Positions 1 through 64,000 of a DNA stretch of 64,000 bases are shown here, piece after piece. Numbering within the stretch: position 1 is the stretch's first letter; each line of letters starts with the position of its first letter. Both the position numbers and the translations under genes were made by a program. The stretch is from Allacma fusca (taxonomy: Eukaryota > Arthropoda > Collembola > Symphypleona > Sminthuridae), in contig OX359249.1 in assembly GCA_947179485.1 (NCBI GenBank), forward strand, positions 310,001 through 374,000, given 5' to 3'. A model generated the notes under the pieces. It searched no databases, had not been told where the DNA came from, and saw only the letters and a list, made by a program, of their open reading frames with translations.

Positions 1-1237
1 ATCTTCCTCATACGGTCAACTATGGAGGATTGGAGGATTGGAAGTTATTCTAAAATCTCTATTTAGCTGGCCTAAGGAAAATTATGCAGTGTGTGTTAAA
101 ATTGCGATGTCATAAGGTGGCTTAGGAAAACCTTTCACTCCATCAATATTCTGTAGTCAAGTAATTATGTATGTCTAGCTAAATACATAGCTATTTTTTT
201 ATGAACTCTTACTCCCTAGAATCTCCCTAGAATAAGAACAAATCTCTGACATTCTTTACATAAAGCTCCATTTTTCCACAATCCTGGCTAATAGATGGCA
301 AACACTTGAGCCTAAGGAGCTGAACCAATTGGCGGTGTCTTGGAATCATGGGCTCCTTACAACAAATATTTTACATGAATTGTGAAAAATCCTCGGTCCC
401 AGTCGGGCGGAACGATCCGGAGACAAAATATGTTGCCCCAAAAATGATTGTGTTGGGATGGGACGGGGACAGAAAAATGGTTCTCGTGGATAACCGGGAC
501 GGATATATAAAAACTGTCCAGTAGAAATTCCATACCATCCATATCCATGAAGGGGCAATGTCATCCATATAAATACATGTTCTCAATCATTTTACGCATA
601 AAGTTTATTTTCCTACAGTAAAATTGGATGTACAAGAATTTGTTTTTATTTAAAATTATATCTAGATGTAGAGCATATATATTCCCTCGTCCTTAGTTAG
701 CACCGCTTGCTTCTCAACAACTACGTCCCAGGAAATTCTTGAAATGCTCTAATTCTTATAAATTATGTTAAAGGAATGGGACGGAACATTGCCCAGAAAT
801 AATAGGGACGGTTAGGGAGCGGTGACGGGACGGAAGTTCATAGAAACTCTAAACGAGCAATCAAATAGCAACGTTCCTCCACAAAGCTACTCTTTTCCTA
901 TTTCCTAGCCAACTGAGAAACTGAGAATTTATAAAAAAAAAATGGCAGAAGGATTTTATAAATTTCATTATCACTCCAATCAGTAATGCGCCATTCTAGA
1001 AAAACATTTTCATTCATCAAAAGCAAATCCTATTCCGTCTTATGTGTTATACTAGAAAAAGGTGAAGATCATTTTTCCATGTAGGATTCCAATTCTTTAC
1101 TCATTCGTCTTTTCCCTGTCCCACTTGGAACATGAGCACCGAAGGTAAATAATAATAATAATTACGCATTGTAGGATTGGTAGTTGGAAATTATGAAAAT
1201 AGGAATAAATGTTTGTGAGAAGACGTATGGTCTAGTA
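1..1237. other. Non-coding, repeat-derived AT-rich sequence
   Basis: No exon is recognisable here. Positions 400-520 and 775-835 carry many copies of GGGACGG or its complement, the same kind of hexamer-like subterminal clustering seen in the hAT-like elements elsewhere in this window. I could not find matching terminal inverted repeats or a target duplication, so an element is suspected but not called. Confidence 0.4.
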
Positions 1238-2597
1238 CGTGTCCGGCCAACTGCCACCCCCACAACTGCCACCGCGGCCAACTGCCACTAGGCCAACTGC
1301 CCTATGACCAACTGCCACCACCTCGCGAATTCGAGGCCAACTGCCCCTAAGCCCAACTGCCCCTAGGCCAACTGCCTCATAATTCCTCAAGTCACATGTT
1401 AAAGTAATATGCTCAGTCACATGTTAAAATCCTATGCTCAGTCACATGTTAAAGTCCTATGCTCAGTCACATGTTAAAGTCCTATGCTCAGTCACATGTT
1501 AAAGTCCTATGCTCAGTCACATGTTAAAGTCCTATGCTCAGTCACATGTTAAAGTCCTATGCTCAGTCACATGTTAAAGTCCTATGCTCAGTCACATGTT
1601 AAAGTCCTATGCTCAGTCACATGTTAAAGTCATATGCTCAGTCACATGTTAAAGTCCTATGCTCAGTCACATGTTAAAGTCATATGCTCAGTCACATGTT
1701 AAAGTCATATGCTCAGTCACATGTTAAAGTCATATGCTCAGTCACATGTTAAAGTCCTATGCTCAGTCACATGTTAAAGTCCTATGCTCAGTCACATGTT
1801 AAAGTCCTATGCTCAGTCACATGTTAAAGTCCTATGCTCAGTCACATGTTACAGTCCTATGCTCAGTCACCTGTTAAAGTCCTATGCTCAGTCACATGTT
1901 ACAGTCCTATGCTCAGTCACCTGTTAAAGTCCTATGCTCAGTCACATGTTACAGTCCTATGCTCATAAGCAGTCACATTATAATGTCCCATGCTCAGTCA
2001 CATTATAATGTCCAATGCTCACAAGCAGTCACATTATAATGTCCCATGCTCAGTCACATTATAATGTCCTATGCTCACAAGCAGTCACATTATAATGCCC
2101 TATGCTCACAAGCAGTCACATTATAATGTCCCATGCTCAGTCACATTATAATGCCCTATGCTCACAAGCAGTCACATTATAATGTCCCATGCTCAGTCAC
2201 ATTATAATGTCCTATGCTCACAAGCAGTCACATTATAATGTCCCATGCTCAGTCACATTATAATGTCCCATGCTCAGTCACATTATAATGTCCTATGCTC
2301 ACAAGCAGTCACATTATAATGTCCTATGCTCACAAGCAGTCACATTATAATGTCCTATGCTCACAAGCAGTCTTATTATAAAATCTTATGCTCGTTCTCT
2401 ACCATGGGCATTAGTATGAGACTTTAACAATGAAAGTGGCAGTTGGTCATGGTGGCAGTAGGCCAGGAGGCAGTTGGCCAAAATTTTCAGTTTTAAAGGA
2501 AGGGGCAATTGGCCTAGTGGCGGTTGGCCTAGTGGCAGTTGACCAGGTGGCAGTTGGCCGCGGTGGCAGTTTTGTAGGTGGCAGTTGGCCTAACATC
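1238..2597. mobile_element. Fold-back element with GGCAGTTGGCC-rich inverted arms
   Basis: The left arm (about 1238-1380) is a string of GGCCAACTGCC variants and the right arm (about 2434-2597) is the same string in reverse complement, so the ends can fold onto each other. Both flanks carry the exact 9-bp direct repeat GGTCTAGTA (1229-1237 and 2598-2606), a plausible target duplication. Between the arms lies a tandem array. Inverted arms made of short direct repeats, a tandem core and a 9-bp duplication match the architecture of Foldback-type elements. No transposase ORF is present, so this copy is non-autonomous. The alternative is a locally rearranged satellite. Confidence 0.65.
1386..2395. 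repeat. Minisatellite, 25-bp then 25/31-bp units
   Basis: From 1386 to about 1970 the unit CAGTCACATGTTAAAGTCC plus ATGCT repeats every 25 bp with few substitutions. From about 1970 to 2395 a related unit containing GTCACATTATAATGTCC repeats at 25 or 31 bp; the longer form carries an extra ACAAGC-type insert. The two blocks share the CTCAGTCACAT core, so one derives from the other. Confidence 0.9.
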
Positions 2598-3621
2598 GGT
2601 CTAGTATGTTTGGTTATTTGGGTGATTGTTGTGAGGAGTTGAGTTGAGTTGAGTTGAGTGGAGTGGAGTGGAGGAGTGAGAGTAACAAGAAACTAAAGCT
2701 TCTATTCCTCACTTGAATACTCAAGTGACGTGGGAAATAATATGAGCAACTATTATTATTATTTCCCTTCCGTTAATTGGAAGCGTTAAAAGCGTCCATG
2801 ATTGAGTAAGTAGAGCTAAAAATAACTTTGACTCCGTTAATTAGCATTCACGTGCTCCTGTCGCATGGAAGAGACAATGTAAACATTGATGATGAGCTTT
2901 ACTTTGCGGATGGTCATGAGGGAAAGATGCGGTTACTCCGAGTGCAGTTACTGCCCACAACTATCTCACTCACGTCTTTAACATTTAACAAACGCGTCAC
3001 AGCTCATTCAGACGCAGTTCTGCGTCTCGTATATATATTCAATGAAAAAAAAATCAACTTATTCACTTGGGTTCCTCAGTCACAGTTCCTCAAAATCCAA
3101 CCGCTCTAATGCTTCTCTTGGCTTCGAGACCCACTTTAAGAATTCATTCCCCCCCCCCCACACACAATTCATTCCTCCTTATAGATACATAAGATTCCTC
3201 TCATTCAATATTCCATTCCCTTCCCATCATTTCCCCCGCAAACCAGCCAAAGCGACAACTTGTAGGGGAATTTTCAAGGGCTCAGATATGGAAGATCGAT
3301 GGAGCTCAAAATCAGCTCCTTTTTATTTCTGCACTAGGGCAGAATTTATACTCAAACTTATTTTGACACTTACTCAGTTCAAGCATGATTTAGGGGGCCA
3401 AGGGAGAATTATTAGGAAATCATGTATTCTCTTTTCAAATGTTGTATATTGTACATAATGGGATTTGATGTTAAATGGCGATTTTTCGCACTGAGATTTT
3501 GTAAAATTGCAAAAAGGACTGTGGCGACATCTGTAGAGGTGCAGGCCTTGTGAAGGTGATGCATAGGAATGACATTTGATGAAAAATAGTGGGGACGTTA
3601 AGATATGGTTGATTTGGTGGT

Positions 3622-3698
3622 TGGAGTGAGGAAGAGTGAGGAAGAGTGAGGAAGAGTGAGGAGGAGTGAGGAAGAGGGAGGAAGAGTGCGGAAGATAG

Positions 3699-3759
<61 letters not shown>

Positions 3760-3782
3760 CATAGAGGGAGAGAGAGATAGGG
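3622..3782. repeat. Compound purine microsatellite
   Basis: GAGGAAGAGT-type units (3622-3690) pass directly into AGAGAT/AGAGAG units (3690-3782). Purely low-complexity sequence. Confidence 0.95.
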
Positions 3783-4328
3783 CTAAATAAAAAATAGTAT
3801 TTTTGAGAGTGAAAAAGAGTTTTAGAGAGTGAGTGGATGGGAACTGGGATGAGTATTGATTTAAAGTTTGGGGTTAAGGTTGACTGAGTGTATACTTTGA
3901 TTGGAGTGTTTTGAGGATATTGGGTAGGTGGAGAGAGGGAATATTATTCTGCTGACATGAAGCCCAGTTTGGAATTGAAGAGAAAAGTGCGTTTGATCTG
4001 CATTTGAGGTCGAAGAGGAGACGAGTGTGAGGGATCACAGGACGGAAGGAGAGTGAGAGAGTCGACTCAAGCACACATGGCCTGCATGACTCGAGCAAGG
4101 AAGAAAAGTACCTCTTCCGAGCCATTAAAATTTTATGGCACATCATAATCGGCCATTGTTATGGCAGGTCCACATGACAGGATTTCCAGAGTGACAAAGT
4201 GAATAAGTGAAGTGATGAAGTGATGAAGTGCTGAAGTGATGAAGGGATGAAGTGAATGAAAGTAGTGGATAGAAGTAAATAATAGTAGTAATTAGTAGTA
4301 GTAGTAAGTAGTAAATAGGATGTATGAT

Positions 4329-4356
4329 AATATTAATAATAATAATAATAATAATA
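4329..4356. repeat. AAT trinucleotide microsatellite
   Basis: About nine AAT units sit in the intron roughly 40 bp downstream of the SLC6 exon donor. Read through on the minus strand they encode a run of leucine or tyrosine, which explains the artificial tail of an ORF that ignores the splice site. Confidence 0.9.
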
Positions 4357-4395
4357 GGAGTATGTATGTGAGTATGTGAGTGGGACGGATGTTAC

Positions 4396-4711
4396 CATTG
4401 CTCTGACAGAGATACGGGAACCTCCAGATGTTGCCCAGTCCGACGGAGTAGCCCACGACGCTGAGGAAGAACTGTCGTTTGTTCTGCCAACCCATTGTCT
4501 CTGCTCCCTCCGCATTCTCGCTCCCCGCCCCGCCACCACTCGTCTGGAAGGACGCGTCCGACGGGATCTCTCGCATCATGTGCACTCCATTGTTGACGCC
4601 GTCTTCGTCGTAGTCCCGACTCCCCACTGTGTTCCCATACGGCGGATTCACACTCAAACTCACATTTTTCTCCCCCACTAAACTTCCACTAGTCATTCTT
4701 TCCTCAGCCAT
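4396..4711 (-). CDS. SLC6 (neurotransmitter:sodium symporter) family transporter, first coding exon
   Basis: The exon starts at ATG 4711 and gives a hydrophilic N-terminal tail of about 72 residues, rich in Ser, Gly and Glu, followed by the family hallmark of transmembrane helix 1: [18 protein letters not shown] then [12 protein letters not shown]. The [10 protein letters not shown] motif carries the main-chain ligands for sodium and substrate in LeuT-fold transporters. The frame is cut inside the conserved NGGG turn by a GT donor (GTAACA, first base 4395), leaving one base in the split codon. The remaining ~11 helices must lie on later exons, beyond the left edge or unrecognised. Members carry amino acids, monoamines or related solutes across the plasma membrane with sodium and chloride. 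One exon does not fix the substrate, so no symbol is given. Confidence 0.85.
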
Positions 4712-7700
4712 CTCCTCCGGGGTCTCTCAAAACTGGTTCACTTATGTTCCCTTATGTCTGAGTCACTCAAGGTCCATTCCTATGTCCATGCTATTTGTCT
4801 CGAATGCTTTGTGTTCGCACAATTTCCTCCACTCTCGGAGGTCGAGGGGAGCACGTGGACAGCTGACTTGGATGTGGGTGAGAGACTGGACTCACTCGAG
4901 CAATCCTTTTAGTAGTAACTCCTGCTCCAGTCCCACTCTCCGCCTTACGTAACAACTCACCAAAGGAGTCACCCCGAACGAGTGATCAGCTACCGGCTCA
5001 AAACTTGGTCACACACGAGAAATGTTTCGCTCAAGTACTGACTGAGGTGTCGGAGAAAATCGATGCAAGCACACAAAATTCCAGAGGACAAACAAGAGGA
5101 GGACGGGGAAACAAGGTAATGGAAGCTCCTGTCCCATGCATGCACAACTCCACTCTGAGCGAGCACGATCAGCAAAATCAATAGAGTTCCTTAAAGGCCA
5201 TTCCCAGTTCTTCCACCGGCCAAGCACTAGATTTCACCCAAATGTTTACAAACTTTAAAACATGTGCTCCAATCAAATCTCTTTTCCTATTTTTTTTTCC
5301 TCTCTATCCTCGATCCTCTTTACCTCCTTCCTCACACTACTGGAAACCCTATTTTCCCAATTCCCCAAGTCCTCAGCCCAATTCCTAGTCTTTAGTCTTG
5401 CCAATGTTCCCAATGCTCCTCCAAGTCTTCCCAACTTGGCCAATTCACTCACTCACTCACTCACTCACTTGCTCATTCCTACTCTATTACTCGCACTAAT
5501 CCAACTTGGGATTTTTATTCTCTTCACTCTCCCTCAATATGCAGAGAGATGAGGACCTTCGTTTCTATTCCTTTCTTCCACAGCCACTACGATCGTCTAT
5601 CGTCTATGCACCAAATTCCTGGACTACTGGCTAGAAAACCTACTCACAGCTATTCCCCCTTGTACTAAATAGTACGAGTCAACATGAGGAGTGTCAGGGA
5701 CTATTAATATCTCTACCTTAGTCGACCCTGCGCATAGAAATCGCAAAAAAAAAATCAAATCAATTCTAACAGGGACGTCCCACACATTACGTCACCCTCC
5801 AATTAACTCCCGCATTTTCCATCCGACTCCCTCCCTGCTAATCACTTTCTCCCATCGCCAATCCCACGGAGAAAGCACACCTTTTGTATCCCCCACTTCC
5901 CCTTGTCATCACGTCATATGTGGCGGGTCCCTCATTTCAAAGCAGGAAGCTTCAATGAAAAACCTAAATCCTGCTCAGATACAGCGCCTCGCATAAAATT
6001 TGCGTGCCCTGGGCCCTGGGCTCACAACAAAAAAAAACAAAACACAAAACAATCCGCATCATACCTGGGCCTTTACTCTCCATGTCTCCATTCCATCTCA
6101 CAATCCCCAACCTTCCATTTTCAACCACTCCACTCAAATACCAGTCCCCCTAAATTATTCCACTCGCACTCAAAGCTCCACTTCGCCCATAGCCCTCTCA
6201 CGCCACACAAGCAATATTTTATTATCATTATTAATGGCTGCATTGGAGCTCCTTCAATTTTATTTACCACTGACAATAAGACTCCAAAAATTTCCCCCCC
6301 AAAAAACCTGTCACACTCAGTGTTGATGTTTATTTGTGTCAGTTCTCTCCTCTCCCATCTCCCCCTAAAATATCAAATGCTGCGCGCTTTTCTCCTAAAA
6401 ATCATATTTCCATGTTTTTCTCGAGAAACTCAGAGAGGATTACACCTGGGAATCTACTGCGTCTTTCATGTCATTTTTCTCCCCTTGGATAACACACTAG
6501 ATCTTTCATTCCCGCATTTTCTGGTCATTTCTAGGTTCTCTCAAATATTCCCTTCACCTGAGCCAACGACAGATGTCACAAGCGTCAAACAAAGTAGGAA
6601 TTTTTTGTATACATTTTTAATTCAGCGATAATAAATTATTGTTTATTTCAACATTATTTGTAGTAAACATATTTTGGTTACGAATTTTGAGAAAGGGAAA
6701 TAAACTTTTTTAGCCATTTTTTCTTGGACGTCACGTTCATGGTTGTCTATAAAAATATTTCCAATCGCTGTTTCTTGCAAATTGCAATGGAGATTCATTT
6801 AAGGTTAATATTTCTTACCGTACAATTTTTTCATAGCTGACCTGGCAGTGTAAAAATATTTCAGACCATTGGATTCGTAATCAATTTCATGGGGATTCAT
6901 TCCAATGCAACATCTTCAACTCAAGCAAAAATTCTCTGACGAAGGAGTCTCAATTGACTTGGGTCCATGCAACTGATTTTTAGAAAATCTGGAAATTGTT
7001 ACAAACTGGAGACATGCAATATTTTATTGATTACTCCTTTATGTGCTCTTCACAGCTTACAATGCTGCGTTTTGCGTGGATCACGAGCAAACTCATTGAG
7101 TAAGGGTTCATTTGAAACCCCTTCTATCAAGCATTTCAATGGGACTACTCATTCGCCTCAATGCCCCGTAGGAAAAGGACAAATCCGGATTGAAATGCCG
7201 TAGTAACGAGTATGCCCTCAAAATCTTTCCACGCCATTTACAAGACGTGTGTAGAGGAGTGGTGTAGGGCTTCGGTTACGCCGTGCGTTCGAATCCTTGT
7301 GGGAGACATTGCTTTTTGTCAGTTTTGATAATTTTTATTTATTCCCAAGATGACACCCTCAATTCCTTTCACCATGAAATAATTTTGTGCAACTTTTGAG
7401 CATAAAACTCCCTCAATGGTTTAATTTTGCCACTTCCTAATGATCCAGTTTCCTGCGAGTTTTATTAATATGTCCAACTGTACAATTTATTTTCACTATA
7501 CGTTACGCTTCCATTGGTACTGTGGTTCCAATGTCCCTGACTATTAGCATCATGTAAAATACATGGAAGGTACATGTATAGTTATAGACAATATAGTGAC
7601 CACTAATTCCTCCTCTTATATATATTACGTTTACAAACGACTTTCACGTACTATGATCATTTAAATTACTATTCTATTTTATAAAATTTATTTTATTCAC

Positions 7701-8928
7701 AAAGGTCAGTAGTAACTGTTGCTTCAATGATCGTAAGAGTGAAGCAAAGAGGGAGATTTTTTAAGGATTTCACAAATAAACATTTTTGTTTCCTCTCACC
7801 AGTTTTTCAAAAACTTTTTTGGCGCTGGTTAGTTTTAGAAAATGTTACGGGGTGCTCAAGGAGATATCCGTAAAATCCCTGAGTTGCGAAAGTTGGCCTC
7901 ACTAATAAAATTTTGGAGGAAGATTAAAGAAATTAGGTTCAGATGCAAATTCAGCAAGATGAGAACATACATGATCTGGCGTTCGTAAGAATAGACATAT
8001 ATAAGAATAGATATATACATATAGACTTTATACAATACTATATACAATAGACTTTTTACTTCAATAAAATTAGTAACGCTGAGACATCAGAAGGAAATTA
8101 ATTTAATTCAGTGTTCCAGTGTCCCAGTCCCTTTTAAAACTGTCCGTTGGTGCCTCTTTTCCTGCAACCTTAGCGCAAGTCGCGAGGAACTGAATGTTTG
8201 AACCTTTTCTCGAATTTCTCAGCGCATGTGCAAGTTCGTGCAAGTTTGCAATTTTGACAAAGGAGTTGTGAGGCCGGTGGGGTATTTTAATCAAAAATGC
8301 AATCACTACGAACCGAGTATTTTAAATATTTGTTTCGAAAGATGGAAAGGTAAATGTAAAACGTGCCAAGTTTCAAGAGAAAATAATAGTGGGAACCATT
8401 GAAAACAAAATTGTCAACTCTATTTGGATTGCATGCTAATTCACATGAGATAATTCTCATAATTAATTTATTAAAAGTTAAAGTTATGGTAAATGTTACT
8501 CCGTAATGTAATTCTTGCAGAGGCCAGAGAAAGTCGATAATGTTTTAAAAATTGTTCCCATTTTCATTTTCTTATGAAACTTCTCACGTTTTGCATTTAC
8601 CTTTGTAACTTTCGAAAAAATGTTTAAAACACTTGATTTCTGATGATCGAATTTTCCATAAACGCCCTCCGTGTTGGAATTAAAATTATTATGGGAACAC
8701 TGAGGACTGGAAGTTAGCCGAATAATTTGACCGTAAATTGAAAAGTGAAGGTTTTCGTAAATCGTGTGGTGAGATTAATAGTAACAAAAATCCGTGCATT
8801 GCACTGATTTGAGCAAACTTCGTTTGCATGTGCAGGAAAGTGAAACTTGTATAATAAGATTTATAGTAAGGCAGGAAAATAGATTTGGATTGTTATCGTT
8901 AAAGGTAGTATGTCAATCCGGTGGAAAT
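4712..8928. other. Intergenic / 5' flank of the SLC6 gene
   Basis: The first few hundred bases are presumably SLC6 5' UTR and promoter. An ACTC microsatellite occurs at about 5446-5470. C- and T-rich sequence at 5260-6560 produces long but low-complexity open frames on the plus strand with no domain-like pattern. The stretch around 7255-7300 contains a B-box-like GCGTTCGAATCC but does not fold as a tRNA. No gene is supported. Confidence 0.5.
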
Positions 8929-10174
8929 CAGTGCTCGGCACGGGTACGAAAAATCGGTACCCGTACCCGTATCCGTACCCGAAGTGCGGGTATTTCAATA
9001 ACTGGTATCTATACCCGTACCCATACCCGAATATCCGGGTACAAATTTTTCGTACCCGTACCCGCAATGTTATCTCAATCCATGTACCTGTACCCGCATT
9101 GTACCCGTACCCGAAAATACTCGAAAATTGTACCTATACTCGGGTATCTCAGTGTCGTACCCGTACTTGCACCCGGGTACTTTATCCAGATTATGTTTTA
9201 ATGTAATACATAGTACGTTATATGTAATAATGTATGACACCTGAGTGGGTAATTTTGACTAGCTAGAGAGGTATTTGACATTCTATATTTTTATTGAAGA
9301 GTAGAAAACTATAAGCGTTTTTGTTTAGAAGTAAAATTATCCCCATTTGATTGTTTATGGGCTGATGGGCGAAGTATTTTATAGCACCCAGTCCATATGT
9401 ACATGCATTTTTGGCTTGGGACTTGGCGACTCGATTTTTCACTTCTTGATTTATTCGGCCTTTTACATTAATTTTCTCATCTCAGTAGCTCTGTGTACAT
9501 GTAACTCATTAATAGCTTGTTACAAATATCCCCCTTTTCCTAATCAACTACCAATTACAAAAAATATCTTGCCATCCAACTCATCGGAACTCTAATTTTT
9601 AAATTGTATTCATTGTGGCTAAGACGTTTTGTATAAAATTTCGTTGAAACCTATTCTCCACTTCTATTTTGATAGTATTCATCGTCTGTTTATTAATTAT
9701 TCTTCCTAAAACCTGTTTCCATAAAAATATATATTATAGATATAAATATATATTTTAGCAACACAGTCTGAAATACAGTTACTGCATATTGTAAGGTTAA
9801 AAGGGTATTAACAATAAGCTATATGTATTCAGAATTACTAAAAACACCGACAGAATTTTCCAACGGAAGTTCCATTATTTTCATAAAATTCATCAAAATG
9901 TATCAAATCTCAACATATCCAAATACTCGGGTACAATGGTCGCGGGTACGGGTAAATGACACCCTTATACCCGTACCCGGTGGGTATATACCCATTTTGA
10001 AATCCTTGTACCCGTACCCATACCCGTATCCGTACCCGAAATTTTGAGCCGACCAAAGTGTACCCGGGTAGTACCCGGAATTGTTCGGGTACACAAAATC
10101 CGTACCCGGGTAGTACCCATACCCGTACCCATACCCGTTTACCCGAGTATTACCCATACCCGTGCCGAGCACTG
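8929..10174. mobile_element. Non-autonomous hAT-like element, TACCCG subterminal repeats
   Basis: An 18-bp perfect terminal inverted repeat (CAGTGCTCGGCACGGGTA at 8929-8946, reverse complement at 10157-10174) is flanked by the exact 8-bp direct repeat GTGGAAAT (8921-8928 and 10175-10182). CAGTG-type ends and 8-bp duplications are hallmarks of the hAT superfamily. Both ends carry dense arrays of TACCCG/CGGGTA (8940-9180 and 9925-10165), facing each other. The ~750-bp middle is AT-rich and has no transposase, so it would be mobilised in trans. Confidence 0.9.
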
Positions 10175-10370
10175 GTGGAAATAAATAGCAAATGCAAGAA
10201 TTTTTTGATAATAGTATCCAGAAAATAATTTTTTGATGTCAAACGTTTGACCCCAGGTCACTGAATTTATCAAAAGGCACAACTAGATTGTATGGTCGAT
10301 ATTTTGGTAAAGGTCACATGTCCGTACGTCAATCCGTTGTAAAGATATGGCTACCACAAGATTTTGTAGT

Positions 10371-10400
10371 GACGGACGGACGGACGGACGGACGGACGGA
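10371..10400. repeat. GACG tetranucleotide microsatellite
   Basis: About seven GACG units in a row, between the hAT-like element and the 156-bp satellite. Confidence 0.9.
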
Positions 10401-10728
10401 ATACACTCGTGCATAAGAAAGTTTCACTTTCTAAAAACCTCCGATAGATTCAAATAATTTCGAGTAATTGTGAAGAAGCGTGTTTTGAATTTTATTTGGA
10501 GCCTCCTGTTTACCATGTACGAGGAAAATTTAAAGATTTAGGCATACAATTAGCCTCCACGACAGGGCTCGATTCGCAAGCTGCATAGCTTTTAATTTCT
10601 ACACACACTCGATGACAAGCAAGTTGTCCCCGAAAACCTATATCCCCCAACATTCAAAAATGGAGCAAAAATTATATTACCCACCACATGTGTCAAACTC
10701 AAATCATTAATTACCATGCTAGAAAGCG

Positions 10729-12592
10729 GTACAAACTCCAGTTTCGGGGAATTCGGAACAAGTCTGTCAAACTTGACCTTTGACTTTTCCGGGTGATATT
10801 CCTATTTGAATGGATAACTCGAGTAAAAATGAAAATATTTCAAAAATTCTTGCACAGGCGTAAAGCCCTACCATATTGCTAGCGGGACAAACTCCAGTTT
10901 CGGGGAATTCGGAACAAGTCTGTCAAACTTGACCTTTGACTTTTCCGGGTGATATTCCTATTTGAATGGATAACTCGAGTAAAAATGAAAATATTTCAAA
11001 AATTCTTGCACAGGCGTAAAGCCCTACCATATTGCTAGCGGGACAAACTCCAGTTTCGGGGAATTCGGAACAAGTCTGTCAAACTTGACCTTTGACTTTT
11101 CCGGGTGATATTCCTATTTGAATGGATAACTCGAGTAAAAATGAAAATATTTCAAAAATTCTTGCACAGGCGTAAAGCCCTACCATATTGCTAGCGGGAC
11201 AAACTCCAGTTTCGGGGAATTCGGAACAAGTCTGTCAAACTTGACCTTTGACTTTTCCGGGTGATATTCCTATTTGAATGGATAACTCGAGTAAAAATGA
11301 AAATATTTCAAAAATTCTTGCACAGGCGTAAAGCCCTACCATATTGCTAGCGGGACAAACTCCAGTTTCGGGGAATTCGGAACAAGTCTGTCAAACTTGA
11401 CCTTTGACTTTTCCGGGTGATATTCCTATTTGAATGGATAACTCGAGTAAAAATGAAAATATTTCAAAAATTCTTGCACAGGCGTAAAGCCCTACCATAT
11501 TGCTAGCGGGACAAACTCCAGTTTCGGGGAATTCGGAACAAGTCTGTCAAACTTGACCGTTGACTTTTCCGGGTGATATTCCTATTTGAATGGATAACTC
11601 GAGTAAAAATGAAAATATTTCAAAAATTCTTGCACAGGCGTAAAGCCCTACCATATTGCTAGCGGGACAAACTCCAGTTTCGGGGAATTCGGAACAAGTC
11701 TGTCAAACTTGACCTTTGACTTTTCCGGGTGATATTCCTATTTGAATGGATAACTCGAGTAAAAATGAAAATATTTCAAAAATTCTTGCACAGGCGTAAA
11801 GCCCTACCATATTGCTAGCGGGACAAACTCCAGTTTCGGGGAATTCGGAACAAGTCTGTCAAACTTGACCTTTGACTTTTCCGGGTGATATTCCTATTTG
11901 AATGGATAACTCGAGTAAAAATGAAAATATTTCAAAAATTCTTGCACAGGCGTAAAGCCCTACCATATTGCTAGCGGGACAAACTCCAGTTTCGGGGAAT
12001 TCGGAACAAGTCTGTCAAACTTGACCTTTGACTTTTCCGGGTGATATTCCTATTTGAATGGATAACTCGAGTAAAAATGAAAATATTTCAAAAATTCTTG
12101 CACAGGCGTAAAGCCCTACCATATTGCTAGCGGGACAAACTCCAGTTTCGGGGAATTCGGAACAAGTCTGTCAAACTTGACCTTTGCCTTTTCCGGGTGA
12201 TATTCCTATTTGAATGGATAACTCGAGTAAAAATGAAAATATTTCAAAAATTCTTGCACAGGCGTAAAGCCCTACCATATTGCTAGCGGGACAAACTCCA
12301 GTTTCGGGGAATTCGGAACAAGTCTGTCAAACTTGACCTTTGACTTTTCCGGGTGATATTCCTATTTGAATGGATAACTCGAGTAAAAATGAAAATATTT
12401 CAAAAATTCTTGCACAGGCGTAAAGCCCTACCATATTGCTAGCGGGACAAACTCCAGTTTCGGGGAATTCGGAACAAGTCTGTCAAACTTGACCTTTGAC
12501 TTTTCCGGGTGATATTTCTATTTGAATGGATAACTCGAGTAAAAATGAAAATATTTCAAAAATTCTTGCACAGGCGTAAATCCCTACCATAA
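10729..12592. repeat. Satellite array, 156-bp unit, about 12 copies
   Basis: The GGACAAACTCC landmark recurs at 10885, 11041, 11197, 11353 and so on every 156 bp to 12445. The first copy (10729) and the last are degenerate at their outer edges. Internal copies differ by single substitutions only, for example near 11559, 12187 and 12513. Such homogeneity indicates recent unequal exchange or amplification. The unit has no open frame of note; a monomer close to nucleosome spacing is common for satellites. Confidence 0.97.
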
Positions 12593-13317
12593 TGCGCCTG
12601 GTTTTAATTGTTTTCGAATTCGATTTCACTCTTGTTAATACCCTTTTAGTCTTATTATACCTGTAGCACATGTATTTGGTACCGCGCAGCTAAAATATTT
12701 GATTTTGGGGAAACAGCTTTTAGGACGTATAAATAAATGAACATGGTTTAGGAGCTATTATGACAAATTAGAATTAGAAACAGGATCTAGTTCAAAATTA
12801 TACACAATTTCGTCGTAATTTATATTTTGTCATTAAATTTTATAAAGTGTGTGCAACATGCATCGTAGTTCATTAACCACGATGAATAAAATGTATAGTA
12901 GTGTTCTGGGGAATTTGATGGTAACCGTAGTTGACAAACACAAGGTGGGCATTTGCAAGATACTAATATTTATTAGGAGCACGGTACAACCAGCAATTGC
13001 TGGATCAGCGCGAAAATATAAAAAAAATTTTTAAATAGCTTAACTAATTCATATTTTTAAAAAATAGTTTATTATGATTATTTTAAATAATCGAAAAATC
13101 AATAATTTCAATTTTTCAATTTTTATTGATTGTAGTATGCATTATATTGAATGTTACTACTAGTATATCATTTGCCTGACGAAGAGTAAAAGCTCGAAAC
13201 GTTGCTGCGAATAAAATATAAGCCTTGTGTTAAAAAGTGAACTTCTACCCTTATTTAATATATTATATATATTTCACTTCGCGTCTTTAACTAATTAAAA
13301 CGAAAATATAAATAGTG
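12593..13317. other. AT-rich non-coding sequence
   Basis: No gene is seen. It contains the hammerhead-like motif listed separately and otherwise simple AT-rich sequence. Confidence 0.5.
13170..13215 (+). ncRNA. Hammerhead-ribozyme-like motif
   Basis: CTGACGA (13176-13182) matches the hammerhead CUGANGA box and GAAAC (13196-13200) the second conserved box. Between them GAGT and GCTC can pair (one G-U) around an AAAA loop as stem II, after one unpaired A. A possible stem I uses TATAT/TTT upstream and AAA/ATATA downstream. Penelope-like retroelements and retrozymes carry minimal hammerheads of this form. The extra A and weak stem III mean it may be a decayed copy. Whether it cleaves cannot be told from sequence. 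Confidence 0.35.
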
Positions 13318-14382
13318 TAGGCAGTAAATAGTTGTATACAAACAATAGCAAAATATTGGCATAACCCTTGTAAAAGTGTAGACTAACGTACGGCAAAATG
13401 ATTTTTGAATTTAATTTTGCTTTATTAATTTTTTAAAATAGTTAATTTTCTCTCTATTAATTTGAAAGAGCGGACCATCCTGGTGGCAGACGGCAGCCCG
13501 TGGGTATGTCACCGCATTTGATACTGCATAATGCTTTTTAATTGCATTAATAATGCATAAATTTTTTTAACTAAAAACCAATTATCTTAATATTTTGGTT
13601 TAGTTTAAAAAAATAGTTTTAACATTTTTTTAAATTAAAAAAATAATTTAAATATATTTTTTTAATAAAAAAATTAGTAGTTTATTTAGCCAGTTACTGC
13701 TGGCTCAGCCAATAAAAAATTCGCGTAATAAATTCGTATTCCACCAAGACGAAGACGTAAACAATCCCGGCCCACTCTTTCAACTTAGTAGATAGGATAT
13801 GTATATGGAGATATGGAGATGAGAAAATGAGTTGAATGTGCGGACTAAACTAGAAATTGAATAGTCGACGCGTCAAATCAGAAGCAATAAATGCAAATGA
13901 TTTATGTCTACGTACAAAATAGTGTATGCAACAACATATGGAGCAGGTGACACAAAATGCATCGCACAACAACCTGACTGCACACACTGGTACTGCACGG
14001 ACTTGAAAAATTTATAATAAATACATCTAAGCAACTGTTATCGCTCGACTGTTTGACTAAGTGCCGGTAAATATATAATACGCGTAAAATTAAACGCACA
14101 TGGGTACTGGCCTAAATATGACGCAAGTAACAGTGCCTTTCAATTGCAAAAACCTCTTCGAGGTACCGTCCAATGTCTGAAAATGTCATTACATTTGTTG
14201 TGTAAAATTTAGATAACTTAGAAATATTTGAGAAACATTGTGCCAATTGTGTTGATTGGCTGTTAAAACTTTTAAAGCAAAATTAAATTAAAAAATCAAT
14301 TTGCCGTACGTTAGTCTACACTTTTACCAGGGTTATGCTAATATTATGCTATTGTATGTATACAACTATTAACTGCCTACCC
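13318..14382. mobile_element. Element with ~115-bp terminal inverted repeats, right end at the gap
   Basis: Sequence 13318-13433 reappears as its reverse complement at 14266-14382 with about 90% identity; both include AGTGTAGACTAACGTACGG or its complement. The interior is AT-rich with no transposase. The right terminus touches the run of N, so the outer end and target duplication cannot be read. Superfamily is not assigned. Confidence 0.75.
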
Positions 14383-14582
14383 NNNNNNNNNNNNNNNNNN
14401 NNNNNNNNNNNNNNNNNNNNNNNNNNNNNNNNNNNNNNNNNNNNNNNNNNNNNNNNNNNNNNNNNNNNNNNNNNNNNNNNNNNNNNNNNNNNNNNNNNNN
14501 NNNNNNNNNNNNNNNNNNNNNNNNNNNNNNNNNNNNNNNNNNNNNNNNNNNNNNNNNNNNNNNNNNNNNNNNNNNNNNNNNN
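14383..14582. other. Assembly gap (200 N)
   Basis: Exactly 200 unknown bases. The real gap length is probably arbitrary. Open frames running through it are meaningless. Confidence 1.
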
Positions 14583-15271
14583 GGGTTGCAAAAATGAAAA
14601 TACCCTGGGTTTTATGCCTGCCCACCTGAAAATGCCCCGAAAATGCCTTACTTTGAAAATGCTTTACTTTGAACATGCTCGGCATTTTGGGCAGGGATAT
14701 TCGGCAGTTTGACAAACCATATAGACTATGACCATTATTGATAATCTAGCGTAAACATGGGAGTTTTTTAATGACATATTCAAGCCCATCCAGTCTGAAA
14801 AAAGCTTTAATGTTGATTTCTTAAAAATCGAATTGTCCTAATTCACTATTTATGGTCAGTGATTTAAAAAATAAAGAAAGAAAAAACTTGTTGAAGACCA
14901 GTTTTGAAACTATGAAATTCTTGTTAGTTTTAAATACTTTTGTATTTCATCTTTACAATAATGTTTGCTCGCGAAGTCTTAGAATTATGCATCATCAGAT
15001 CTTACAATAATATAAAATAATGAATAATAATTTGCTTTCATAAAATTGTCTCATCGAAAAAATCGCGGCGAAAATGCCTGCCCTAGTCTGAATACGTCCA
15101 AAATGTGCAAAGTGTCCAAAATGCCAGGGCATTTTGGGTACTTAGCGTTTTAGCACTTAGCTTTTTTTTAGCACTTAGCGCGAGTTTAAGTCGGTAGTTA
15201 TAAAAATGAAGATTCGTTCGAAAATAAAAAATGTAGTTTATGCTTTAACATTGTCATGCTCAATTTAATTC
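14583..15271. other. Repeat-derived sequence with AAAATGCC clusters
   Basis: AAAATGCC-type motifs cluster at 14590-14690 and again, partly inverted, at 15065-15140, resembling the subterminal arrays of the hAT-like elements here. The left end falls in the gap, so no boundaries can be set. TAGCACTTAGC repeats follow at about 15150-15180. Confidence 0.35.
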
Positions 15272-15275
15272 ATAT

Positions 15276-15844
15276 TGTTACAGCTCTATCACCCGGGTAT
15301 TGATGTTGTGTGGGTAATAGTAATGTAGCCTAGGTTCGGGTGTTCCATCCCCTGAATTCCTGGAATCCGATGTTGTTGGAAACGCATGAATAAATGGAAC
15401 TTATTAAGTTCTGTGTGTAGTTCGTTTTATTAACTTTTGGCCAATTTATTGTTCCTAAACTGATACAATTTACACTGAACAATTAACATTTAACACAAAT
15501 AGAATTTGAAGTCTGAATCTCTTCTTCCATGAAATCTCCGATTTCATGTCGCCCCGCTTGCTACCTGTGGAGATCCATCCCGGAGGGAATGGACTCTAGG
15601 TGCGGCTCCTCTTGATGTTGCTTGCTTGAAGTCGAGATTAGAACTTGTACTTAATCTACGTGTCTTACTCTAAATCTAATCTTATCCTATTCTTAGTTTA
15701 TTGTTTATTAAATAATCTGAATCGTTTCCTTATAATTATGTTATGTCAGCGTTTGGCGTCACGTAGCCTCTGCTTACGACCTTCCAAACTATTTGCTGAC
15801 TTAGATTATGCTTATTCTAACCTATTTATAATATATCCGTAACA
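15276..15844 (-). repeat. 3' LTR of the giant element
   Basis: 569 bp, TG...CA ends, preceded on the plus strand by the target duplication ATAT. In the element's direction it starts next to a TATAAATAG box and holds AATAAA signals, consistent with a U3-R-U5 layout. Confidence 0.95.
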
Positions 15845-15857
15845 TTCCTCTTCTGGG
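15845..15857 (-). promoter_or_regulatory. Polypurine tract
   Basis: In the element's direction the bases CCCAGAAGAGGAA abut the 3' LTR. A purine run at this spot primes plus-strand DNA synthesis in LTR elements. Just upstream is an 8-bp inverted repeat (ATTGTCGA, 15860-15877) that could fold into a tight hairpin. Confidence 0.8.
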
Positions 15858-18526
15858 TAATTGTCGACCTCGACAATGTCATATATCGAAGTTCAAGTTC
15901 ATATTATTTGTAATTATACTAATTTTTATTTTTGTTACCATACTTTGTAGCTTATTCTTGGTCGTACTGGTTATGGTTGATCTTTTCTTTGTAGCATGGT
16001 CGTACAGTTATCATGGGCATTATTGTTGTTAAGGCATTGCATACAATTTATCATACATGTTCATCATCATATGTGTATATACTTTTGTAACGCTGTACAA
16101 TATTTGATGGTATTATTGTGTGTATATTTTTAGTGGGGTTAAATAACAATCTTTGTAACAATTTATAGGTGTTACCTTTACAATGTGCATATACAGTATT
16201 TACATGGAATACATCGTTATTTACATCATGATTTAACTTGATTTCTACTGTTATTTATCGTATCTAAGATTAGAAACATCGTAGCAGAATTGAAAATTTT
16301 GTACACGCAATTATAGTATGTCGAAACAAGAATTCGAAGCTCGAAAGATACATTAAAATACTATGTTTTGAAAAGAATTTGTTTGTAAAAACTGGCAAGA
16401 ATACTTGAAGGCAGATATGAAACATTTTCCCTTGTTTCTATTCTCATTTGATTTCTAATTTTTCTGATACCAAATTCTAGTTGTTGCAACACTTGGGGTA
16501 GCGTGTTATATGCTAAGGTTGTTGTTTGACAATAAGACTGAAAATGTTATTTCTTATAAAATCCCGTGAGTTTCCTTGTAAAACAATTTAACCTGTCATA
16601 GACAAATCGTTGTGGGGAAATTTTGTCAGAAAATGTTTGATTATCTGATATCTCCACCAGAAGTGACGGCTCTGAGCACAAAAACGTCACTCAGTAATAG
16701 AAAAATATTTTATGGAAATAATTGTTCTTGGGTGGCTAGATTAGGAATTATGTCCATCTCATGCACAACTGTTGGCAATTTCACCAAATGTGAAAACATC
16801 GTGCTCCATGAAGTTCAGTAAGTAGTTCTTACTACTCCATAAGACATAAAATCATATTGTACCGTGAACTATTTCCTCAATTGAGATAAGAATGTATTTT
16901 GGCGATAATCATAAGTATATATATATACCTTGATCTGTAAAAAAACTTATTTGATGGAACGTGTCGAATTTGTAAGCTAAATTTTCTGTTTAATTTCTCT
17001 TTACAAATTATATTAAGAAAACACAATTTGTCTTGCGAAATTATGAAATGTAACAAAGCTAATAAGACGTTTGATCTTTTAAGATTTAAAATTTTTGTTC
17101 CTTTTCACTAGATGTTGAATTTTATCATTGTATAAACGAAGTGAATTTAATGATTCCGTAAATTGTTGGAATCCATCACCGAAACTGTAAGAGCTAATTT
17201 TCCTAATGATAACTATTGTCATCTCTGATGTGTACTGAAATTGTAAAAAAAGATGTCAACACTGTTTGCATTGTAGATCTTAACTACCTTTAAATCTCGT
17301 GATTTAAAATATGAAACTGCCCTCGTATATGTCGATGACATATTAAAACTTAGACTCCTTTAAATCCCGACGTTGGATTTAGCTGAAAATTTCTGTGACA
17401 ACAGAATCTGCTGTGTCAGCAAAGTCCAATGAAGAATATGTGGGTCTATAAACTGGTCGTTTAATGATTCCATTACTGTAATTTTCTTACTTTTTATATT
17501 TTTATTTAAAGTTCCTCCTACCTATTCGTAGTATGTATTTTTTATCTATTTTTCTGGTCCCTATAGGAGATCTAGTGCTCCTAGGATCCTTCAGATCTGG
17601 GCACATTCATGTCAACTTTCATTTAAAATGCGATACATCTTGCAAGTAAATAATTTATGAACGAACATAATATGTTACAGAAATTCTTTTGGAAGAATCT
17701 ATCCTTTGGACTTTCGTTTTACTTAATCTGTTTTCTAGGTACCTAACATATTAGCACGTCTAGCTAAATAGATTTTGTTGAACTGAAGCTAAAAGGTAAA
17801 CTGATCCTGATCGTAGAGAACTTGCTTATACAGGGTTCGGATTTTTGCTGGAAATTTGTTATCCCGCTCATCCCAAACGATGAGTAGGTTAGAAATATAA
17901 ATTTATCTTTCTCATATGGAGTTGAATAACCTAATAAAGTCACAAGGCATTACAATCATCACTCATTGGCTGCAGAGTAAACAAGCCTCTAGGAATTATG
18001 ATCGGCCAAATATTTTGGTTAGAACTGAACCTTATCTTGAAACATTTTTCATCTCGTTAACAAATAAATCTTTGTTTTCAAAACATAGTCTGCCTTGATA
18101 GGTTGACATTTAATGAAAATCTAATCATTGGAATCAATGGGGTGGAAAGAAAATTGGAAAGAAAATGGATGATGAATCCATCGAGACACGAAAGATATGT
18201 TGATTTGAATCACATGATCTTTAGACTATTTTTCCTTTTACTCCTATTGGGGATCTGCCTCTTTAACTAACTTGAACTTTTCGTTCGTTATTTGAACTTT
18301 GTTATTTTCATTTGCATTTTTATATTTTTGTTATATATGAACTTGGGTTTTCTATATTTTCTTTTCCTAACCTTATTCTACTTATAACTACTTATTCTAT
18401 TGTTTTGTTAATACTATCTTATAATTAATAAATATTTTTAAATATTTTTCCATACAATTTTATGGTTTTGCATATTTTTCTTTGTTGTTTTCTTTCTTGC
18501 GTTGGTCCTTCCCGGTTGGGTTGGTG
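15858..18526 (-). other. AT-rich 3' untranslated region of the giant element
   Basis: About 2.7 kb between ORF4 and the 3' LTR. It is strongly AT-rich with frequent stops in all frames. Apart from the hairpin beside the polypurine tract I see no structure or motif I can name. Confidence 0.6.
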
Positions 18527-19252
18527 TTATAGTTGTACAGTTGCTCTGGTTGTGTGTCGGCTGGCCTGTGGTTGTATGTTGGGCCTCACTATTCTGCATC
18601 CGACTAACTGCTCTACAGAATTTTGGACTAATGCCTGCGTATCTGCAACATTGTCTAATTCTCTCTCATTCGCTGTTTGTTGATCTGATTTTCTTTTCTG
18701 CATTCGAATTCGGTACAGTATTACTGTGAATATAAATATCACTACTGTGGTAATACAACCGAATGAACTAATAATGACTACGGTGTAATCCGTGTCTGAT
18801 GTTGGAACCTCATTGGATTTCCAATCAATTTCGTTGAATTGCTCCATCCAAGGTGGTCTGCTATCCCTCAGCATGGTGGGCTGTTGGTTTTGTATGAATT
18901 GTTGTTGGGGTTGTAGTAAAGCCATTTGTTGGTTCCTCTCCATGATTCTCTGTGCTTCTACGTTTGGATCGTTCGGGTCGTACTGTACTACGGCTAGTTT
19001 CCCGTCATCTTTGTGGTGTAGTATATGTACTACTGGGTCCTTTTGTGATAACACTGATGCCGTAATGGCTCCGCTTCCGACTGTTAAGGCTGGTACCATG
19101 TAATTTGCGAACCATTTTCCGACCTGGGTTCCTAAAGCTGCTACTAATGGTCCTCCCCATGGTTCCGGACTTGGTTGTGCTATCGGCCTGGTTTCGGAAA
19201 CGTCCATTGCAATTAGAGTTATTGCAAGGCTCAAAAGATTTTGGCACTTCAT
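18527..19252 (-). CDS. ORF4: small predicted type I membrane protein of the giant element
   Basis: I chose the ATG at 19252 because it opens directly on a signal peptide (MKCQNLLSLAITLIAM); the frame itself is open from an upstream ATG at 19360, which would bury that signal behind 36 polar residues. The product is about 241 residues. A Gly/Ala-rich hydrophobic stretch follows at about residues 33-66 (in full LVAALGTQVGKW, then ALTVGSGAITASVL), then a polar Gln-rich ectodomain. A single transmembrane helix (IISSFGCITTVVIFIFTVIL) stands about 75 residues from the end and is followed by a basic stop-transfer (YRIRMQKRK) and a cytoplasmic tail. The position before the 3' LTR is where env genes sit. 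It lacks ectodomain cysteines and N-glycosylation sites, so it is not a standard envelope glycoprotein. Expression probably needs splicing. Confidence 0.7.
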   Translation of the reverse strand: MKCQNLLSLAITLIAMDVSETRPIAQPSPEPWGGPLVAALGTQVGKWFANYMVPALTVGSGAITASVLSQKDPVVHILHHKDDGKLAVVQYDPNDPNVEAQRIMERNQQMALLQPQQQFIQNQQPTMLRDSRPPWMEQFNEIDWKSNEVPTSDTDYTVVIISSFGCITTVVIFIFTVILYRIRMQKRKSDQQTANERELDNVADTQALVQNSVEQLVGCRIVRPNIQPQASRHTTRATVQL

Positions 19253-19380
19253 TTTCACTGTGTGAAAAAAACTTTTGTGTAACTGTTCTTTATCCCTGAG
19301 TAGTCTCAAGTATTTGAGCTTTCTGTGGGTGTTGAGGTTATAATGAGTACTCTGTTTCAAGAGTCTCGTATTTATATCAA

Positions 19381-19647
19381 TTAATTGTTTGTGTTTTCAT
19401 CTTCCGATTGCGAAAGAGAATTCTTTTCCCAATTCCAATGTTGTAGTCCGTATGTCCCACTTCCGGTGACATAATCTTTTGTTAGTATTTCTATCCTATG
19501 AACTCTATAAAATGTGTTAGTAAGTGAATTGTTTTTTGTTTTGTTTTCTATTTTGTATTTTATTTTTATTTGTTTTTCTTTTCTAACTATTCTGTTATGG
19601 TGATCATTATGTAACATCCGCCGTAATCCCGATGGTTGATGCTGCAT
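19381..19647 (-). CDS. Possible 88-codon ORF between ORF3 and ORF4
   Basis: An ATG-initiated frame fills most of the space between ORF3 and ORF4 on the same strand. The product is basic and Asn/Lys-rich in the middle, without a domain I know. It is weakly supported: only its location and orientation speak for it. Confidence 0.25.
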   Translation of the reverse strand: MQHQPSGLRRMLHNDHHNRIVRKEKQIKIKYKIENKTKNNSLTNTFYRVHRIEILTKDYVTGSGTYGLQHWNWEKNSLSQSEDENTNN

Positions 19648-19825
19648 AAGATCTTAAAAATGTTTTATCGTAGATCCTCTCTTGCGAAATAATCTACACT
19701 TTACATTCCCTTCGGGAATTTCTTCCGTCATCAGGTAATTTGGCTTCTGCTTTTCCCCGCTAGTTCTCTTTCTCTTTATACCATGACCTGGATGGAATGG
19801 TCAGGTTATTATCCTCTGTGACGTT

Positions 19826-22800
19826 TTAATCGTCTTCCTCGGACGGCCCTCTGAGGGTGCCTGTCTCCTCCTCTCCTTCCGTTAGTGTTCGGAATGATAT
19901 GACTGCGAATCTATTCTCGGATAAAATCTCCGGGTCCCATCTTGCACGTGATGATCTTTCCCATAACTGATCCATTAGCCTTCTGTGCTCTACAGGGTTT
20001 GTTATGGAAAGATAGCTGGTTCTTTGTTGTGTCACTGGGTCTCTCCTGAGTTCTTCCTGCAAAAAATCATGTCCGAGGTCTCGAAAAACTATTTCGATTC
20101 CTGTTTGACCTCTGAGGGTTCGTATGAGATTTATTATGTCAGGTTCATCTGGTCTTCCATCAATGACAACTGATCGCCATTGTGCTGCTTGGAATCGGTC
20201 TATTGCACTTGGTATCATGTGTATTGGTGTTATTCCTGGTCGTCTCTCATTTCTTGGAGATAATTGATATGGTTTGTAACTTGGTCCGTCTCCACGGTTG
20301 CTAATTTGCTCCCGAATCCTATGAAAATGTTCTCTTTGCCAGATTCGTATCGTGACAAGTTCGTTTAGGTCTCTGAAAGAACCTGTTTTCCGGGGTTGTC
20401 TTAGGGTGGCTACTCCTCCTTTTAGTTTTCTAGCGTATAGAGTAGTTGGCTTTTGGCCTTCTCCCGCTAGTTTCATTGCGAATATCCAGTCTTCCCATTG
20501 ACCTAGTTCTTCCTCTATGTCGTCGATTGTATTGGGTTGACTTCCGCTGCTCTGATTTATTGCTCCGAATTGTCGCCACTCCTGAATTGCCGCGTCCTGA
20601 TGATAAAGAGTTATGATCCTTTCGGTCATACTCGCAAATTCTTGAAAACTTAGCATGTGTATGGGTATACTCGCTAATTGTTGTAAAGCTTTCTCTCCAC
20701 GTCCGGTGATGGCGTCTCCTCTAAGTAGGAAACTATTTATCCATATTTCTTGCTCTCGCCAGGTTGGCTGAGTTCCTATGTCAAACCACATCTGAGTAAT
20801 TAATCGGCGTAGCTCGGTTCCCGTGAGCCCTTGCATTACTCCCTGATGTTCCCGACATGTTAGATATGTTGGTACTTGATGATTATCAATACCTCTCTGA
20901 CCATTGAACAATGTTGTCCAAAGTCTCGGTATCATTTCCCCTGGTGAGATGTTCATGTCTCCTGCCATTGTTTCCAGACGGGTATTTTCCATTGGTACGT
21001 TTCTTCGACTTTGCCCGTATAGGATGAGCAGGTCTCGCTCCCTTGGGTCTAGTCTGCGATAATCTGTGGGATGGTCCATTGCATCATACAGCAATGCCCT
21101 TCTTTCCCGGATTAGTTCTCCGTGATTGTTGTAATCTATTCCTGCCTGATGTTCGGCGTATTCTATATTTGATTCGTGAGCATCTGTTCTGGGTTCGCTT
21201 AAGGTGCTAAGCGCCCTTTGTAACTGCTCGAGTCGTAGTTGAGGTGGTTGAGTAGGTTGTTGGTGGATGTCAAATCTCTCGATAAATGTCTCCCTGTACA
21301 TTCTGTTGAGCCATCTCACTAAATTTTGTTCTGGACTGTTGGTTGAGCGATGTGAGATATTATATGTCGGAAATCTCTCTGGGTCGATGGTAGATTTCTG
21401 ATAACAATGAGGACACATGGTGGATCGTTCCCTGGTGTCCATGTTGTTGCTGAAGTAGTTGGTCCTCCTGGAGTATTGTGCTTCTATCCGGCTATGGCGT
21501 TCGTCTCCAGATATGTCTTCCAGTACTTGATCCAGAAATCTCGGCGGTGAGTGGTCCAATGGGTCATTGGCCCTTTCTACCATATTTCTCACTTGAAGTC
21601 GTACCGGATCCAGTTGGCTGTATAACTGTGTCTCGTTCGGGTTGGTAAAGATGACTATTTCCGCATCTTCGTCTTCCCAACTTGGTGCTACCATCCATCC
21701 ACGGACTCCTATGTAAAATGATACGTGAGCTAAATCAACGAATCTTACATCAGGTGAGTCGGGTTGTGCCAGTGGATCTTCCGGTGTTGGAGCTGGTGGG
21801 TTTTCCTGGCGTTCTTCCTTAAACTCCACCTTTCGTTGACGTTGTCTAGCTCGTCTGGACTTCAGGTTGTCTTCAATGGGTTGTATAGGTTGTCCCGCTA
21901 TCGTGGATGGTCCTGGTGATGGTGACCTTGATCCTCGTCTGTCCCTAGTATCGTTGAATATTACAGTCCTAATGGGTGAGTATACTCTAACCCTGGGTCG
22001 TTCACTATCTGGCTCTGGACCTCGTTGTCGTCCTCTATACCGGAATGTACAGTTTGGGGCATTGTCTCTTCCGTACAATCTGTCCAACTCTGGTCTTCTC
22101 CTTCGGATGTATTGTACAGGTATATCCTTTTGTCTTTGCCAAGCTTCATGTGCTGCTAACTTGGTCTTTGGTCTTACGGGTGGCTTGTGGCCATGTTTAA
22201 GTGGGCAGTATTCACATCTGGTCTTCACCCACTTGCTGTTTGTCTCGTTGTCTGATGAACTATCTACCTGGTGTTCTGATGGTGGCTTTTCCTCGTCGTC
22301 CAAGACTTCCTCCTTGATTACTTTCGATGATGTCCCGGCTCCTTCTTCTTGAGCCTCCACAGCTTGTTCCGTTGGCACAGCCGGTTCCTCTTCTGAGGCC
22401 AAAACCGGTCCTTCCGCTCCCTCTGTCCTTCGTGGGTGGCTTCTTCCGGGGTCACCTTTCCGTATAGGGTCCTGGTTCCCTCCGAAGTCCATTCCAACGG
22501 ACGTGCCAATATAGATTACCATTCTGAGGGTAAATCGTACAAGCTGCTGAATAATTCCTATTGGTCTTCCTGACGATGAGTGAGCTTCCTCTTCCTCAAT
22601 CCGTGCCAGCATAAGCTGTAGCTGTTGTTTTAAGAATTGTTTGCTATAACTGACGGGTGACCATGCGTTGGTCGGTCCTACGAATGCCTCTCGCCGCTGC
22701 CGTTCTCTGGCTGCTCGTTCCGACGTTCGCTGGAAGAGTGGGTGGGTTTGTGAGACGTTGGCATGTGCCTTTGTCTCCCATCCCTTGAGTTCTTTTTCTT

Positions 22801-25800
22801 CGAGATGGTCAACTCCGTTGTATATGTGTGGTATGAGCAAAACTATCGTCCAGTTTGCCTCCGTGATTGTTGTTGCCAGTGCGAAGTGTACAACTTCACC
22901 TATTGCAATTTCCTCAGTGGGGTGAACATAGTCTTCCCCTTTTGTTATACTGTGAGGGTTGTTTTGGATCTGGCGTTGTAGATTATTTATCTGGTCTTTT
23001 GCCAAGATACTTCGCCTGGTGCGTGTGTGTGTGTCTTTAAGTCCCAGAATTTGGATGACTTTATTGATGAATTTCCCGTACTGTATCTCGTACTCCTTCC
23101 AAATTTCGTATTTGGTCTGTAGTGGTAACGGGATTGGTTTTGTTAGCAAGTCCATGGCGACTGACTGTAAAGTTTTTGTTGTTAGATGGTAACCGTCACG
23201 TATTGCTTGTGACATTAACCAAATAGCTTGCGGTAATTTCCGTTGGTCTCGAATCTTTTGTCGTCGTTCCTCTTCCTCCGAAGTGGGTTCAGGTGCATGT
23301 CGTCGCTCTCTCCCGTTTTCGGATTCTTCCGCGTCCACTTCTTTGCCTAAAGCTTGGTTCCATACTTTGGCTACAGAAGTTTCGTTGAGGTAATGAGCAT
23401 TCCTTTGGATATCACCTGGTAATGCTATTAAGTTCGGAGATATTTCTGTTGCTGTTGGATCTTCCTTAAGAAAATCTTCTAACTCTTTTTCCTCACTGGC
23501 GTTGACGGGCATTATCATCCAGATGGGTCGTTGGTCTGGTAGTTGGGACTCAATGAGTACCCAGTCCTGTGGTATTTTGACTGTTTTTAGTGGTTTGTTC
23601 CATCTCCTGACTGCGTCTAGGATTGAGCTGGTATAGACTCCTACTATGACCATTCCCGTGGTACACATGCCTACGGCTCCTGCTACTCCTCGTACTACTC
23701 CATTCTGCCAGAGTCGGTGCGCTGTGGCTGAACCGAAGCCTTGGTACCGTACGGCTGAATTTCCGACCGGTGGGCATTCCCGTTGGCCGTAAGGGTCATA
23801 GTGTCCGATTTCCTCTGAGTCTTCCTTATTTTCAAAGTCTAGGCTGACATGGTCAAAGCCTCTTGGACTGGTTAGATTCTCGGTTTCCAATCGGGTCCAC
23901 CACTGGTAATGTGATGCCCGGGTTGTTGGATATGGTCCGTAGTGTCCCGTCAATTCCTTTCTCAAATTGGATTGTCCTACAGCAGATGTTATTAAACCGA
24001 ACATTAATAAAAATGATAACCAACTGTTACCGAGGTAAGGTATGGGTCCTCCTCGTCTTCCTCCTCCTCCACGTCCCATATCCGGTGTGTGAGGTGGCGT
24101 TTGAATTGAAGAGGTTGGTTGTCGTGGTTCCTCGTCTTCACTGAGGATGACGGTTCCGTCCTGGGGTGAGTTGGCAAAATCAGCCAATGAAAGCTGGTGG
24201 TGATTAACAATTTCTGTTGTATCCGAAGTTATTGATGATTCTCGATCTTTGGGTCTTCTCTTTGATCTGATCACCTCAAAATCCTCTGAGCTACTGCTCT
24301 GTTCATTGTGTCGCTCGGCTATAGATAGCTCAGATGTTGCAACTTCGACGTTTTGTCCTGGTGAGGGTGGCATTTCCGTTGCCATTCCTGTTGAGCTTGC
24401 CGTTTCTGGACCATTTCGTTTTTCCTGAGCGAGCAAACGCTCTAGCTCTCCGGATGTAGCTGTTGACGTTGGAATGTTCGTTGGTTCAAAGTGTGCTGGA
24501 GGTAATTCTCTGGTTTGAAGGTCTATCTTTGACTCAGCACATACCAAGTGAAAGTCGTTATCATTTCTCCACTTTATCCATTCCTGGCGGTGGCGTGCTA
24601 ATTCTTTCATTAATCCTTCCTTCTGCTTTTTCGCACTGTCTGCATTGACATTTTGTCTGGCAAGGTTGCGGATGATTTCCCCGAGATCTTTTATTCGGTT
24701 TACCATCTCCTCGTGCTTCCCTGCCTTCCTGGAGTCCTCTCCGATCTTTAGGATGTTCGACTGCCATTTCGCCGGTGGTTGGGTTGGTGCTGTGCTCTGT
24801 CCGAATAGCTCTAAGATGGTCATCTGAGCCTCTTTCTTGACCTTCTTCTCCTTCTTTGCACGTTTCTTTGCATGATGTTCACATTCCTGTTGTACCACTG
24901 GTCCACTGTCGGTTGCAATTACTTGTCGTACCCTTTTACATCCTTTCCTACTACAGGTTTGGATAGGTACTGTCTCTTCCTCTTCTGAATCTGAAGAAGA
25001 TTCATTAGCGGTATCTCTGTCCGCTGTTGTAGCTGTGTCCGTGGCAATTTCCTCGCTCCATAATGTCACAGCTACTGATGGTGGAGTCACTACAGGTACT
25101 TCCACTGGTCTTTCTCTTTGAGCGATGCAAACTGCACGCTGTGGTTTAGGTGGTTCACTATTAACCGGTATTGTTGGCGGTGGCATCTTTGTGACCGCGG
25201 TATAGCTTAAGGCTGGAGCTGCTATGGGTACTGTCAGTATTGACTCCCTCTCCATTCGGTCCTTGTAATCTCTCGCTGCTGGCGATAGAAATGGCGAAGG
25301 TGGTGGGGTTGACTCTCTCCTGCTCCTTGACCGCGCTGGACTGTCATAGCGGCTCCTTGACCTGTCGTCCTCCCGTCGCTTCTTCCTCTCTGATGACGAC
25401 TCTGTCTCCCGCTTCCTGGTCCTGCTGTCTTTAGAGCTGTGTCTTTCCCTTGAACTTTCTCTTGAGCTCCTGTGTTGTCTGCCCGAACTTTCTCCATTGG
25501 TGATGGCCCGCCCGCGGCCTCTCCCGGCTGGTACCATATGTGCCGAGTAGGCTGCGAATCTCGGAGGCTCCCTTTGTCGGTCCTCCAAGTTCCCTCGTCT
25601 CAGATCGGGTCCATAGTTGTCATCAATACGTCTACTGATTCTATGGGCTACGTCCTCGACCTGTTCTTCTTGTTGCGGTAACCATTCACTAATTTCGGGG
25701 ATGTTGACTCGGGTTACTCCACAAATAGGGTCGGCTCCCATCACTTTCCGAGATGAGCTTCGACTTGTCTTGCCTCGTTCATATTGAAGGCCTGGAGTAA

Positions 25801-26392
25801 ATGCCCATGGATCATGGTCATAATCTCCCCTGGGATTCTTTTGTCCGGGCACGTCCTTTTCTTGCCTATAATTTTGGACTAGCCATGGATCATCTGGCTG
25901 TCTATTACGTGTTCTACAGATAGGGATCTGTCGTCGTATGGGAGTGGGATTAAATTCTTGTCCTTTAAAAAGGTAAACAAGATCATCTGGCGCTCGCTCG
26001 CCTCTATCTACTTCCACTTGTTGTTCCGGAAAATTTATTGACCCGCAAAAGTGCGGTTCTCGTCGTAGTATACGATAATCTATTGTTAACTCTCGAGGTT
26101 TTCTGAGAGCTCCAATTAGTACTGAATGGGTTACGATCTCTCGCCCATCTCGTCCTTGGACGATAATCCTATGGGGTAATTTCCCGTCTACTCTGAGAAC
26201 AACTTCCAGTCGTCCCGTATCTGAGTTTGGCAAAATTTTTGCTTGTAGTATTTCCACTTCAGTTTGACTCACGTATTGGGTCCAATAACGTGGTCGATCG
26301 TCGTCGTCCCTGTCGACGGCGGGTAGGGCGTCTTGGCGTGGAGTCTCGTTGGTTCGAGACCCGGATGCACGTGACCCTCTGTTCTCTGACAT
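19826..26392 (-). CDS. ORF3: 2188-residue protein of unknown family with a central membrane module
   Basis: The frame is open throughout. From the N-terminus: a folded-looking, beta-rich block (about 30-165); a disordered Arg/Ser-rich stretch (about 297-364); a Cys/His-Lys patch (CSRKGCKR...CEHHAKKRAKK, near 480-510). Then comes an internal hydrophobic segment like a signal peptide (SWLSFLLMFGLITSAVGQS, about 790-808) and a Gly-rich hydrophobic segment (about 896-925). N-glycosylation sequons occur after it. Two furin-like sites follow (RERR near 1027, RTRR near 1126), then a third hydrophobic segment (RFTLRMVIYIGTSVGM, about 1285-1302). The last ~880 residues hold CEYCPLKHGH (about 1391), CPHC (about 1658) and a large helical C-terminal region. 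The middle third resembles an envelope layout, but no envelope family is recognisable and the flanks are not viral-like. It could be a fusion polyprotein processed by the element's protease. Confidence 0.85.
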   Translation of the reverse strand: MSENRGSRASGSRTNETPRQDALPAVDRDDDDRPRYWTQYVSQTEVEILQAKILPNSDTGRLEVVLRVDGKLPHRIIVQGRDGREIVTHSVLIGALRKPRELTIDYRILRREPHFCGSINFPEQQVEVDRGERAPDDLVYLFKGQEFNPTPIRRQIPICRTRNRQPDDPWLVQNYRQEKDVPGQKNPRGDYDHDPWAFTPGLQYERGKTSRSSSRKVMGADPICGVTRVNIPEISEWLPQQEEQVEDVAHRISRRIDDNYGPDLRRGNLEDRQREPPRFAAYSAHMVPAGRGRGRAITNGESSGRQHRSSRESSRERHSSKDSRTRKRETESSSERKKRREDDRSRSRYDSPARSRSRRESTPPPSPFLSPAARDYKDRMERESILTVPIAAPALSYTAVTKMPPPTIPVNSEPPKPQRAVCIAQRERPVEVPVVTPPSVAVTLWSEEIATDTATTADRDTANESSSDSEEEETVPIQTCSRKGCKRVRQVIATDSGPVVQQECEHHAKKRAKKEKKVKKEAQMTILELFGQSTAPTQPPAKWQSNILKIGEDSRKAGKHEEMVNRIKDLGEIIRNLARQNVNADSAKKQKEGLMKELARHRQEWIKWRNDNDFHLVCAESKIDLQTRELPPAHFEPTNIPTSTATSGELERLLAQEKRNGPETASSTGMATEMPPSPGQNVEVATSELSIAERHNEQSSSSEDFEVIRSKRRPKDRESSITSDTTEIVNHHQLSLADFANSPQDGTVILSEDEEPRQPTSSIQTPPHTPDMGRGGGGRRGGPIPYLGNSWLSFLLMFGLITSAVGQSNLRKELTGHYGPYPTTRASHYQWWTRLETENLTSPRGFDHVSLDFENKEDSEEIGHYDPYGQRECPPVGNSAVRYQGFGSATAHRLWQNGVVRGVAGAVGMCTTGMVIVGVYTSSILDAVRRWNKPLKTVKIPQDWVLIESQLPDQRPIWMIMPVNASEEKELEDFLKEDPTATEISPNLIALPGDIQRNAHYLNETSVAKVWNQALGKEVDAEESENGRERRHAPEPTSEEEERRQKIRDQRKLPQAIWLMSQAIRDGYHLTTKTLQSVAMDLLTKPIPLPLQTKYEIWKEYEIQYGKFINKVIQILGLKDTHTRTRRSILAKDQINNLQRQIQNNPHSITKGEDYVHPTEEIAIGEVVHFALATTITEANWTIVLLIPHIYNGVDHLEEKELKGWETKAHANVSQTHPLFQRTSERAARERQRREAFVGPTNAWSPVSYSKQFLKQQLQLMLARIEEEEAHSSSGRPIGIIQQLVRFTLRMVIYIGTSVGMDFGGNQDPIRKGDPGRSHPRRTEGAEGPVLASEEEPAVPTEQAVEAQEEGAGTSSKVIKEEVLDDEEKPPSEHQVDSSSDNETNSKWVKTRCEYCPLKHGHKPPVRPKTKLAAHEAWQRQKDIPVQYIRRRRPELDRLYGRDNAPNCTFRYRGRQRGPEPDSERPRVRVYSPIRTVIFNDTRDRRGSRSPSPGPSTIAGQPIQPIEDNLKSRRARQRQRKVEFKEERQENPPAPTPEDPLAQPDSPDVRFVDLAHVSFYIGVRGWMVAPSWEDEDAEIVIFTNPNETQLYSQLDPVRLQVRNMVERANDPLDHSPPRFLDQVLEDISGDERHSRIEAQYSRRTNYFSNNMDTRERSTMCPHCYQKSTIDPERFPTYNISHRSTNSPEQNLVRWLNRMYRETFIERFDIHQQPTQPPQLRLEQLQRALSTLSEPRTDAHESNIEYAEHQAGIDYNNHGELIRERRALLYDAMDHPTDYRRLDPRERDLLILYGQSRRNVPMENTRLETMAGDMNISPGEMIPRLWTTLFNGQRGIDNHQVPTYLTCREHQGVMQGLTGTELRRLITQMWFDIGTQPTWREQEIWINSFLLRGDAITGRGEKALQQLASIPIHMLSFQEFASMTERIITLYHQDAAIQEWRQFGAINQSSGSQPNTIDDIEEELGQWEDWIFAMKLAGEGQKPTTLYARKLKGGVATLRQPRKTGSFRDLNELVTIRIWQREHFHRIREQISNRGDGPSYKPYQLSPRNERRPGITPIHMIPSAIDRFQAAQWRSVVIDGRPDEPDIINLIRTLRGQTGIEIVFRDLGHDFLQEELRRDPVTQQRTSYLSITNPVEHRRLMDQLWERSSRARWDPEILSENRFAVISFRTLTEGEEETGTLRGPSEEDD

Positions 26393-26585
26393 CTGGCTGA
26401 AGATAGAATACCTTACAGTAATCTGTTTTAATGATTGTGTACGTACCTACGTATCGAATTCTCCTTCGACCTTGTCGTATGAGATAACTAATGAGATTTA
26501 TACGGTCTCCAATCTTGAGATCAATCTCGCTTTGACCAAAACTAACACAGTTTGGTATTGTTGTTAAGTATCTGGTGGTGCTCAT
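26259..26585 (-). CDS. 108-codon ORF bridging pol and ORF3, possible SH3-like domain
   Basis: Its ATG overlaps the stop of the preceding small ORF as ATGA (26582-26585), the classic arrangement for termination-reinitiation, and its end overlaps the start of ORF3 by 134 bases in a different frame. Residues about 22-75 form a run of likely beta strands beginning IGDRINL and continuing RIRYVGTYTIIK. This parallels the IGDTVRVF...GPFVVIEV pattern of the SH3-like integrase C-terminal domain in this same element, so it may be a stand-alone relative. The last 30 residues are very basic. Protein-level expression is inferred. Confidence 0.5.
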   Translation of the reverse strand: MSTTRYLTTIPNCVSFGQSEIDLKIGDRINLISYLIRQGRRRIRYVGTYTIIKTDYCKVFYLQPDVREQRVTCIRVSNQRDSTPRRPTRRRQGRRRSTTLLDPIRESN

Positions 26586-26845
26586 TCGCTTTCAGACTGA
26601 TCCAAATCTTCTCGTCCTCTTTCGGGTACGAGTTGGGTATCGTCTACTTTCTCCGGTTTCTTCAGCGCTTTCTCCTTGAGGTGTTTCGCCTGCCTCTGTA
26701 ACTCCCGAATTTCCTCCTGAACTTGTTGAAGTTCCCGTTGGATTTGTACTCGTCGGGTTCTGAGGGTCGCTGAATGTTTCTCGGTGATCTGACGTATTTG
26801 TTCTAATTCTTTCAGGCCTTCTGGGATTGTCTTTCGTGAAGACAT
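26582..26845 (-). CDS. Overprinted small ORF E: 87-residue coiled-coil protein
   Basis: An ATG-initiated frame overlaps the end of pol in the alternative frame and stops 10 bases after the pol stop. The product has a clear heptad pattern over about 55 residues (LKELEQIRQITEKH...IQRELQQVQEEIRELQ) and an acidic tail. A perfect palindrome lies 20 bases upstream of the ATG (26865-26880). Its TGA overlaps the ATG of the next ORF. Confidence 0.5.
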   Translation of the reverse strand: MSSRKTIPEGLKELEQIRQITEKHSATLRTRRVQIQRELQQVQEEIRELQRQAKHLKEKALKKPEKVDDTQLVPERGREDLDQSESE

Positions 26846-29800
26846 CCAATGACCTGTCCTCTTCTGTAGAAAATTCTACAGGTGTGTTAATGACTTCTGT
26901 ATGCGTATCTACAAAGTCTTGTCCGTTTTCGTTTGCTAGAACTTCCTGGAACTCTTCGTCCTCTTCTGTAGAATTTTCTACAAGGACTTTTCGTTCCGTG
27001 GGTTGGTTGAATTGTTGGCTAGCCTGTTGGCTGCTCGAATTTGATTTTTCAGAGTATTCTTGGCTCTCTCGGTTTGTTCTATCTCTCTCTCCACTCGTGC
27101 TATTGCTTCTCGGATCCGACTGCCTTGCGCTTGTAGGCTTTGCAGTGTTTGTCTCTGAGCTTCGCTGGGTGGGCTTGGTGTTGAGTTCCACAAAGGGGGG
27201 CTCTTCCAAGGCCTTTTGCTCATCTGAGTGAAGCAATTGTGTCGAAATATCCGCCTCTACTGAGGGCCAAGGCACCTCAACTCGTGAAGTCGCTTCTGAA
27301 GGTCCTTGATTTCCTGTTTCAATTTGTCCAGGTCTCCCTCTCTCTGTCGTAGGCGGTTGATTAGTTCTCGGTTCTGATCCCGAATTGTAAGAATTTGTCT
27401 CTCTATACTTACTGCTGTCGTCCACATCAAGTTCTGTTGGACTTATCCCTGAACTACTTAATTTCTTAAGTGTTTTAAAGTCACTTTCGTCAATAAGTGG
27501 TTGAGTTTCTTCCTCACCTTCTGATGTTACACCTGAGCTGTTTTCAGCTGGTTTATTAAATCCGAAATATCTTCTTTGGCTTTCTGAGTTTCCTGGAGGG
27601 TTGCTTTGTGATCTCCCTCGAGTTGTTTCAGTTTGCTCAGTACTTCCTCCTGTTCCGCAATCTGATGTAAAATTCTTTGTTGGAGACGAATTTCGTTCTC
27701 CTTTGCCTTGATTAATTGGGCTTGTAATCCCTGGATGATTAGGATTAATTCTCTCTTTGTATGTGTCATCAGTTACTCTGGTTGCACCTCGTCTTGTGAT
27801 TTCTCCACTTGTGGGCAGAAACTTGACGTTTGAGGTTTTGTCTCTTGAATTAGCAGTTCTAAAGCTGCGATTCTCTGTTTGATGTACTCTTCCTGAGCTG
27901 CGTACTTCCAAATTTTTATTTGGACTAAATTCCTCTGTTGTTTCAATCCCCTTATCTCGTCCCTGATTTCCTCTAGGGTGTTCATTTACTTTCGAGCGAG
28001 TGAAATATGGGTAATTTTTATCTAAAAATTCCCGATTATCTGAATAATTTTCTGATGAAAATTTTCTTACTTGTGTACTTGACTGCTTAGTAGTACCTTT
28101 TTCTCCTTGAGTGTTATCTTTGTGTTGATGTAGTCCCTGGTTTGGTTTCCCTCCTTCGGTTGGGGTGATTTGAGAGTGTGAGTAATTTTTGTCACAAAAT
28201 TCTCCTCTCTGTTGTACTGGCTGAGTTTGGTCACTTGCACTGTCTGAGTAATTTTCGGATGAAAATTCTCTAGTTATTTCTTCGGTTTGAGCAGGTTGAA
28301 CTTTAAAAGTCACCTTCTTGCTCGTAGTTGAACTGTTATCTGAAGTGGTCGAACTCTTAAGAATTGACCGTGGCTGACTCACTATTACTTTTCCACACTT
28401 GTTCCAATTTCGTTTTGTCACCAATTCCACTATATCGGAATCTAAATCATAACTATACTCGTCCTCAATGTGTTCTCGCTGCAGGCACTTCTTAAGCCTT
28501 TCCACATGGACTTTCTGTCTCTTTTTAGAATTCCTAAGGTCTTGAATGATATAATTGTCTTTGGCTAAAACTTCTATGACTACAAAGGGTCCTTTGTAAG
28601 GGTGAAGAAAGCGTTCGCTCTTTCCAACTATCCTGGTCGGTGTAAAGACTCGCACTGTGTCTCCGATGTTGAATTTAACGAACCTTCTTTTCCTATCATA
28701 CCAATCCTTACTGTAGTCCTGACGTTCCCTTATCTTAGCAATAGCTTTTTCTATTCTAGTAGTGGCTTCCTCAGCACTCATAAAATTTGTGTCGACGCTG
28801 CTTAAACACAGTTGTAAGTTAAAATCATATATGGGTTGTCGCCTAAACATCATAAAATAAGGAGTTTCTTTAGTCACGTCATGGTGACTGCAATTGTAAG
28901 CATTTATTAGAAATGGTAAACAACTGCACCATAGTGCTTGCTCTTTTTGAGTATAATGACTCAGCATAGTGCTTATAGTCTGGACCATTCTTTCTATTTG
29001 TCCAACACTATTATGTCTTAATGCTGTAGATGTAGAATGGTTCATGCCTAATCTACGAAGTAATGCTTGAGTGATTTCCGCTCTGAATTCGGATCCTCCG
29101 TCACTCAGCAAGTTTTTAAACAGTCCGTATTTTAAAACTACTTTGTGAAGCAAAAATTCTGCTATCCTGTCAGCAGTTTTATCTGGAATTGCTTCTGCGA
29201 TCACGAACTTTGAAACATAATCCTGTGCGATTATAATGTACTTATTCCCTTTTATGCTAATTTGCATGGGTCCAATGAGATCAATACATAATGCATCTCC
29301 TACATTTTCTATCCTGATTGGATGAAGTAGTCCTGCTGGTTTCATTCTCATGGATTTAGCTGCTTGGCAACTTTCACATGACATGACATATTTTGCTACT
29401 GAGACGTTCATTTTTCTCCAAAAATAATTTTTGTTGAGTCTATGAAGAGTTTTCTGGAATCCTAAATGTCCTCCGCATAGGATCCCATCATGAGCTTTTG
29501 ATAGTAGGAAATTTCTAAGTACTCGGGGTACGTATAACTTACGTCCATCTTTATGTACTATAGTAAGAATTCCTTCTTCATCAATTTCATATCGGCTATA
29601 CTTTTCTTTGTCCTTCCAATTTAACGTATGCCGCATCTTTATTTTGTCCATGATGAATAAACAATCTGGATCGTCCCTTTGCATCTCCTGCATGTTATGT
29701 TCCTCTAACATAGTAACTTGCTCTTCATCTTCAAGTATCCTACACACAGGCTTGTGTGTGGAAAAAGTATCTTTGCTCCCTTCGCACCCCTGTAGTGCGT

Positions 29801-32800
29801 GAGCTCCTGGAACAAATTTTATTGCCCTATTTAATGACATGTCCTCAGTTTTCTGAGCGTCTTTATTCCTTTGGCCTTCATCCTGTGAAAGACATAGTGA
29901 GTGTGACGTCTTTTTACTTGTCACAACACCCTGCCCTTTCAAAGGTTGAATCTTCCATGATCTTCCATCGGTGAATTTAATTTCACCTTCCCGGATATTT
30001 TTCTTCAGCTCTTCTACTGTGGTCGCCAGTAGAGAGTAATTGTCTTTATTAACTGGATTCTCTGTGGATATGTACGTATGCGACGGCGGAGGGTTTTTGT
30101 TTTCCTCCGACTCGCATGCTGCAGATCTTCGTTGGATATTTTTCATCCATTCCTCCACATCTCTGGAAATTTTCATCGCCTTGATCCGCTGTGGGGTATC
30201 AAGATCCGGGTTGTTAGCATATCCTGGACTTTCTGCATCAGGAACTTGATCAATCTTCCTGGCAGATTGTGCAGTGTATGTCTTCAATTGCGAAATAACT
30301 TCCTGTTTGAGCTTCCATTCATCTCCTTTTGCTGACGTTGGATTCCTCCAAGTCTCTTCAAATGCAAACCATTTCTCCTCATCTGTGGGATCGTGTCCGG
30401 ATGGAATGTGATTTTCCACACTGAACTTTTCCTGTTCCAGTGTCGGTTGGTCGCATTCCTTTTGGACGTTCCTATCCTCATCCGTGAGTACCAATTTCTT
30501 GGCCTCTTTAGGACTGGCGGGATGGGTGGGCGGGAAAGTTGAGGACTTCTTTTGTGTAGTCTCAGCTGCCTGGCTCACCAGATCCGCTGTTTCTTGATTC
30601 TTCAAAGTTTGGTCATGGACTTCCGTCTCGGAGTCTACAATCATGGCTGGTGGTAGATGTACAGCTTTTGTTTCAGCCTCACCTGCCCCATCCATTGTTG
30701 TGAATTCCATAGTACTCCGTGTCATCTGCCCTAGGGATTTTGGTGAATCAATGTCGACCTTCCCATCGGTTGGACTTTGTGACGTTATTGCTGTCGTTGA
30801 CTTTGGAGTAGGAGACCAATCAGTCCCCATTCCAATGTCAGTGATAGTATTTCTGTCAAAATCTTCATGCTCATTTTGAACTTGAGCTTTCTTTGGCGAT
30901 AGAAATTCTTTCATATCTAATTCATTTATTGTTGCATTGTGACGCTCTATATCTTGTATTAGCTTGAGATTTTTCTCGTAGATATACTCATTGGTGTATT
31001 TCCAGGTATTTTCATCCTCTAGTGGGTCATCCTCCCGAAATTCGTGGATTGTAATGATGTCATCTACGGATAATTTCCATTCTTTGAGCGCTGAGTAGCT
31101 GTGTGTTACTTCATTTACACGGCTCTTTACGCTCATTGTATGGTTCTCCCAATCCGTTTCCTCCAAATTCGGTTGAGGTACTAAAATTTCCACTTGTGAT
31201 TTGACTTTACGTCTGGGTTGACCTTTCAATCTTCCTGACCATGGATTTTGTCGCTGTGGGATTATGGCTTCCTCTTCGTCTGAGGATTGACTTTCGTCAT
31301 CCGTCCAATATTTTCCCTTATAGCTTTCCCTGGTCGTAAGGCTGGCTGCACACGCTGGTGGTGGCATCATTATGTTCCCCTGAGGGATTTGTTTTTGCTC
31401 TTCCAAAGCGATTTTGTGCTCTTTGACCGGATCTGGGTCAAATTCGATCACTCGGTCCTCTGTATCTTCCAAATCTTCCTTTGTATAGGGTAATGGAGCT
31501 CTGGATAGAAAGTCTGCATCCAAGTGTAATGCTCCTTTCTTGTATGTGACTTGAAAGTCAAATTCTTGTAGTTTATTTACAAACTTACTTATTCGGTGGT
31601 TTGGATCTTTTTGTAATCGTAGGTAGCACAATGCTAAATGATCTGATCTGATTAAAAATTTCCTCAAATAAAGGTATTGTCTGAATTTGCGAACTGCATA
31701 TACGACTGCTGCTAGTTCTAATTCTGTGACTGAGTAATTCTTTTCTGATTGAATTAGTGTCCTTGAAGCATAAGCTATTGGATGTTCTCCTCCATCATCT
31801 TGGAGTATACAGCATCCTAGTCCTGAAATTGATGCATCTGTATGCAGTATGCAATCCAACTCTGGGTTGAAATGAGCTAGAACTGGCTGTGTCATTAATT
31901 TGGTTTTGAGAATGTTGAAGGCAATTGTTGCATCTGCACTCCATTGGAAGCATCTTATGCGTTTTTGTCCTTCAGATTTCCCTTTACTTCCAATCCATGA
32001 TTGTGAGATGGGACTAGCAATTTTTGCGAAGTCCTTAATGTATTTTCTGTAGAAACTGCATATTCCGAAAAATCTTCTTGCTTCTGTTTCAGATTTTGGT
32101 ATTGGCACATGTCTAATAGCGTCCACCTTTGCAGGATCTGGACTGGTGCCTTCCCTGGATACCTTAAATCCTAAAACAATTACTTCAAAATATCCGAATT
32201 TGCATTTCTTTGGCTTGAACTTAAAGTTTTTGTTGCTGGCTCTTAACATCAATTCTTCGAGAGATGCTAATTTGTCCAAAAGATGAATTCCATAAGAGAT
32301 TACATCATCTAAATATACCATGGCTCCCCTAAATTTGAGTGAGCCCAGCATTTGATCTGCTGCTCGCTGAAAAGCTGACGGTGCAATTTTGACCCCCATA
32401 GGTAGTCGTTTGAATGCATATAATCCATCCTGTGTAATGAAAGAGGTTATAATTTGATCATCCTCGTGTATTAATAGTTGAAAGAAGCCTGACTCCATGT
32501 CAAGAGTGTCGAACATTGCAGATTTTCCAAATTGCATAAGTATGTCATCTATTCTTGCTAAAGGATAAACTTGATCTGTGATGGTCTTATTTAATGCTCG
32601 ATAATCCACAACTGATCTAAATGTTCCGTCTTTCTTTTTGATGAGGAATAGTGGACTGCTGTAAGGTCCGTTTACTTCCTTAATGATGTCCGCATCTAAC
32701 ATCTTTTGTACTTCCTCACGTACTTTTTGTCGCTCCATAGGTGAGCAAGGGAAAGGTTTTGCCTGAACGGGTGGATTATTTCCCGTGTGGATCCGAATGG

Positions 32801-33788
32801 GATCAATCCACGCTGGTTCTTTCAAATCTCCCTTGTTAAATGCGAAACATTCTGGATATCTTGTCAACAATGCTCGGTACTTAGCTCTTCCTTCTTCATC
32901 GAGCTCTTCATTGACGTCGAAACAATCGAGCTGTTCTTGTGTGAGCCTTTTATGAGCATCACGTAATTGATTGCGTTTGATTTTGATGAGATCAAAATTT
33001 TCTTCAGCATGACCTATAGCTGTCCGTCCATACATCGTCTGTGGGCATGGAGCTGGATTAAATACATATGCGAAAGGTTCTTCATTTGGTACTACACCTG
33101 CAGCTACTAAAAGTCGCTTGCTGGTGTAAAGCTTTTCTGATGGTTGTAAATAAAAATCCTTTTTGATACGTTTTGGAATTTGTATGGGCACTTTCATGTG
33201 TCCATAGGCTGGTATTGTGACTGCTTTTCGAGTCCTGCACATCATGTTCTTCGGTCCTTTGACTTCGTGAAATGAAAAAATTGACCTGACAAATTCTATG
33301 TCGGCCTTTTTCTCCCCGACATAGAGATGAGTATCCCTAGTCATTGGAACTGTTTGAAATCGGTCACTCCGTATTTCATTATTTTTGTAATCCAACGTTA
33401 TTCCATAACGTGATAAAAGATCTTCACCTATAATCATTCGTGGTTCTAGTGTTTCCATCACTAGACCTTTGAATAAAAGTTTTTCACCTTCAATCATCAT
33501 TGTGAATTTGGTGAGGCAAATTGGTTTTACCAATTCTGCATTTGCTACTGCTACACGCAGAGCGCTTGGAACTTCTTTTATTTCCGCACATCTGGGTACT
33601 AAATTTCTTTGGATACAGGATCTTGTGGCTCCTGAATCTAGTAAAGCTGGTATCATCATACTGCATATTTGTACTTGTAAAGTGGACTTGTTGCCGTTTG
33701 ATAAACGACATGGGTTGAGATCAATAATTTCTAGTTCTTCGTCGTCTTTTGACTGACTTTCTACTCTAGTTGCTATAATTGCATTCAT
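26592..33788 (-). CDS. pol: Pol polyprotein: protease, reverse transcriptase, RNase H, integrase
   Basis: The first ATG gives 2398 residues; the frame is open back to 33854 and overlaps the end of gag, consistent with entry by -1 frameshift. Aspartic protease: LLDSGATRS at 49-57. Reverse transcriptase: YLDD near 492, preceded by LDMESGFFQL and LPMGVKIAPSAFQ. RNase H from about 649 (HTDASISGLGCCIL) to 763. A polar insert of about 660 residues then precedes the integrase HHCC finger (about 1433-1476), unusually long. The integrase D, D, E residues are in CIDLIGP (about 1504), LSDGGSEF (about 1561) and GQIERM (about 1599). A GPY/F-type SH3 domain (YKGPFVVIEV) is near 1729. The last ~600 residues are Ser/Thr/Gln/Glu-rich and look disordered; five coiled-coil ORFs are overprinted there. 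No catalytic residue is missing. Confidence 0.97.
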   Translation of the reverse strand: MNAIIATRVESQSKDDEELEIIDLNPCRLSNGNKSTLQVQICSMMIPALLDSGATRSCIQRNLVPRCAEIKEVPSALRVAVANAELVKPICLTKFTMMIEGEKLLFKGLVMETLEPRMIIGEDLLSRYGITLDYKNNEIRSDRFQTVPMTRDTHLYVGEKKADIEFVRSIFSFHEVKGPKNMMCRTRKAVTIPAYGHMKVPIQIPKRIKKDFYLQPSEKLYTSKRLLVAAGVVPNEEPFAYVFNPAPCPQTMYGRTAIGHAEENFDLIKIKRNQLRDAHKRLTQEQLDCFDVNEELDEEGRAKYRALLTRYPECFAFNKGDLKEPAWIDPIRIHTGNNPPVQAKPFPCSPMERQKVREEVQKMLDADIIKEVNGPYSSPLFLIKKKDGTFRSVVDYRALNKTITDQVYPLARIDDILMQFGKSAMFDTLDMESGFFQLLIHEDDQIITSFITQDGLYAFKRLPMGVKIAPSAFQRAADQMLGSLKFRGAMVYLDDVISYGIHLLDKLASLEELMLRASNKNFKFKPKKCKFGYFEVIVLGFKVSREGTSPDPAKVDAIRHVPIPKSETEARRFFGICSFYRKYIKDFAKIASPISQSWIGSKGKSEGQKRIRCFQWSADATIAFNILKTKLMTQPVLAHFNPELDCILHTDASISGLGCCILQDDGGEHPIAYASRTLIQSEKNYSVTELELAAVVYAVRKFRQYLYLRKFLIRSDHLALCYLRLQKDPNHRISKFVNKLQEFDFQVTYKKGALHLDADFLSRAPLPYTKEDLEDTEDRVIEFDPDPVKEHKIALEEQKQIPQGNIMMPPPACAASLTTRESYKGKYWTDDESQSSDEEEAIIPQRQNPWSGRLKGQPRRKVKSQVEILVPQPNLEETDWENHTMSVKSRVNEVTHSYSALKEWKLSVDDIITIHEFREDDPLEDENTWKYTNEYIYEKNLKLIQDIERHNATINELDMKEFLSPKKAQVQNEHEDFDRNTITDIGMGTDWSPTPKSTTAITSQSPTDGKVDIDSPKSLGQMTRSTMEFTTMDGAGEAETKAVHLPPAMIVDSETEVHDQTLKNQETADLVSQAAETTQKKSSTFPPTHPASPKEAKKLVLTDEDRNVQKECDQPTLEQEKFSVENHIPSGHDPTDEEKWFAFEETWRNPTSAKGDEWKLKQEVISQLKTYTAQSARKIDQVPDAESPGYANNPDLDTPQRIKAMKISRDVEEWMKNIQRRSAACESEENKNPPPSHTYISTENPVNKDNYSLLATTVEELKKNIREGEIKFTDGRSWKIQPLKGQGVVTSKKTSHSLCLSQDEGQRNKDAQKTEDMSLNRAIKFVPGAHALQGCEGSKDTFSTHKPVCRILEDEEQVTMLEEHNMQEMQRDDPDCLFIMDKIKMRHTLNWKDKEKYSRYEIDEEGILTIVHKDGRKLYVPRVLRNFLLSKAHDGILCGGHLGFQKTLHRLNKNYFWRKMNVSVAKYVMSCESCQAAKSMRMKPAGLLHPIRIENVGDALCIDLIGPMQISIKGNKYIIIAQDYVSKFVIAEAIPDKTADRIAEFLLHKVVLKYGLFKNLLSDGGSEFRAEITQALLRRLGMNHSTSTALRHNSVGQIERMVQTISTMLSHYTQKEQALWCSCLPFLINAYNCSHHDVTKETPYFMMFRRQPIYDFNLQLCLSSVDTNFMSAEEATTRIEKAIAKIRERQDYSKDWYDRKRRFVKFNIGDTVRVFTPTRIVGKSERFLHPYKGPFVVIEVLAKDNYIIQDLRNSKKRQKVHVERLKKCLQREHIEDEYSYDLDSDIVELVTKRNWNKCGKVIVSQPRSILKSSTTSDNSSTTSKKVTFKVQPAQTEEITREFSSENYSDSASDQTQPVQQRGEFCDKNYSHSQITPTEGGKPNQGLHQHKDNTQGEKGTTKQSSTQVRKFSSENYSDNREFLDKNYPYFTRSKVNEHPRGNQGRDKGIETTEEFSPNKNLEVRSSGRVHQTENRSFRTANSRDKTSNVKFLPTSGEITRRGATRVTDDTYKERINPNHPGITSPINQGKGERNSSPTKNFTSDCGTGGSTEQTETTRGRSQSNPPGNSESQRRYFGFNKPAENSSGVTSEGEEETQPLIDESDFKTLKKLSSSGISPTELDVDDSSKYRETNSYNSGSEPRTNQPPTTERGRPGQIETGNQGPSEATSRVEVPWPSVEADISTQLLHSDEQKALEEPPFVELNTKPTQRSSETNTAKPTSARQSDPRSNSTSGERDRTNRESQEYSEKSNSSSQQASQQFNQPTERKVLVENSTEEDEEFQEVLANENGQDFVDTHTEVINTPVEFSTEEDRSLDVFTKDNPRRPERIRTNTSDHRETFSDPQNPTSTNPTGTSTSSGGNSGVTEAGETPQGESAEETGESRRYPTRTRKRTRRFGSV
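26865..26982 (-). repeat. Pair of 16-bp palindromes TGTAGAA-N2-TTCTACA
   Basis: Two palindromes (26865-26880 and 26967-26982) have the same arms but opposite central dinucleotides (AA versus TT) and share the CCTCTTC flank. In pol they encode the related peptides around STEED. One precedes the ATG of small ORF E, the other covers the stop of small ORF D. Confidence 0.7.
26978..27223 (-). CDS. Overprinted small ORF D: 81-residue coiled-coil protein
   Basis: ATG-initiated, in the same alternative frame as the other four small ORFs. After a Pro-rich start the product has a long amphipathic helix (LQSLQAQGSRIREAIARVE and EIEQTERAKNTLKNQIRAA). It starts 33 bases after the stop of ORF C. Confidence 0.45.
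   Translation of the reverse strand: MSKRPWKSPPLWNSTPSPPSEAQRQTLQSLQAQGSRIREAIARVEREIEQTERAKNTLKNQIRAANRLANNSTNPRNEKSL
27257..27427 (-). CDS. Overprinted small ORF C: 56-residue coiled-coil protein
   Basis: The frame is ATG to TAG, 57 codons, in phase with the neighbouring small ORFs. Nearly the whole product is one heptad-repeat helix (IERQILTIRDQNRELINRL then DLDKLKQEIKDLQKRLHEL). A 6-bp inverted repeat ACTTAA/TTAAGT (27456-27471) sits 28 bases before its ATG. Confidence 0.45.
   Translation of the reverse strand: MWTTAVSIERQILTIRDQNRELINRLRQREGDLDKLKQEIKDLQKRLHELRCLGPQ
27527..27769 (-). CDS. Overprinted small ORF B: 80-residue coiled-coil protein
   Basis: Its ATG follows the stop of ORF A after only three bases (TAACTGATG) in the same frame, which favours reinitiation. 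The product is an almost continuous heptad helix (LIIQGLQAQLIKAKENEIRL, then EEVLSKLKQLEGDHKATLQ). Confidence 0.5.
   Translation of the reverse strand: MTHTKRELILIIQGLQAQLIKAKENEIRLQQRILHQIAEQEEVLSKLKQLEGDHKATLQETQKAKEDISDLINQLKTAQV
27773..27985 (-). CDS. Overprinted small ORF A: 70-residue coiled-coil protein
   Basis: First of five same-frame small ORFs lying over the disordered tail of pol. The ATG directly follows a stop (TAAATG), and an AATTTTTA/TAAAAATT hairpin ends 28 bases upstream. Residues 3-50 form an amphipathic helix (LEEIRDEIRGLKQQRNLVQI, then IKQRIAALELLIQE). Confidence 0.5.
   Translation of the reverse strand: MNTLEEIRDEIRGLKQQRNLVQIKIWKYAAQEEYIKQRIAALELLIQETKPQTSSFCPQVEKSQDEVQPE
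28013..28267 (-). repeat. Four related AT-rich hairpins encoding an F-x-[SD]-[EK]-N-Y motif
   Basis: Inverted repeats at 28013-28030, 28046-28063, 28184-28201 and 28250-28267 share AATTTT...AAAATT arms with differing loops. In the pol frame each encodes a variant of EFSSENYSD (also EFCDKNYSH, KFSSENYSD, EFLDKNYPY). The Phe and Asn codons are always TTT and AAT, which preserves the inverted repeat. Confidence 0.7.
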
Positions 33789-33808
33789 TCTTTCTTGGAT
33801 ATCTTCAA

Positions 33809-36800
33809 TTACTGGGGGTGCGTCCCCCTCTGTGAGTTTCCCGACGGATATGGGCTAGACTGTCTTTTGTGTGGGCAATTTCTCCTCAGGTGGCCCATCT
33901 CTCCACATCCGAAACACTTTAAGTCGGTTTGGGTGGATTCTAGCGCCAATTGTCCCGGTATCGGTTGTGTCTGCTCCTGGCGGTCTGGTTGATTTCTCCA
34001 GGAATTGTTTCTGTCGTTGCTTTGGCTGTTCCGGTCCCTGGAGTTAGTTCTACTCCTGTTGTTATTGTTGTTGTACTGTTGGGGTCGTTGCCCTCCTTGG
34101 TTATTGTTTGGCTGGTAACCCTGGTTCTGGTAACCTTGTGGGTTGGCCTGAATTTGTTGCATGCCAGGGTTGGCGTACCCCGCATTTTGTCCTGGACCGT
34201 ATCCTTGTTGTGGTACGTATCCTTGAGCTGGTCCATACCCTTGGGTGGGTGCATACCCTTGAAACGGTGCGTAACCCTGTTGGGGTGGGTATCCTTGATT
34301 CGGGTTAAATCCTTGAGGTGGCATAAAGCCTTGAGTTTGATTAAATCCTTGGTTATTATAGCCATTGTGGGATTGGTTGTATCCTTGGTTCATCTGTTGG
34401 TCATTCCACTGACGATTTCCCTGGTTATTAGGGTTGTTGTTATAGTATTGTCGGTTCGGACTTTGTCTAGATCCGAAATTTTGGTTCCGCTGCGGGTAAC
34501 CTTGGTTGTTGGAGCTGTTGCCATCATTTCTGTACTGAGGCCTACTCCTGTCTTGATTATTGTAGAATCTCTCAGGTGTTGGAGATCTACCTCGGTTCCC
34601 ATAGTTTCTTCGGTCATCGTAACCTTGATTGTTACGTCCCCTGTCCGGGTAGTTGCTATTGTTGCTGTAACCTGGACTGGAATTTCGTGAGTTGTTGAAG
34701 TTTCCCTGACCTGGACTTCGTCCTTGTTGGTCATTAGATCTATTTTCAGGTCTCCGATAGTCCTGTTGTTCTCTCACTGCAGCTATTTTCACTACAGTTG
34801 TTTCCGCTGAGACTGGTTTCATTCCGGAGGTCAATTTCTCCAACATTTCTTGGACTTTGGCAAATCTTGTCTCAATAGATTCCGCGCCGTCCGTCTTTCG
34901 GTCTTCATCATACTGCTTGATTCCCTCTATAAAATCTGCTACAGTTCCTGCAGTCCATCCTCGGCAGAAAACTATGTATTCGGATGTTAAACCTGCGCGT
35001 AAGAGTCTGATTTTCTCCAGTTCGGGCATAAATCTGTCGACTCTATTGATTAGTGCTAATTTCGTATCTATATATGCGCATGGATCTTCATCTGTGTTCA
35101 TCTTTCGCTTTTCCATTAGTGTACGTATCATTTGGTCGGTGATACTGTACCTTATTAGAAATTCCTCCCTGAATTCGTCCCAGTTAATGGTGTCGTAGGG
35201 TAGTTCCTCATGTAGTCTTCGTTCGGCAATCCAATTTCTGATCCAATCCCTGACGGGTGGGTCAAAGATGATCTGTACGTATTGCATCCTGGTTATGATG
35301 GTATCTCCTCCGAACCTGTTGGTCTGGAGTTCGGCTGTTGCGAAGGCTGTCTCTGGGTCATCTACACCCGGTTTGAATTCTACTTTGGGAAACATGAGGG
35401 CGGTCATGTCGTCGTCCAGATGTCTCCTTGGATTTATTCGTACCTGTTCTTGGTCTGCGACTTCCTCAATACGTATTCCCTGATTGCGATTAATTGGTAC
35501 GTATGGGTTGATGATGTTAACGTTGACCTGGTTAAAGAAATTATTTCTGTTCACAATCTGTCTATTCCTCCAGTTGTCGAAGGCCTCGAAGTCGTGAGGG
35601 TTACTTGAGTTGCTACTACTGGAGCTGGATGACGAGCTACTTCCTCCGGAACTTCCGGGGTCACTCCTTGCTCTCTGTCTGCCTCCGATGTGTCTACCTC
35701 CTCTTGAGCCTCTTCGACCTGGATTTGACCTTGATTGAGATGGTCGCTGGTTGTGGGAATTGTTGTTGTTAGCCCCTCTCGGCTGGTTTCCTCTCCCTGA
35801 TCCACTTGGTCCTGGGCCTGGTGGTCTGGGTTGGTTATTTCCAATTTGACGGCGTGCTCGTAAGGGTTTACGTCTTTTTCTGACTTGAGTGAGTACGACT
35901 TGAGTTTCCGGACTAAGGTCTTGAAGTCGGATTCTTGGGAAGAAGTGAGTTTCTCCGGTGTTATCCACAAATCGAACTTCCTCTTGTAGTTCTTCGTCTC
36001 TTTCGATGGCTCTAAATGCAGCGTCGTAGGCGTCGTCTATAGGAATTCTTATGGTAAACTGACCTGGTACTTCTGGGATAATGAAGTCCTCTTCGTCAAT
36101 TCCGATAAAAATATGGTCTGTCTCTTCACTAGACTGTGCACTGCTATGCTGACCACTCTCACGTCTCGGAGTGTCTCTCTGAATGATTCGCTCCACTTCC
36201 TCTTCACTAGACGTATCCGTCAGGATTTCGACGCTACGGTCGTGGACTAATCTGCTCAACGCCTCTTGGTGGTCGTATTCGTTCTCGATGTTTTCCAAGA
36301 AGCCTGGTGGTATTCTCTGCCTACGAATGCCGTTAGGCAGGCTGATGTGTCTATGATAGAGCCTAAAATCGGGTGCAATGTAGCTAGTAACTTGATTCGG
36401 GTCTACCGATCTTTGAGCTAGTATCCTCCAAAAGGTAAATATGGGATTGGTACTCAGAACAATTTCCTCGTGTTCTGCCCTGGTAGCTGCGAATGCCTCA
36501 AAATCAGAGTCTCTAGTTGGTCTGAACCTTCGTTGTATTCTACCGTCCCTTCTATTGAAGTAAATTAGACGTCTCACTTGACCTGTCCAAGTCGCCTCGT
36601 TCTCCACTTCCTGGATTCTAGATCCGTCCTGTCTTCGGGCGATCTTCGAGTATTGTCTTACTGTTATCCTGCTTGGTACTAACTCGTCTTCGGTTGCTTC
36701 GTTCTCGCTGGTGTATACTCTGCCACTTGGCCCTGTCCAAATATTTACTCCGTATTGTAAGTCATCAAGCCAATTGACTGTGCCTTGACTTGTGGTTGGA

Positions 36801-39800
36801 GTTGTTGTTACTCGGGATGGTCCTGCTACTGCTGAGTTTGGTCTGACGGGGACAGCTGGAGCTGTCGGTGTCGTCGGTCGGTCGGCTGACCTGGTTATAA
36901 ACCTTCCAGTTGGTCTGACTGGTACTGCAAAAGTCGTTGCTGCGCGTGTCGTAGATGCAGGTGTTGCTGTCCGTGACCTTAAGGTGTCACCTTGGACGTA
37001 CGACTCGTTGCTTCTAGATGTTTGTTCTGAAGGTGGTGGTTGTGGTGCTGTTACAAGCTCTCCACCTTCTATGATGGTCCTGTCGTTGTTGGTTGCTCGT
37101 TGCAGGATGTCTCGACCTCGTAAACTGTGGCGGTGTATACCTGTGCGTCCTATTGGTAGGCTGTTATATAACGAGCCTCTTGGTGATTGATAGACGGTAA
37201 ACCTGTCTTGGGGTCTAAATGCCTGATAGTAAGTACCTGTGTCAGAATTTCTGATGGTATTTGCAATAGTCAAGGACGGATTCTGTTCTCTTAGTTGTCT
37301 CCCTACTTGCACCAATGTTCTTAAAGCTGTCTCACTAACGTCGAGTGGCGGTGCTCGCAACGCGTGCACGGGTGGATGTACGTAGATTCGACCTCCCGGT
37401 GACTGGTAAACTCGGTGTACCAGTTGGTCGTTACCGTTTACCTGGGTGGAATCTGTGTTGACGTACAACTTTGTTGTTGCCAAATCCCTCTTAACGTTAG
37501 CCTGCGATGTATTACCAATTTGGGTGGTCTCGACCTCCTCGGTTGGTGTCTCCAAATCGTCTTGGGTGGGTTGTGGTCTAAATTGCAGGTTAGGTTGAGT
37601 TGGTCGGTTTCTCGGCGTATTTTCCGTTGACACCTGTCTATTCTGACTGGCTGGTGAGATGTGTACTGGGTTAATTTGCTGTGTTGTTTCGTGAGAGTTG
37701 CTGTGTCGGCTTGATTGCCCCCTATCACCGGTTGCGGGTGTTGAGCGACAGGAATTACTGGACCTCGGGGTTCCTCTCGGTTGTGCCGGAGAGCTCCCTG
37801 CTGGCGTCTGATTACCTGTCTGGGTTGTAGGTGATGTTGTGGGTGCTCTTGGGCTACCCTTCTGTCTGGCTGTCTCGCAACAGCTGTTGCTTGTTCTCTC
37901 ACGTGTCGTAATCCCTTGTGGACTGGCCCTGGGATTTAAGTTGCTGTTTTCCTCAGCACTATTTACCCTGTAATGGCTTCTCACCGATTTCTGGAAAAGT
38001 TGTGACCTAGGTGATGAGTAATCTACCTGGTTACTGTCCGTCACCTGGTTACTTGGTCTGAGATGGTCACGATCGGAGTTACTCGACTTCCGATTTCGAG
38101 GGGTTGTTAAACCTGCTTGAAGTGTCGCTGAGGCTATTGCCTGGGCTATAGCCTTGTTGATTGAGCTTGAGCTGGTATTCAAGCTTTCCGGTGAAATTCT
38201 TCGTGACGTAACGGGTTGTATTGTGGACTCGCCTGAGATGGTCCTTAGCGTAGATCTAGATGCTGGTTCTAATAAACCCGTAACCGGATTCCGTGTTACT
38301 GGTGGGTTTCTTTGGTCGTACCTAAGGTACCTGCTAATAATGTCGTCAGCACTGGAGTCGATTACGCTTTGTTGGGTGGTCCCGTTGTTATTTGATTCTT
38401 GTTCTGGACCTGACCTACTCTCGTCGCTGACTCGCCTTTCTTGTCGTTGTTGACCAAATTCTAGATTTTCACTAAGTCTTCCGGATTGTATCACGGTCGT
38501 GTACCTAGGTGTATCGTTGAAGAAAATCTGGCTATCCTGGTGTGCCTGATGACTTCTCAACGACAATACCCGGTGCTCTAAAAGGTTTCGGATGACGTCT
38601 GTGGGGATGAAAATGTTGTCCCTGACGTTCCGACCGTACTCGAAGGCACGTGTGCGTAACACTTCCCTTTCTTCCCTATTCGGATCTCTGTTATTGTCCC
38701 GTCTGTGGGTGACTTCAGCTAATCTAAGGAAAAAATGTGTCCACTGGACTGTACCTGTATAAAGATTTTGAGCTAACCTGTGATACACCTCTATCAGCTG
38801 TCCTTCCAATCCTCGAACTACCAGAAAATTTTCCACTGAGTTCCGTTGGAAGCCTGCTGTGGTCACTAGTTGTTGAAATGATCCCGTTGGTACTATCACA
38901 CCTGTACCTGTCACTAATTGTACGAAATTTTCTTCCACTCTTTGGATGTTATCTTGCCCTTCTCTGATCGGTGGTAACTGATCCTCGACTGGGCCTTCCT
39001 GTTCTGTAGACTCAGACACCCGGCTGAGTGTCCTTTGAAAGCCTATATCTCCTCTATTGGAAAATCCTGGAGATGGTCTTGATAGGAACCTATCTCGCAC
39101 AAGTTGTTGTATGTCTGGTTGTTGAGAAACTGTAGTATTCGACTGTGACGATTTCCGGTGGTCGCTGATGCTTAAGTTTGATAACTGCTGATTTAATTGA
39201 GTAGTGACCTGGTCACGATCACTCCCTATACTGTTATTGGTACGTGGCACTCCTGTTGGTGAGTCACCTTGTTCACTCTGTTCGGTTGACTCGTCCGATT
39301 GAGTTATTGCTAAATTGTCCCTAAATGATGAGTGTGTACTGAGATTCCCTTGCTGGATAATCTCTGGTGTACTTGTTGCTATAGCTATTGGTCTGTTGGA
39401 ATCCTCCAAATCATCCAATTCCGTTGAGCTTTGCTGATTAACCTGTTGTTCTGTTTGTCCAGTAGCTTTGCTGCACATTCCTTGACTTTGTACATCCTGT
39501 TGGGATTGTATGCTCGTGTCTTTAGGAATGTCTCCGTTGCCAACTGGGTTTGTCAGGTTGCTGACAACCACATTGTTGGGTGATTCATTGGTCACATCTT
39601 CCATCTCACTTTCTGGAGTTGCGAATCCTTGCTCGCCCTCCCCGACGCTTGTATGGTTGCTTCCGGGATCCGTGAGAATTTCAAATGATGACATGGCAGC
39701 GCTACTAGTTGGTCTTTCCTCAGGTTGATTAAATTGCGACAGGATTTCCTTGATCGTGGGGTCAGCATCGTGACTGACGAAAACCATGTCTCCTCTAGCA

Positions 39801-40375
39801 TTTAGCATGAATTCGCCTGTGGCCTCAACCTCCTGGTCTTGTTGGACCTGTTGGCCCTCCAGGTTGGTTACCTCGAGGTCGCGTAATTCTCGTTGCATAG
39901 CTAGTCTATGGAGATTCTGTCCTTGCACCACCTTTGTTTTTGAAAACTTTGGTGTTTGTGCTGTCGATACTGTTGGTGTTCGTTTCGGACTGGTTGCCGT
40001 ACCTGTTACAGGTGTTGACACCGTGTCCAAGAACACATCCATGCTTTCATCATTATTGTCAGGATTATCTCCGTGCCCCGTGGCCTGCGAGCCCGATGGA
40101 CTTTGTGCAGATAATGCCAAGGTTGTACTGCCGGATTCTTCCATGACTGTAGATGTTGAAGCTGAAGATGTTGAAGAGAGGTCTACACCTGCCGTTGCTG
40201 TATTAGCTTTGGCTTTCGCTGCTTTCCTCTCCTCTTTCCTGCGGGCGAGGATTTCCTCCAAGCCTGTTTCATTCTGTGGTACTGGTCCTGCAGATCGCGT
40301 AGTCCTTCGAGATGGTAATGAAGGTGCAGGTGGTGGTTCCCTTCTTGATGGATGTTGGTTCTTTTCGGGTTCCAT
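33809..40375 (-). CDS. gag: Gag polyprotein of the giant element (2188 residues)
   Basis: The first ~1650 residues are Ser/Thr/Gln/Arg/Asn-rich and look disordered, with no recognised domain. A retrotransposon capsid-type helical domain follows at about 1655-1825 (VRDWIRNWIAERRLHEELPY, then FREEFLIRYSITDQMIRTL). After an Asn/Arg/Gly-rich linker come QGY-type repeats (about 2015-2078; GYAPFQGYAPTQGYGPAQGY). A single CCHC zinc knuckle (CFGCGEMGHLRRNC, 2154-2167) lies next to the C-terminus. The product would form the particle and bind genomic RNA. Typical gypsy Gag is 300-500 residues with the capsid domain near the start, so the N-terminal extension is extraordinary. The frame is out of register with pol by -1. 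Confidence 0.93.
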   Translation of the reverse strand: MEPEKNQHPSRREPPPAPSLPSRRTTRSAGPVPQNETGLEEILARRKEERKAAKAKANTATAGVDLSSTSSASTSTVMEESGSTTLALSAQSPSGSQATGHGDNPDNNDESMDVFLDTVSTPVTGTATSPKRTPTVSTAQTPKFSKTKVVQGQNLHRLAMQRELRDLEVTNLEGQQVQQDQEVEATGEFMLNARGDMVFVSHDADPTIKEILSQFNQPEERPTSSAAMSSFEILTDPGSNHTSVGEGEQGFATPESEMEDVTNESPNNVVVSNLTNPVGNGDIPKDTSIQSQQDVQSQGMCSKATGQTEQQVNQQSSTELDDLEDSNRPIAIATSTPEIIQQGNLSTHSSFRDNLAITQSDESTEQSEQGDSPTGVPRTNNSIGSDRDQVTTQLNQQLSNLSISDHRKSSQSNTTVSQQPDIQQLVRDRFLSRPSPGFSNRGDIGFQRTLSRVSESTEQEGPVEDQLPPIREGQDNIQRVEENFVQLVTGTGVIVPTGSFQQLVTTAGFQRNSVENFLVVRGLEGQLIEVYHRLAQNLYTGTVQWTHFFLRLAEVTHRRDNNRDPNREEREVLRTRAFEYGRNVRDNIFIPTDVIRNLLEHRVLSLRSHQAHQDSQIFFNDTPRYTTVIQSGRLSENLEFGQQRQERRVSDESRSGPEQESNNNGTTQQSVIDSSADDIISRYLRYDQRNPPVTRNPVTGLLEPASRSTLRTISGESTIQPVTSRRISPESLNTSSSSINKAIAQAIASATLQAGLTTPRNRKSSNSDRDHLRPSNQVTDSNQVDYSSPRSQLFQKSVRSHYRVNSAEENSNLNPRASPQGITTRERTSNSCCETARQKGSPRAPTTSPTTQTGNQTPAGSSPAQPRGTPRSSNSCRSTPATGDRGQSSRHSNSHETTQQINPVHISPASQNRQVSTENTPRNRPTQPNLQFRPQPTQDDLETPTEEVETTQIGNTSQANVKRDLATTKLYVNTDSTQVNGNDQLVHRVYQSPGGRIYVHPPVHALRAPPLDVSETALRTLVQVGRQLREQNPSLTIANTIRNSDTGTYYQAFRPQDRFTVYQSPRGSLYNSLPIGRTGIHRHSLRGRDILQRATNNDRTIIEGGELVTAPQPPPSEQTSRSNESYVQGDTLRSRTATPASTTRAATTFAVPVRPTGRFITRSADRPTTPTAPAVPVRPNSAVAGPSRVTTTPTTSQGTVNWLDDLQYGVNIWTGPSGRVYTSENEATEDELVPSRITVRQYSKIARRQDGSRIQEVENEATWTGQVRRLIYFNRRDGRIQRRFRPTRDSDFEAFAATRAEHEEIVLSTNPIFTFWRILAQRSVDPNQVTSYIAPDFRLYHRHISLPNGIRRQRIPPGFLENIENEYDHQEALSRLVHDRSVEILTDTSSEEEVERIIQRDTPRRESGQHSSAQSSEETDHIFIGIDEEDFIIPEVPGQFTIRIPIDDAYDAAFRAIERDEELQEEVRFVDNTGETHFFPRIRLQDLSPETQVVLTQVRKRRKPLRARRQIGNNQPRPPGPGPSGSGRGNQPRGANNNNSHNQRPSQSRSNPGRRGSRGGRHIGGRQRARSDPGSSGGSSSSSSSSSSNSSNPHDFEAFDNWRNRQIVNRNNFFNQVNVNIINPYVPINRNQGIRIEEVADQEQVRINPRRHLDDDMTALMFPKVEFKPGVDDPETAFATAELQTNRFGGDTIITRMQYVQIIFDPPVRDWIRNWIAERRLHEELPYDTINWDEFREEFLIRYSITDQMIRTLMEKRKMNTDEDPCAYIDTKLALINRVDRFMPELEKIRLLRAGLTSEYIVFCRGWTAGTVADFIEGIKQYDEDRKTDGAESIETRFAKVQEMLEKLTSGMKPVSAETTVVKIAAVREQQDYRRPENRSNDQQGRSPGQGNFNNSRNSSPGYSNNSNYPDRGRNNQGYDDRRNYGNRGRSPTPERFYNNQDRSRPQYRNDGNSSNNQGYPQRNQNFGSRQSPNRQYYNNNPNNQGNRQWNDQQMNQGYNQSHNGYNNQGFNQTQGFMPPQGFNPNQGYPPQQGYAPFQGYAPTQGYGPAQGYVPQQGYGPGQNAGYANPGMQQIQANPQGYQNQGYQPNNNQGGQRPQQYNNNNNRSRTNSRDRNSQSNDRNNSWRNQPDRQEQTQPIPGQLALESTQTDLKCFGCGEMGHLRRNCPHKRQSSPYPSGNSQRGTHPQ
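33814..33842 (-). promoter_or_regulatory. -1 ribosomal frameshift signal at the gag/pol junction
   Basis: In the gag frame the codons read TC[G GGA AAC], an exact X XXY YYZ slippery heptamer (GGGAAAC, 33836-33842). A 7-nt spacer follows, then GGGGG-ACGCA-CCCCC, a five G-C pair hairpin (33814-33828). The gag stop lies eight codons after the heptamer. The pol frame is in the -1 register and stays open through the site. All three parts of a classical signal are present at the expected spacing. No pseudoknot partner for the loop was found by eye. Confidence 0.85.
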
Positions 40376-40779
40376 ACCTGTAAACGTCCTAACTTTTTCC
40401 GGATGGGCTGAAAAATGCTAAGGCGTTTCGTAGAGTTTGGTTTTATGAATTTGTTTTGACGGTTGTGAGAGTTCTTTTGTCAATTTCAATCCTGAAAACC
40501 TTCTTAAAACTTATGCCAAATTTCAACTTAAACCATTTCCTAAAATTTTGCCTTGTATGTCTATGCTATTTTAATCCTAGTTCTAAAACTTAATTGTGCC
40601 AATTGGTGATGATAACTTGGAAAAGAAATTTTCAGTGCTTATAACCTAAGTGTTCAAACCCTGAACGTCCCTAACCTTAGCTGTGAATCGTCTTAAACTT
40701 AATCTCTGTAATCCTAACGTTTCCAATGAGTACCTCCTGGTGTTACCACCTGGATTTCCTTACAACCTAAACTTTCTAG

Positions 40780-41035
40780 TCTTAATTTCCGTTAAACTTA
40801 AACCTTCTTAAAAAACTAACTGTTTTTAAACTTAATCCTTTTAAACCTAAACTGTCGTAAACTTACTTTCTTTAAACTTAAACTCCTTAAGACCTATTCC
40901 CCTTAAAACTTAGTGTCCTTTAAAACTTAACCTTCCCTAAACTTAGTCTCCTTAATCTTATCCTCCTTAAAATTTAACGCTCTTAGACCTACTCTCCTTA
41001 AAACTTAACGCTCTTAAACTTACTTATTTGCAATG
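40780..41035 (-). repeat. Degenerate CTTAAACTTAA repeat field
   Basis: Units resembling CTTAAAACTTAANNCTCC recur roughly every 20-25 bases, about ten times, with indels. In the transcript they read as purine-rich TTTAAGGAG-type repeats upstream of gag. Confidence 0.7.
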
Positions 41036-41079
41036 GCTAGTTGCGTCTAACTCCTTAAATTAGCAGTCTTATTGTCAAT

Positions 41080-42856
41080 CAACACTCCTCACATTCGGGC
41101 CGGTGTTGCCTAAATTCCCTAAATACTCCTGTAATGATTCCCAGAATTAATAAGGACTGTATTCCTCGCTACTAATTACCCTTCTGTCCCAAAGGATATG
41201 TTTCGCGTCCTAATTCGTACCTAAGAACTTCCTTGAACCGATCCTACCATCAGCAAGGCTTGTATCTGTTGTTAGACAGCACAAACTGAAAGCACCAGAA
41301 TTTGCTGAATTTCTATCCCTATAACCAACTCTCAAAAACCATGAGCCTGTGGTTTCTTATGCCAAATCTCTCTACTCTAGCAAAATCCTTCGAGAATGGC
41401 TAACTTATGATGCACTCAAAACCATGAGTCATCTATGGAAGAAGTAATAAATATGAAAGTCCCTATGTATGGCCATAGCTGGAAACCGCATACATAGATT
41501 TTAAAGTGAACCTCCGTGCTTTGGAATGTCCCCTGTTATCCTATCCACTAAACCATGGACCTCCTTACTAGTAATAGTCATTGCTGTTACCTATCCGCTA
41601 GCTCGGGCACATTACAAACATATACCTATATCGGTGCGTCAATCATAGCCTCTCCGATTACCTCTAGTAGGTCACAGGCTTATCGGTACTTTTGTCGGCA
41701 CTCCATCCGATCACCTCCGTGCTTGGAATGACTCGAACCCTACTAAACCATAAGGTCCCTCCTAATCTTCCTAGCCTCTCGGATTCTACGTATACTAAAA
41801 CTTATACACAACAATGATTCCGCTCACATTTCGGCCCTTGAATCCCTAAAAACTACGTAGATGAGAATTTTCTTATATGTATGCTTATTATATGTATGCT
41901 TATGTACTATGCCAATGTGTCCACGCTCAATGTACCTCGGCCCTTTGGACTAAATTTTGTTCAAACCTTAATTAAACTGTCCTAATCACCTCGGTGCTCA
42001 TATTCGGCCCTTCCGAACAAATTTTGTTTACCTTACATACTATAATCTTTAGCTGGTCTGATCTACCTATGCTCTCTAACTGAGCTATGTAGGTTTTGAT
42101 TTGCAAAATGACTAACTGAAATCTGATATGCTCCGTGCTCACATTCGGCCTTCCGGATTAACTTTAAAGTCCTAATATTTGCCAAAAACCATGACAAATT
42201 ATGTCCTAATTACCCAGCGCACAAAACGGCATTTCTGGTAGAATTGGGAAGATGGAAGAAGAAAAGATGTTTGTGAAAAGTTTATGATAGATCCTATTGT
42301 TACCCGTGTAAACCTACACATCAGGTAAAGAAAGTAATTTTCAGCGAAAGAGTTTTAATTGGGTTTTGCCACCTAGCCCTGGGGCTCTTAATTACGTAAT
42401 TTGGAGATAAAGAATTAAAGACATCTGCGCTCAATCCCGGCCCTTCAGATGTGCTTATACTAGAAGGAGAAAAGATGTAGAGAAAGAAGAGAGTGAAAAC
42501 ATTATTTTGAGTTATTTACTTGAAAGATAGATCATATTGTTGCTTTAAACTAAGCTTGGAAAGTGAATTTTGAGAGTCTTGTATTAATAAAAAAAATGTC
42601 CTGATTGATTGAAAGATTGTAATTGTGTTTTGGGTTCCTATCCCCTAGCCTGGGGTTTCCCAAAACTTTGAAAAGTAATTTGAAGAATTAAAAGAATTTC
42701 AACGCTCAAAAACGGCCCTTTTGAAATTAGAACTTAAAACTTACGAAGAGAAAGATTACTATTATACTGCGCACAAGAACGGCACTTCAGCCGGAATAGT
42801 TCCCTTTACAATACGAACACTGTTTATGCCTACGCTCAAAACCCGGCCCTTTAGGC
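41080..42856 (-). promoter_or_regulatory. Family of about ten leader hairpins with a conserved loop and covarying stems
   Basis: Each copy has the plus-strand loop core CGCTCA-N(3-4)-CGGCCCTT, enclosed by arms that differ in sequence but stay complementary. Clear copies: 41080-41108 (CAACAC/GTGTTG), 41816-41844 (GATTC/GAATC), 41919-41950 (GTCCA/TGGAC), 41991-42016 (TCGG/CCGA), 42421-42452 (ACATCTG/CAGATGT), 42695-42728 (AATTTCAA/TTGAAATT), 42828-42856 (GCCTA/TAGGC). Weaker: 42132-42157, 42214-42238, 42767-42790. Compensatory change in the arms with a fixed loop is the signature of a selected RNA structure. The loop holds the self-complementary GGCC. Packaging, dimerisation or protein binding are possible roles. 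Confidence 0.75.
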
Positions 42857-43477
42857 GTCTAAAAAGATAGAAGAAGACTTATTTTACTGGAAGAAGCTAA
42901 TTTTGGTGAAAATTTGTTATGCACGTACACCTACTATGTACTCTGAAAACCACAAAATACATATACATATATGCGCAATTTTCTAATTTGAACATATGAT
43001 TTGTATCTAAACTCTGGTTAATTACTCCTGAATATTAGCTACGCTTCGTAACTACATTACAAAATTAATATGCTCCTAAACATGAAATTCATGAACCTTA
43101 AAGAAAATAGTATTACCTTATTGGACGTCCTCTTCCCCTAATTTTCCGGTTGGAAAGAGTCCCAATTTCACTAGCACTTAAAATAATATTTCTGGCCACA
43201 AAATAGTTCTTTTTTTCTAGTGCCGCACTAGGACTTCTGAACTGTTATTTGAATCCGCGCGTGATGATAATGGCCAAATTTTCTTTCTTGAGGTAACATT
43301 GTTGCATGTTATAACTGCCTTTCACGAGAAGTTTCGGGTGGCCCTGGAGAGAAATGAGAATATTTCCTCCTTGTTGAGCCCCATACTTCCATCCCATGAA
43401 TTTTGAAAACTGCGACCGTACTTGCTACAAAGTTGGTCTTTGTTTCAGGGTCATCCGCAGGTCCCCGACCTACGGAT

Positions 43478-43508
43478 CCTCCGGGTCCTTACCAAATAAA
43501 CCCGAAGG
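43478..43508 (-). promoter_or_regulatory. Nine-pair hairpin just inside the 5' LTR, candidate primer-site structure
   Basis: In transcript sense CCTTCGGGT pairs with ACCCGGAGG (one U-G pair), with a 13-base loop. The loop contains the first TGG downstream of the LTR, 30 bases in. Elements primed by a tRNA normally show TGG within a few bases of the LTR, and none is there. The wobble pair works only on the transcribed strand. Confidence 0.4.
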
Positions 43509-43524
43509 CCTGGCAGAAACATCA

Positions 43525-44103
43525 TGTTACAGCTCTATCACCCGGGTATTGATGTTGTGTGGGTAATAGTAATGTAGCCTAGGTTCGGGTGTTCCATCCC
43601 CTGAATTCCTGGAATCCGATGTTGTTGGAAACGCATGAATAAATGGAACTTATTGAGTTCTGTGTGTAGTTCGTTTTATTAACTTTTGGCCAATTTATTG
43701 TTCCTAAACTGATACAATTTACACTGAACAATTAACATTTAACACAAATAGAATTTGAAGTCTGAATCTCTTCTTCCTGAAATCTCCCGATTTCATGTCG
43801 CCCCGTCTGCTACCTTTTGAGCTCCATCCCGGAGGGAATGGACTCTAGGTGCGGCTCCTCTTGATGTTGCTTGCTTGAAGTCGAGATTAGAACTTGTACT
43901 TAATCTACGTGTCTTAATCTAAATCTAATCTTATCCTATTCTTAGTTTATTGTTTATTAAATAATCTGAATCATTTCCTTTCCTTTCCTTATAATTATGT
44001 TATGTCAGCGTTTGGCGTCACGTAGCCTCTGCTTACGACCTTCCAAACTATTTGCTGACTTAGATTATGCTTATTCTACTCTATTTATAATATATCCGTA
44101 ACA
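43525..44103 (-). repeat. 5' LTR of the giant element
   Basis: 579 bp, ten longer than the other LTR because of a CTTTC-type duplication near 43980. The target duplication ATAT follows at 44104-44107. In the element's direction it begins TGTTACGG with a TATAAATAG box about 15 bases in and has AATAAA in the second half. Confidence 0.95.
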
Positions 44104-44107
44104 ATAT

Positions 44108-44678
44108 TTTAGTTTTAATTTGGCAGTCCTATATGTTTCAATGATAATTGAAAATGAGCTAAGCACCAGTATCGGAATTCGCGGAAAGTTATGCACACTC
44201 CCTCCGTGTCATGCGCAGAGCAATCTGAACATGTCTATAATAATTGTATCACGTAACTAATTTATTTAATTTGTTTCTAGACAATTCTAGACGATAATAA
44301 TACGTTTTAGAGATTTAAAAACTCAGAAACTATTTACACATGTCAAAATGTAACGAATTTATAACAAAAAAGGTGAATTACATAATTTCCGATTTGCTCC
44401 CTTTGGGCACAGTGGGGAAATTATAATGGACGTTCCGAATGTGTTTAAGCCAAAGTAGTAGCCTATACCGACTTGGGGTGGGTGGTCATGTGTACCGAGT
44501 GCGTTACACGGGTAGTAGTGGGTAGGGTAAATCGTGGCTTATAAAGTTGACGGTCCCTTGTTTTCTACTCTTGAGCAAAGCTGGGCACATATCCTACATT
44601 TATGCATAAATATACGCAGTTTTTTATGTATGTTCGCACATTTTCCGAATATTTGTATGTATTTTATGTAGGCTGCGT
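44108..44678. other. Non-coding flank of the giant element
   Basis: No gene or element boundary is recognisable between the target duplication of the giant element and that of the next hAT-like element. Confidence 0.5.
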
Positions 44679-44686
44679 GTTTCCAC

Positions 44687-46557
44687 TAGTGCTCCGCATG
44701 GGTACAAAAATGTTGTACCTGGACCTGAACCTGTACCTGAATCATGGGTACATGGATTTTTTGAACCTATACCCGTACCTGTACCTGAATACCCGGGTTC
44801 AATTTTCCTGAACCTGTACCTGTACTCAAACCAAATCAGGAGTACCTGTACCTGAAAAGTACCTGTACCCAAAAAGTACCCAAAAAAGTACCTGTACCCG
44901 GGTATATTTTAAAAGTACCTGAACCTACCCGGGTATTTTCCATTGTACAAATTTAAAGGATTACCAAATATTTTACACGAAATAAAAAATTAAAATATCT
45001 GCGACCAAGACATTTTGACTCAATAAATTTATTTATCAGATTAGATATATTTTTATTATTTACTCTTCGAAAGAATGACTAAGTACTGGAATTATCAGTG
45101 GCTAAAAATGATTACATAAAGGTTGAAAAGGATAATAGATAGCAAAATCTACGATATAAATAAGTTCAATCCAACAATACAAATGCAGTGTAATATTTTG
45201 TAAACGTTCAATAATGGCAAGAAATTAAACGATTAAGAATTTGTTTTGCACCCTGCAATTGCTTTTGCAATGGAAAACATTTTTTTAGATTCAAACTCCT
45301 CAGATTTTAATTTCAGCCAAGCTTTGAAACAAAAACATTTCCTACCGTAACTCCACTCTTATATAAGCGTTTATGCGTCAGATAGGAGTGGGACTGTTCC
45401 GGAATGTTCTAGGATTTCTTGGAATGGTCTGGTCCTTGAGCCGGGACCAGACCATTTTATCTGTTCTCAGTGTAGGACCAGGACCATAAGGTCTTGTAGA
45501 CTGTAGGACCGGAACCATCTGGTCCGTACAAATTGCTGGAACAGGAACATAAGTTCTGTTCCTCAAAATAACTCGGACCAGACCGGAACAGAACAGACCA
45601 GACCATTAGGACCGAACAGGTTCATTATACGATCACAACATGCAAGCATTTGACAATTTAGATAATGTTTTGAGTAATTTATTTTATTTTTTGAAACAAA
45701 GTAAAATTGTCAGTAAAATGAAAACGAATGAAGCTCTGAAAATTGTAATTCGCGGGAACTGGAAATACTTAAATGGTTTATCTATCGAATCTGGTCCGAC
45801 CATTTGAAATGTATACTGGAACGTTCCAAATGGTCTGGGCCAAACAGAGGACCAAACATTCTGGTCTGTTCTTTGAGCTGGACCAGGTTTAATTGGTCTA
45901 TCAAGGTTCTTGGACCAGATACATTTGGTCCTTTCGTAACCAGGGAACAGACCGGAACAGACCATGGAACAGACCAGAACGGACCAAAATTTCTGGTCCG
46001 GACCAGAACAGTCCCATTCCTAGCGTCAGAAGATCTGGGCCATAGTAGAAGGCTCGCTCAATCTTAGATCTCTGTTCTTTAGCAGTTCCAGGAACTGATA
46101 AAAAATCTCTGGTCATTCCAGCTAATGCTGGGTAACTAGCCACGTGTTCCTATACGGTGGAATTAGTTTTCCTGACTGAGTTTATATACGTATAAATTTT
46201 AATGTAAAATGTTTCAAGGTCAAAAATTCGGAGGAGTTTTTAAAGCTCGACAACACCTTTACAGGCGTTACTTGGAAATTATTATTGACTGAAAAGTACC
46301 TGAAAGTTCAGGTATTTTACATTCAGGTTCAGGTATTTACCCAGTGCGTACCCGTACCTGATGGGTTTATACCCAAAAGAATACTTTTTGTACCTGTACC
46401 CATACCTGAACCTGAACCTGAATTTTCAGGTATCTAACGACTGAACCTGAACCTGTACCCAAATTGGATGGGTACAAGAAGTATGTACCTGATACGTACC
46501 TGTACCTGAACCTGTACCCAAATACCCGGGTAAAACCTGTACCCATGAGGGGCACTA
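44687..46557. mobile_element. Non-autonomous hAT-like element, ACCTGT/ACCTGA subterminal repeats
   Basis: Ends TAGTGCTCCGCATGGGTACA and, on the other strand, TAGTGCCCCTCATGGGTACA are inverted repeats. The exact 8-bp GTTTCCAC flanks them (44679-44686 and 46558-46565). Arrays of ACCTGTACC/ACCTGAACC occur near both ends. A second element has inserted in the middle. No transposase. Confidence 0.88.
45383..46022. mobile_element. Nested hAT-like element, GGACCAGA subterminal repeats
   Basis: Ends TAGGAGTGGGACTGTTC and, inverted, TAGGAATGGGACTGTTC. The exact 8-bp GCGTCAGA flanks them (45375-45382, 46023-46030). GGACCAGACC-type motifs fill both ends. It sits inside the 44687-46557 element, so it is the younger insertion. 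Confidence 0.88.
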
Positions 46558-46934
46558 GTTTCCACTAAAAAAATGTATGATATATGTATGGCATGAATAC
46601 TGTATTTACGAGTATGTATGTTTAAAAGGCCGGGGAGATTTAGGTATTTATTATGTATGCACCGTGTATGTTCAGCGAGCTCCATCTGTATTTTCTTGGC
46701 ACGGTCTGTGTTTATTGGTGTATTCGCATTTATTATTTCCTGCTGCAATGCAAACGATTTCTATACGTTGTGACTGAAACCTACGAAACTAGAAATTAAC
46801 AATTTTAAACTTAACTAATTAACAATATACACGCGCGAAGCCATGCTTCATTAGTTTTTATAAAGGTTCAGAACGTTCTACAAGCACTTTTATAGGCACG
46901 TGTACATATATTTATACATAAATTTATTTATATG

Positions 46935-47115
46935 ATGAATATATGTATGATTACATTTCGGGACAAATTAATGTATGCATATATGTATGATTGCATTTCT
47001 GGACAAAGTTATGTATGCATATATGTATGATTGCATTTCTGGACAAAGTTATGTATGCATATATGTATGATTGCATTTCTGGACAAATTTATATATGCAT
47101 ATATGTATGCTCTTC
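46935..47115. repeat. 40-bp tandem repeat, about 4.5 copies
   Basis: The unit holding ATGATTGCATTTCTGGACAA and ATGTATGCATAT recurs every 40 bp; the first copy is the most divergent. Confidence 0.9.
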
Positions 47116-47966
47116 GTAAACTATAAAATGTATGTAGGATTTAGGATACGCAATCTTTTTGCCCAGCTTTGCTCTTGAGTCTAGAACATGCATGGGTAAC
47201 CAACCTCGTGTAGGTTTCGCGTAATACAATACCCGATATTCATAAATACACAACAATTTGTTACTTTCGCTGCAGAAATACGTTTTAATGGTTGTTGGGC
47301 GTCAGACTATTTACGTGCTAATGACATCCGGTCTTTACACCCGGGTTTTATAATACCCGGCACAGGTAAAATTATAATATTACCCGGTTCCAGTACCCGC
47401 CGGAAATTTATGTTAGTAGTAAAGCAACAGACTAAAAGCCATAAGTGGATTTACATTTTGTTTGGTCCTAATTGGTCAACACAAACTGCAGTAATCGTAA
47501 TGTAACCATGCTAACCTAACCGGATTTCCTGTAACCTGAATGGGCCCAAAAAATTTATATAATTAAATGTATGTATAAATGTATTTAAAATACTTCATCA
47601 TAGGACAAATTGTCCTGATGGGCCGGTCCAGGTATGAGATTATTCCTTGTTGGAATATCACGGTCAAAAGTTTGAACTACCTTTTTAAGATTCTTCAGTC
47701 GCCCTAAATTCCGTGCTTTCGAAATGAACCCAAATCAACATGAACGACATTTTTAAAAAATTGTAACTTTATTAACAGATAATTCATCCAAAAAAATGTT
47801 GAAATGATTAAAAAAAAACAGTGATTATGAGTAACTCGCCAAAACGAAAACTATTGTGAAACTTCGGTTGACACAATTGAAGCTTGTAGAGCAATTGAAT
47901 ACATTTTCAATTCGCTAATACCGACCAAGATCTGGCCTGTGAAATCAAAGTTATTGCAGTTTTTCG
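47116..47966. other. Non-coding sequence with an ACCCGG-rich transposon fragment
   Basis: ACCCGG-type motifs at 47335-47405 look like the end of a degraded hAT-like element. The rest is AT-rich with no gene. Confidence 0.4.
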
Positions 47967-47974
47967 GTAGTAAC

Positions 47975-48789
47975 TAGGCATGAGCGTATCGTTCAATTTT
48001 AAAATATCGTTAATATCGGTATCGTTAACAAGAAAAATCACGATATCGATATCCATGAACGATATATCGGTATTTGATTAAATTTAAAACAATATACTAA
48101 TTTTGATGAAACTCTATCAGATTTAACGTAGCTTTGCAGAATATTCTATATTTGTAATTTATTCTCCTTACAGCCTGTAAAATCAAATTCCTTGAAAGAT
48201 TGATCTTTAAGACCTGTAATACTTCACTTATGACACGCCCTGGATTTTTTCATATTAGGATCTGGAGAGCTTGTAAACGGTGGATCGTTTGAACTTCAAT
48301 AATTTAAGTAAAATGATTCCGTTCAATTCAAACTGAACCAATCGGTTCAGTTTCGTCTTGAATTGAATCGAGATTTATCGACCAGCTCAAGCAAACTAAG
48401 TTTGAAAATGCTTGTTTACTGCAAATAAGCATTTTGTTTTGTTTTTTTTGTATTACTACAGTTCTAACTTCTAACTTCGAATTCTGACAAGTATTTTTTA
48501 AATGCTCGAGTTTTATCCGTTTTGCACAGACGTTTTCAATGACATTTGTAACGTTTCACATTCCTTGATACTTGATAATTTTTACTTAAAAAACAAGTAG
48601 TAAGAGGGACACAGGGTGGCATTTTTGAAAATTAAACTTCCTATGTATACATTATCGTAATCGTATACGATATTAAAATTAACCGATATATCGCATTAAA
48701 ATTGCGAGAAACATCGTGACATATCGTTGCTTAAAAATGTACGATATGGACCGATATATCGTATCGTTATATCGTTCCGCTCATGCGTA
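47975..48789. mobile_element. Non-autonomous hAT-like element, ATATCG subterminal repeats
   Basis: Ends TAGGCATGAGCGTATCG and, inverted, TACGCATGAGCGGAACG, flanked by the exact 8-bp GTAGTAAC (47967-47974 and 48790-48797). Arrays of ATATCG/CGATAT lie at both ends. No transposase. Confidence 0.88.
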
Positions 48790-48797
48790 GTAGTAAC

Positions 48798-50533
48798 ACA
48801 AACGCCAATGGCTCAAATCGTTCCCTTTAGCGACAAAAATGAAGTATGAAAAAATTGATCCTTTGCGGTTTTTTATTCCGGTAAAAATGTATTCATTGAT
48901 TCCTTGGTTATCAAAACGGTTCGAATGAGTACTGCACATGATACTATGCTTGATACATTTGGAGTTATATAATTTTACATTTCTTCTTAAAATTCGATAG
49001 TAGGGAAATTATAATAATTATTATTAGAAAGTTGAATGATTGTTCGTGACCATCTGAGATCCAGATCCGACCAGTGAGTTCCCCTTCCCGCTATTTTGTA
49101 CATTTTCCCTAGCTCCCTTTCCCAATTCTCTGATCATTACGGAATTTCCCGGCTCTCAAAACTCCAGAATTCTAGCCTCGATACCTTCAGACTTCCCGAC
49201 CTCCCAACCTAGCTAACTCCTAAATTAGGAACATCCGTATCCCTTTCAAATTATTCAACTTTACCACCCCTAAATAGTACGTTCTTCCGACCACCTTCTA
49301 AATACTTAGTTGCCTCCACCTCCCATCCTCTTGCAAAGACATAATTCCTGATTCCTGGTATCCCACCGAATAACGCTCCACCTCCGATTAATAGCATTCC
49401 GCTTAATAGTCAGTATTCCCGATCTCCCGCCCTCCAGTTAAGTAGTGAGGTCCACACCTCCCGCTAATTAGCGGTGGCCCTCCTGTCCACAATATTACAT
49501 TATTATCAAACGCATAAAGTAAAGTTGCATTTTTAAGACGATTTTAGACATTACACATTTTCGTATCCGGTCAAGATTCGTTCTCAAACATCTTTGTAGT
49601 AGTTTGTATCAAATACGGCCATTCATCCAAAAATAGTCCGACTCCAAGGTGATGTCTGGTCCAGAGTCGAGGAGGGGGGTGTCTACACATGTTTGTATGT
49701 GCGTGGTAATCATGCCAGCAGTAGTTACGGAAACACTGCTAATGCGACAGAAAACACTCTTCGATATTTGAATATCACTCCTCCTTCTGTTTTTGCCATA
49801 TACGATACCGGTCAATGTCCCCGGGAAGTGGGAAGGCTAATTCCATAAACAAGCTTTAATGTGTTTATTGAATCATTATGACTCTCAGCTGAAAACTTCA
49901 GTCCTACCCTGTTAAAATAACATTTTCAAATCAAGGTTGTTAGTGCTAACGAATCAAACTTGTTGAACATCATTTGATATCGGAGAGAGGAGAACTCTGC
50001 GCTGAGCAATCTGCAGAGGCAGGATTGCAGGAAAAGGACGAAATAGGAGGTGAGATTAAAACATTAGAAAATGTATTTTTCTTAATTTTGAAAAGTAAAC
50101 AATCTGAGACTATCAAGATTTCACTTTTTCCAATAAACAACCCTGTCTTTGCCCCACTTTCTTGACTTGGGACTTCTCTATCAATAGTGTTCTATGACTG
50201 AAACCACTATTGGTACAAAAGGCGGTTTTAAAACTCAACTCTCTGAGACCAGGAAGAATCCTTCAGGAACGTACTCTCACAATCAGTCCCATCAGAATAA
50301 GACCACTGTCAAAATAGGTCCGACGTCTCAATCTCAGACCCTTTAAGGAATGAGGACAGTGGGGTCACTACAGGAGTACTTAGGTACTGCTTTGACCATT
50401 GCCGTGAATGTGACATTTGACCGTTGGTATTTCGGAAAGTGGAAGCATTTGACATAAATACGTTTGAGATTGTTAATGTGAGCTAAAACTAGTTTTGAAA
50501 ATGTAAATGTGAAATGCAGTATTTTGACTGTAC
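48798..50533. other. Mostly non-coding; possible downstream exons of the next gene
   Basis: Being 3' of two minus-strand exons, it could contain their continuation. A minus-strand frame at 49609-49815 ends in a stop and is moderately complex, but I could not connect it by phase. Nothing else is seen. Confidence 0.4.
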
Positions 50534-50827
50534 CTCTGATGTCCAATGAATCGTCGCTTGAGAAGGAATCTGAATCAACTCCAACATTATCCCCTAAATA
50601 CGGTCTCTGTTTGAGAATATTTTCACAGAATCCTGCAAAGAGAAAAAATGAACTAAAAAGTGTAAGATTCAGTGTGACTTAGGACACTTACTAGGTAAGT
50701 ACATATTTGATATTAAGGAGAATGCTCACATACCCGAATCATCTTCTAAGGTAAATGCCGTTCTGATTAGACGGCACATCCACTTCTTGTCATCATAGAG
50801 GACCATAATTGCACGGAATGCGAACAT
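50534..50827 (-). CDS. Two spliced exons of an unidentified gene
   Basis: Exon 1 (50734-50827) runs from an ATG with an in-frame stop upstream to a GTATGTG donor and encodes 31 residues beginning MFAFRAIMVLYDDKKW. Exon 2 (50534-50632) follows a TTTGCAG acceptor after a 101-bp intron and ends at a GTACAG donor. The phases agree (one base carried over, two completed) and exon 2 continues with CENILKQRPYLGDNVG and an acidic Ser/Asp stretch. Matching phase, good splice sites and normal composition support a real gene that continues to lower coordinates. I do not recognise the family. The ATG may be internal if an earlier exon exists. Confidence 0.5.
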
Positions 50828-52820
50828 GCAAAAACTCGGCGGAAGTTACATGTACATTAGGTGTGAAGATTTTTCAGGACAAAAATGATTGAGGAAAATG
50901 TTTTGAATACGCATGGAATCATGGAAATGTAGAAAGAATTGAAGAGAGAGGACTCCTTGATGTGTCGTCCTGCACCAGAATTCAATGGGCTGTAGTAGTA
51001 ATTAGTAATGATAATTTGTTACTTAAGTTTAATAAACAATGTATACTCATGCCCTAATACTGTTGACTGTTCATTATTACTTGTTTGAAGAGGACAGGAA
51101 TGCGGATATTAAATGAGGAAATTTTCGAATTTTTCAATTAGGAAACGCTCTGCCTGACTATGAGTTTAGCGTGGAAATGTGACGGTACTGACACTGACAT
51201 TGACAACACGCGGACCGCACTTGACCGCAGACAAGTTGCACCTTCAACGTATGTACTTATTTACGTCGTGGAACTTTAAAAGTTGCTCCAATTAATTACG
51301 CCCTGAAAAGTAATGAATGAAACAAATATTATTGTAGGCACCAGTAAACTCTGGCATGCGGTGAATAATAGTTTGTGTAATGTGTAAGTAAGTAAGTACG
51401 TAAAGTGAAGTAAAGTAAAAGTGGAAGAGCAGGTTATTATAGCCAAAGAAAGTAAATAACTAAATGAAGATGAGAATTACCTTGGCCAGTGATGTACAGT
51501 GTTTGATGCGCTCCTTCTTCAGTTCCACGAGTCAGACTCCTCGGACTCCTCTTTCATTCACTCCTTCAGTTCTGCTAACATTCGACTCATTGTCATTGTC
51601 ATTGTCATTGTCATTGTCATTGTGTTTTTGTGATTATCAGTCCTTTCCAAAACTAGTCCTAGTCAGTATGAGTAGTAGTGAGTGGAAAGTGGAAACTATT
51701 GTTGAAATTGAGGGATTTTTTAAATCTAGTGGTTAGAAGCCTTTGTATGTGATAAATCCAGGGAATATTAGGGAATTGTAATCCTTGTCTGTCGTTTTGA
51801 AAAACTCGTACCTCAAATTTAGTGGATGCCTTGTTTTTTGAGAAGGAGGCCTAAAAATTGTTGAGGAACCTAAGGGAGGCTGATTATGAATAAATAGACC
51901 TAGTGAGTCTTCCTGGAATATTTAAGTCCAAGTTATTATTAGTTAGTAATTATTATTTTGGATTTATCGAGTCCCACTGATTGTGGAGGAGTAGTTGTGA
52001 GTAAGTGGGAATAGTGGGAATAGTGGGAATAGTGGGAATAGTGGGATGTCCAGGGATTGATTTGAGGAGTTAGTCTAGGAGTGGACATCACTGGGATAGG
52101 ACAGTATAACTATACATAAGTACTGTAGTAGCTGGGTTGTCCGTGCTAATCTGTTCTCTCGTGTCTTCTATTCACAGAGTTTGTTGTCAACGAGGAACGG
52201 GAAGGACGCGTCGCCGATAAGTCCACAATCCACAATCCACAATCATTGAGCCAAGTTCTTCCCCATTGTCTCGCACTGTCCTCACTGTACTCACTGTCCT
52301 CTTTGAGGCTGCTTCACTTTTATTCCTGACGACGTGTAATTATAGTGCAATAGTGGAATTGTGGAATCCCTGTGGAAACGTGAGGAAAAGACTAGATTTT
52401 TCCAACATTTGTTTCCCTGCAGATTTTGCGTTGATCTGGAAGCGATCTCATCAATCTCATCAATCTTTTACCACAACCGGCGAGCAAGTCTAAGTAAAAT
52501 GTAACCGTAACCTTTGACTTTGTTAATTCTTCGCTCCTCATCTAACACTTTTTACATTCTGCAGCACATCTTCCCACTTCCAACGTCCAACCCTCTCAGT
52601 CCGGACCTCTTAGTCGGATCTCATAATCAGCACCAGACTCACTACGAATTCCAGTCGGGAAAATTCAAGAGTAGGAATCAAGAGAGGATTCGTCCGATCA
52701 TCTGCTTCTGCTACAAAAGGAAACTCTTGTCGTCTTGTCATACAGGAGTTCATTTCTTCAGGACCAATAGTTTGGAGCGCGTGTGAGTTAAGCTCTTGTC
52801 AAACAAAGTTGTTGAAAGAG
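50828..52820. other. Intergenic region and likely SRSF1 promoter / 5' UTR
   Basis: It contains a CATTGT array (51590-51623) and a GTGGGAATA array (52006-52046). Sequence 52150-52820 probably includes the SRSF1 5' UTR. No coding exon was recognised. Confidence 0.5.
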
Positions 52821-54459
52821 ATGTCGAGGAACGAGTGTCGTGTTTACGTCGGAAACTTACCTCCGGACATTCGCACCAAAGATATTGAGGATCTCTTCTT
52901 CCGATTCGGCAAAATCTTGTATGTGGACCTCAAGAATCGACGGGGACCGCCCTTTGCCTTTGTAGAATTTGAAGACCCTAGGTAATAGTTCTGTCCATCA
53001 AAACACAAACAGTCCATTTTTTGGGTAAGGGAGGCTCAAATGCTCAAATACCACGAGACTACTCAACCAATAACCAACCAGGGGACTTACAATGCTCTCA
53101 GTATTATAATTTTGGATTCAGGCCAATCAAAAAGGCATCTCAAACTTTGTCGCGTTAAGACGAAATTACAATTCTGTGGGTTACTACTGGTATTAGTAGC
53201 GAGGAAATGTTTTACGCTTTCCCCAAGTCCAAGTGGGGCAGTAAAATGAGTATCCTAATTTATTTCGACATTTATCATGTCGAAATATTTGTTGGGTAAA
53301 CGCGAGTCATTTCCTCATTGTGAGATATGCATCCATCCGGATGGTGTAGAAAGTATTCCGTCAAGAAGGAAAAGGAGGGTTTTTTAATTCTATTCATCTC
53401 TGCGTCATTGACAGGGATGCTGAGGATGCTGTCAACAAGAGAGATGGTTACGACTACGATGGATACCGACTTCGCGTTGAATTCCCGCGTGGAGGTACTC
53501 GTGGAAGAGGAGCTGGAGGAAGAAGCGGTGGTAGTGGTGGTGGAGGTGGAAGTGGAGGGGATAGAGGAAGAGGAGCACCGGCTCGTCGTTCCCAGTATCG
53601 TGTCATCGTATCGGGTACGCACCTTCTTAGCTTCTTCTGCATTCGGAATCTTCGGACACTCTTTTTCTCGAATAGAATCTGCGTGGGATGTGAATGGTTC
53701 GCGCGCGCCGCGGTTAGGCCTGTTCTATAGGAAACTTTTTTCGCGGAAAAAGTTCCGACTAAAGGAGACATCAGCTGTAGTGTGCACAAGTTTTTCAACA
53801 TAAAATTTTCTATGGAATGGGATTTCATTTGTTTAATGCAACAAGCTTAACCGGTGCGCTCGAAACATCATGTGCAGACTTTGTGTTCGCATAAAGAGAG
53901 GAGAGTTGCCATGTGTGGTTGGTGGGCAATAGAGAGGAAAAGTCGAGTCTTTGGAGTGACAAAAATGGATTGTGGAAATTAAACCCGCAATAGGACTTCC
54001 ACCGAGTGGGAGCTGGCAGGACCTTAAGGATCATATGAGAGAGGCCGGAGACGTCTGCTTTGCTGACACGTACAAGGATGGAACCGGGGTAGTAGAATTC
54101 CTTCGATACGAAGATATGAAGTATGCCGTCAAGAAACTGGACGACTCTAGATTTCGCTCTCATGAGGTAAGCCACGTCTTAAGCCCTATCTTATTTACTT
54201 ATTACTTGTATTATTCCCCTGGAGAACCACCTATAGTACTTATTTTACACTCATGACATTTTATTAGGGAGAAAGCTCATACATTCGGGTCAAAGAAGAC
54301 TATGGAGGTGGCTCCAGTTCTGGAGGAGGTGAAAGCCGAGGAGGGAGGTCAAGAAGCCGAAGTTATACTCCCCGTAATCGCCGAGGGTCCCCGTCATACT
54401 CGCCAAAGCGAAGTGCTTCACGTAGTCGATCTCGATCGCGTTCATACGACCGACGCTGA
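52821..54459 (+). CDS. SRSF1: Serine/arginine-rich splicing factor 1 (SF2/ASF)
   Basis: Four coding exons: 52821-52981, 53415-53614, 53994-54166 and 54268-54459. All introns are GT-AG and in phase, giving 241 residues (human has 248). RRM1 starts at once, with RNP2 as VYVGNL (8-13) and RNP1 within PPFAFVEFE (44-52). A Gly/Arg-rich hinge follows. RRM2 carries the SR-family signature SWQDLKD (127-133), the RNA-contact helix of the pseudo-RRM. The tail is a short Arg/Ser domain ending [11 protein letters not shown]. The protein binds exonic enhancers, recruits U1 snRNP and shuttles from the nucleus. The RS domain is phosphorylated by SRPK/CLK kinases in the family. The ATG is followed directly by the conserved N-terminus, so the start is secure. 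Confidence 0.97.
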
Positions 54460-57400
54460 TTGGAAAATGTTGAGACAAAACCCTTTCCAGCAACTTCATA
54501 TCACCAACCAACCAGTCTCATTTGATACTTCTACGTAATTATATCTAGGACGGTGGCATGAGCGTGTCCAAGAATAATAATTCCTACGTGAATGATGATA
54601 AAAGTGTTAGTGCGGGGAGGGAGGCGACATGGAGTTTTCACTTAACTATAAGACGTTCCACAGATAACATATTATTATTACTACTATTATGATTATGATT
54701 GCTACAGTTATTATTATTGCGTACTATTATTACATGGAGACAAAATATCCAAATATAATATATGATTATATACAAGTACTAATGACACAGATTTCTCTGT
54801 ACTCTTTTATTCATCATGATTAAATCAATCAGGAAAAGTAAATCAACAACACGGCTACTTTAAAGGCCAGCGCAACATGACGTATAAAATAGGAAGGTTA
54901 GTGGAGTCGCTGGGCCGGGCCAACAATCGTTACTAGGTCTTGGGTTCTTCACGTTTCTCCTTTGGTTTCCACACAAACTCGGGGAAAAAGTAATCGATTT
55001 CGAGGAGGTTGTGAATTACCAGATCTCCACATGATACAAGTACAGTTATGCCCATGTGGGAAGGCCAAAGATGGGTCTGATTGGCAAAAATTAATTTTTA
55101 TCTATCTATACATGTATAGAACTGTACTTGGGCACCCTATTATTGTTTAAAATCGACTGATATTTTATGTGGAGACAACTTGTAAATACTCGCACACATA
55201 GGTTTCTTTTTCATTTTGGTGGATCTGTGCACTGAAAGTTTTGTTTCAACCAAACCATAAATGAAGGTTGACAGGGAATTAGTCTTGTACATGGTTTTCA
55301 TTTTCTTATATAAGCGTTTCACTATATTAGCATTATAAACTGGCAAACTGTGTATCTTACTTTTACCTTAGTTTATAATTACGTCAGTGTGTTTCTGCAT
55401 ACAAGGAGAGTGGATACCCGCTTGGAAGATATTTTCTTGCATTCTCCTAGTAGTGAGTGGAATAGCTATTTCCTGGCCAAAATGGGATTATTTTAAGTAC
55501 ATGTTTTAGCGGAGATTCGGTGCTCCCTCTTGCTTATTTACTTTTTAAACTTTTGCTTTGGATAACGCAGGAAACAAAGGAGAAAAGGCTCAAACTTAAG
55601 TGCATGTACTTACAGAATTACAGTAAGTATACTTACTTAACTTCTATAGTCAGTAGGACTCGAACCACTGCTCAAAGAGAGTTGCTTTCTTTTCATGCAT
55701 GTACACCTGGAGAAAGATTCCGAGATAGTATGCAGTTGCATTTGACTTCCGCATAATTATGCACGCAAGTATTATTATTGCACACCTCAGAATGCTGGAC
55801 CAAAACAGGAACGGCACAATTACATATAAGACATGCAATAAATTATTTATTGAAGTGATTTCACGGTTGGACAATTATCTGTATTATTATATCTTGCCAA
55901 AAGTTCAAAAACAGTAAAACCTGATCAGAGTGTTACCACTTATACATAGGGATAATAAGGGATATAAGGAACCTACCCTGTAAAAACATTATAATAATTG
56001 TGGGCAATGTATTATTCACAGCTGGAGCATCTGAAACCTGAAAGCCTTTTAAAAGTCATCTCTGCCACGGCATTGCTTTTTGCTGTTATTTGGTGGAAAA
56101 ATAAAGTATGTGAGCAGTACAGTGAGGAATGTGAGATTAAGTTAAAAGGGAGCTGATTGATTTGGCTGTTGACCTTGAGATGTTGTGACTCGGCTGACCC
56201 AGTCGGTGGTTTGAGAGTACTTATTAGATTAGCGGTGCATGTTCGGAGGTGGATAGAGTTGGATTATCGGAAGGAGGGTACAGATGTGTGCTCTGGTCCC
56301 ATGAATGTCTCAAGGATGACTGGTAAGTGAGTGAGGAAAGGAAGGAGGAGATGCATTTTCCCTGGATTCCACATCACTTTCGGAATTGGCAAAAAACGTG
56401 TTTATAAAGTAATAATAAAGTTGATTTGGTGGCAGTGGTTTGGGTGTATGAGTGTGTGCCTCACTCGGCGATTATTTTGGAGCGGAGTGAGCATTTCCCT
56501 CAACCTCCTGCAACTGTTTTCCCTCTTTGCCAGCAAAACAGAGCCCAAGAGTCAATTGCTCTTCTTGTCTTTATTTAGTTGGTTCCGTTCACTTGTTCAA
56601 GGCGCACAAGGAGAGACAAGACATGAGGACGGAGGTTGTGTGACTGTGCAGAGAGGAAACCGCAAGCTATCGCAGGTTATTCCGATCCTTCCTGGTTTCT
56701 TTCCTCCTTCGTCCACGGACTGGTGAAGTGCTTTCCTCAGTCCAACCCTGTGTAGTGCTTGCCAAGTGTAGACTGGATATTGTTGTTGTGGTGATTTCTC
56801 TCTCTGCTGACATGAGCAATTGACAAGTGGCCAGTGAGTTCGTTCCTGCGGTTCAGCCCTAGCCTCATGGGAGTTTCATACGAGCCCAACTATTTTAATA
56901 TGACCCGAAACTGTAAGTCTTTCATTCCCAACTCATTCTTTGCTAAAGGTGCTGAGAGAGGATGAGCACAGCGGAAAGTACGTGTCTCTTCTCGCTCATT
57001 AGATAGACAGTCTTCTCGCCTCTCTCTGCCTATCCTCAGTCGTCTCCAACACACTTCACATGACCATAGTTCCATGCCATGCTCATCCCTGAACCAGGCT
57101 AGGTATTTTCGGTGTGAGGCAAAAATAAAACTGGGAGGCATGCAACAAGTATTTTGCGAACCCCGAAGGCCCTCCAATCTCCTTCCTCCTTCCCCTTCCA
57201 CCCAACAACTCCTGTCACACCGTCCTCCTCCCTGTCCTTCCCAAGCATCTCAGCCAAGTCAACGCAACATCAACCACTTGTCCGGTCGAACCTGACCCCA
57301 TGACCACTGTCACGTCTGCTCTGCCTCATGTCAACTTGTCAACCAATCGCGAGGACGAGGGACTCTCAGTCCGTCGGCTCCCCTCACCGCCACTCGGACT

Positions 57401-57669
57401 CTTTTCATAGCGTCTGCTGCATGTAACAGAGAGAGAGTGGCCGGTCGTTTCCTTCCTGGGGAACCTAATTAGACTGCTGAGCACGGTGGTGCACCTCAGA
57501 AAACCTCCCAGGTTAAAATTAGTTCTCCTTTCCCAATGCCTAGCTTAGTGCTCATTTCCTTGCAAGAGATAGACGACGGTTCAGTCTCCTCTCATCCTCG
57601 CAGCATCCGCATCATCGTCACAGATCTTTTCCCGCATTCACTCGCTGCTCGTCTGTCCACTGTCCATTG
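54460..57669. other. SRSF1 3' UTR, intergenic DNA and 5' region of the RhoGAP gene
   Basis: The first several hundred bases should be SRSF1 3' UTR. The 57300-57669 stretch is GC-richer and probably contains the RhoGAP 5' UTR; the frame is open from 57544 to the ATG but holds no earlier ATG. Frames around 56330-57295 have no domain and may include untranslated exons. Confidence 0.5.
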
Positions 57670-60600
57670 ATGGAACGAGACAGACGCAAGGGAAGCAATA
57701 AGTCCTCGTCGTCCATTGCAGTGAAGAAGGAGAGGTGGCTCTTGACGAGGAAGACATGGCGCTACATGTCAGATGCCGTTGGAAACTTCCTCCCTTCAGA
57801 CCACAGACCTGGCACATCCTCTGACCAACCGCCTACGCAGATTACTGGGCAGAGCCCGGAATGCCTGCATGGACAGGAGTGTCCCGTTGTGACCCGGGTC
57901 CAAGGTTTCAGTGAGTGCACCACGATCAGTGAGTCCCTGGACGTGACGCTGGATGCCGAGCACTGGTTCACCGCCGCCTGTGACAAGCAGGACCACTTCC
58001 TCATTTGGACCGGATCTGGACCTCCAGGTATTCAGTCCTTGTCATTGCACCAGCAAGTCAACGTCCAGTCAGTCCCGTCGGGCAATCCCACCAAGTCAAC
58101 GAGCTGTGGGCAGGACGACGATGATGTGTCTGAGTGTTACGACCGAGATGAGTACGATGAGTACGAGGACGAGGCGGTCACTCAGGTGCGAAAGAGCAGC
58201 CTGGCATCTTCAATTAGTTCAGTCATTAGTGGACTTAGTTTCCTCAGATCACACTCCTGCCTTCCACCACAGTCTCCACCTCCTGATGGCAGTCAAAGTG
58301 GTGGTTGGGTCAGGGAAAATAAGCGAGTGTCTGTGGGAGTGCAAACCGATCCGTTTCCCGAAGAAACCCTCAACAGACTCCGCCGTCTCCACAGCAGTCG
58401 GGATGAGTTGCTCTTCGGTCCTGGAGGGAGTGCGGGAGATGGAGAGAGAGTGGAAGAGAGCAGTGTAGCCAACAGTGAAAAGATCACTCCAATTCGTTCA
58501 GCTCACAGTGTGACTAAAGATGTAGCCTGTGAGAGCGATGCGAAGGTCATGTATGAGTCAACGTCCTCTGGCTACTCTTCATGCGCCCCTCCACTCACCT
58601 CCAGCGCATCCCAACCACTATCAACCAGTCGAAGCGCCAAGAAGGATGAAGACTCTGCCTACTCAGCCTCAATCAGTGACACAGTAATGCGCTATCTCCG
58701 TATGGTTCGCAAGAACTCCAAGGTAGACAAAAGTGACATGGACAGGTTCAAAACAGTCAACTATGACCCGTCCTTAAGGAACATCAAGTCAAAGAATGTC
58801 ACCGTAGAGGAAGCTTTGGAGCACGAAAAGAAGCGAGCACAAGGTCTCCTACCCACTACGCAAACCGAGACATCTCCTCATCCTCCACCACCACCACCGC
58901 TGGAGAAACCAAACAGAACTAGGGACTCTGGTGACGTTCCCATGTCCGAGAAAATTGAGGGTGAGGGGAGGAGGAAGGTCTTACCGTCGGTAGGAATCCA
59001 GGCTGGAGAATCCCTCGTGCGTTTTCTCAAACTCTTTCATCGTCGCAAAGTAGCGGAAGACCTTTCCTCGCCTTCGTACTGCTCCTCACATTCTCCGACG
59101 GAATTAGCTAGCCCAAGGGGCTCCGTCGCTACTACACAGATGAGCAGCAGTGGCAGCGATAATTTAGAATCGGTATCAAGAAGGGGTGGCGGAAGTTCGG
59201 CTCGAGCATCTTTCGACACAAACTTTGACCCATTGGACGAGTACGACGACGTCTTTACTCCCGCTCACCACCAGCACCTCTCTAGGTTACCTCACGTACC
59301 ACAGTCTGCGAGTTGGAAGCGAAAGCGCGATGTTGAGACCTTACAAACGACAGATAGGCGAAAAGGGCAGTCACAGTCATCCAGCAAATATCAGCAACCA
59401 GACAGGAATACCTCAAGAGTCATACATGGAAGAGGAACAGATGTGAGATCAAGGGCACGTTGGAAGGAAGACGAGGAGTGGACCGTTCCCTCTACCTCCC
59501 CCTCTTACCTCTCTCCTTCGTCGTCTCCATCGCATTTTGGCGCAAGGGTTGGGGAAGCTCCCTGGAACAGTGATTCCCCTCGTCCTCCTTCCTATTCGTC
59601 TTCCTCTTCCCCTCCGCTCCCCCCTCCTCCTCCTGCTAGCGACAATGAGCTCACACAGGGGCAAGGCAGGTGGTTAGGGTCAGAGTTGTCATGTCTAGGT
59701 TCATCTGCAGGGTCTGGTCAAGGAACTGGAACTAAACTTGTATCCTCACCTCTTTCAGTCATGCAAAAGTCCAAGTCATCCTCGAGTGTCCTTCACCAGC
59801 CGTCCTCCTCATCGTCATCTGCCAGTGGGAACTACTCCTCCCAAACTGCCAAACTAATCTCTAAGTCTAAGTTGTGGCGTTCGAAGAAGCCGGCTGGTCC
59901 GAACCAGGCGAGAGCAACGTCAACATGGACACCGCAGGTAAGTGGAACGGAAAGGATTACAAAAAGTTATTGAGTTTGTTGTGCAGTCACAACACTAGAA
60001 TATGATTTTGGTTTTTAGGGCCAGTCAGGTATTTGGACGAGTTTGCTGAGTGGACGGCAAGTGATTTTGGAAAGTACAAATGTGCGGCGGTTGTCCGCGG
60101 AGGAATGCACGGCCCTTCAGAAAGTGGCACTCGCCAAACTCTCATCCATGAATCTGGGAGTGGATATCAAGATACCCCGACCAGGTAAATCATTGGACTA
60201 ACAACAGTTAGCACGTATATTTTGAGCCCAAAATGAAATAGTTGATGTATTAGTCTTATGTACATGCACTTAATTGCTACTGCGCTTTGTACAGACAAGA
60301 CAAGTGGAGCGAGTCCTGGTACAAGCAAGCCAAAGCGTAGGCCGTACCTGCTCAAGAAAAAAGCCCTGTCCACCGGATTCTTTGACTCGAAGCGCGAGGA
60401 GCTCAACAAAGGTGACCATACAGCGTCCTCCTCCACCCGCTCTCTGTCAGTTTGTGTGCATCGTAGCTCATCACACGCATTGGCAGAGTTCATCTCGGCA
60501 GAGTTGGGTGGAGTTGGTCCGTGCAGGGCCATTCGGGCATCTTCTTGGCACTCGGCCACAATAATTTTATCCCATCCAATGTGTGTCTGCATCTTCTCAC

Positions 60601-61902
60601 TCCTTTGGACTACTTCCACGTCCACCATCTCCTCTTGCCCCGCATCCACCCACACGAGCACGACCGAGCATTGCAAAGCATGTCTTATTTACGTAAGCCA
60701 AAGCTAGTACTCGCGTGAGCTGGCAATGTGTCCACACTTGGACGTGACGTGTGTGGGTAAGTTTGCAGATGCGTTGGTCAAGTGAGAGACTATGTGTCGT
60801 GGACACAAGAGCAGTCCGCATTCCTCTCGCTCTCTCCGCGTCTCTCGGTGCGAGGAGACTGCGAGGGAACGGGAGTTAATTTTAGAAGACCCACTTCCCA
60901 GAGACGAGTGCCAAGATGCTTGCCAAGCAAAAGCTTGCCTTGTCGTAGTCTTTTATCTCTCTATGATTGCTGGCAGAGGTGGCGAGCGGACTGGTCTTCA
61001 ACATCCCTCTCCAGCAATGTCTGCGCAATGACCGCGAACGACGCAAGGCTGCCGACTCAGTTGAAGGTAGCCCTGCTGTCCCATCGAGCAGCCCCCTATC
61101 CCGTCAACCCCATCACTCCAGTCGTCTGTCCGTGTCTTCGGACCAGACCAACAAAGACAAACAAGTAACCCAGGACACCTGCTTCTGTCTCTATGCATTC
61201 ATTAATTAACTAGTTCACTTGAGTATTTTATTAACGTGTCCTTTCTCATTGCTGACTGGGCCGAGTGGACCTCGTGACCCAGTCGCTGCTTTAACTCTTT
61301 CTGCACTTACAAACTCGCAGTGTTGACACTCTCTTATGCCTCAATGCTTTCAATCGTTTTGGATGCCGTCCACTCAATTGCCACTTGATCTCTTTCAGAT
61401 TCCTTCTGCTGGCTCAGCTGAGAGTTTGTTATGGACGGAGAGGCCGCAGATGTTCCCCGCGGACCCAGACCTACCCCACCATGTACGCTTTCCTCTTCTT
61501 ATTATTGTAACACTATCTCTCAACCTAATAGACTCGTACTTATCACTCTTTCTGTGACTCTTAGCCTCCGCCTGACGAGGACAGTGAGTGGGGCCAGGTC
61601 CCGGACTTGGTAGTCGCTTGTGTAAAGCACCTAGAGTCATTCGGTCTCCATACTACCGGCATCTTTCGCGTCAGTAGCTCTCTGAAGCGCACGAGACAGG
61701 TCAGTCAGGTCGTTGTGTTATAGTCAAACCCAAATAATAAGGTGGCCATCTAATTTATATAAGTCGTCAAACTACATCTTTGAGGTCATTTCCACCTCAC
61801 AACTAGTTAGGAATATACAGACAACCCTCGCTATAACGGATGACTGTATAGCTGATATTTCGCTGCGACGGGCTCTTATGCCTGTCCCCAGCAAAACAGT
61901 CA

Positions 61903-61992
<90 letters not shown>

Positions 61993-64000
61993 ATTTAATA
62001 ATTTCACTGAACAACGGTGTTTGTCTAAAGACAGTAATAAGTAGTTACACTGTATTAACAATAGTTTATAGTCCTTACAGCAATAATAATAGTCCTTATA
62101 TAAAAGACTAGTAAAAGGGACAATTACTCGGGGAGATGGTATACTGTGAGTGTAGAAATTAAAAGCTAAACGGCTTACGATCTTACGAATCAAGCCCTGT
62201 CATGGAGACTTTTATTGTATGCCGTGTGAGCTTATTGGAAGAGTAGCGCGCGGAGCTTTAAATCAACGGACAGGTAGTGCTCGTTAATAATAAGGATGCC
62301 TCACTATTGTGTAAATGATTATGTGCTCTCTTCTATCCTCTTGTAGTAGTTATGATAATATCTTCTGTAAGTTCTTTTCTTAATCCAATTCTTTATCTGT
62401 AAGATAGTAGATTATTAATATACATATATCCAAAAATTAAGCCGTCCTTTAAAGCGATTTTTGATTTCGAAACATAGTTGATTCAATCTGTACGAGTTTT
62501 TTTGAGTTCGTATTACTACATATGCAGAATGTACTCTGTTACCGTAAAATGGTAAATGCTGCAGGTGAAAACTACAAAATGAACTTTTGCTGTTCCAAGT
62601 TCCAACCTCTCCTGTGTTACGCAGGTCTATGAATGGATCCTCGGTTTTGTAGATGAACCAATTCTTATTGCATACATGGAAATTTTCAGTTTTGGTTTAA
62701 TTCCAGGGGTAAAAAATATTGGATTTAAAGGTGTGCATAAATATGTATCTATTAAGCTAATTATCTATCTCTAAATTCTTATCTGCCGTCTGCACTTGTC
62801 AAGGTGTTCGTTAGCTTGACAGTATGAAGGCTAAGAAATTATTTAAAGAAAATCTTGAGCAACAATCGTAATTGAAATTGCACATATTGCATGGCTTGTT
62901 ACTACTTATTAGCAGACAAAACGGGCAGTTTTTACAGATGATTAAAACCGGCGGTACCTTAGAGAATCCGTTATAACGAGAGTTACCTGTAACTGTCATT
63001 TTTTGCCTATCATTGCAACTTGGGGAGGGTCACTCGAGTCAGCTGTGCCATGTAATGCTCTAGGCTCTACTAAGGTTCAATTTACCGTCCCTACACTTTA
63101 CCTTTACCTATGCGTTCCACCATACTCACACAACTATACTTGATCGCATGTTAAACAGTCTAGATGGATTTAACATGGGATTACATGTATTAGGAGGAAG
63201 GAAATTGTATGTGAGTACAGTCTAATTGTTATGCAGAGGTGATTATGTGGATATGATTGTGATGCGGAAATGATTGACTTGGTCAGTTGCGGGAGGAGAT
63301 GGATGGCGGGAAGGAGATTGTGCTGGGCGAGGAGCACAGTCCACACGACGTAGCGGCCTTACTGAAAGAGTTCCTGCGAGACCTACCTGAGCCCTTGCTG
63401 TGCAGAGAGCTGTATGAAGCCTTCCTCCGAACTCAGAGTAATTATAATGACCAGCCAGTAGTTAAAGGCTTACTTAATCACATGCAGAACAGGAGTGAGG
63501 AAGGAGATGAATTGTGCTGATTCCCGCAGAGATCCGCAACCGAAAGGTCCAGTTGGAATGCGTGCAGTCCCTCATCCAGCTTCTCCCAGTTCCCAACCGG
63601 GACACGCTCCATGCCTTACTTGCCCTCTTCGCCAAGGTTGTGGACAACTGTCAGGACACCCGCACGAGGACAGGTCTACTCTCCACCAATCCTCCCATTG
63701 TCCATGTCCCGAGTATATACCGTAGACATCTCAAGTTTCTTTATTTGTATCCGCAGGGGAACTCATCCAAGGTAACAAGATGGAGGCGTACAGTCTGGCC
63801 ACCCTCATAGCTCCGAACATCCTACCCTGCATGCCCCTAGATAGCAATGTGGGATCGGCAGAGCAGAACGCTATTCTGACACGGGAGCGCCGGGACTCTA
63901 TTGACGTCGTCAACTACTTGATCACGAACTACAAGCAGCTCTTCATCCTCCCTCCCGATACACTTAACCAAGTGTACCTCGAACTCCTCGACACCAATCC
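57670..64000 (+). CDS. ARHGAP6-like Rho GTPase-activating protein (3' end outside window)
   Basis: Nine exons with consistent phases: 57670-59937, 60019-60184, 60295-60411, 60977-61164, 61399-61482, 61565-61699, 63287-63437, 63530-63673 and 63757 to the edge, about 1165 codons so far. The first exon encodes 756 mostly disordered residues with proline clusters (near 403 and 650) and a conserved-looking helix ([18 protein letters not shown]). The RhoGAP domain begins around [14 protein letters not shown] (exon 4), carries the catalytic arginine in TTGIFRVSS (about residue 976), then [13 protein letters not shown] and [17 protein letters not shown]. The text after the domain ([11 protein letters not shown]...) matches the ARHGAP6/ARHGAP36 group as I know it. 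It would stimulate GTP hydrolysis by Rho GTPases at the cortex or cytoskeleton. The start is the first ATG of the frame. Confidence 0.88.
61818..62989. mobile_element. Pogo/Tigger-like non-autonomous element in a RhoGAP intron
   Basis: Left end CAGACAACCCTCGCTATAAC and, inverted, right end CAGGTAACTCTCGTTATAAC share CAG-N2-AAC-N-CTCG-N-TATAACGGAT. Both are bordered by TA (61816-61817, 62990-62991). CAG ends, a CTCG-TATAACGG core and TA duplications are typical of pogo/Tigger elements. The interior has no transposase and contains an expanded AG repeat. It accounts for most of the 1.6-kb intron between the arginine-finger exon and the next. Confidence 0.7.
61907..61987. repeat. AG dinucleotide microsatellite, about 40 units
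   Basis: An uninterrupted AG run of about 80 bases inside the pogo-like element, likely highly variable in length. Confidence 0.98.

What the first reader, a model, noticed from the sequence alone, without database searches (positions are those of the whole stretch)
15276..44103. A 28.8-kb intact LTR retroelement, among the longest architectures for this class
Seen: direct LTRs, 4-bp target duplication, polypurine tract, complete protease-RT-RNase H-integrase, three uninterrupted frames of more than 2100 codons. Known: most gypsy elements are 5-12 kb; elements of 25-35 kb (Ogre of legumes, Burro of planarians) are rare. Inferred: this is a separate giant lineage with its own accessory genes, and the copy may still be mobile.
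Basis: partly seen in the sequence, partly recalled or inferred. Interest (0 to 1): 0.95.

Follow-up and report, generated by a model that had tools for sequence, protein, structure and literature searches.

The report
Recently active giant springtail retrotransposon
A 28.8-kilobase jumping element, far longer than most of its kind, sits in a springtail genome among many near-identical copies, several of them recently inserted, and it carries extra protein-coding regions of unknown function that evolution is preserving.

Summary
On the minus strand at 15276-44103 lies an LTR retroelement of 28,828 bp: LTRs of 579 and 569 bp, ATAT target duplication, polypurine tract, and open frames of 2188, 2398, 2188 and 241 codons. 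Order: ORF1 (long extension, then capsid-like region and zinc knuckle), a -1 frameshift site, PR-RT-RNase H-integrase, then ORF3 and ORF4 of unknown kind. The host fits the springtail Allacma fusca. It is multicopy: all 86 scored reverse-transcriptase matches are 98-100% identical, 79 of them with ORF3 10.8-12.0 kb downstream. Of 20 other copies examined, 16 had both LTRs read: 15 are 28.66-28.89 kb long, 15 have a 4-bp duplication, 7 have identical LTRs, so the family moved very recently. ORF1, ORF3 and ORF4 are under purifying selection (pN/pS 0.12-0.20); ORF2 was not tested. One copy of a second family keeps ORF3 whole at 50% identity. The 27.7-kb interior exceeds the 25 kb quoted for Burro in a 2019 review. 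No Env homology was found; ORF3/ORF4 function and RT phylogeny remain open.

The parts
43525..44103 (-). 5' LTR (579 bp; in element orientation TATAAA at LTR position 15, AATAAA at 146, 153, 405 and 424)
15276..15844 (-). 3' LTR (569 bp)
44104..44107 (.). target-site duplication ATAT (5' side)
   Evidence: a 4-bp duplication in 15 of 16 other copies
15272..15275 (.). target-site duplication ATAT (3' side)
43509..43524 (-). possible primer-binding site TGATGTTTCTGCCAGG; 3 of 16 other copies read TGGTGTTTCTGCCAGG
   Evidence: 12 bases complementary to the 3' end of a tRNA-like gene
40376..43524 (-). 3.1-kb leader without long ORF; two adjacent 11-bp hairpins close to the 5' LTR
   Evidence: (z -2.68)
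33809..40375 (-). ORF1, 2188 aa: about 1690-aa extension, capsid-like region about 1690-1860, CCHC knuckle at 2154
   Evidence: pN/pS 0.117 overall, 0.027 in the capsid-like part
33836..33842 (-). -1 frameshift heptamer GGGAAAC in correct phase, followed by 7-nt spacer and GGGGG/CCCCC stem
26592..33788 (-). ORF2 (Pol), 2398 aa from first ATG (stop-free from 33854): protease 34-132, RT 383-543, RNase H 616-743, about 670-aa insert, integrase 1420-1589, p58-like C domain 1733-1767, about 600-aa tail
19826..26392 (-). ORF3, 2188 aa, no known domain; internal Met772 followed by a signal-like hydrophobic stretch, basic sites RERR 1028 and RTRR 1124, further hydrophobic stretches, most constrained part 1640-2188
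18530..19252 (-). ORF4, 241 aa from ATG: N-terminal hydrophobic stretch, one transmembrane segment, basic stretch YRIRMQKRK
15845..15854 (-). polypurine tract AGAAGAGGAA abutting the 3' LTR
   Evidence: same string in 16 of 16 other copies

Best explanation
It is an autonomous, recently active giant Ty3/gypsy-type LTR retroelement of the springtail Allacma fusca. Inferred cycle: the 5' LTR promotes a full-length RNA of roughly 28 kb; Gag is read from ORF1 and Gag-Pol by a -1 frameshift at GGGAAAC; a tRNA primes minus strand near the 5' LTR and the polypurine tract primes plus strand; the integrase inserts the DNA mostly at ATAT. ORF3 and ORF4 are maintained by selection and lie where env lies in retroviruses; whether they act at membranes (particle trafficking, cell-to-cell passage) or inside the cell is not settled. 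Shown: structure, copy number, recency, selection. Inferred: transcription, frameshifting, priming, and the role of ORF3/ORF4.
For: Structure. RT/RNase H nearest solved relative is Ty3. Multicopy: 86 scored RT rows (of 2198 candidates), all 98-100%; 119 family-1 rows among the 150 listed for an ORF3 piece. 40 scored LTR matches (of 301 candidates) form 18 same-strand pairs and 4 singles; 15 pairs, the window's included, are 28.0-28.4 kb apart start to start. Recency: LTR K2P median 0.0017, 7 of 16 at zero, 4-bp TSD in 15 of 16; ATAT in 14 of 16 TSDs including the window's. Selection: ORF3 pN/pS 0.123, ORF4 0.202 over 21 sequences, shifted-frame controls for ORF3 1.5-2.0; ORF1 0.117 over 4 sequences, shifted 1.8-2.0. 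Frameshift cassette in 15 of 20 junction pieces; the other 5 pieces did not show the site.
Against: No RNA or protein data. Both AlphaFold models had pLDDT below 40. 13 of 16 copies read TGA, not TGG, at the primer site, and the matching tRNA-like gene that was read has T where the element needs A. The capsid assignment rests on a sub-threshold Pfam hit (E 0.08) plus position and strong selection. Folding of the frameshift region is not unusual as a whole (z -1.34). 7 of 22 ORF3 copies carry a stop; 2 of 3 other ORF1 copies carry stops. The 20 copies studied were the ones most like the window by ORF3, not a random sample. ORF2 was not tested for selection.
Confidence: 0.9

Rival explanations
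1. ORF3 from Met772 is an Env-type glycoprotein, so the element is an endogenous retrovirus that can infect cells.
For: Position after pol; internal Met followed by a signal-like stretch, N-X-S/T sites, RERR and RTRR, and later hydrophobic stretches, all kept in the one second-family copy read.
Against: No Pfam hit for four ORF3 pieces at E up to 5, only sub-threshold, unrelated ones for the second family, no significant PDB hit (27, 121); only one cysteine (C910) between 772 and 1310 is shared by the two families, although 12 of the 16 cysteines of ORF3 as a whole are; the candidate start lies 771 codons inside a longer conserved frame.
Confidence: 0.2
2. ORF4 (with or without ORF3) is a small membrane protein that helps direct cell-to-cell transfer, like the sORF2/FAST-like proteins of Drosophila MDG1-group elements.
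For: One transmembrane segment followed by a largely conserved basic stretch in 21 sequences, the layout described in PMC11952523 (passages).
Against: 241 aa against about 100-200 residues for FAST proteins in that paper; no MGxxxS/T motif; an N-terminal signal-like stretch instead; weak, sub-threshold Pfam matches of the transmembrane part to cellular membrane proteins (protocadherin E 0.003); layout alone is weak evidence.
Confidence: 0.25
3. ORF3 is an intracellular helper (RNA export, chromatin or anti-silencing factor, capsid partner) and not a membrane protein.
For: R/E/S-rich N-terminal half, C..C pairs kept or added in the second family, strongest constraint in the C-terminal 549 aa (pN/pS 0.049).
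Against: Hydrophobic signal-like and transmembrane-like stretches conserved between the families.
Confidence: 0.4
4. The span is an assembly artefact: two LTRs of separate insertions with unrelated DNA between.
For: An N gap lies about 0.7 kb beyond the 3' end.
Against: Matching TSD; 15 of 16 other copies with both LTRs read are 28.66-28.89 kb long; 15 of 18 LTR pairs 28.0-28.4 kb apart; HiFi-based assembly, QV 58.7 (PMC10427803).
Confidence: 0.01

Closest known systems
Burro elements of planarians (giant gypsy-like LTR retrotransposons)
   Same: Giant gypsy-like element with much extra coding capacity and many copies; Burro interior up to 25 kb, total above 30 kb (PMC6431247, passages).
   Different: Here three long frames plus a short one instead of a 4,873-aa polyprotein; capsid-like region near the END of ORF1, not at its start; no BIR, MATH, BCL2-like or ankyrin hit in Pfam; LTRs about 0.57 kb; interior 27.7 kb.
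Ogre/Tat LTR retrotransposons of plants
   Same: Oversized gypsy element with extra ORFs.
   Different: Ogre owes much of its size to LTRs of 1.9-6.5 kb with an 11-13 kb interior; here the reverse.
Errantiviruses / insect endogenous retroviruses (gypsy, ZAM, 17.6)
   Same: Arthropod host, gag-pol then a third frame, 4-bp TSD; ATAT preference (likeness to 17.6/297 recalled).
   Different: No Env homology found in ORF3 or ORF4; more than three times their usual length (recalled).
MDG1-group elements with sORF2 (412 and relatives)
   Same: Extra small membrane protein with a basic stretch after the transmembrane segment (passages).
   Different: Much smaller elements (recalled); sORF2 is shorter, and four of six in that paper have a myristoylation motif, which ORF4 lacks.
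Ty3 of yeast
   Same: Best solved-structure match for RT/RNase H (E 1.1e-73 for 4ol8, 2.2e-74 for 7q5b).
   Different: Short element (recalled).

Membership tests
Ty3/gypsy LTR retroelements (Metaviridae) | PR-RT-RNase H-IN order in pol | tested here: met
Ty3/gypsy LTR retroelements (Metaviridae) | RT closer to Ty3 than to retroviruses | tested here: met
   PDB bit scores: Ty3 252-254, plant pararetrovirus-type 156, foamy-type 109-110, the next chains 84-95; no tree made; virus labels other than Ty3 partly recalled
Ty3/gypsy LTR retroelements (Metaviridae) | LTRs TG..CA, short TSD, PPT | tested here: met
Ty3/gypsy LTR retroelements (Metaviridae) | tRNA primer-binding site after the 5' LTR | tested here: inconclusive
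   12 exact bases to one tRNA-like gene; TGG in 3 of 16, TGA in 13 of 16
Burro | giant interior above 20 kb | tested here: met
   27,680 bp
Burro | polyprotein with gag at its N-terminus and pol in the same frame | tested here: not met
Burro | BIR, BCL2-like, MATH, ankyrin domains | tested here: not met
   (Pfam only)
Burro | RT phylogeny with Burro | not testable with these tools
Ogre/Tat | long LTRs (1.9-6.5 kb) | tested here: not met
   569/579 bp; figure
Ogre/Tat | second (archaeal-type) RNase H between RNase H and integrase (recalled) | tested here: not met
   no significant Pfam match in Pol 743-1420
Errantivirus / endogenous retrovirus | env gene with recognisable fusion protein | tested here: inconclusive
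   no significant Pfam or PDB hit; signal-, cleavage- and TM-like features present; models unusable (57, 109)

The most novel reading that the evidence does not exclude
ORF3 and ORF4 form a new transmission module, unrelated to known Env proteins, that lets a roughly 28-kb reverse-transcribing element pass between cells or individuals. That would make this lineage one of the largest reverse-transcribed, virus-like RNA genomes known and a currently moving one.
Probability: 0.2. Interest if true: 0.92.

Novelty: new variant of a known kind. Interest (0 to 1): 0.74.

Why it matters
Retroelement length was traditionally held to be limited near 10 kb by transcription, reverse-transcriptase processivity and packaging (PMC6431247, passages). 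Here is a lineage with a 27.7-kb interior in an arthropod, in many structurally uniform copies, several inserted very recently, whose extra reading frames are kept by selection. It offers an animal in which to ask how such a long RNA is packaged and copied and what the extra proteins add. It also shows that giant LTR elements exist with at least two different layouts.

Tried and rejected
Led nowhere: RT, integrase, ORF3 and Pol scans of viral and genome contig collections gave no relative; ORF4 against phage records, none; Rfam and tRNA scans of the window, none. AlphaFold of ORF3 772-1310 and of ORF3 1640-2188 with 10 near-identical copies gave pLDDT 37.7 and 35.9, so no fold search was run. 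ORF1 and ORF3 both have 2188 codons; no similarity beyond chance, a coincidence. ORF3-ORF4 and ORF3-capsid similarity: not above shuffles. Strict splice-donor pattern: none. Exact complement of the primer region in the LTR: none. A second RT search meant to find sister families (81 aa) and an ORF4 genome search did not complete. Rejected: misassembly, chance ORFs, dead relic.

Results against my reading: the window's copy has more LTR differences than all 16 dated copies; 7 of 22 ORF3 copies have stops; L082 and L083 have stops in ORF1; 4 of 20 copies had no 5' LTR in the fetched piece and were not dated, one of the 16 had no TSD (90); one ORF4 copy has a 1-base deletion; 5 of 20 junction pieces did not show the frameshift site. 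Rows dropped: of the 22 rows I left out the window itself and the last row; the 20 kept are the top of a similarity ranking.
Full report
What is there. The element runs on the minus strand from 44103 to 15276. Its LTRs (43525-44103 and 15276-15844) begin TGTTAC and end GTAACA, are flanked by ATAT on both sides, and differ by 10 mismatches and three indels by global alignment (17 mismatches by MAFFT). The interior is 27,680 bp. A polypurine tract abuts the 3' LTR. The only N run of the window lies outside.

Coding content. ORF1 (2188 aa) ends in a capsid-like region and a CCHC knuckle (zf-CCHC just over its cut-off; Retrotrans_gag only E 0.08). ORF2 has protease, RT, RNase H, zinc-binding, integrase core (just under its cut-off) and p58-type C-terminal domains in Ty3/gypsy order; YLDD, DSGA and a D-D-35-E triad are present. 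Two stretches of about 670 and 600 aa in Pol have no significant Pfam match. The best PDB relative of RT/RNase H is Ty3. ORF3 (2188 aa) and ORF4 (241 aa) have no family above a cut-off; ORF4 has weak matches to transmembrane parts of cellular proteins (protocadherin E 0.003).

Gag-Pol link. ORF1 and the Pol frame overlap by 43 nt. The overlap holds GGGAAAC in the phase of a -1 frameshift, followed after 7 nt by a 5-bp G/C stem. ORF1 has 8 such in-phase heptamers in 2189 codons, so about 0.05 would be expected in the 14 overlap codons. In 15 of 20 junction pieces from other copies the heptamer and spacer are unchanged; the stem keeps 5 pairs in 14 and 4 in one. The other 5 pieces did not show the site, perhaps because they are out of register; this was not pursued.

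Host. The window is G000:C5:310001-374000 of a 392,743,791-bp genome in 91 contigs. Contig lengths 81,893,619, 75,608,127, 66,084,411, 58,810,162, 55,591,601 and 48,059,808 fit the six chromosomes of Allacma fusca qeAllFusc8.1 (PMC10427803, first of three parts of the text read). Its N50 is exactly 66,084,411; its total (392,786,974 in 95 scaffolds), longest scaffold (81,897,997) and N90 (48,066,046) differ slightly. By length C5 is the X1 chromosome. The assembly is from HiFi reads, QV 58.7. The identification is an inference from sizes.

Copies. A full-length ORF3 query scored 22 of 596 candidates, all at 97-100% identity, 15 of 22 without a stop. The C-terminal 549 aa scored 79 of 252, all at 96% or more; 62 of 79 lie in frames of at least 2200 codons, 60 of these without a stop inside. 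RT scored 86 of 2198, all at 98-100%; 79 of the 86 have an ORF3 hit 10.8-12.0 kb downstream on the same strand, 7 do not. A 121-aa ORF3 piece (211 candidates, 150 scored, 151 matches) gave 150 listed rows: 119 at 78% or more, some of them fragments, and 31 at 57-63%, that is, a second family; 76 and 6 of these lie in frames of at least 2190 codons without stop. Only the best candidates are scored, so these counts are lower bounds.

Uniformity and age. The 20 other copies studied were rows 2-21, the most similar by ORF3. In 16 both LTRs lay in the fetched pieces. Fifteen are 28,664-28,885 bp and one 30,071 bp. Fifteen of 16 have a matching 4-bp duplication; LTR K2P ranges 0-0.0086, median 0.0017, with 7 of 16 at zero. 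The target is ATAT in 14 of 16 duplications including the window's, against a flank frequency of 0.7%. An independent LTR search scored 40 of 301 candidates: 18 same-strand pairs, 15 of them (the window's included) 28.0-28.4 kb apart, the others 26.9, 22.5 and 3.6 kb, and 4 singles. The family has therefore moved very recently. The window's copy is among the older ones.

Selection. Over 21 sequences ORF3 has pN/pS 0.123 (0.121, 0.140, 0.246 and 0.049 in four successive parts) and ORF4 0.202; ORF3 read in shifted frames gives 1.53 and 1.96; the ORF3 indel totals are multiples of three. One ORF4 copy has a 1-base deletion. Over 4 sequences ORF1 has 0.117 overall, 0.027 in the capsid-like part, 0.061 in the last part, and 0.11-0.24 in the N-terminal extension; shifted frames 1.76 and 1.97. 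Neutral mutations after insertion would raise these ratios, so constraint during propagation was at least this strong. Synonymous distance between copies (0.12) far exceeds LTR distance within copies, so several sub-lineages have been transposing side by side.

The second family. One intact ORF3 (2331 aa; L084) aligns with ORF3 end to end at 50% identity (1085 of 2161 aligned residues). Kept in both: Met772 with GGPIP and a hydrophobic stretch holding LITSA, sequons at 964, 1003 and 1180, RERRHAPEPTSEEE at 1028, RTRRSI at 1124, a Gly/Ala-rich hydrophobic stretch near 900, and a hydrophobic stretch near 1278. The second family adds C..C pairs that look like zinc ribbons. Neither Pfam nor PDB gives a significant match. 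Of 16 cysteines in ORF3 12 are shared, but only C910 between 772 and 1310, which argues against an ordinary disulphide-rich Env ectodomain there. Whether the second family is also giant was not measured beyond the size of its ORF3.

ORF4. It has an N-terminal hydrophobic stretch, one strong transmembrane segment and then YRIRMQKRK; the segment and much of the basic stretch are kept in 21 sequences. This recalls the sORF2/FAST-like proteins of Drosophila MDG1-group elements (PMC11952523, passages), but ORF4 is longer and lacks the myristoylation motif.

Primer. The interior starts TGATGTTTCTGCCAGG in the window and in 13 of 16 copies, TGGTGTTTCTGCCAGG in 3. Three loci within about 1 kb of C10 match a tRNA 3'-end pattern complementary to it, none the reversed control. 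Two were fetched; both are tRNA by Rfam, ARAGORN called one of them tRNA-Ala. Twelve bases are complementary in the one read (L085), but it has T where A would be needed before CCA. So the primer is plausible, not settled.

Comparison. A 2019 review places the traditional limit near 10 kb and gives Burro an interior of up to 25 kb and Ogre 11-13 kb (PMC6431247, passages). By that measure this interior is larger; the original Burro paper was not held and I measured no Burro copy. Listings of paper searches for other giants showed no title or abstract start describing a springtail or other arthropod LTR element of this size; most subscription papers and Repbase are not covered, so absence from print is not shown.

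Verdict. A real, giant, multicopy, recently active Ty3/gypsy-type family with conserved accessory genes: new variant of a known kind. Its biology beyond that is inference.

Noticed in passing
G000:C12:12604943-12609060: Two LTRs of equal score only 3.6 kb apart with an ORF3 fragment between them (C12:12607533): probably an internally deleted derivative.
   Followed up: no
window 26259-26585 (-): A 108-codon ORF starts 6 bases after the ORF2 stop and overlaps the start of ORF3 in another frame; unexplained.
   Followed up: no
window 10725-12595: Satellite of 156 bp, 12 copies, 99% matches, 2.7 kb from the element.
   Followed up: no
window 1390-2393: Array of 25- and 31-bp units flanked by inverted 15-bp repeats.
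   Followed up: no
window 4292-4711 (-), 53972-54256 (+), 63514-63810 (+): Host exons: sodium:neurotransmitter symporter, RRM (SRSF1-like, name recalled), RhoGAP.
   Followed up: partly
window 18000-40000: The element's coding strand is A-rich (AT skew -0.19 to -0.37 on the plus strand in 2-kb steps), as in some retroviruses (recalled).
   Followed up: no
G000:C10:56065137-56066144: Three tRNA-like genes in about 1 kb whose 3' ends match the element's primer site in 11-12 bases.
   Followed up: partly
ORF1 residues 989, 1061, 1212: A short motif (VYQSPGGRIY, VYQSPRGSLY, IWTGPSGRVY) recurs three times in the Gag extension.
   Followed up: no
G000 whole genome: The first look for RVT_1 gave 4153 candidates (150 scored, all matching), so other retroelement families are probably abundant.
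   Followed up: no
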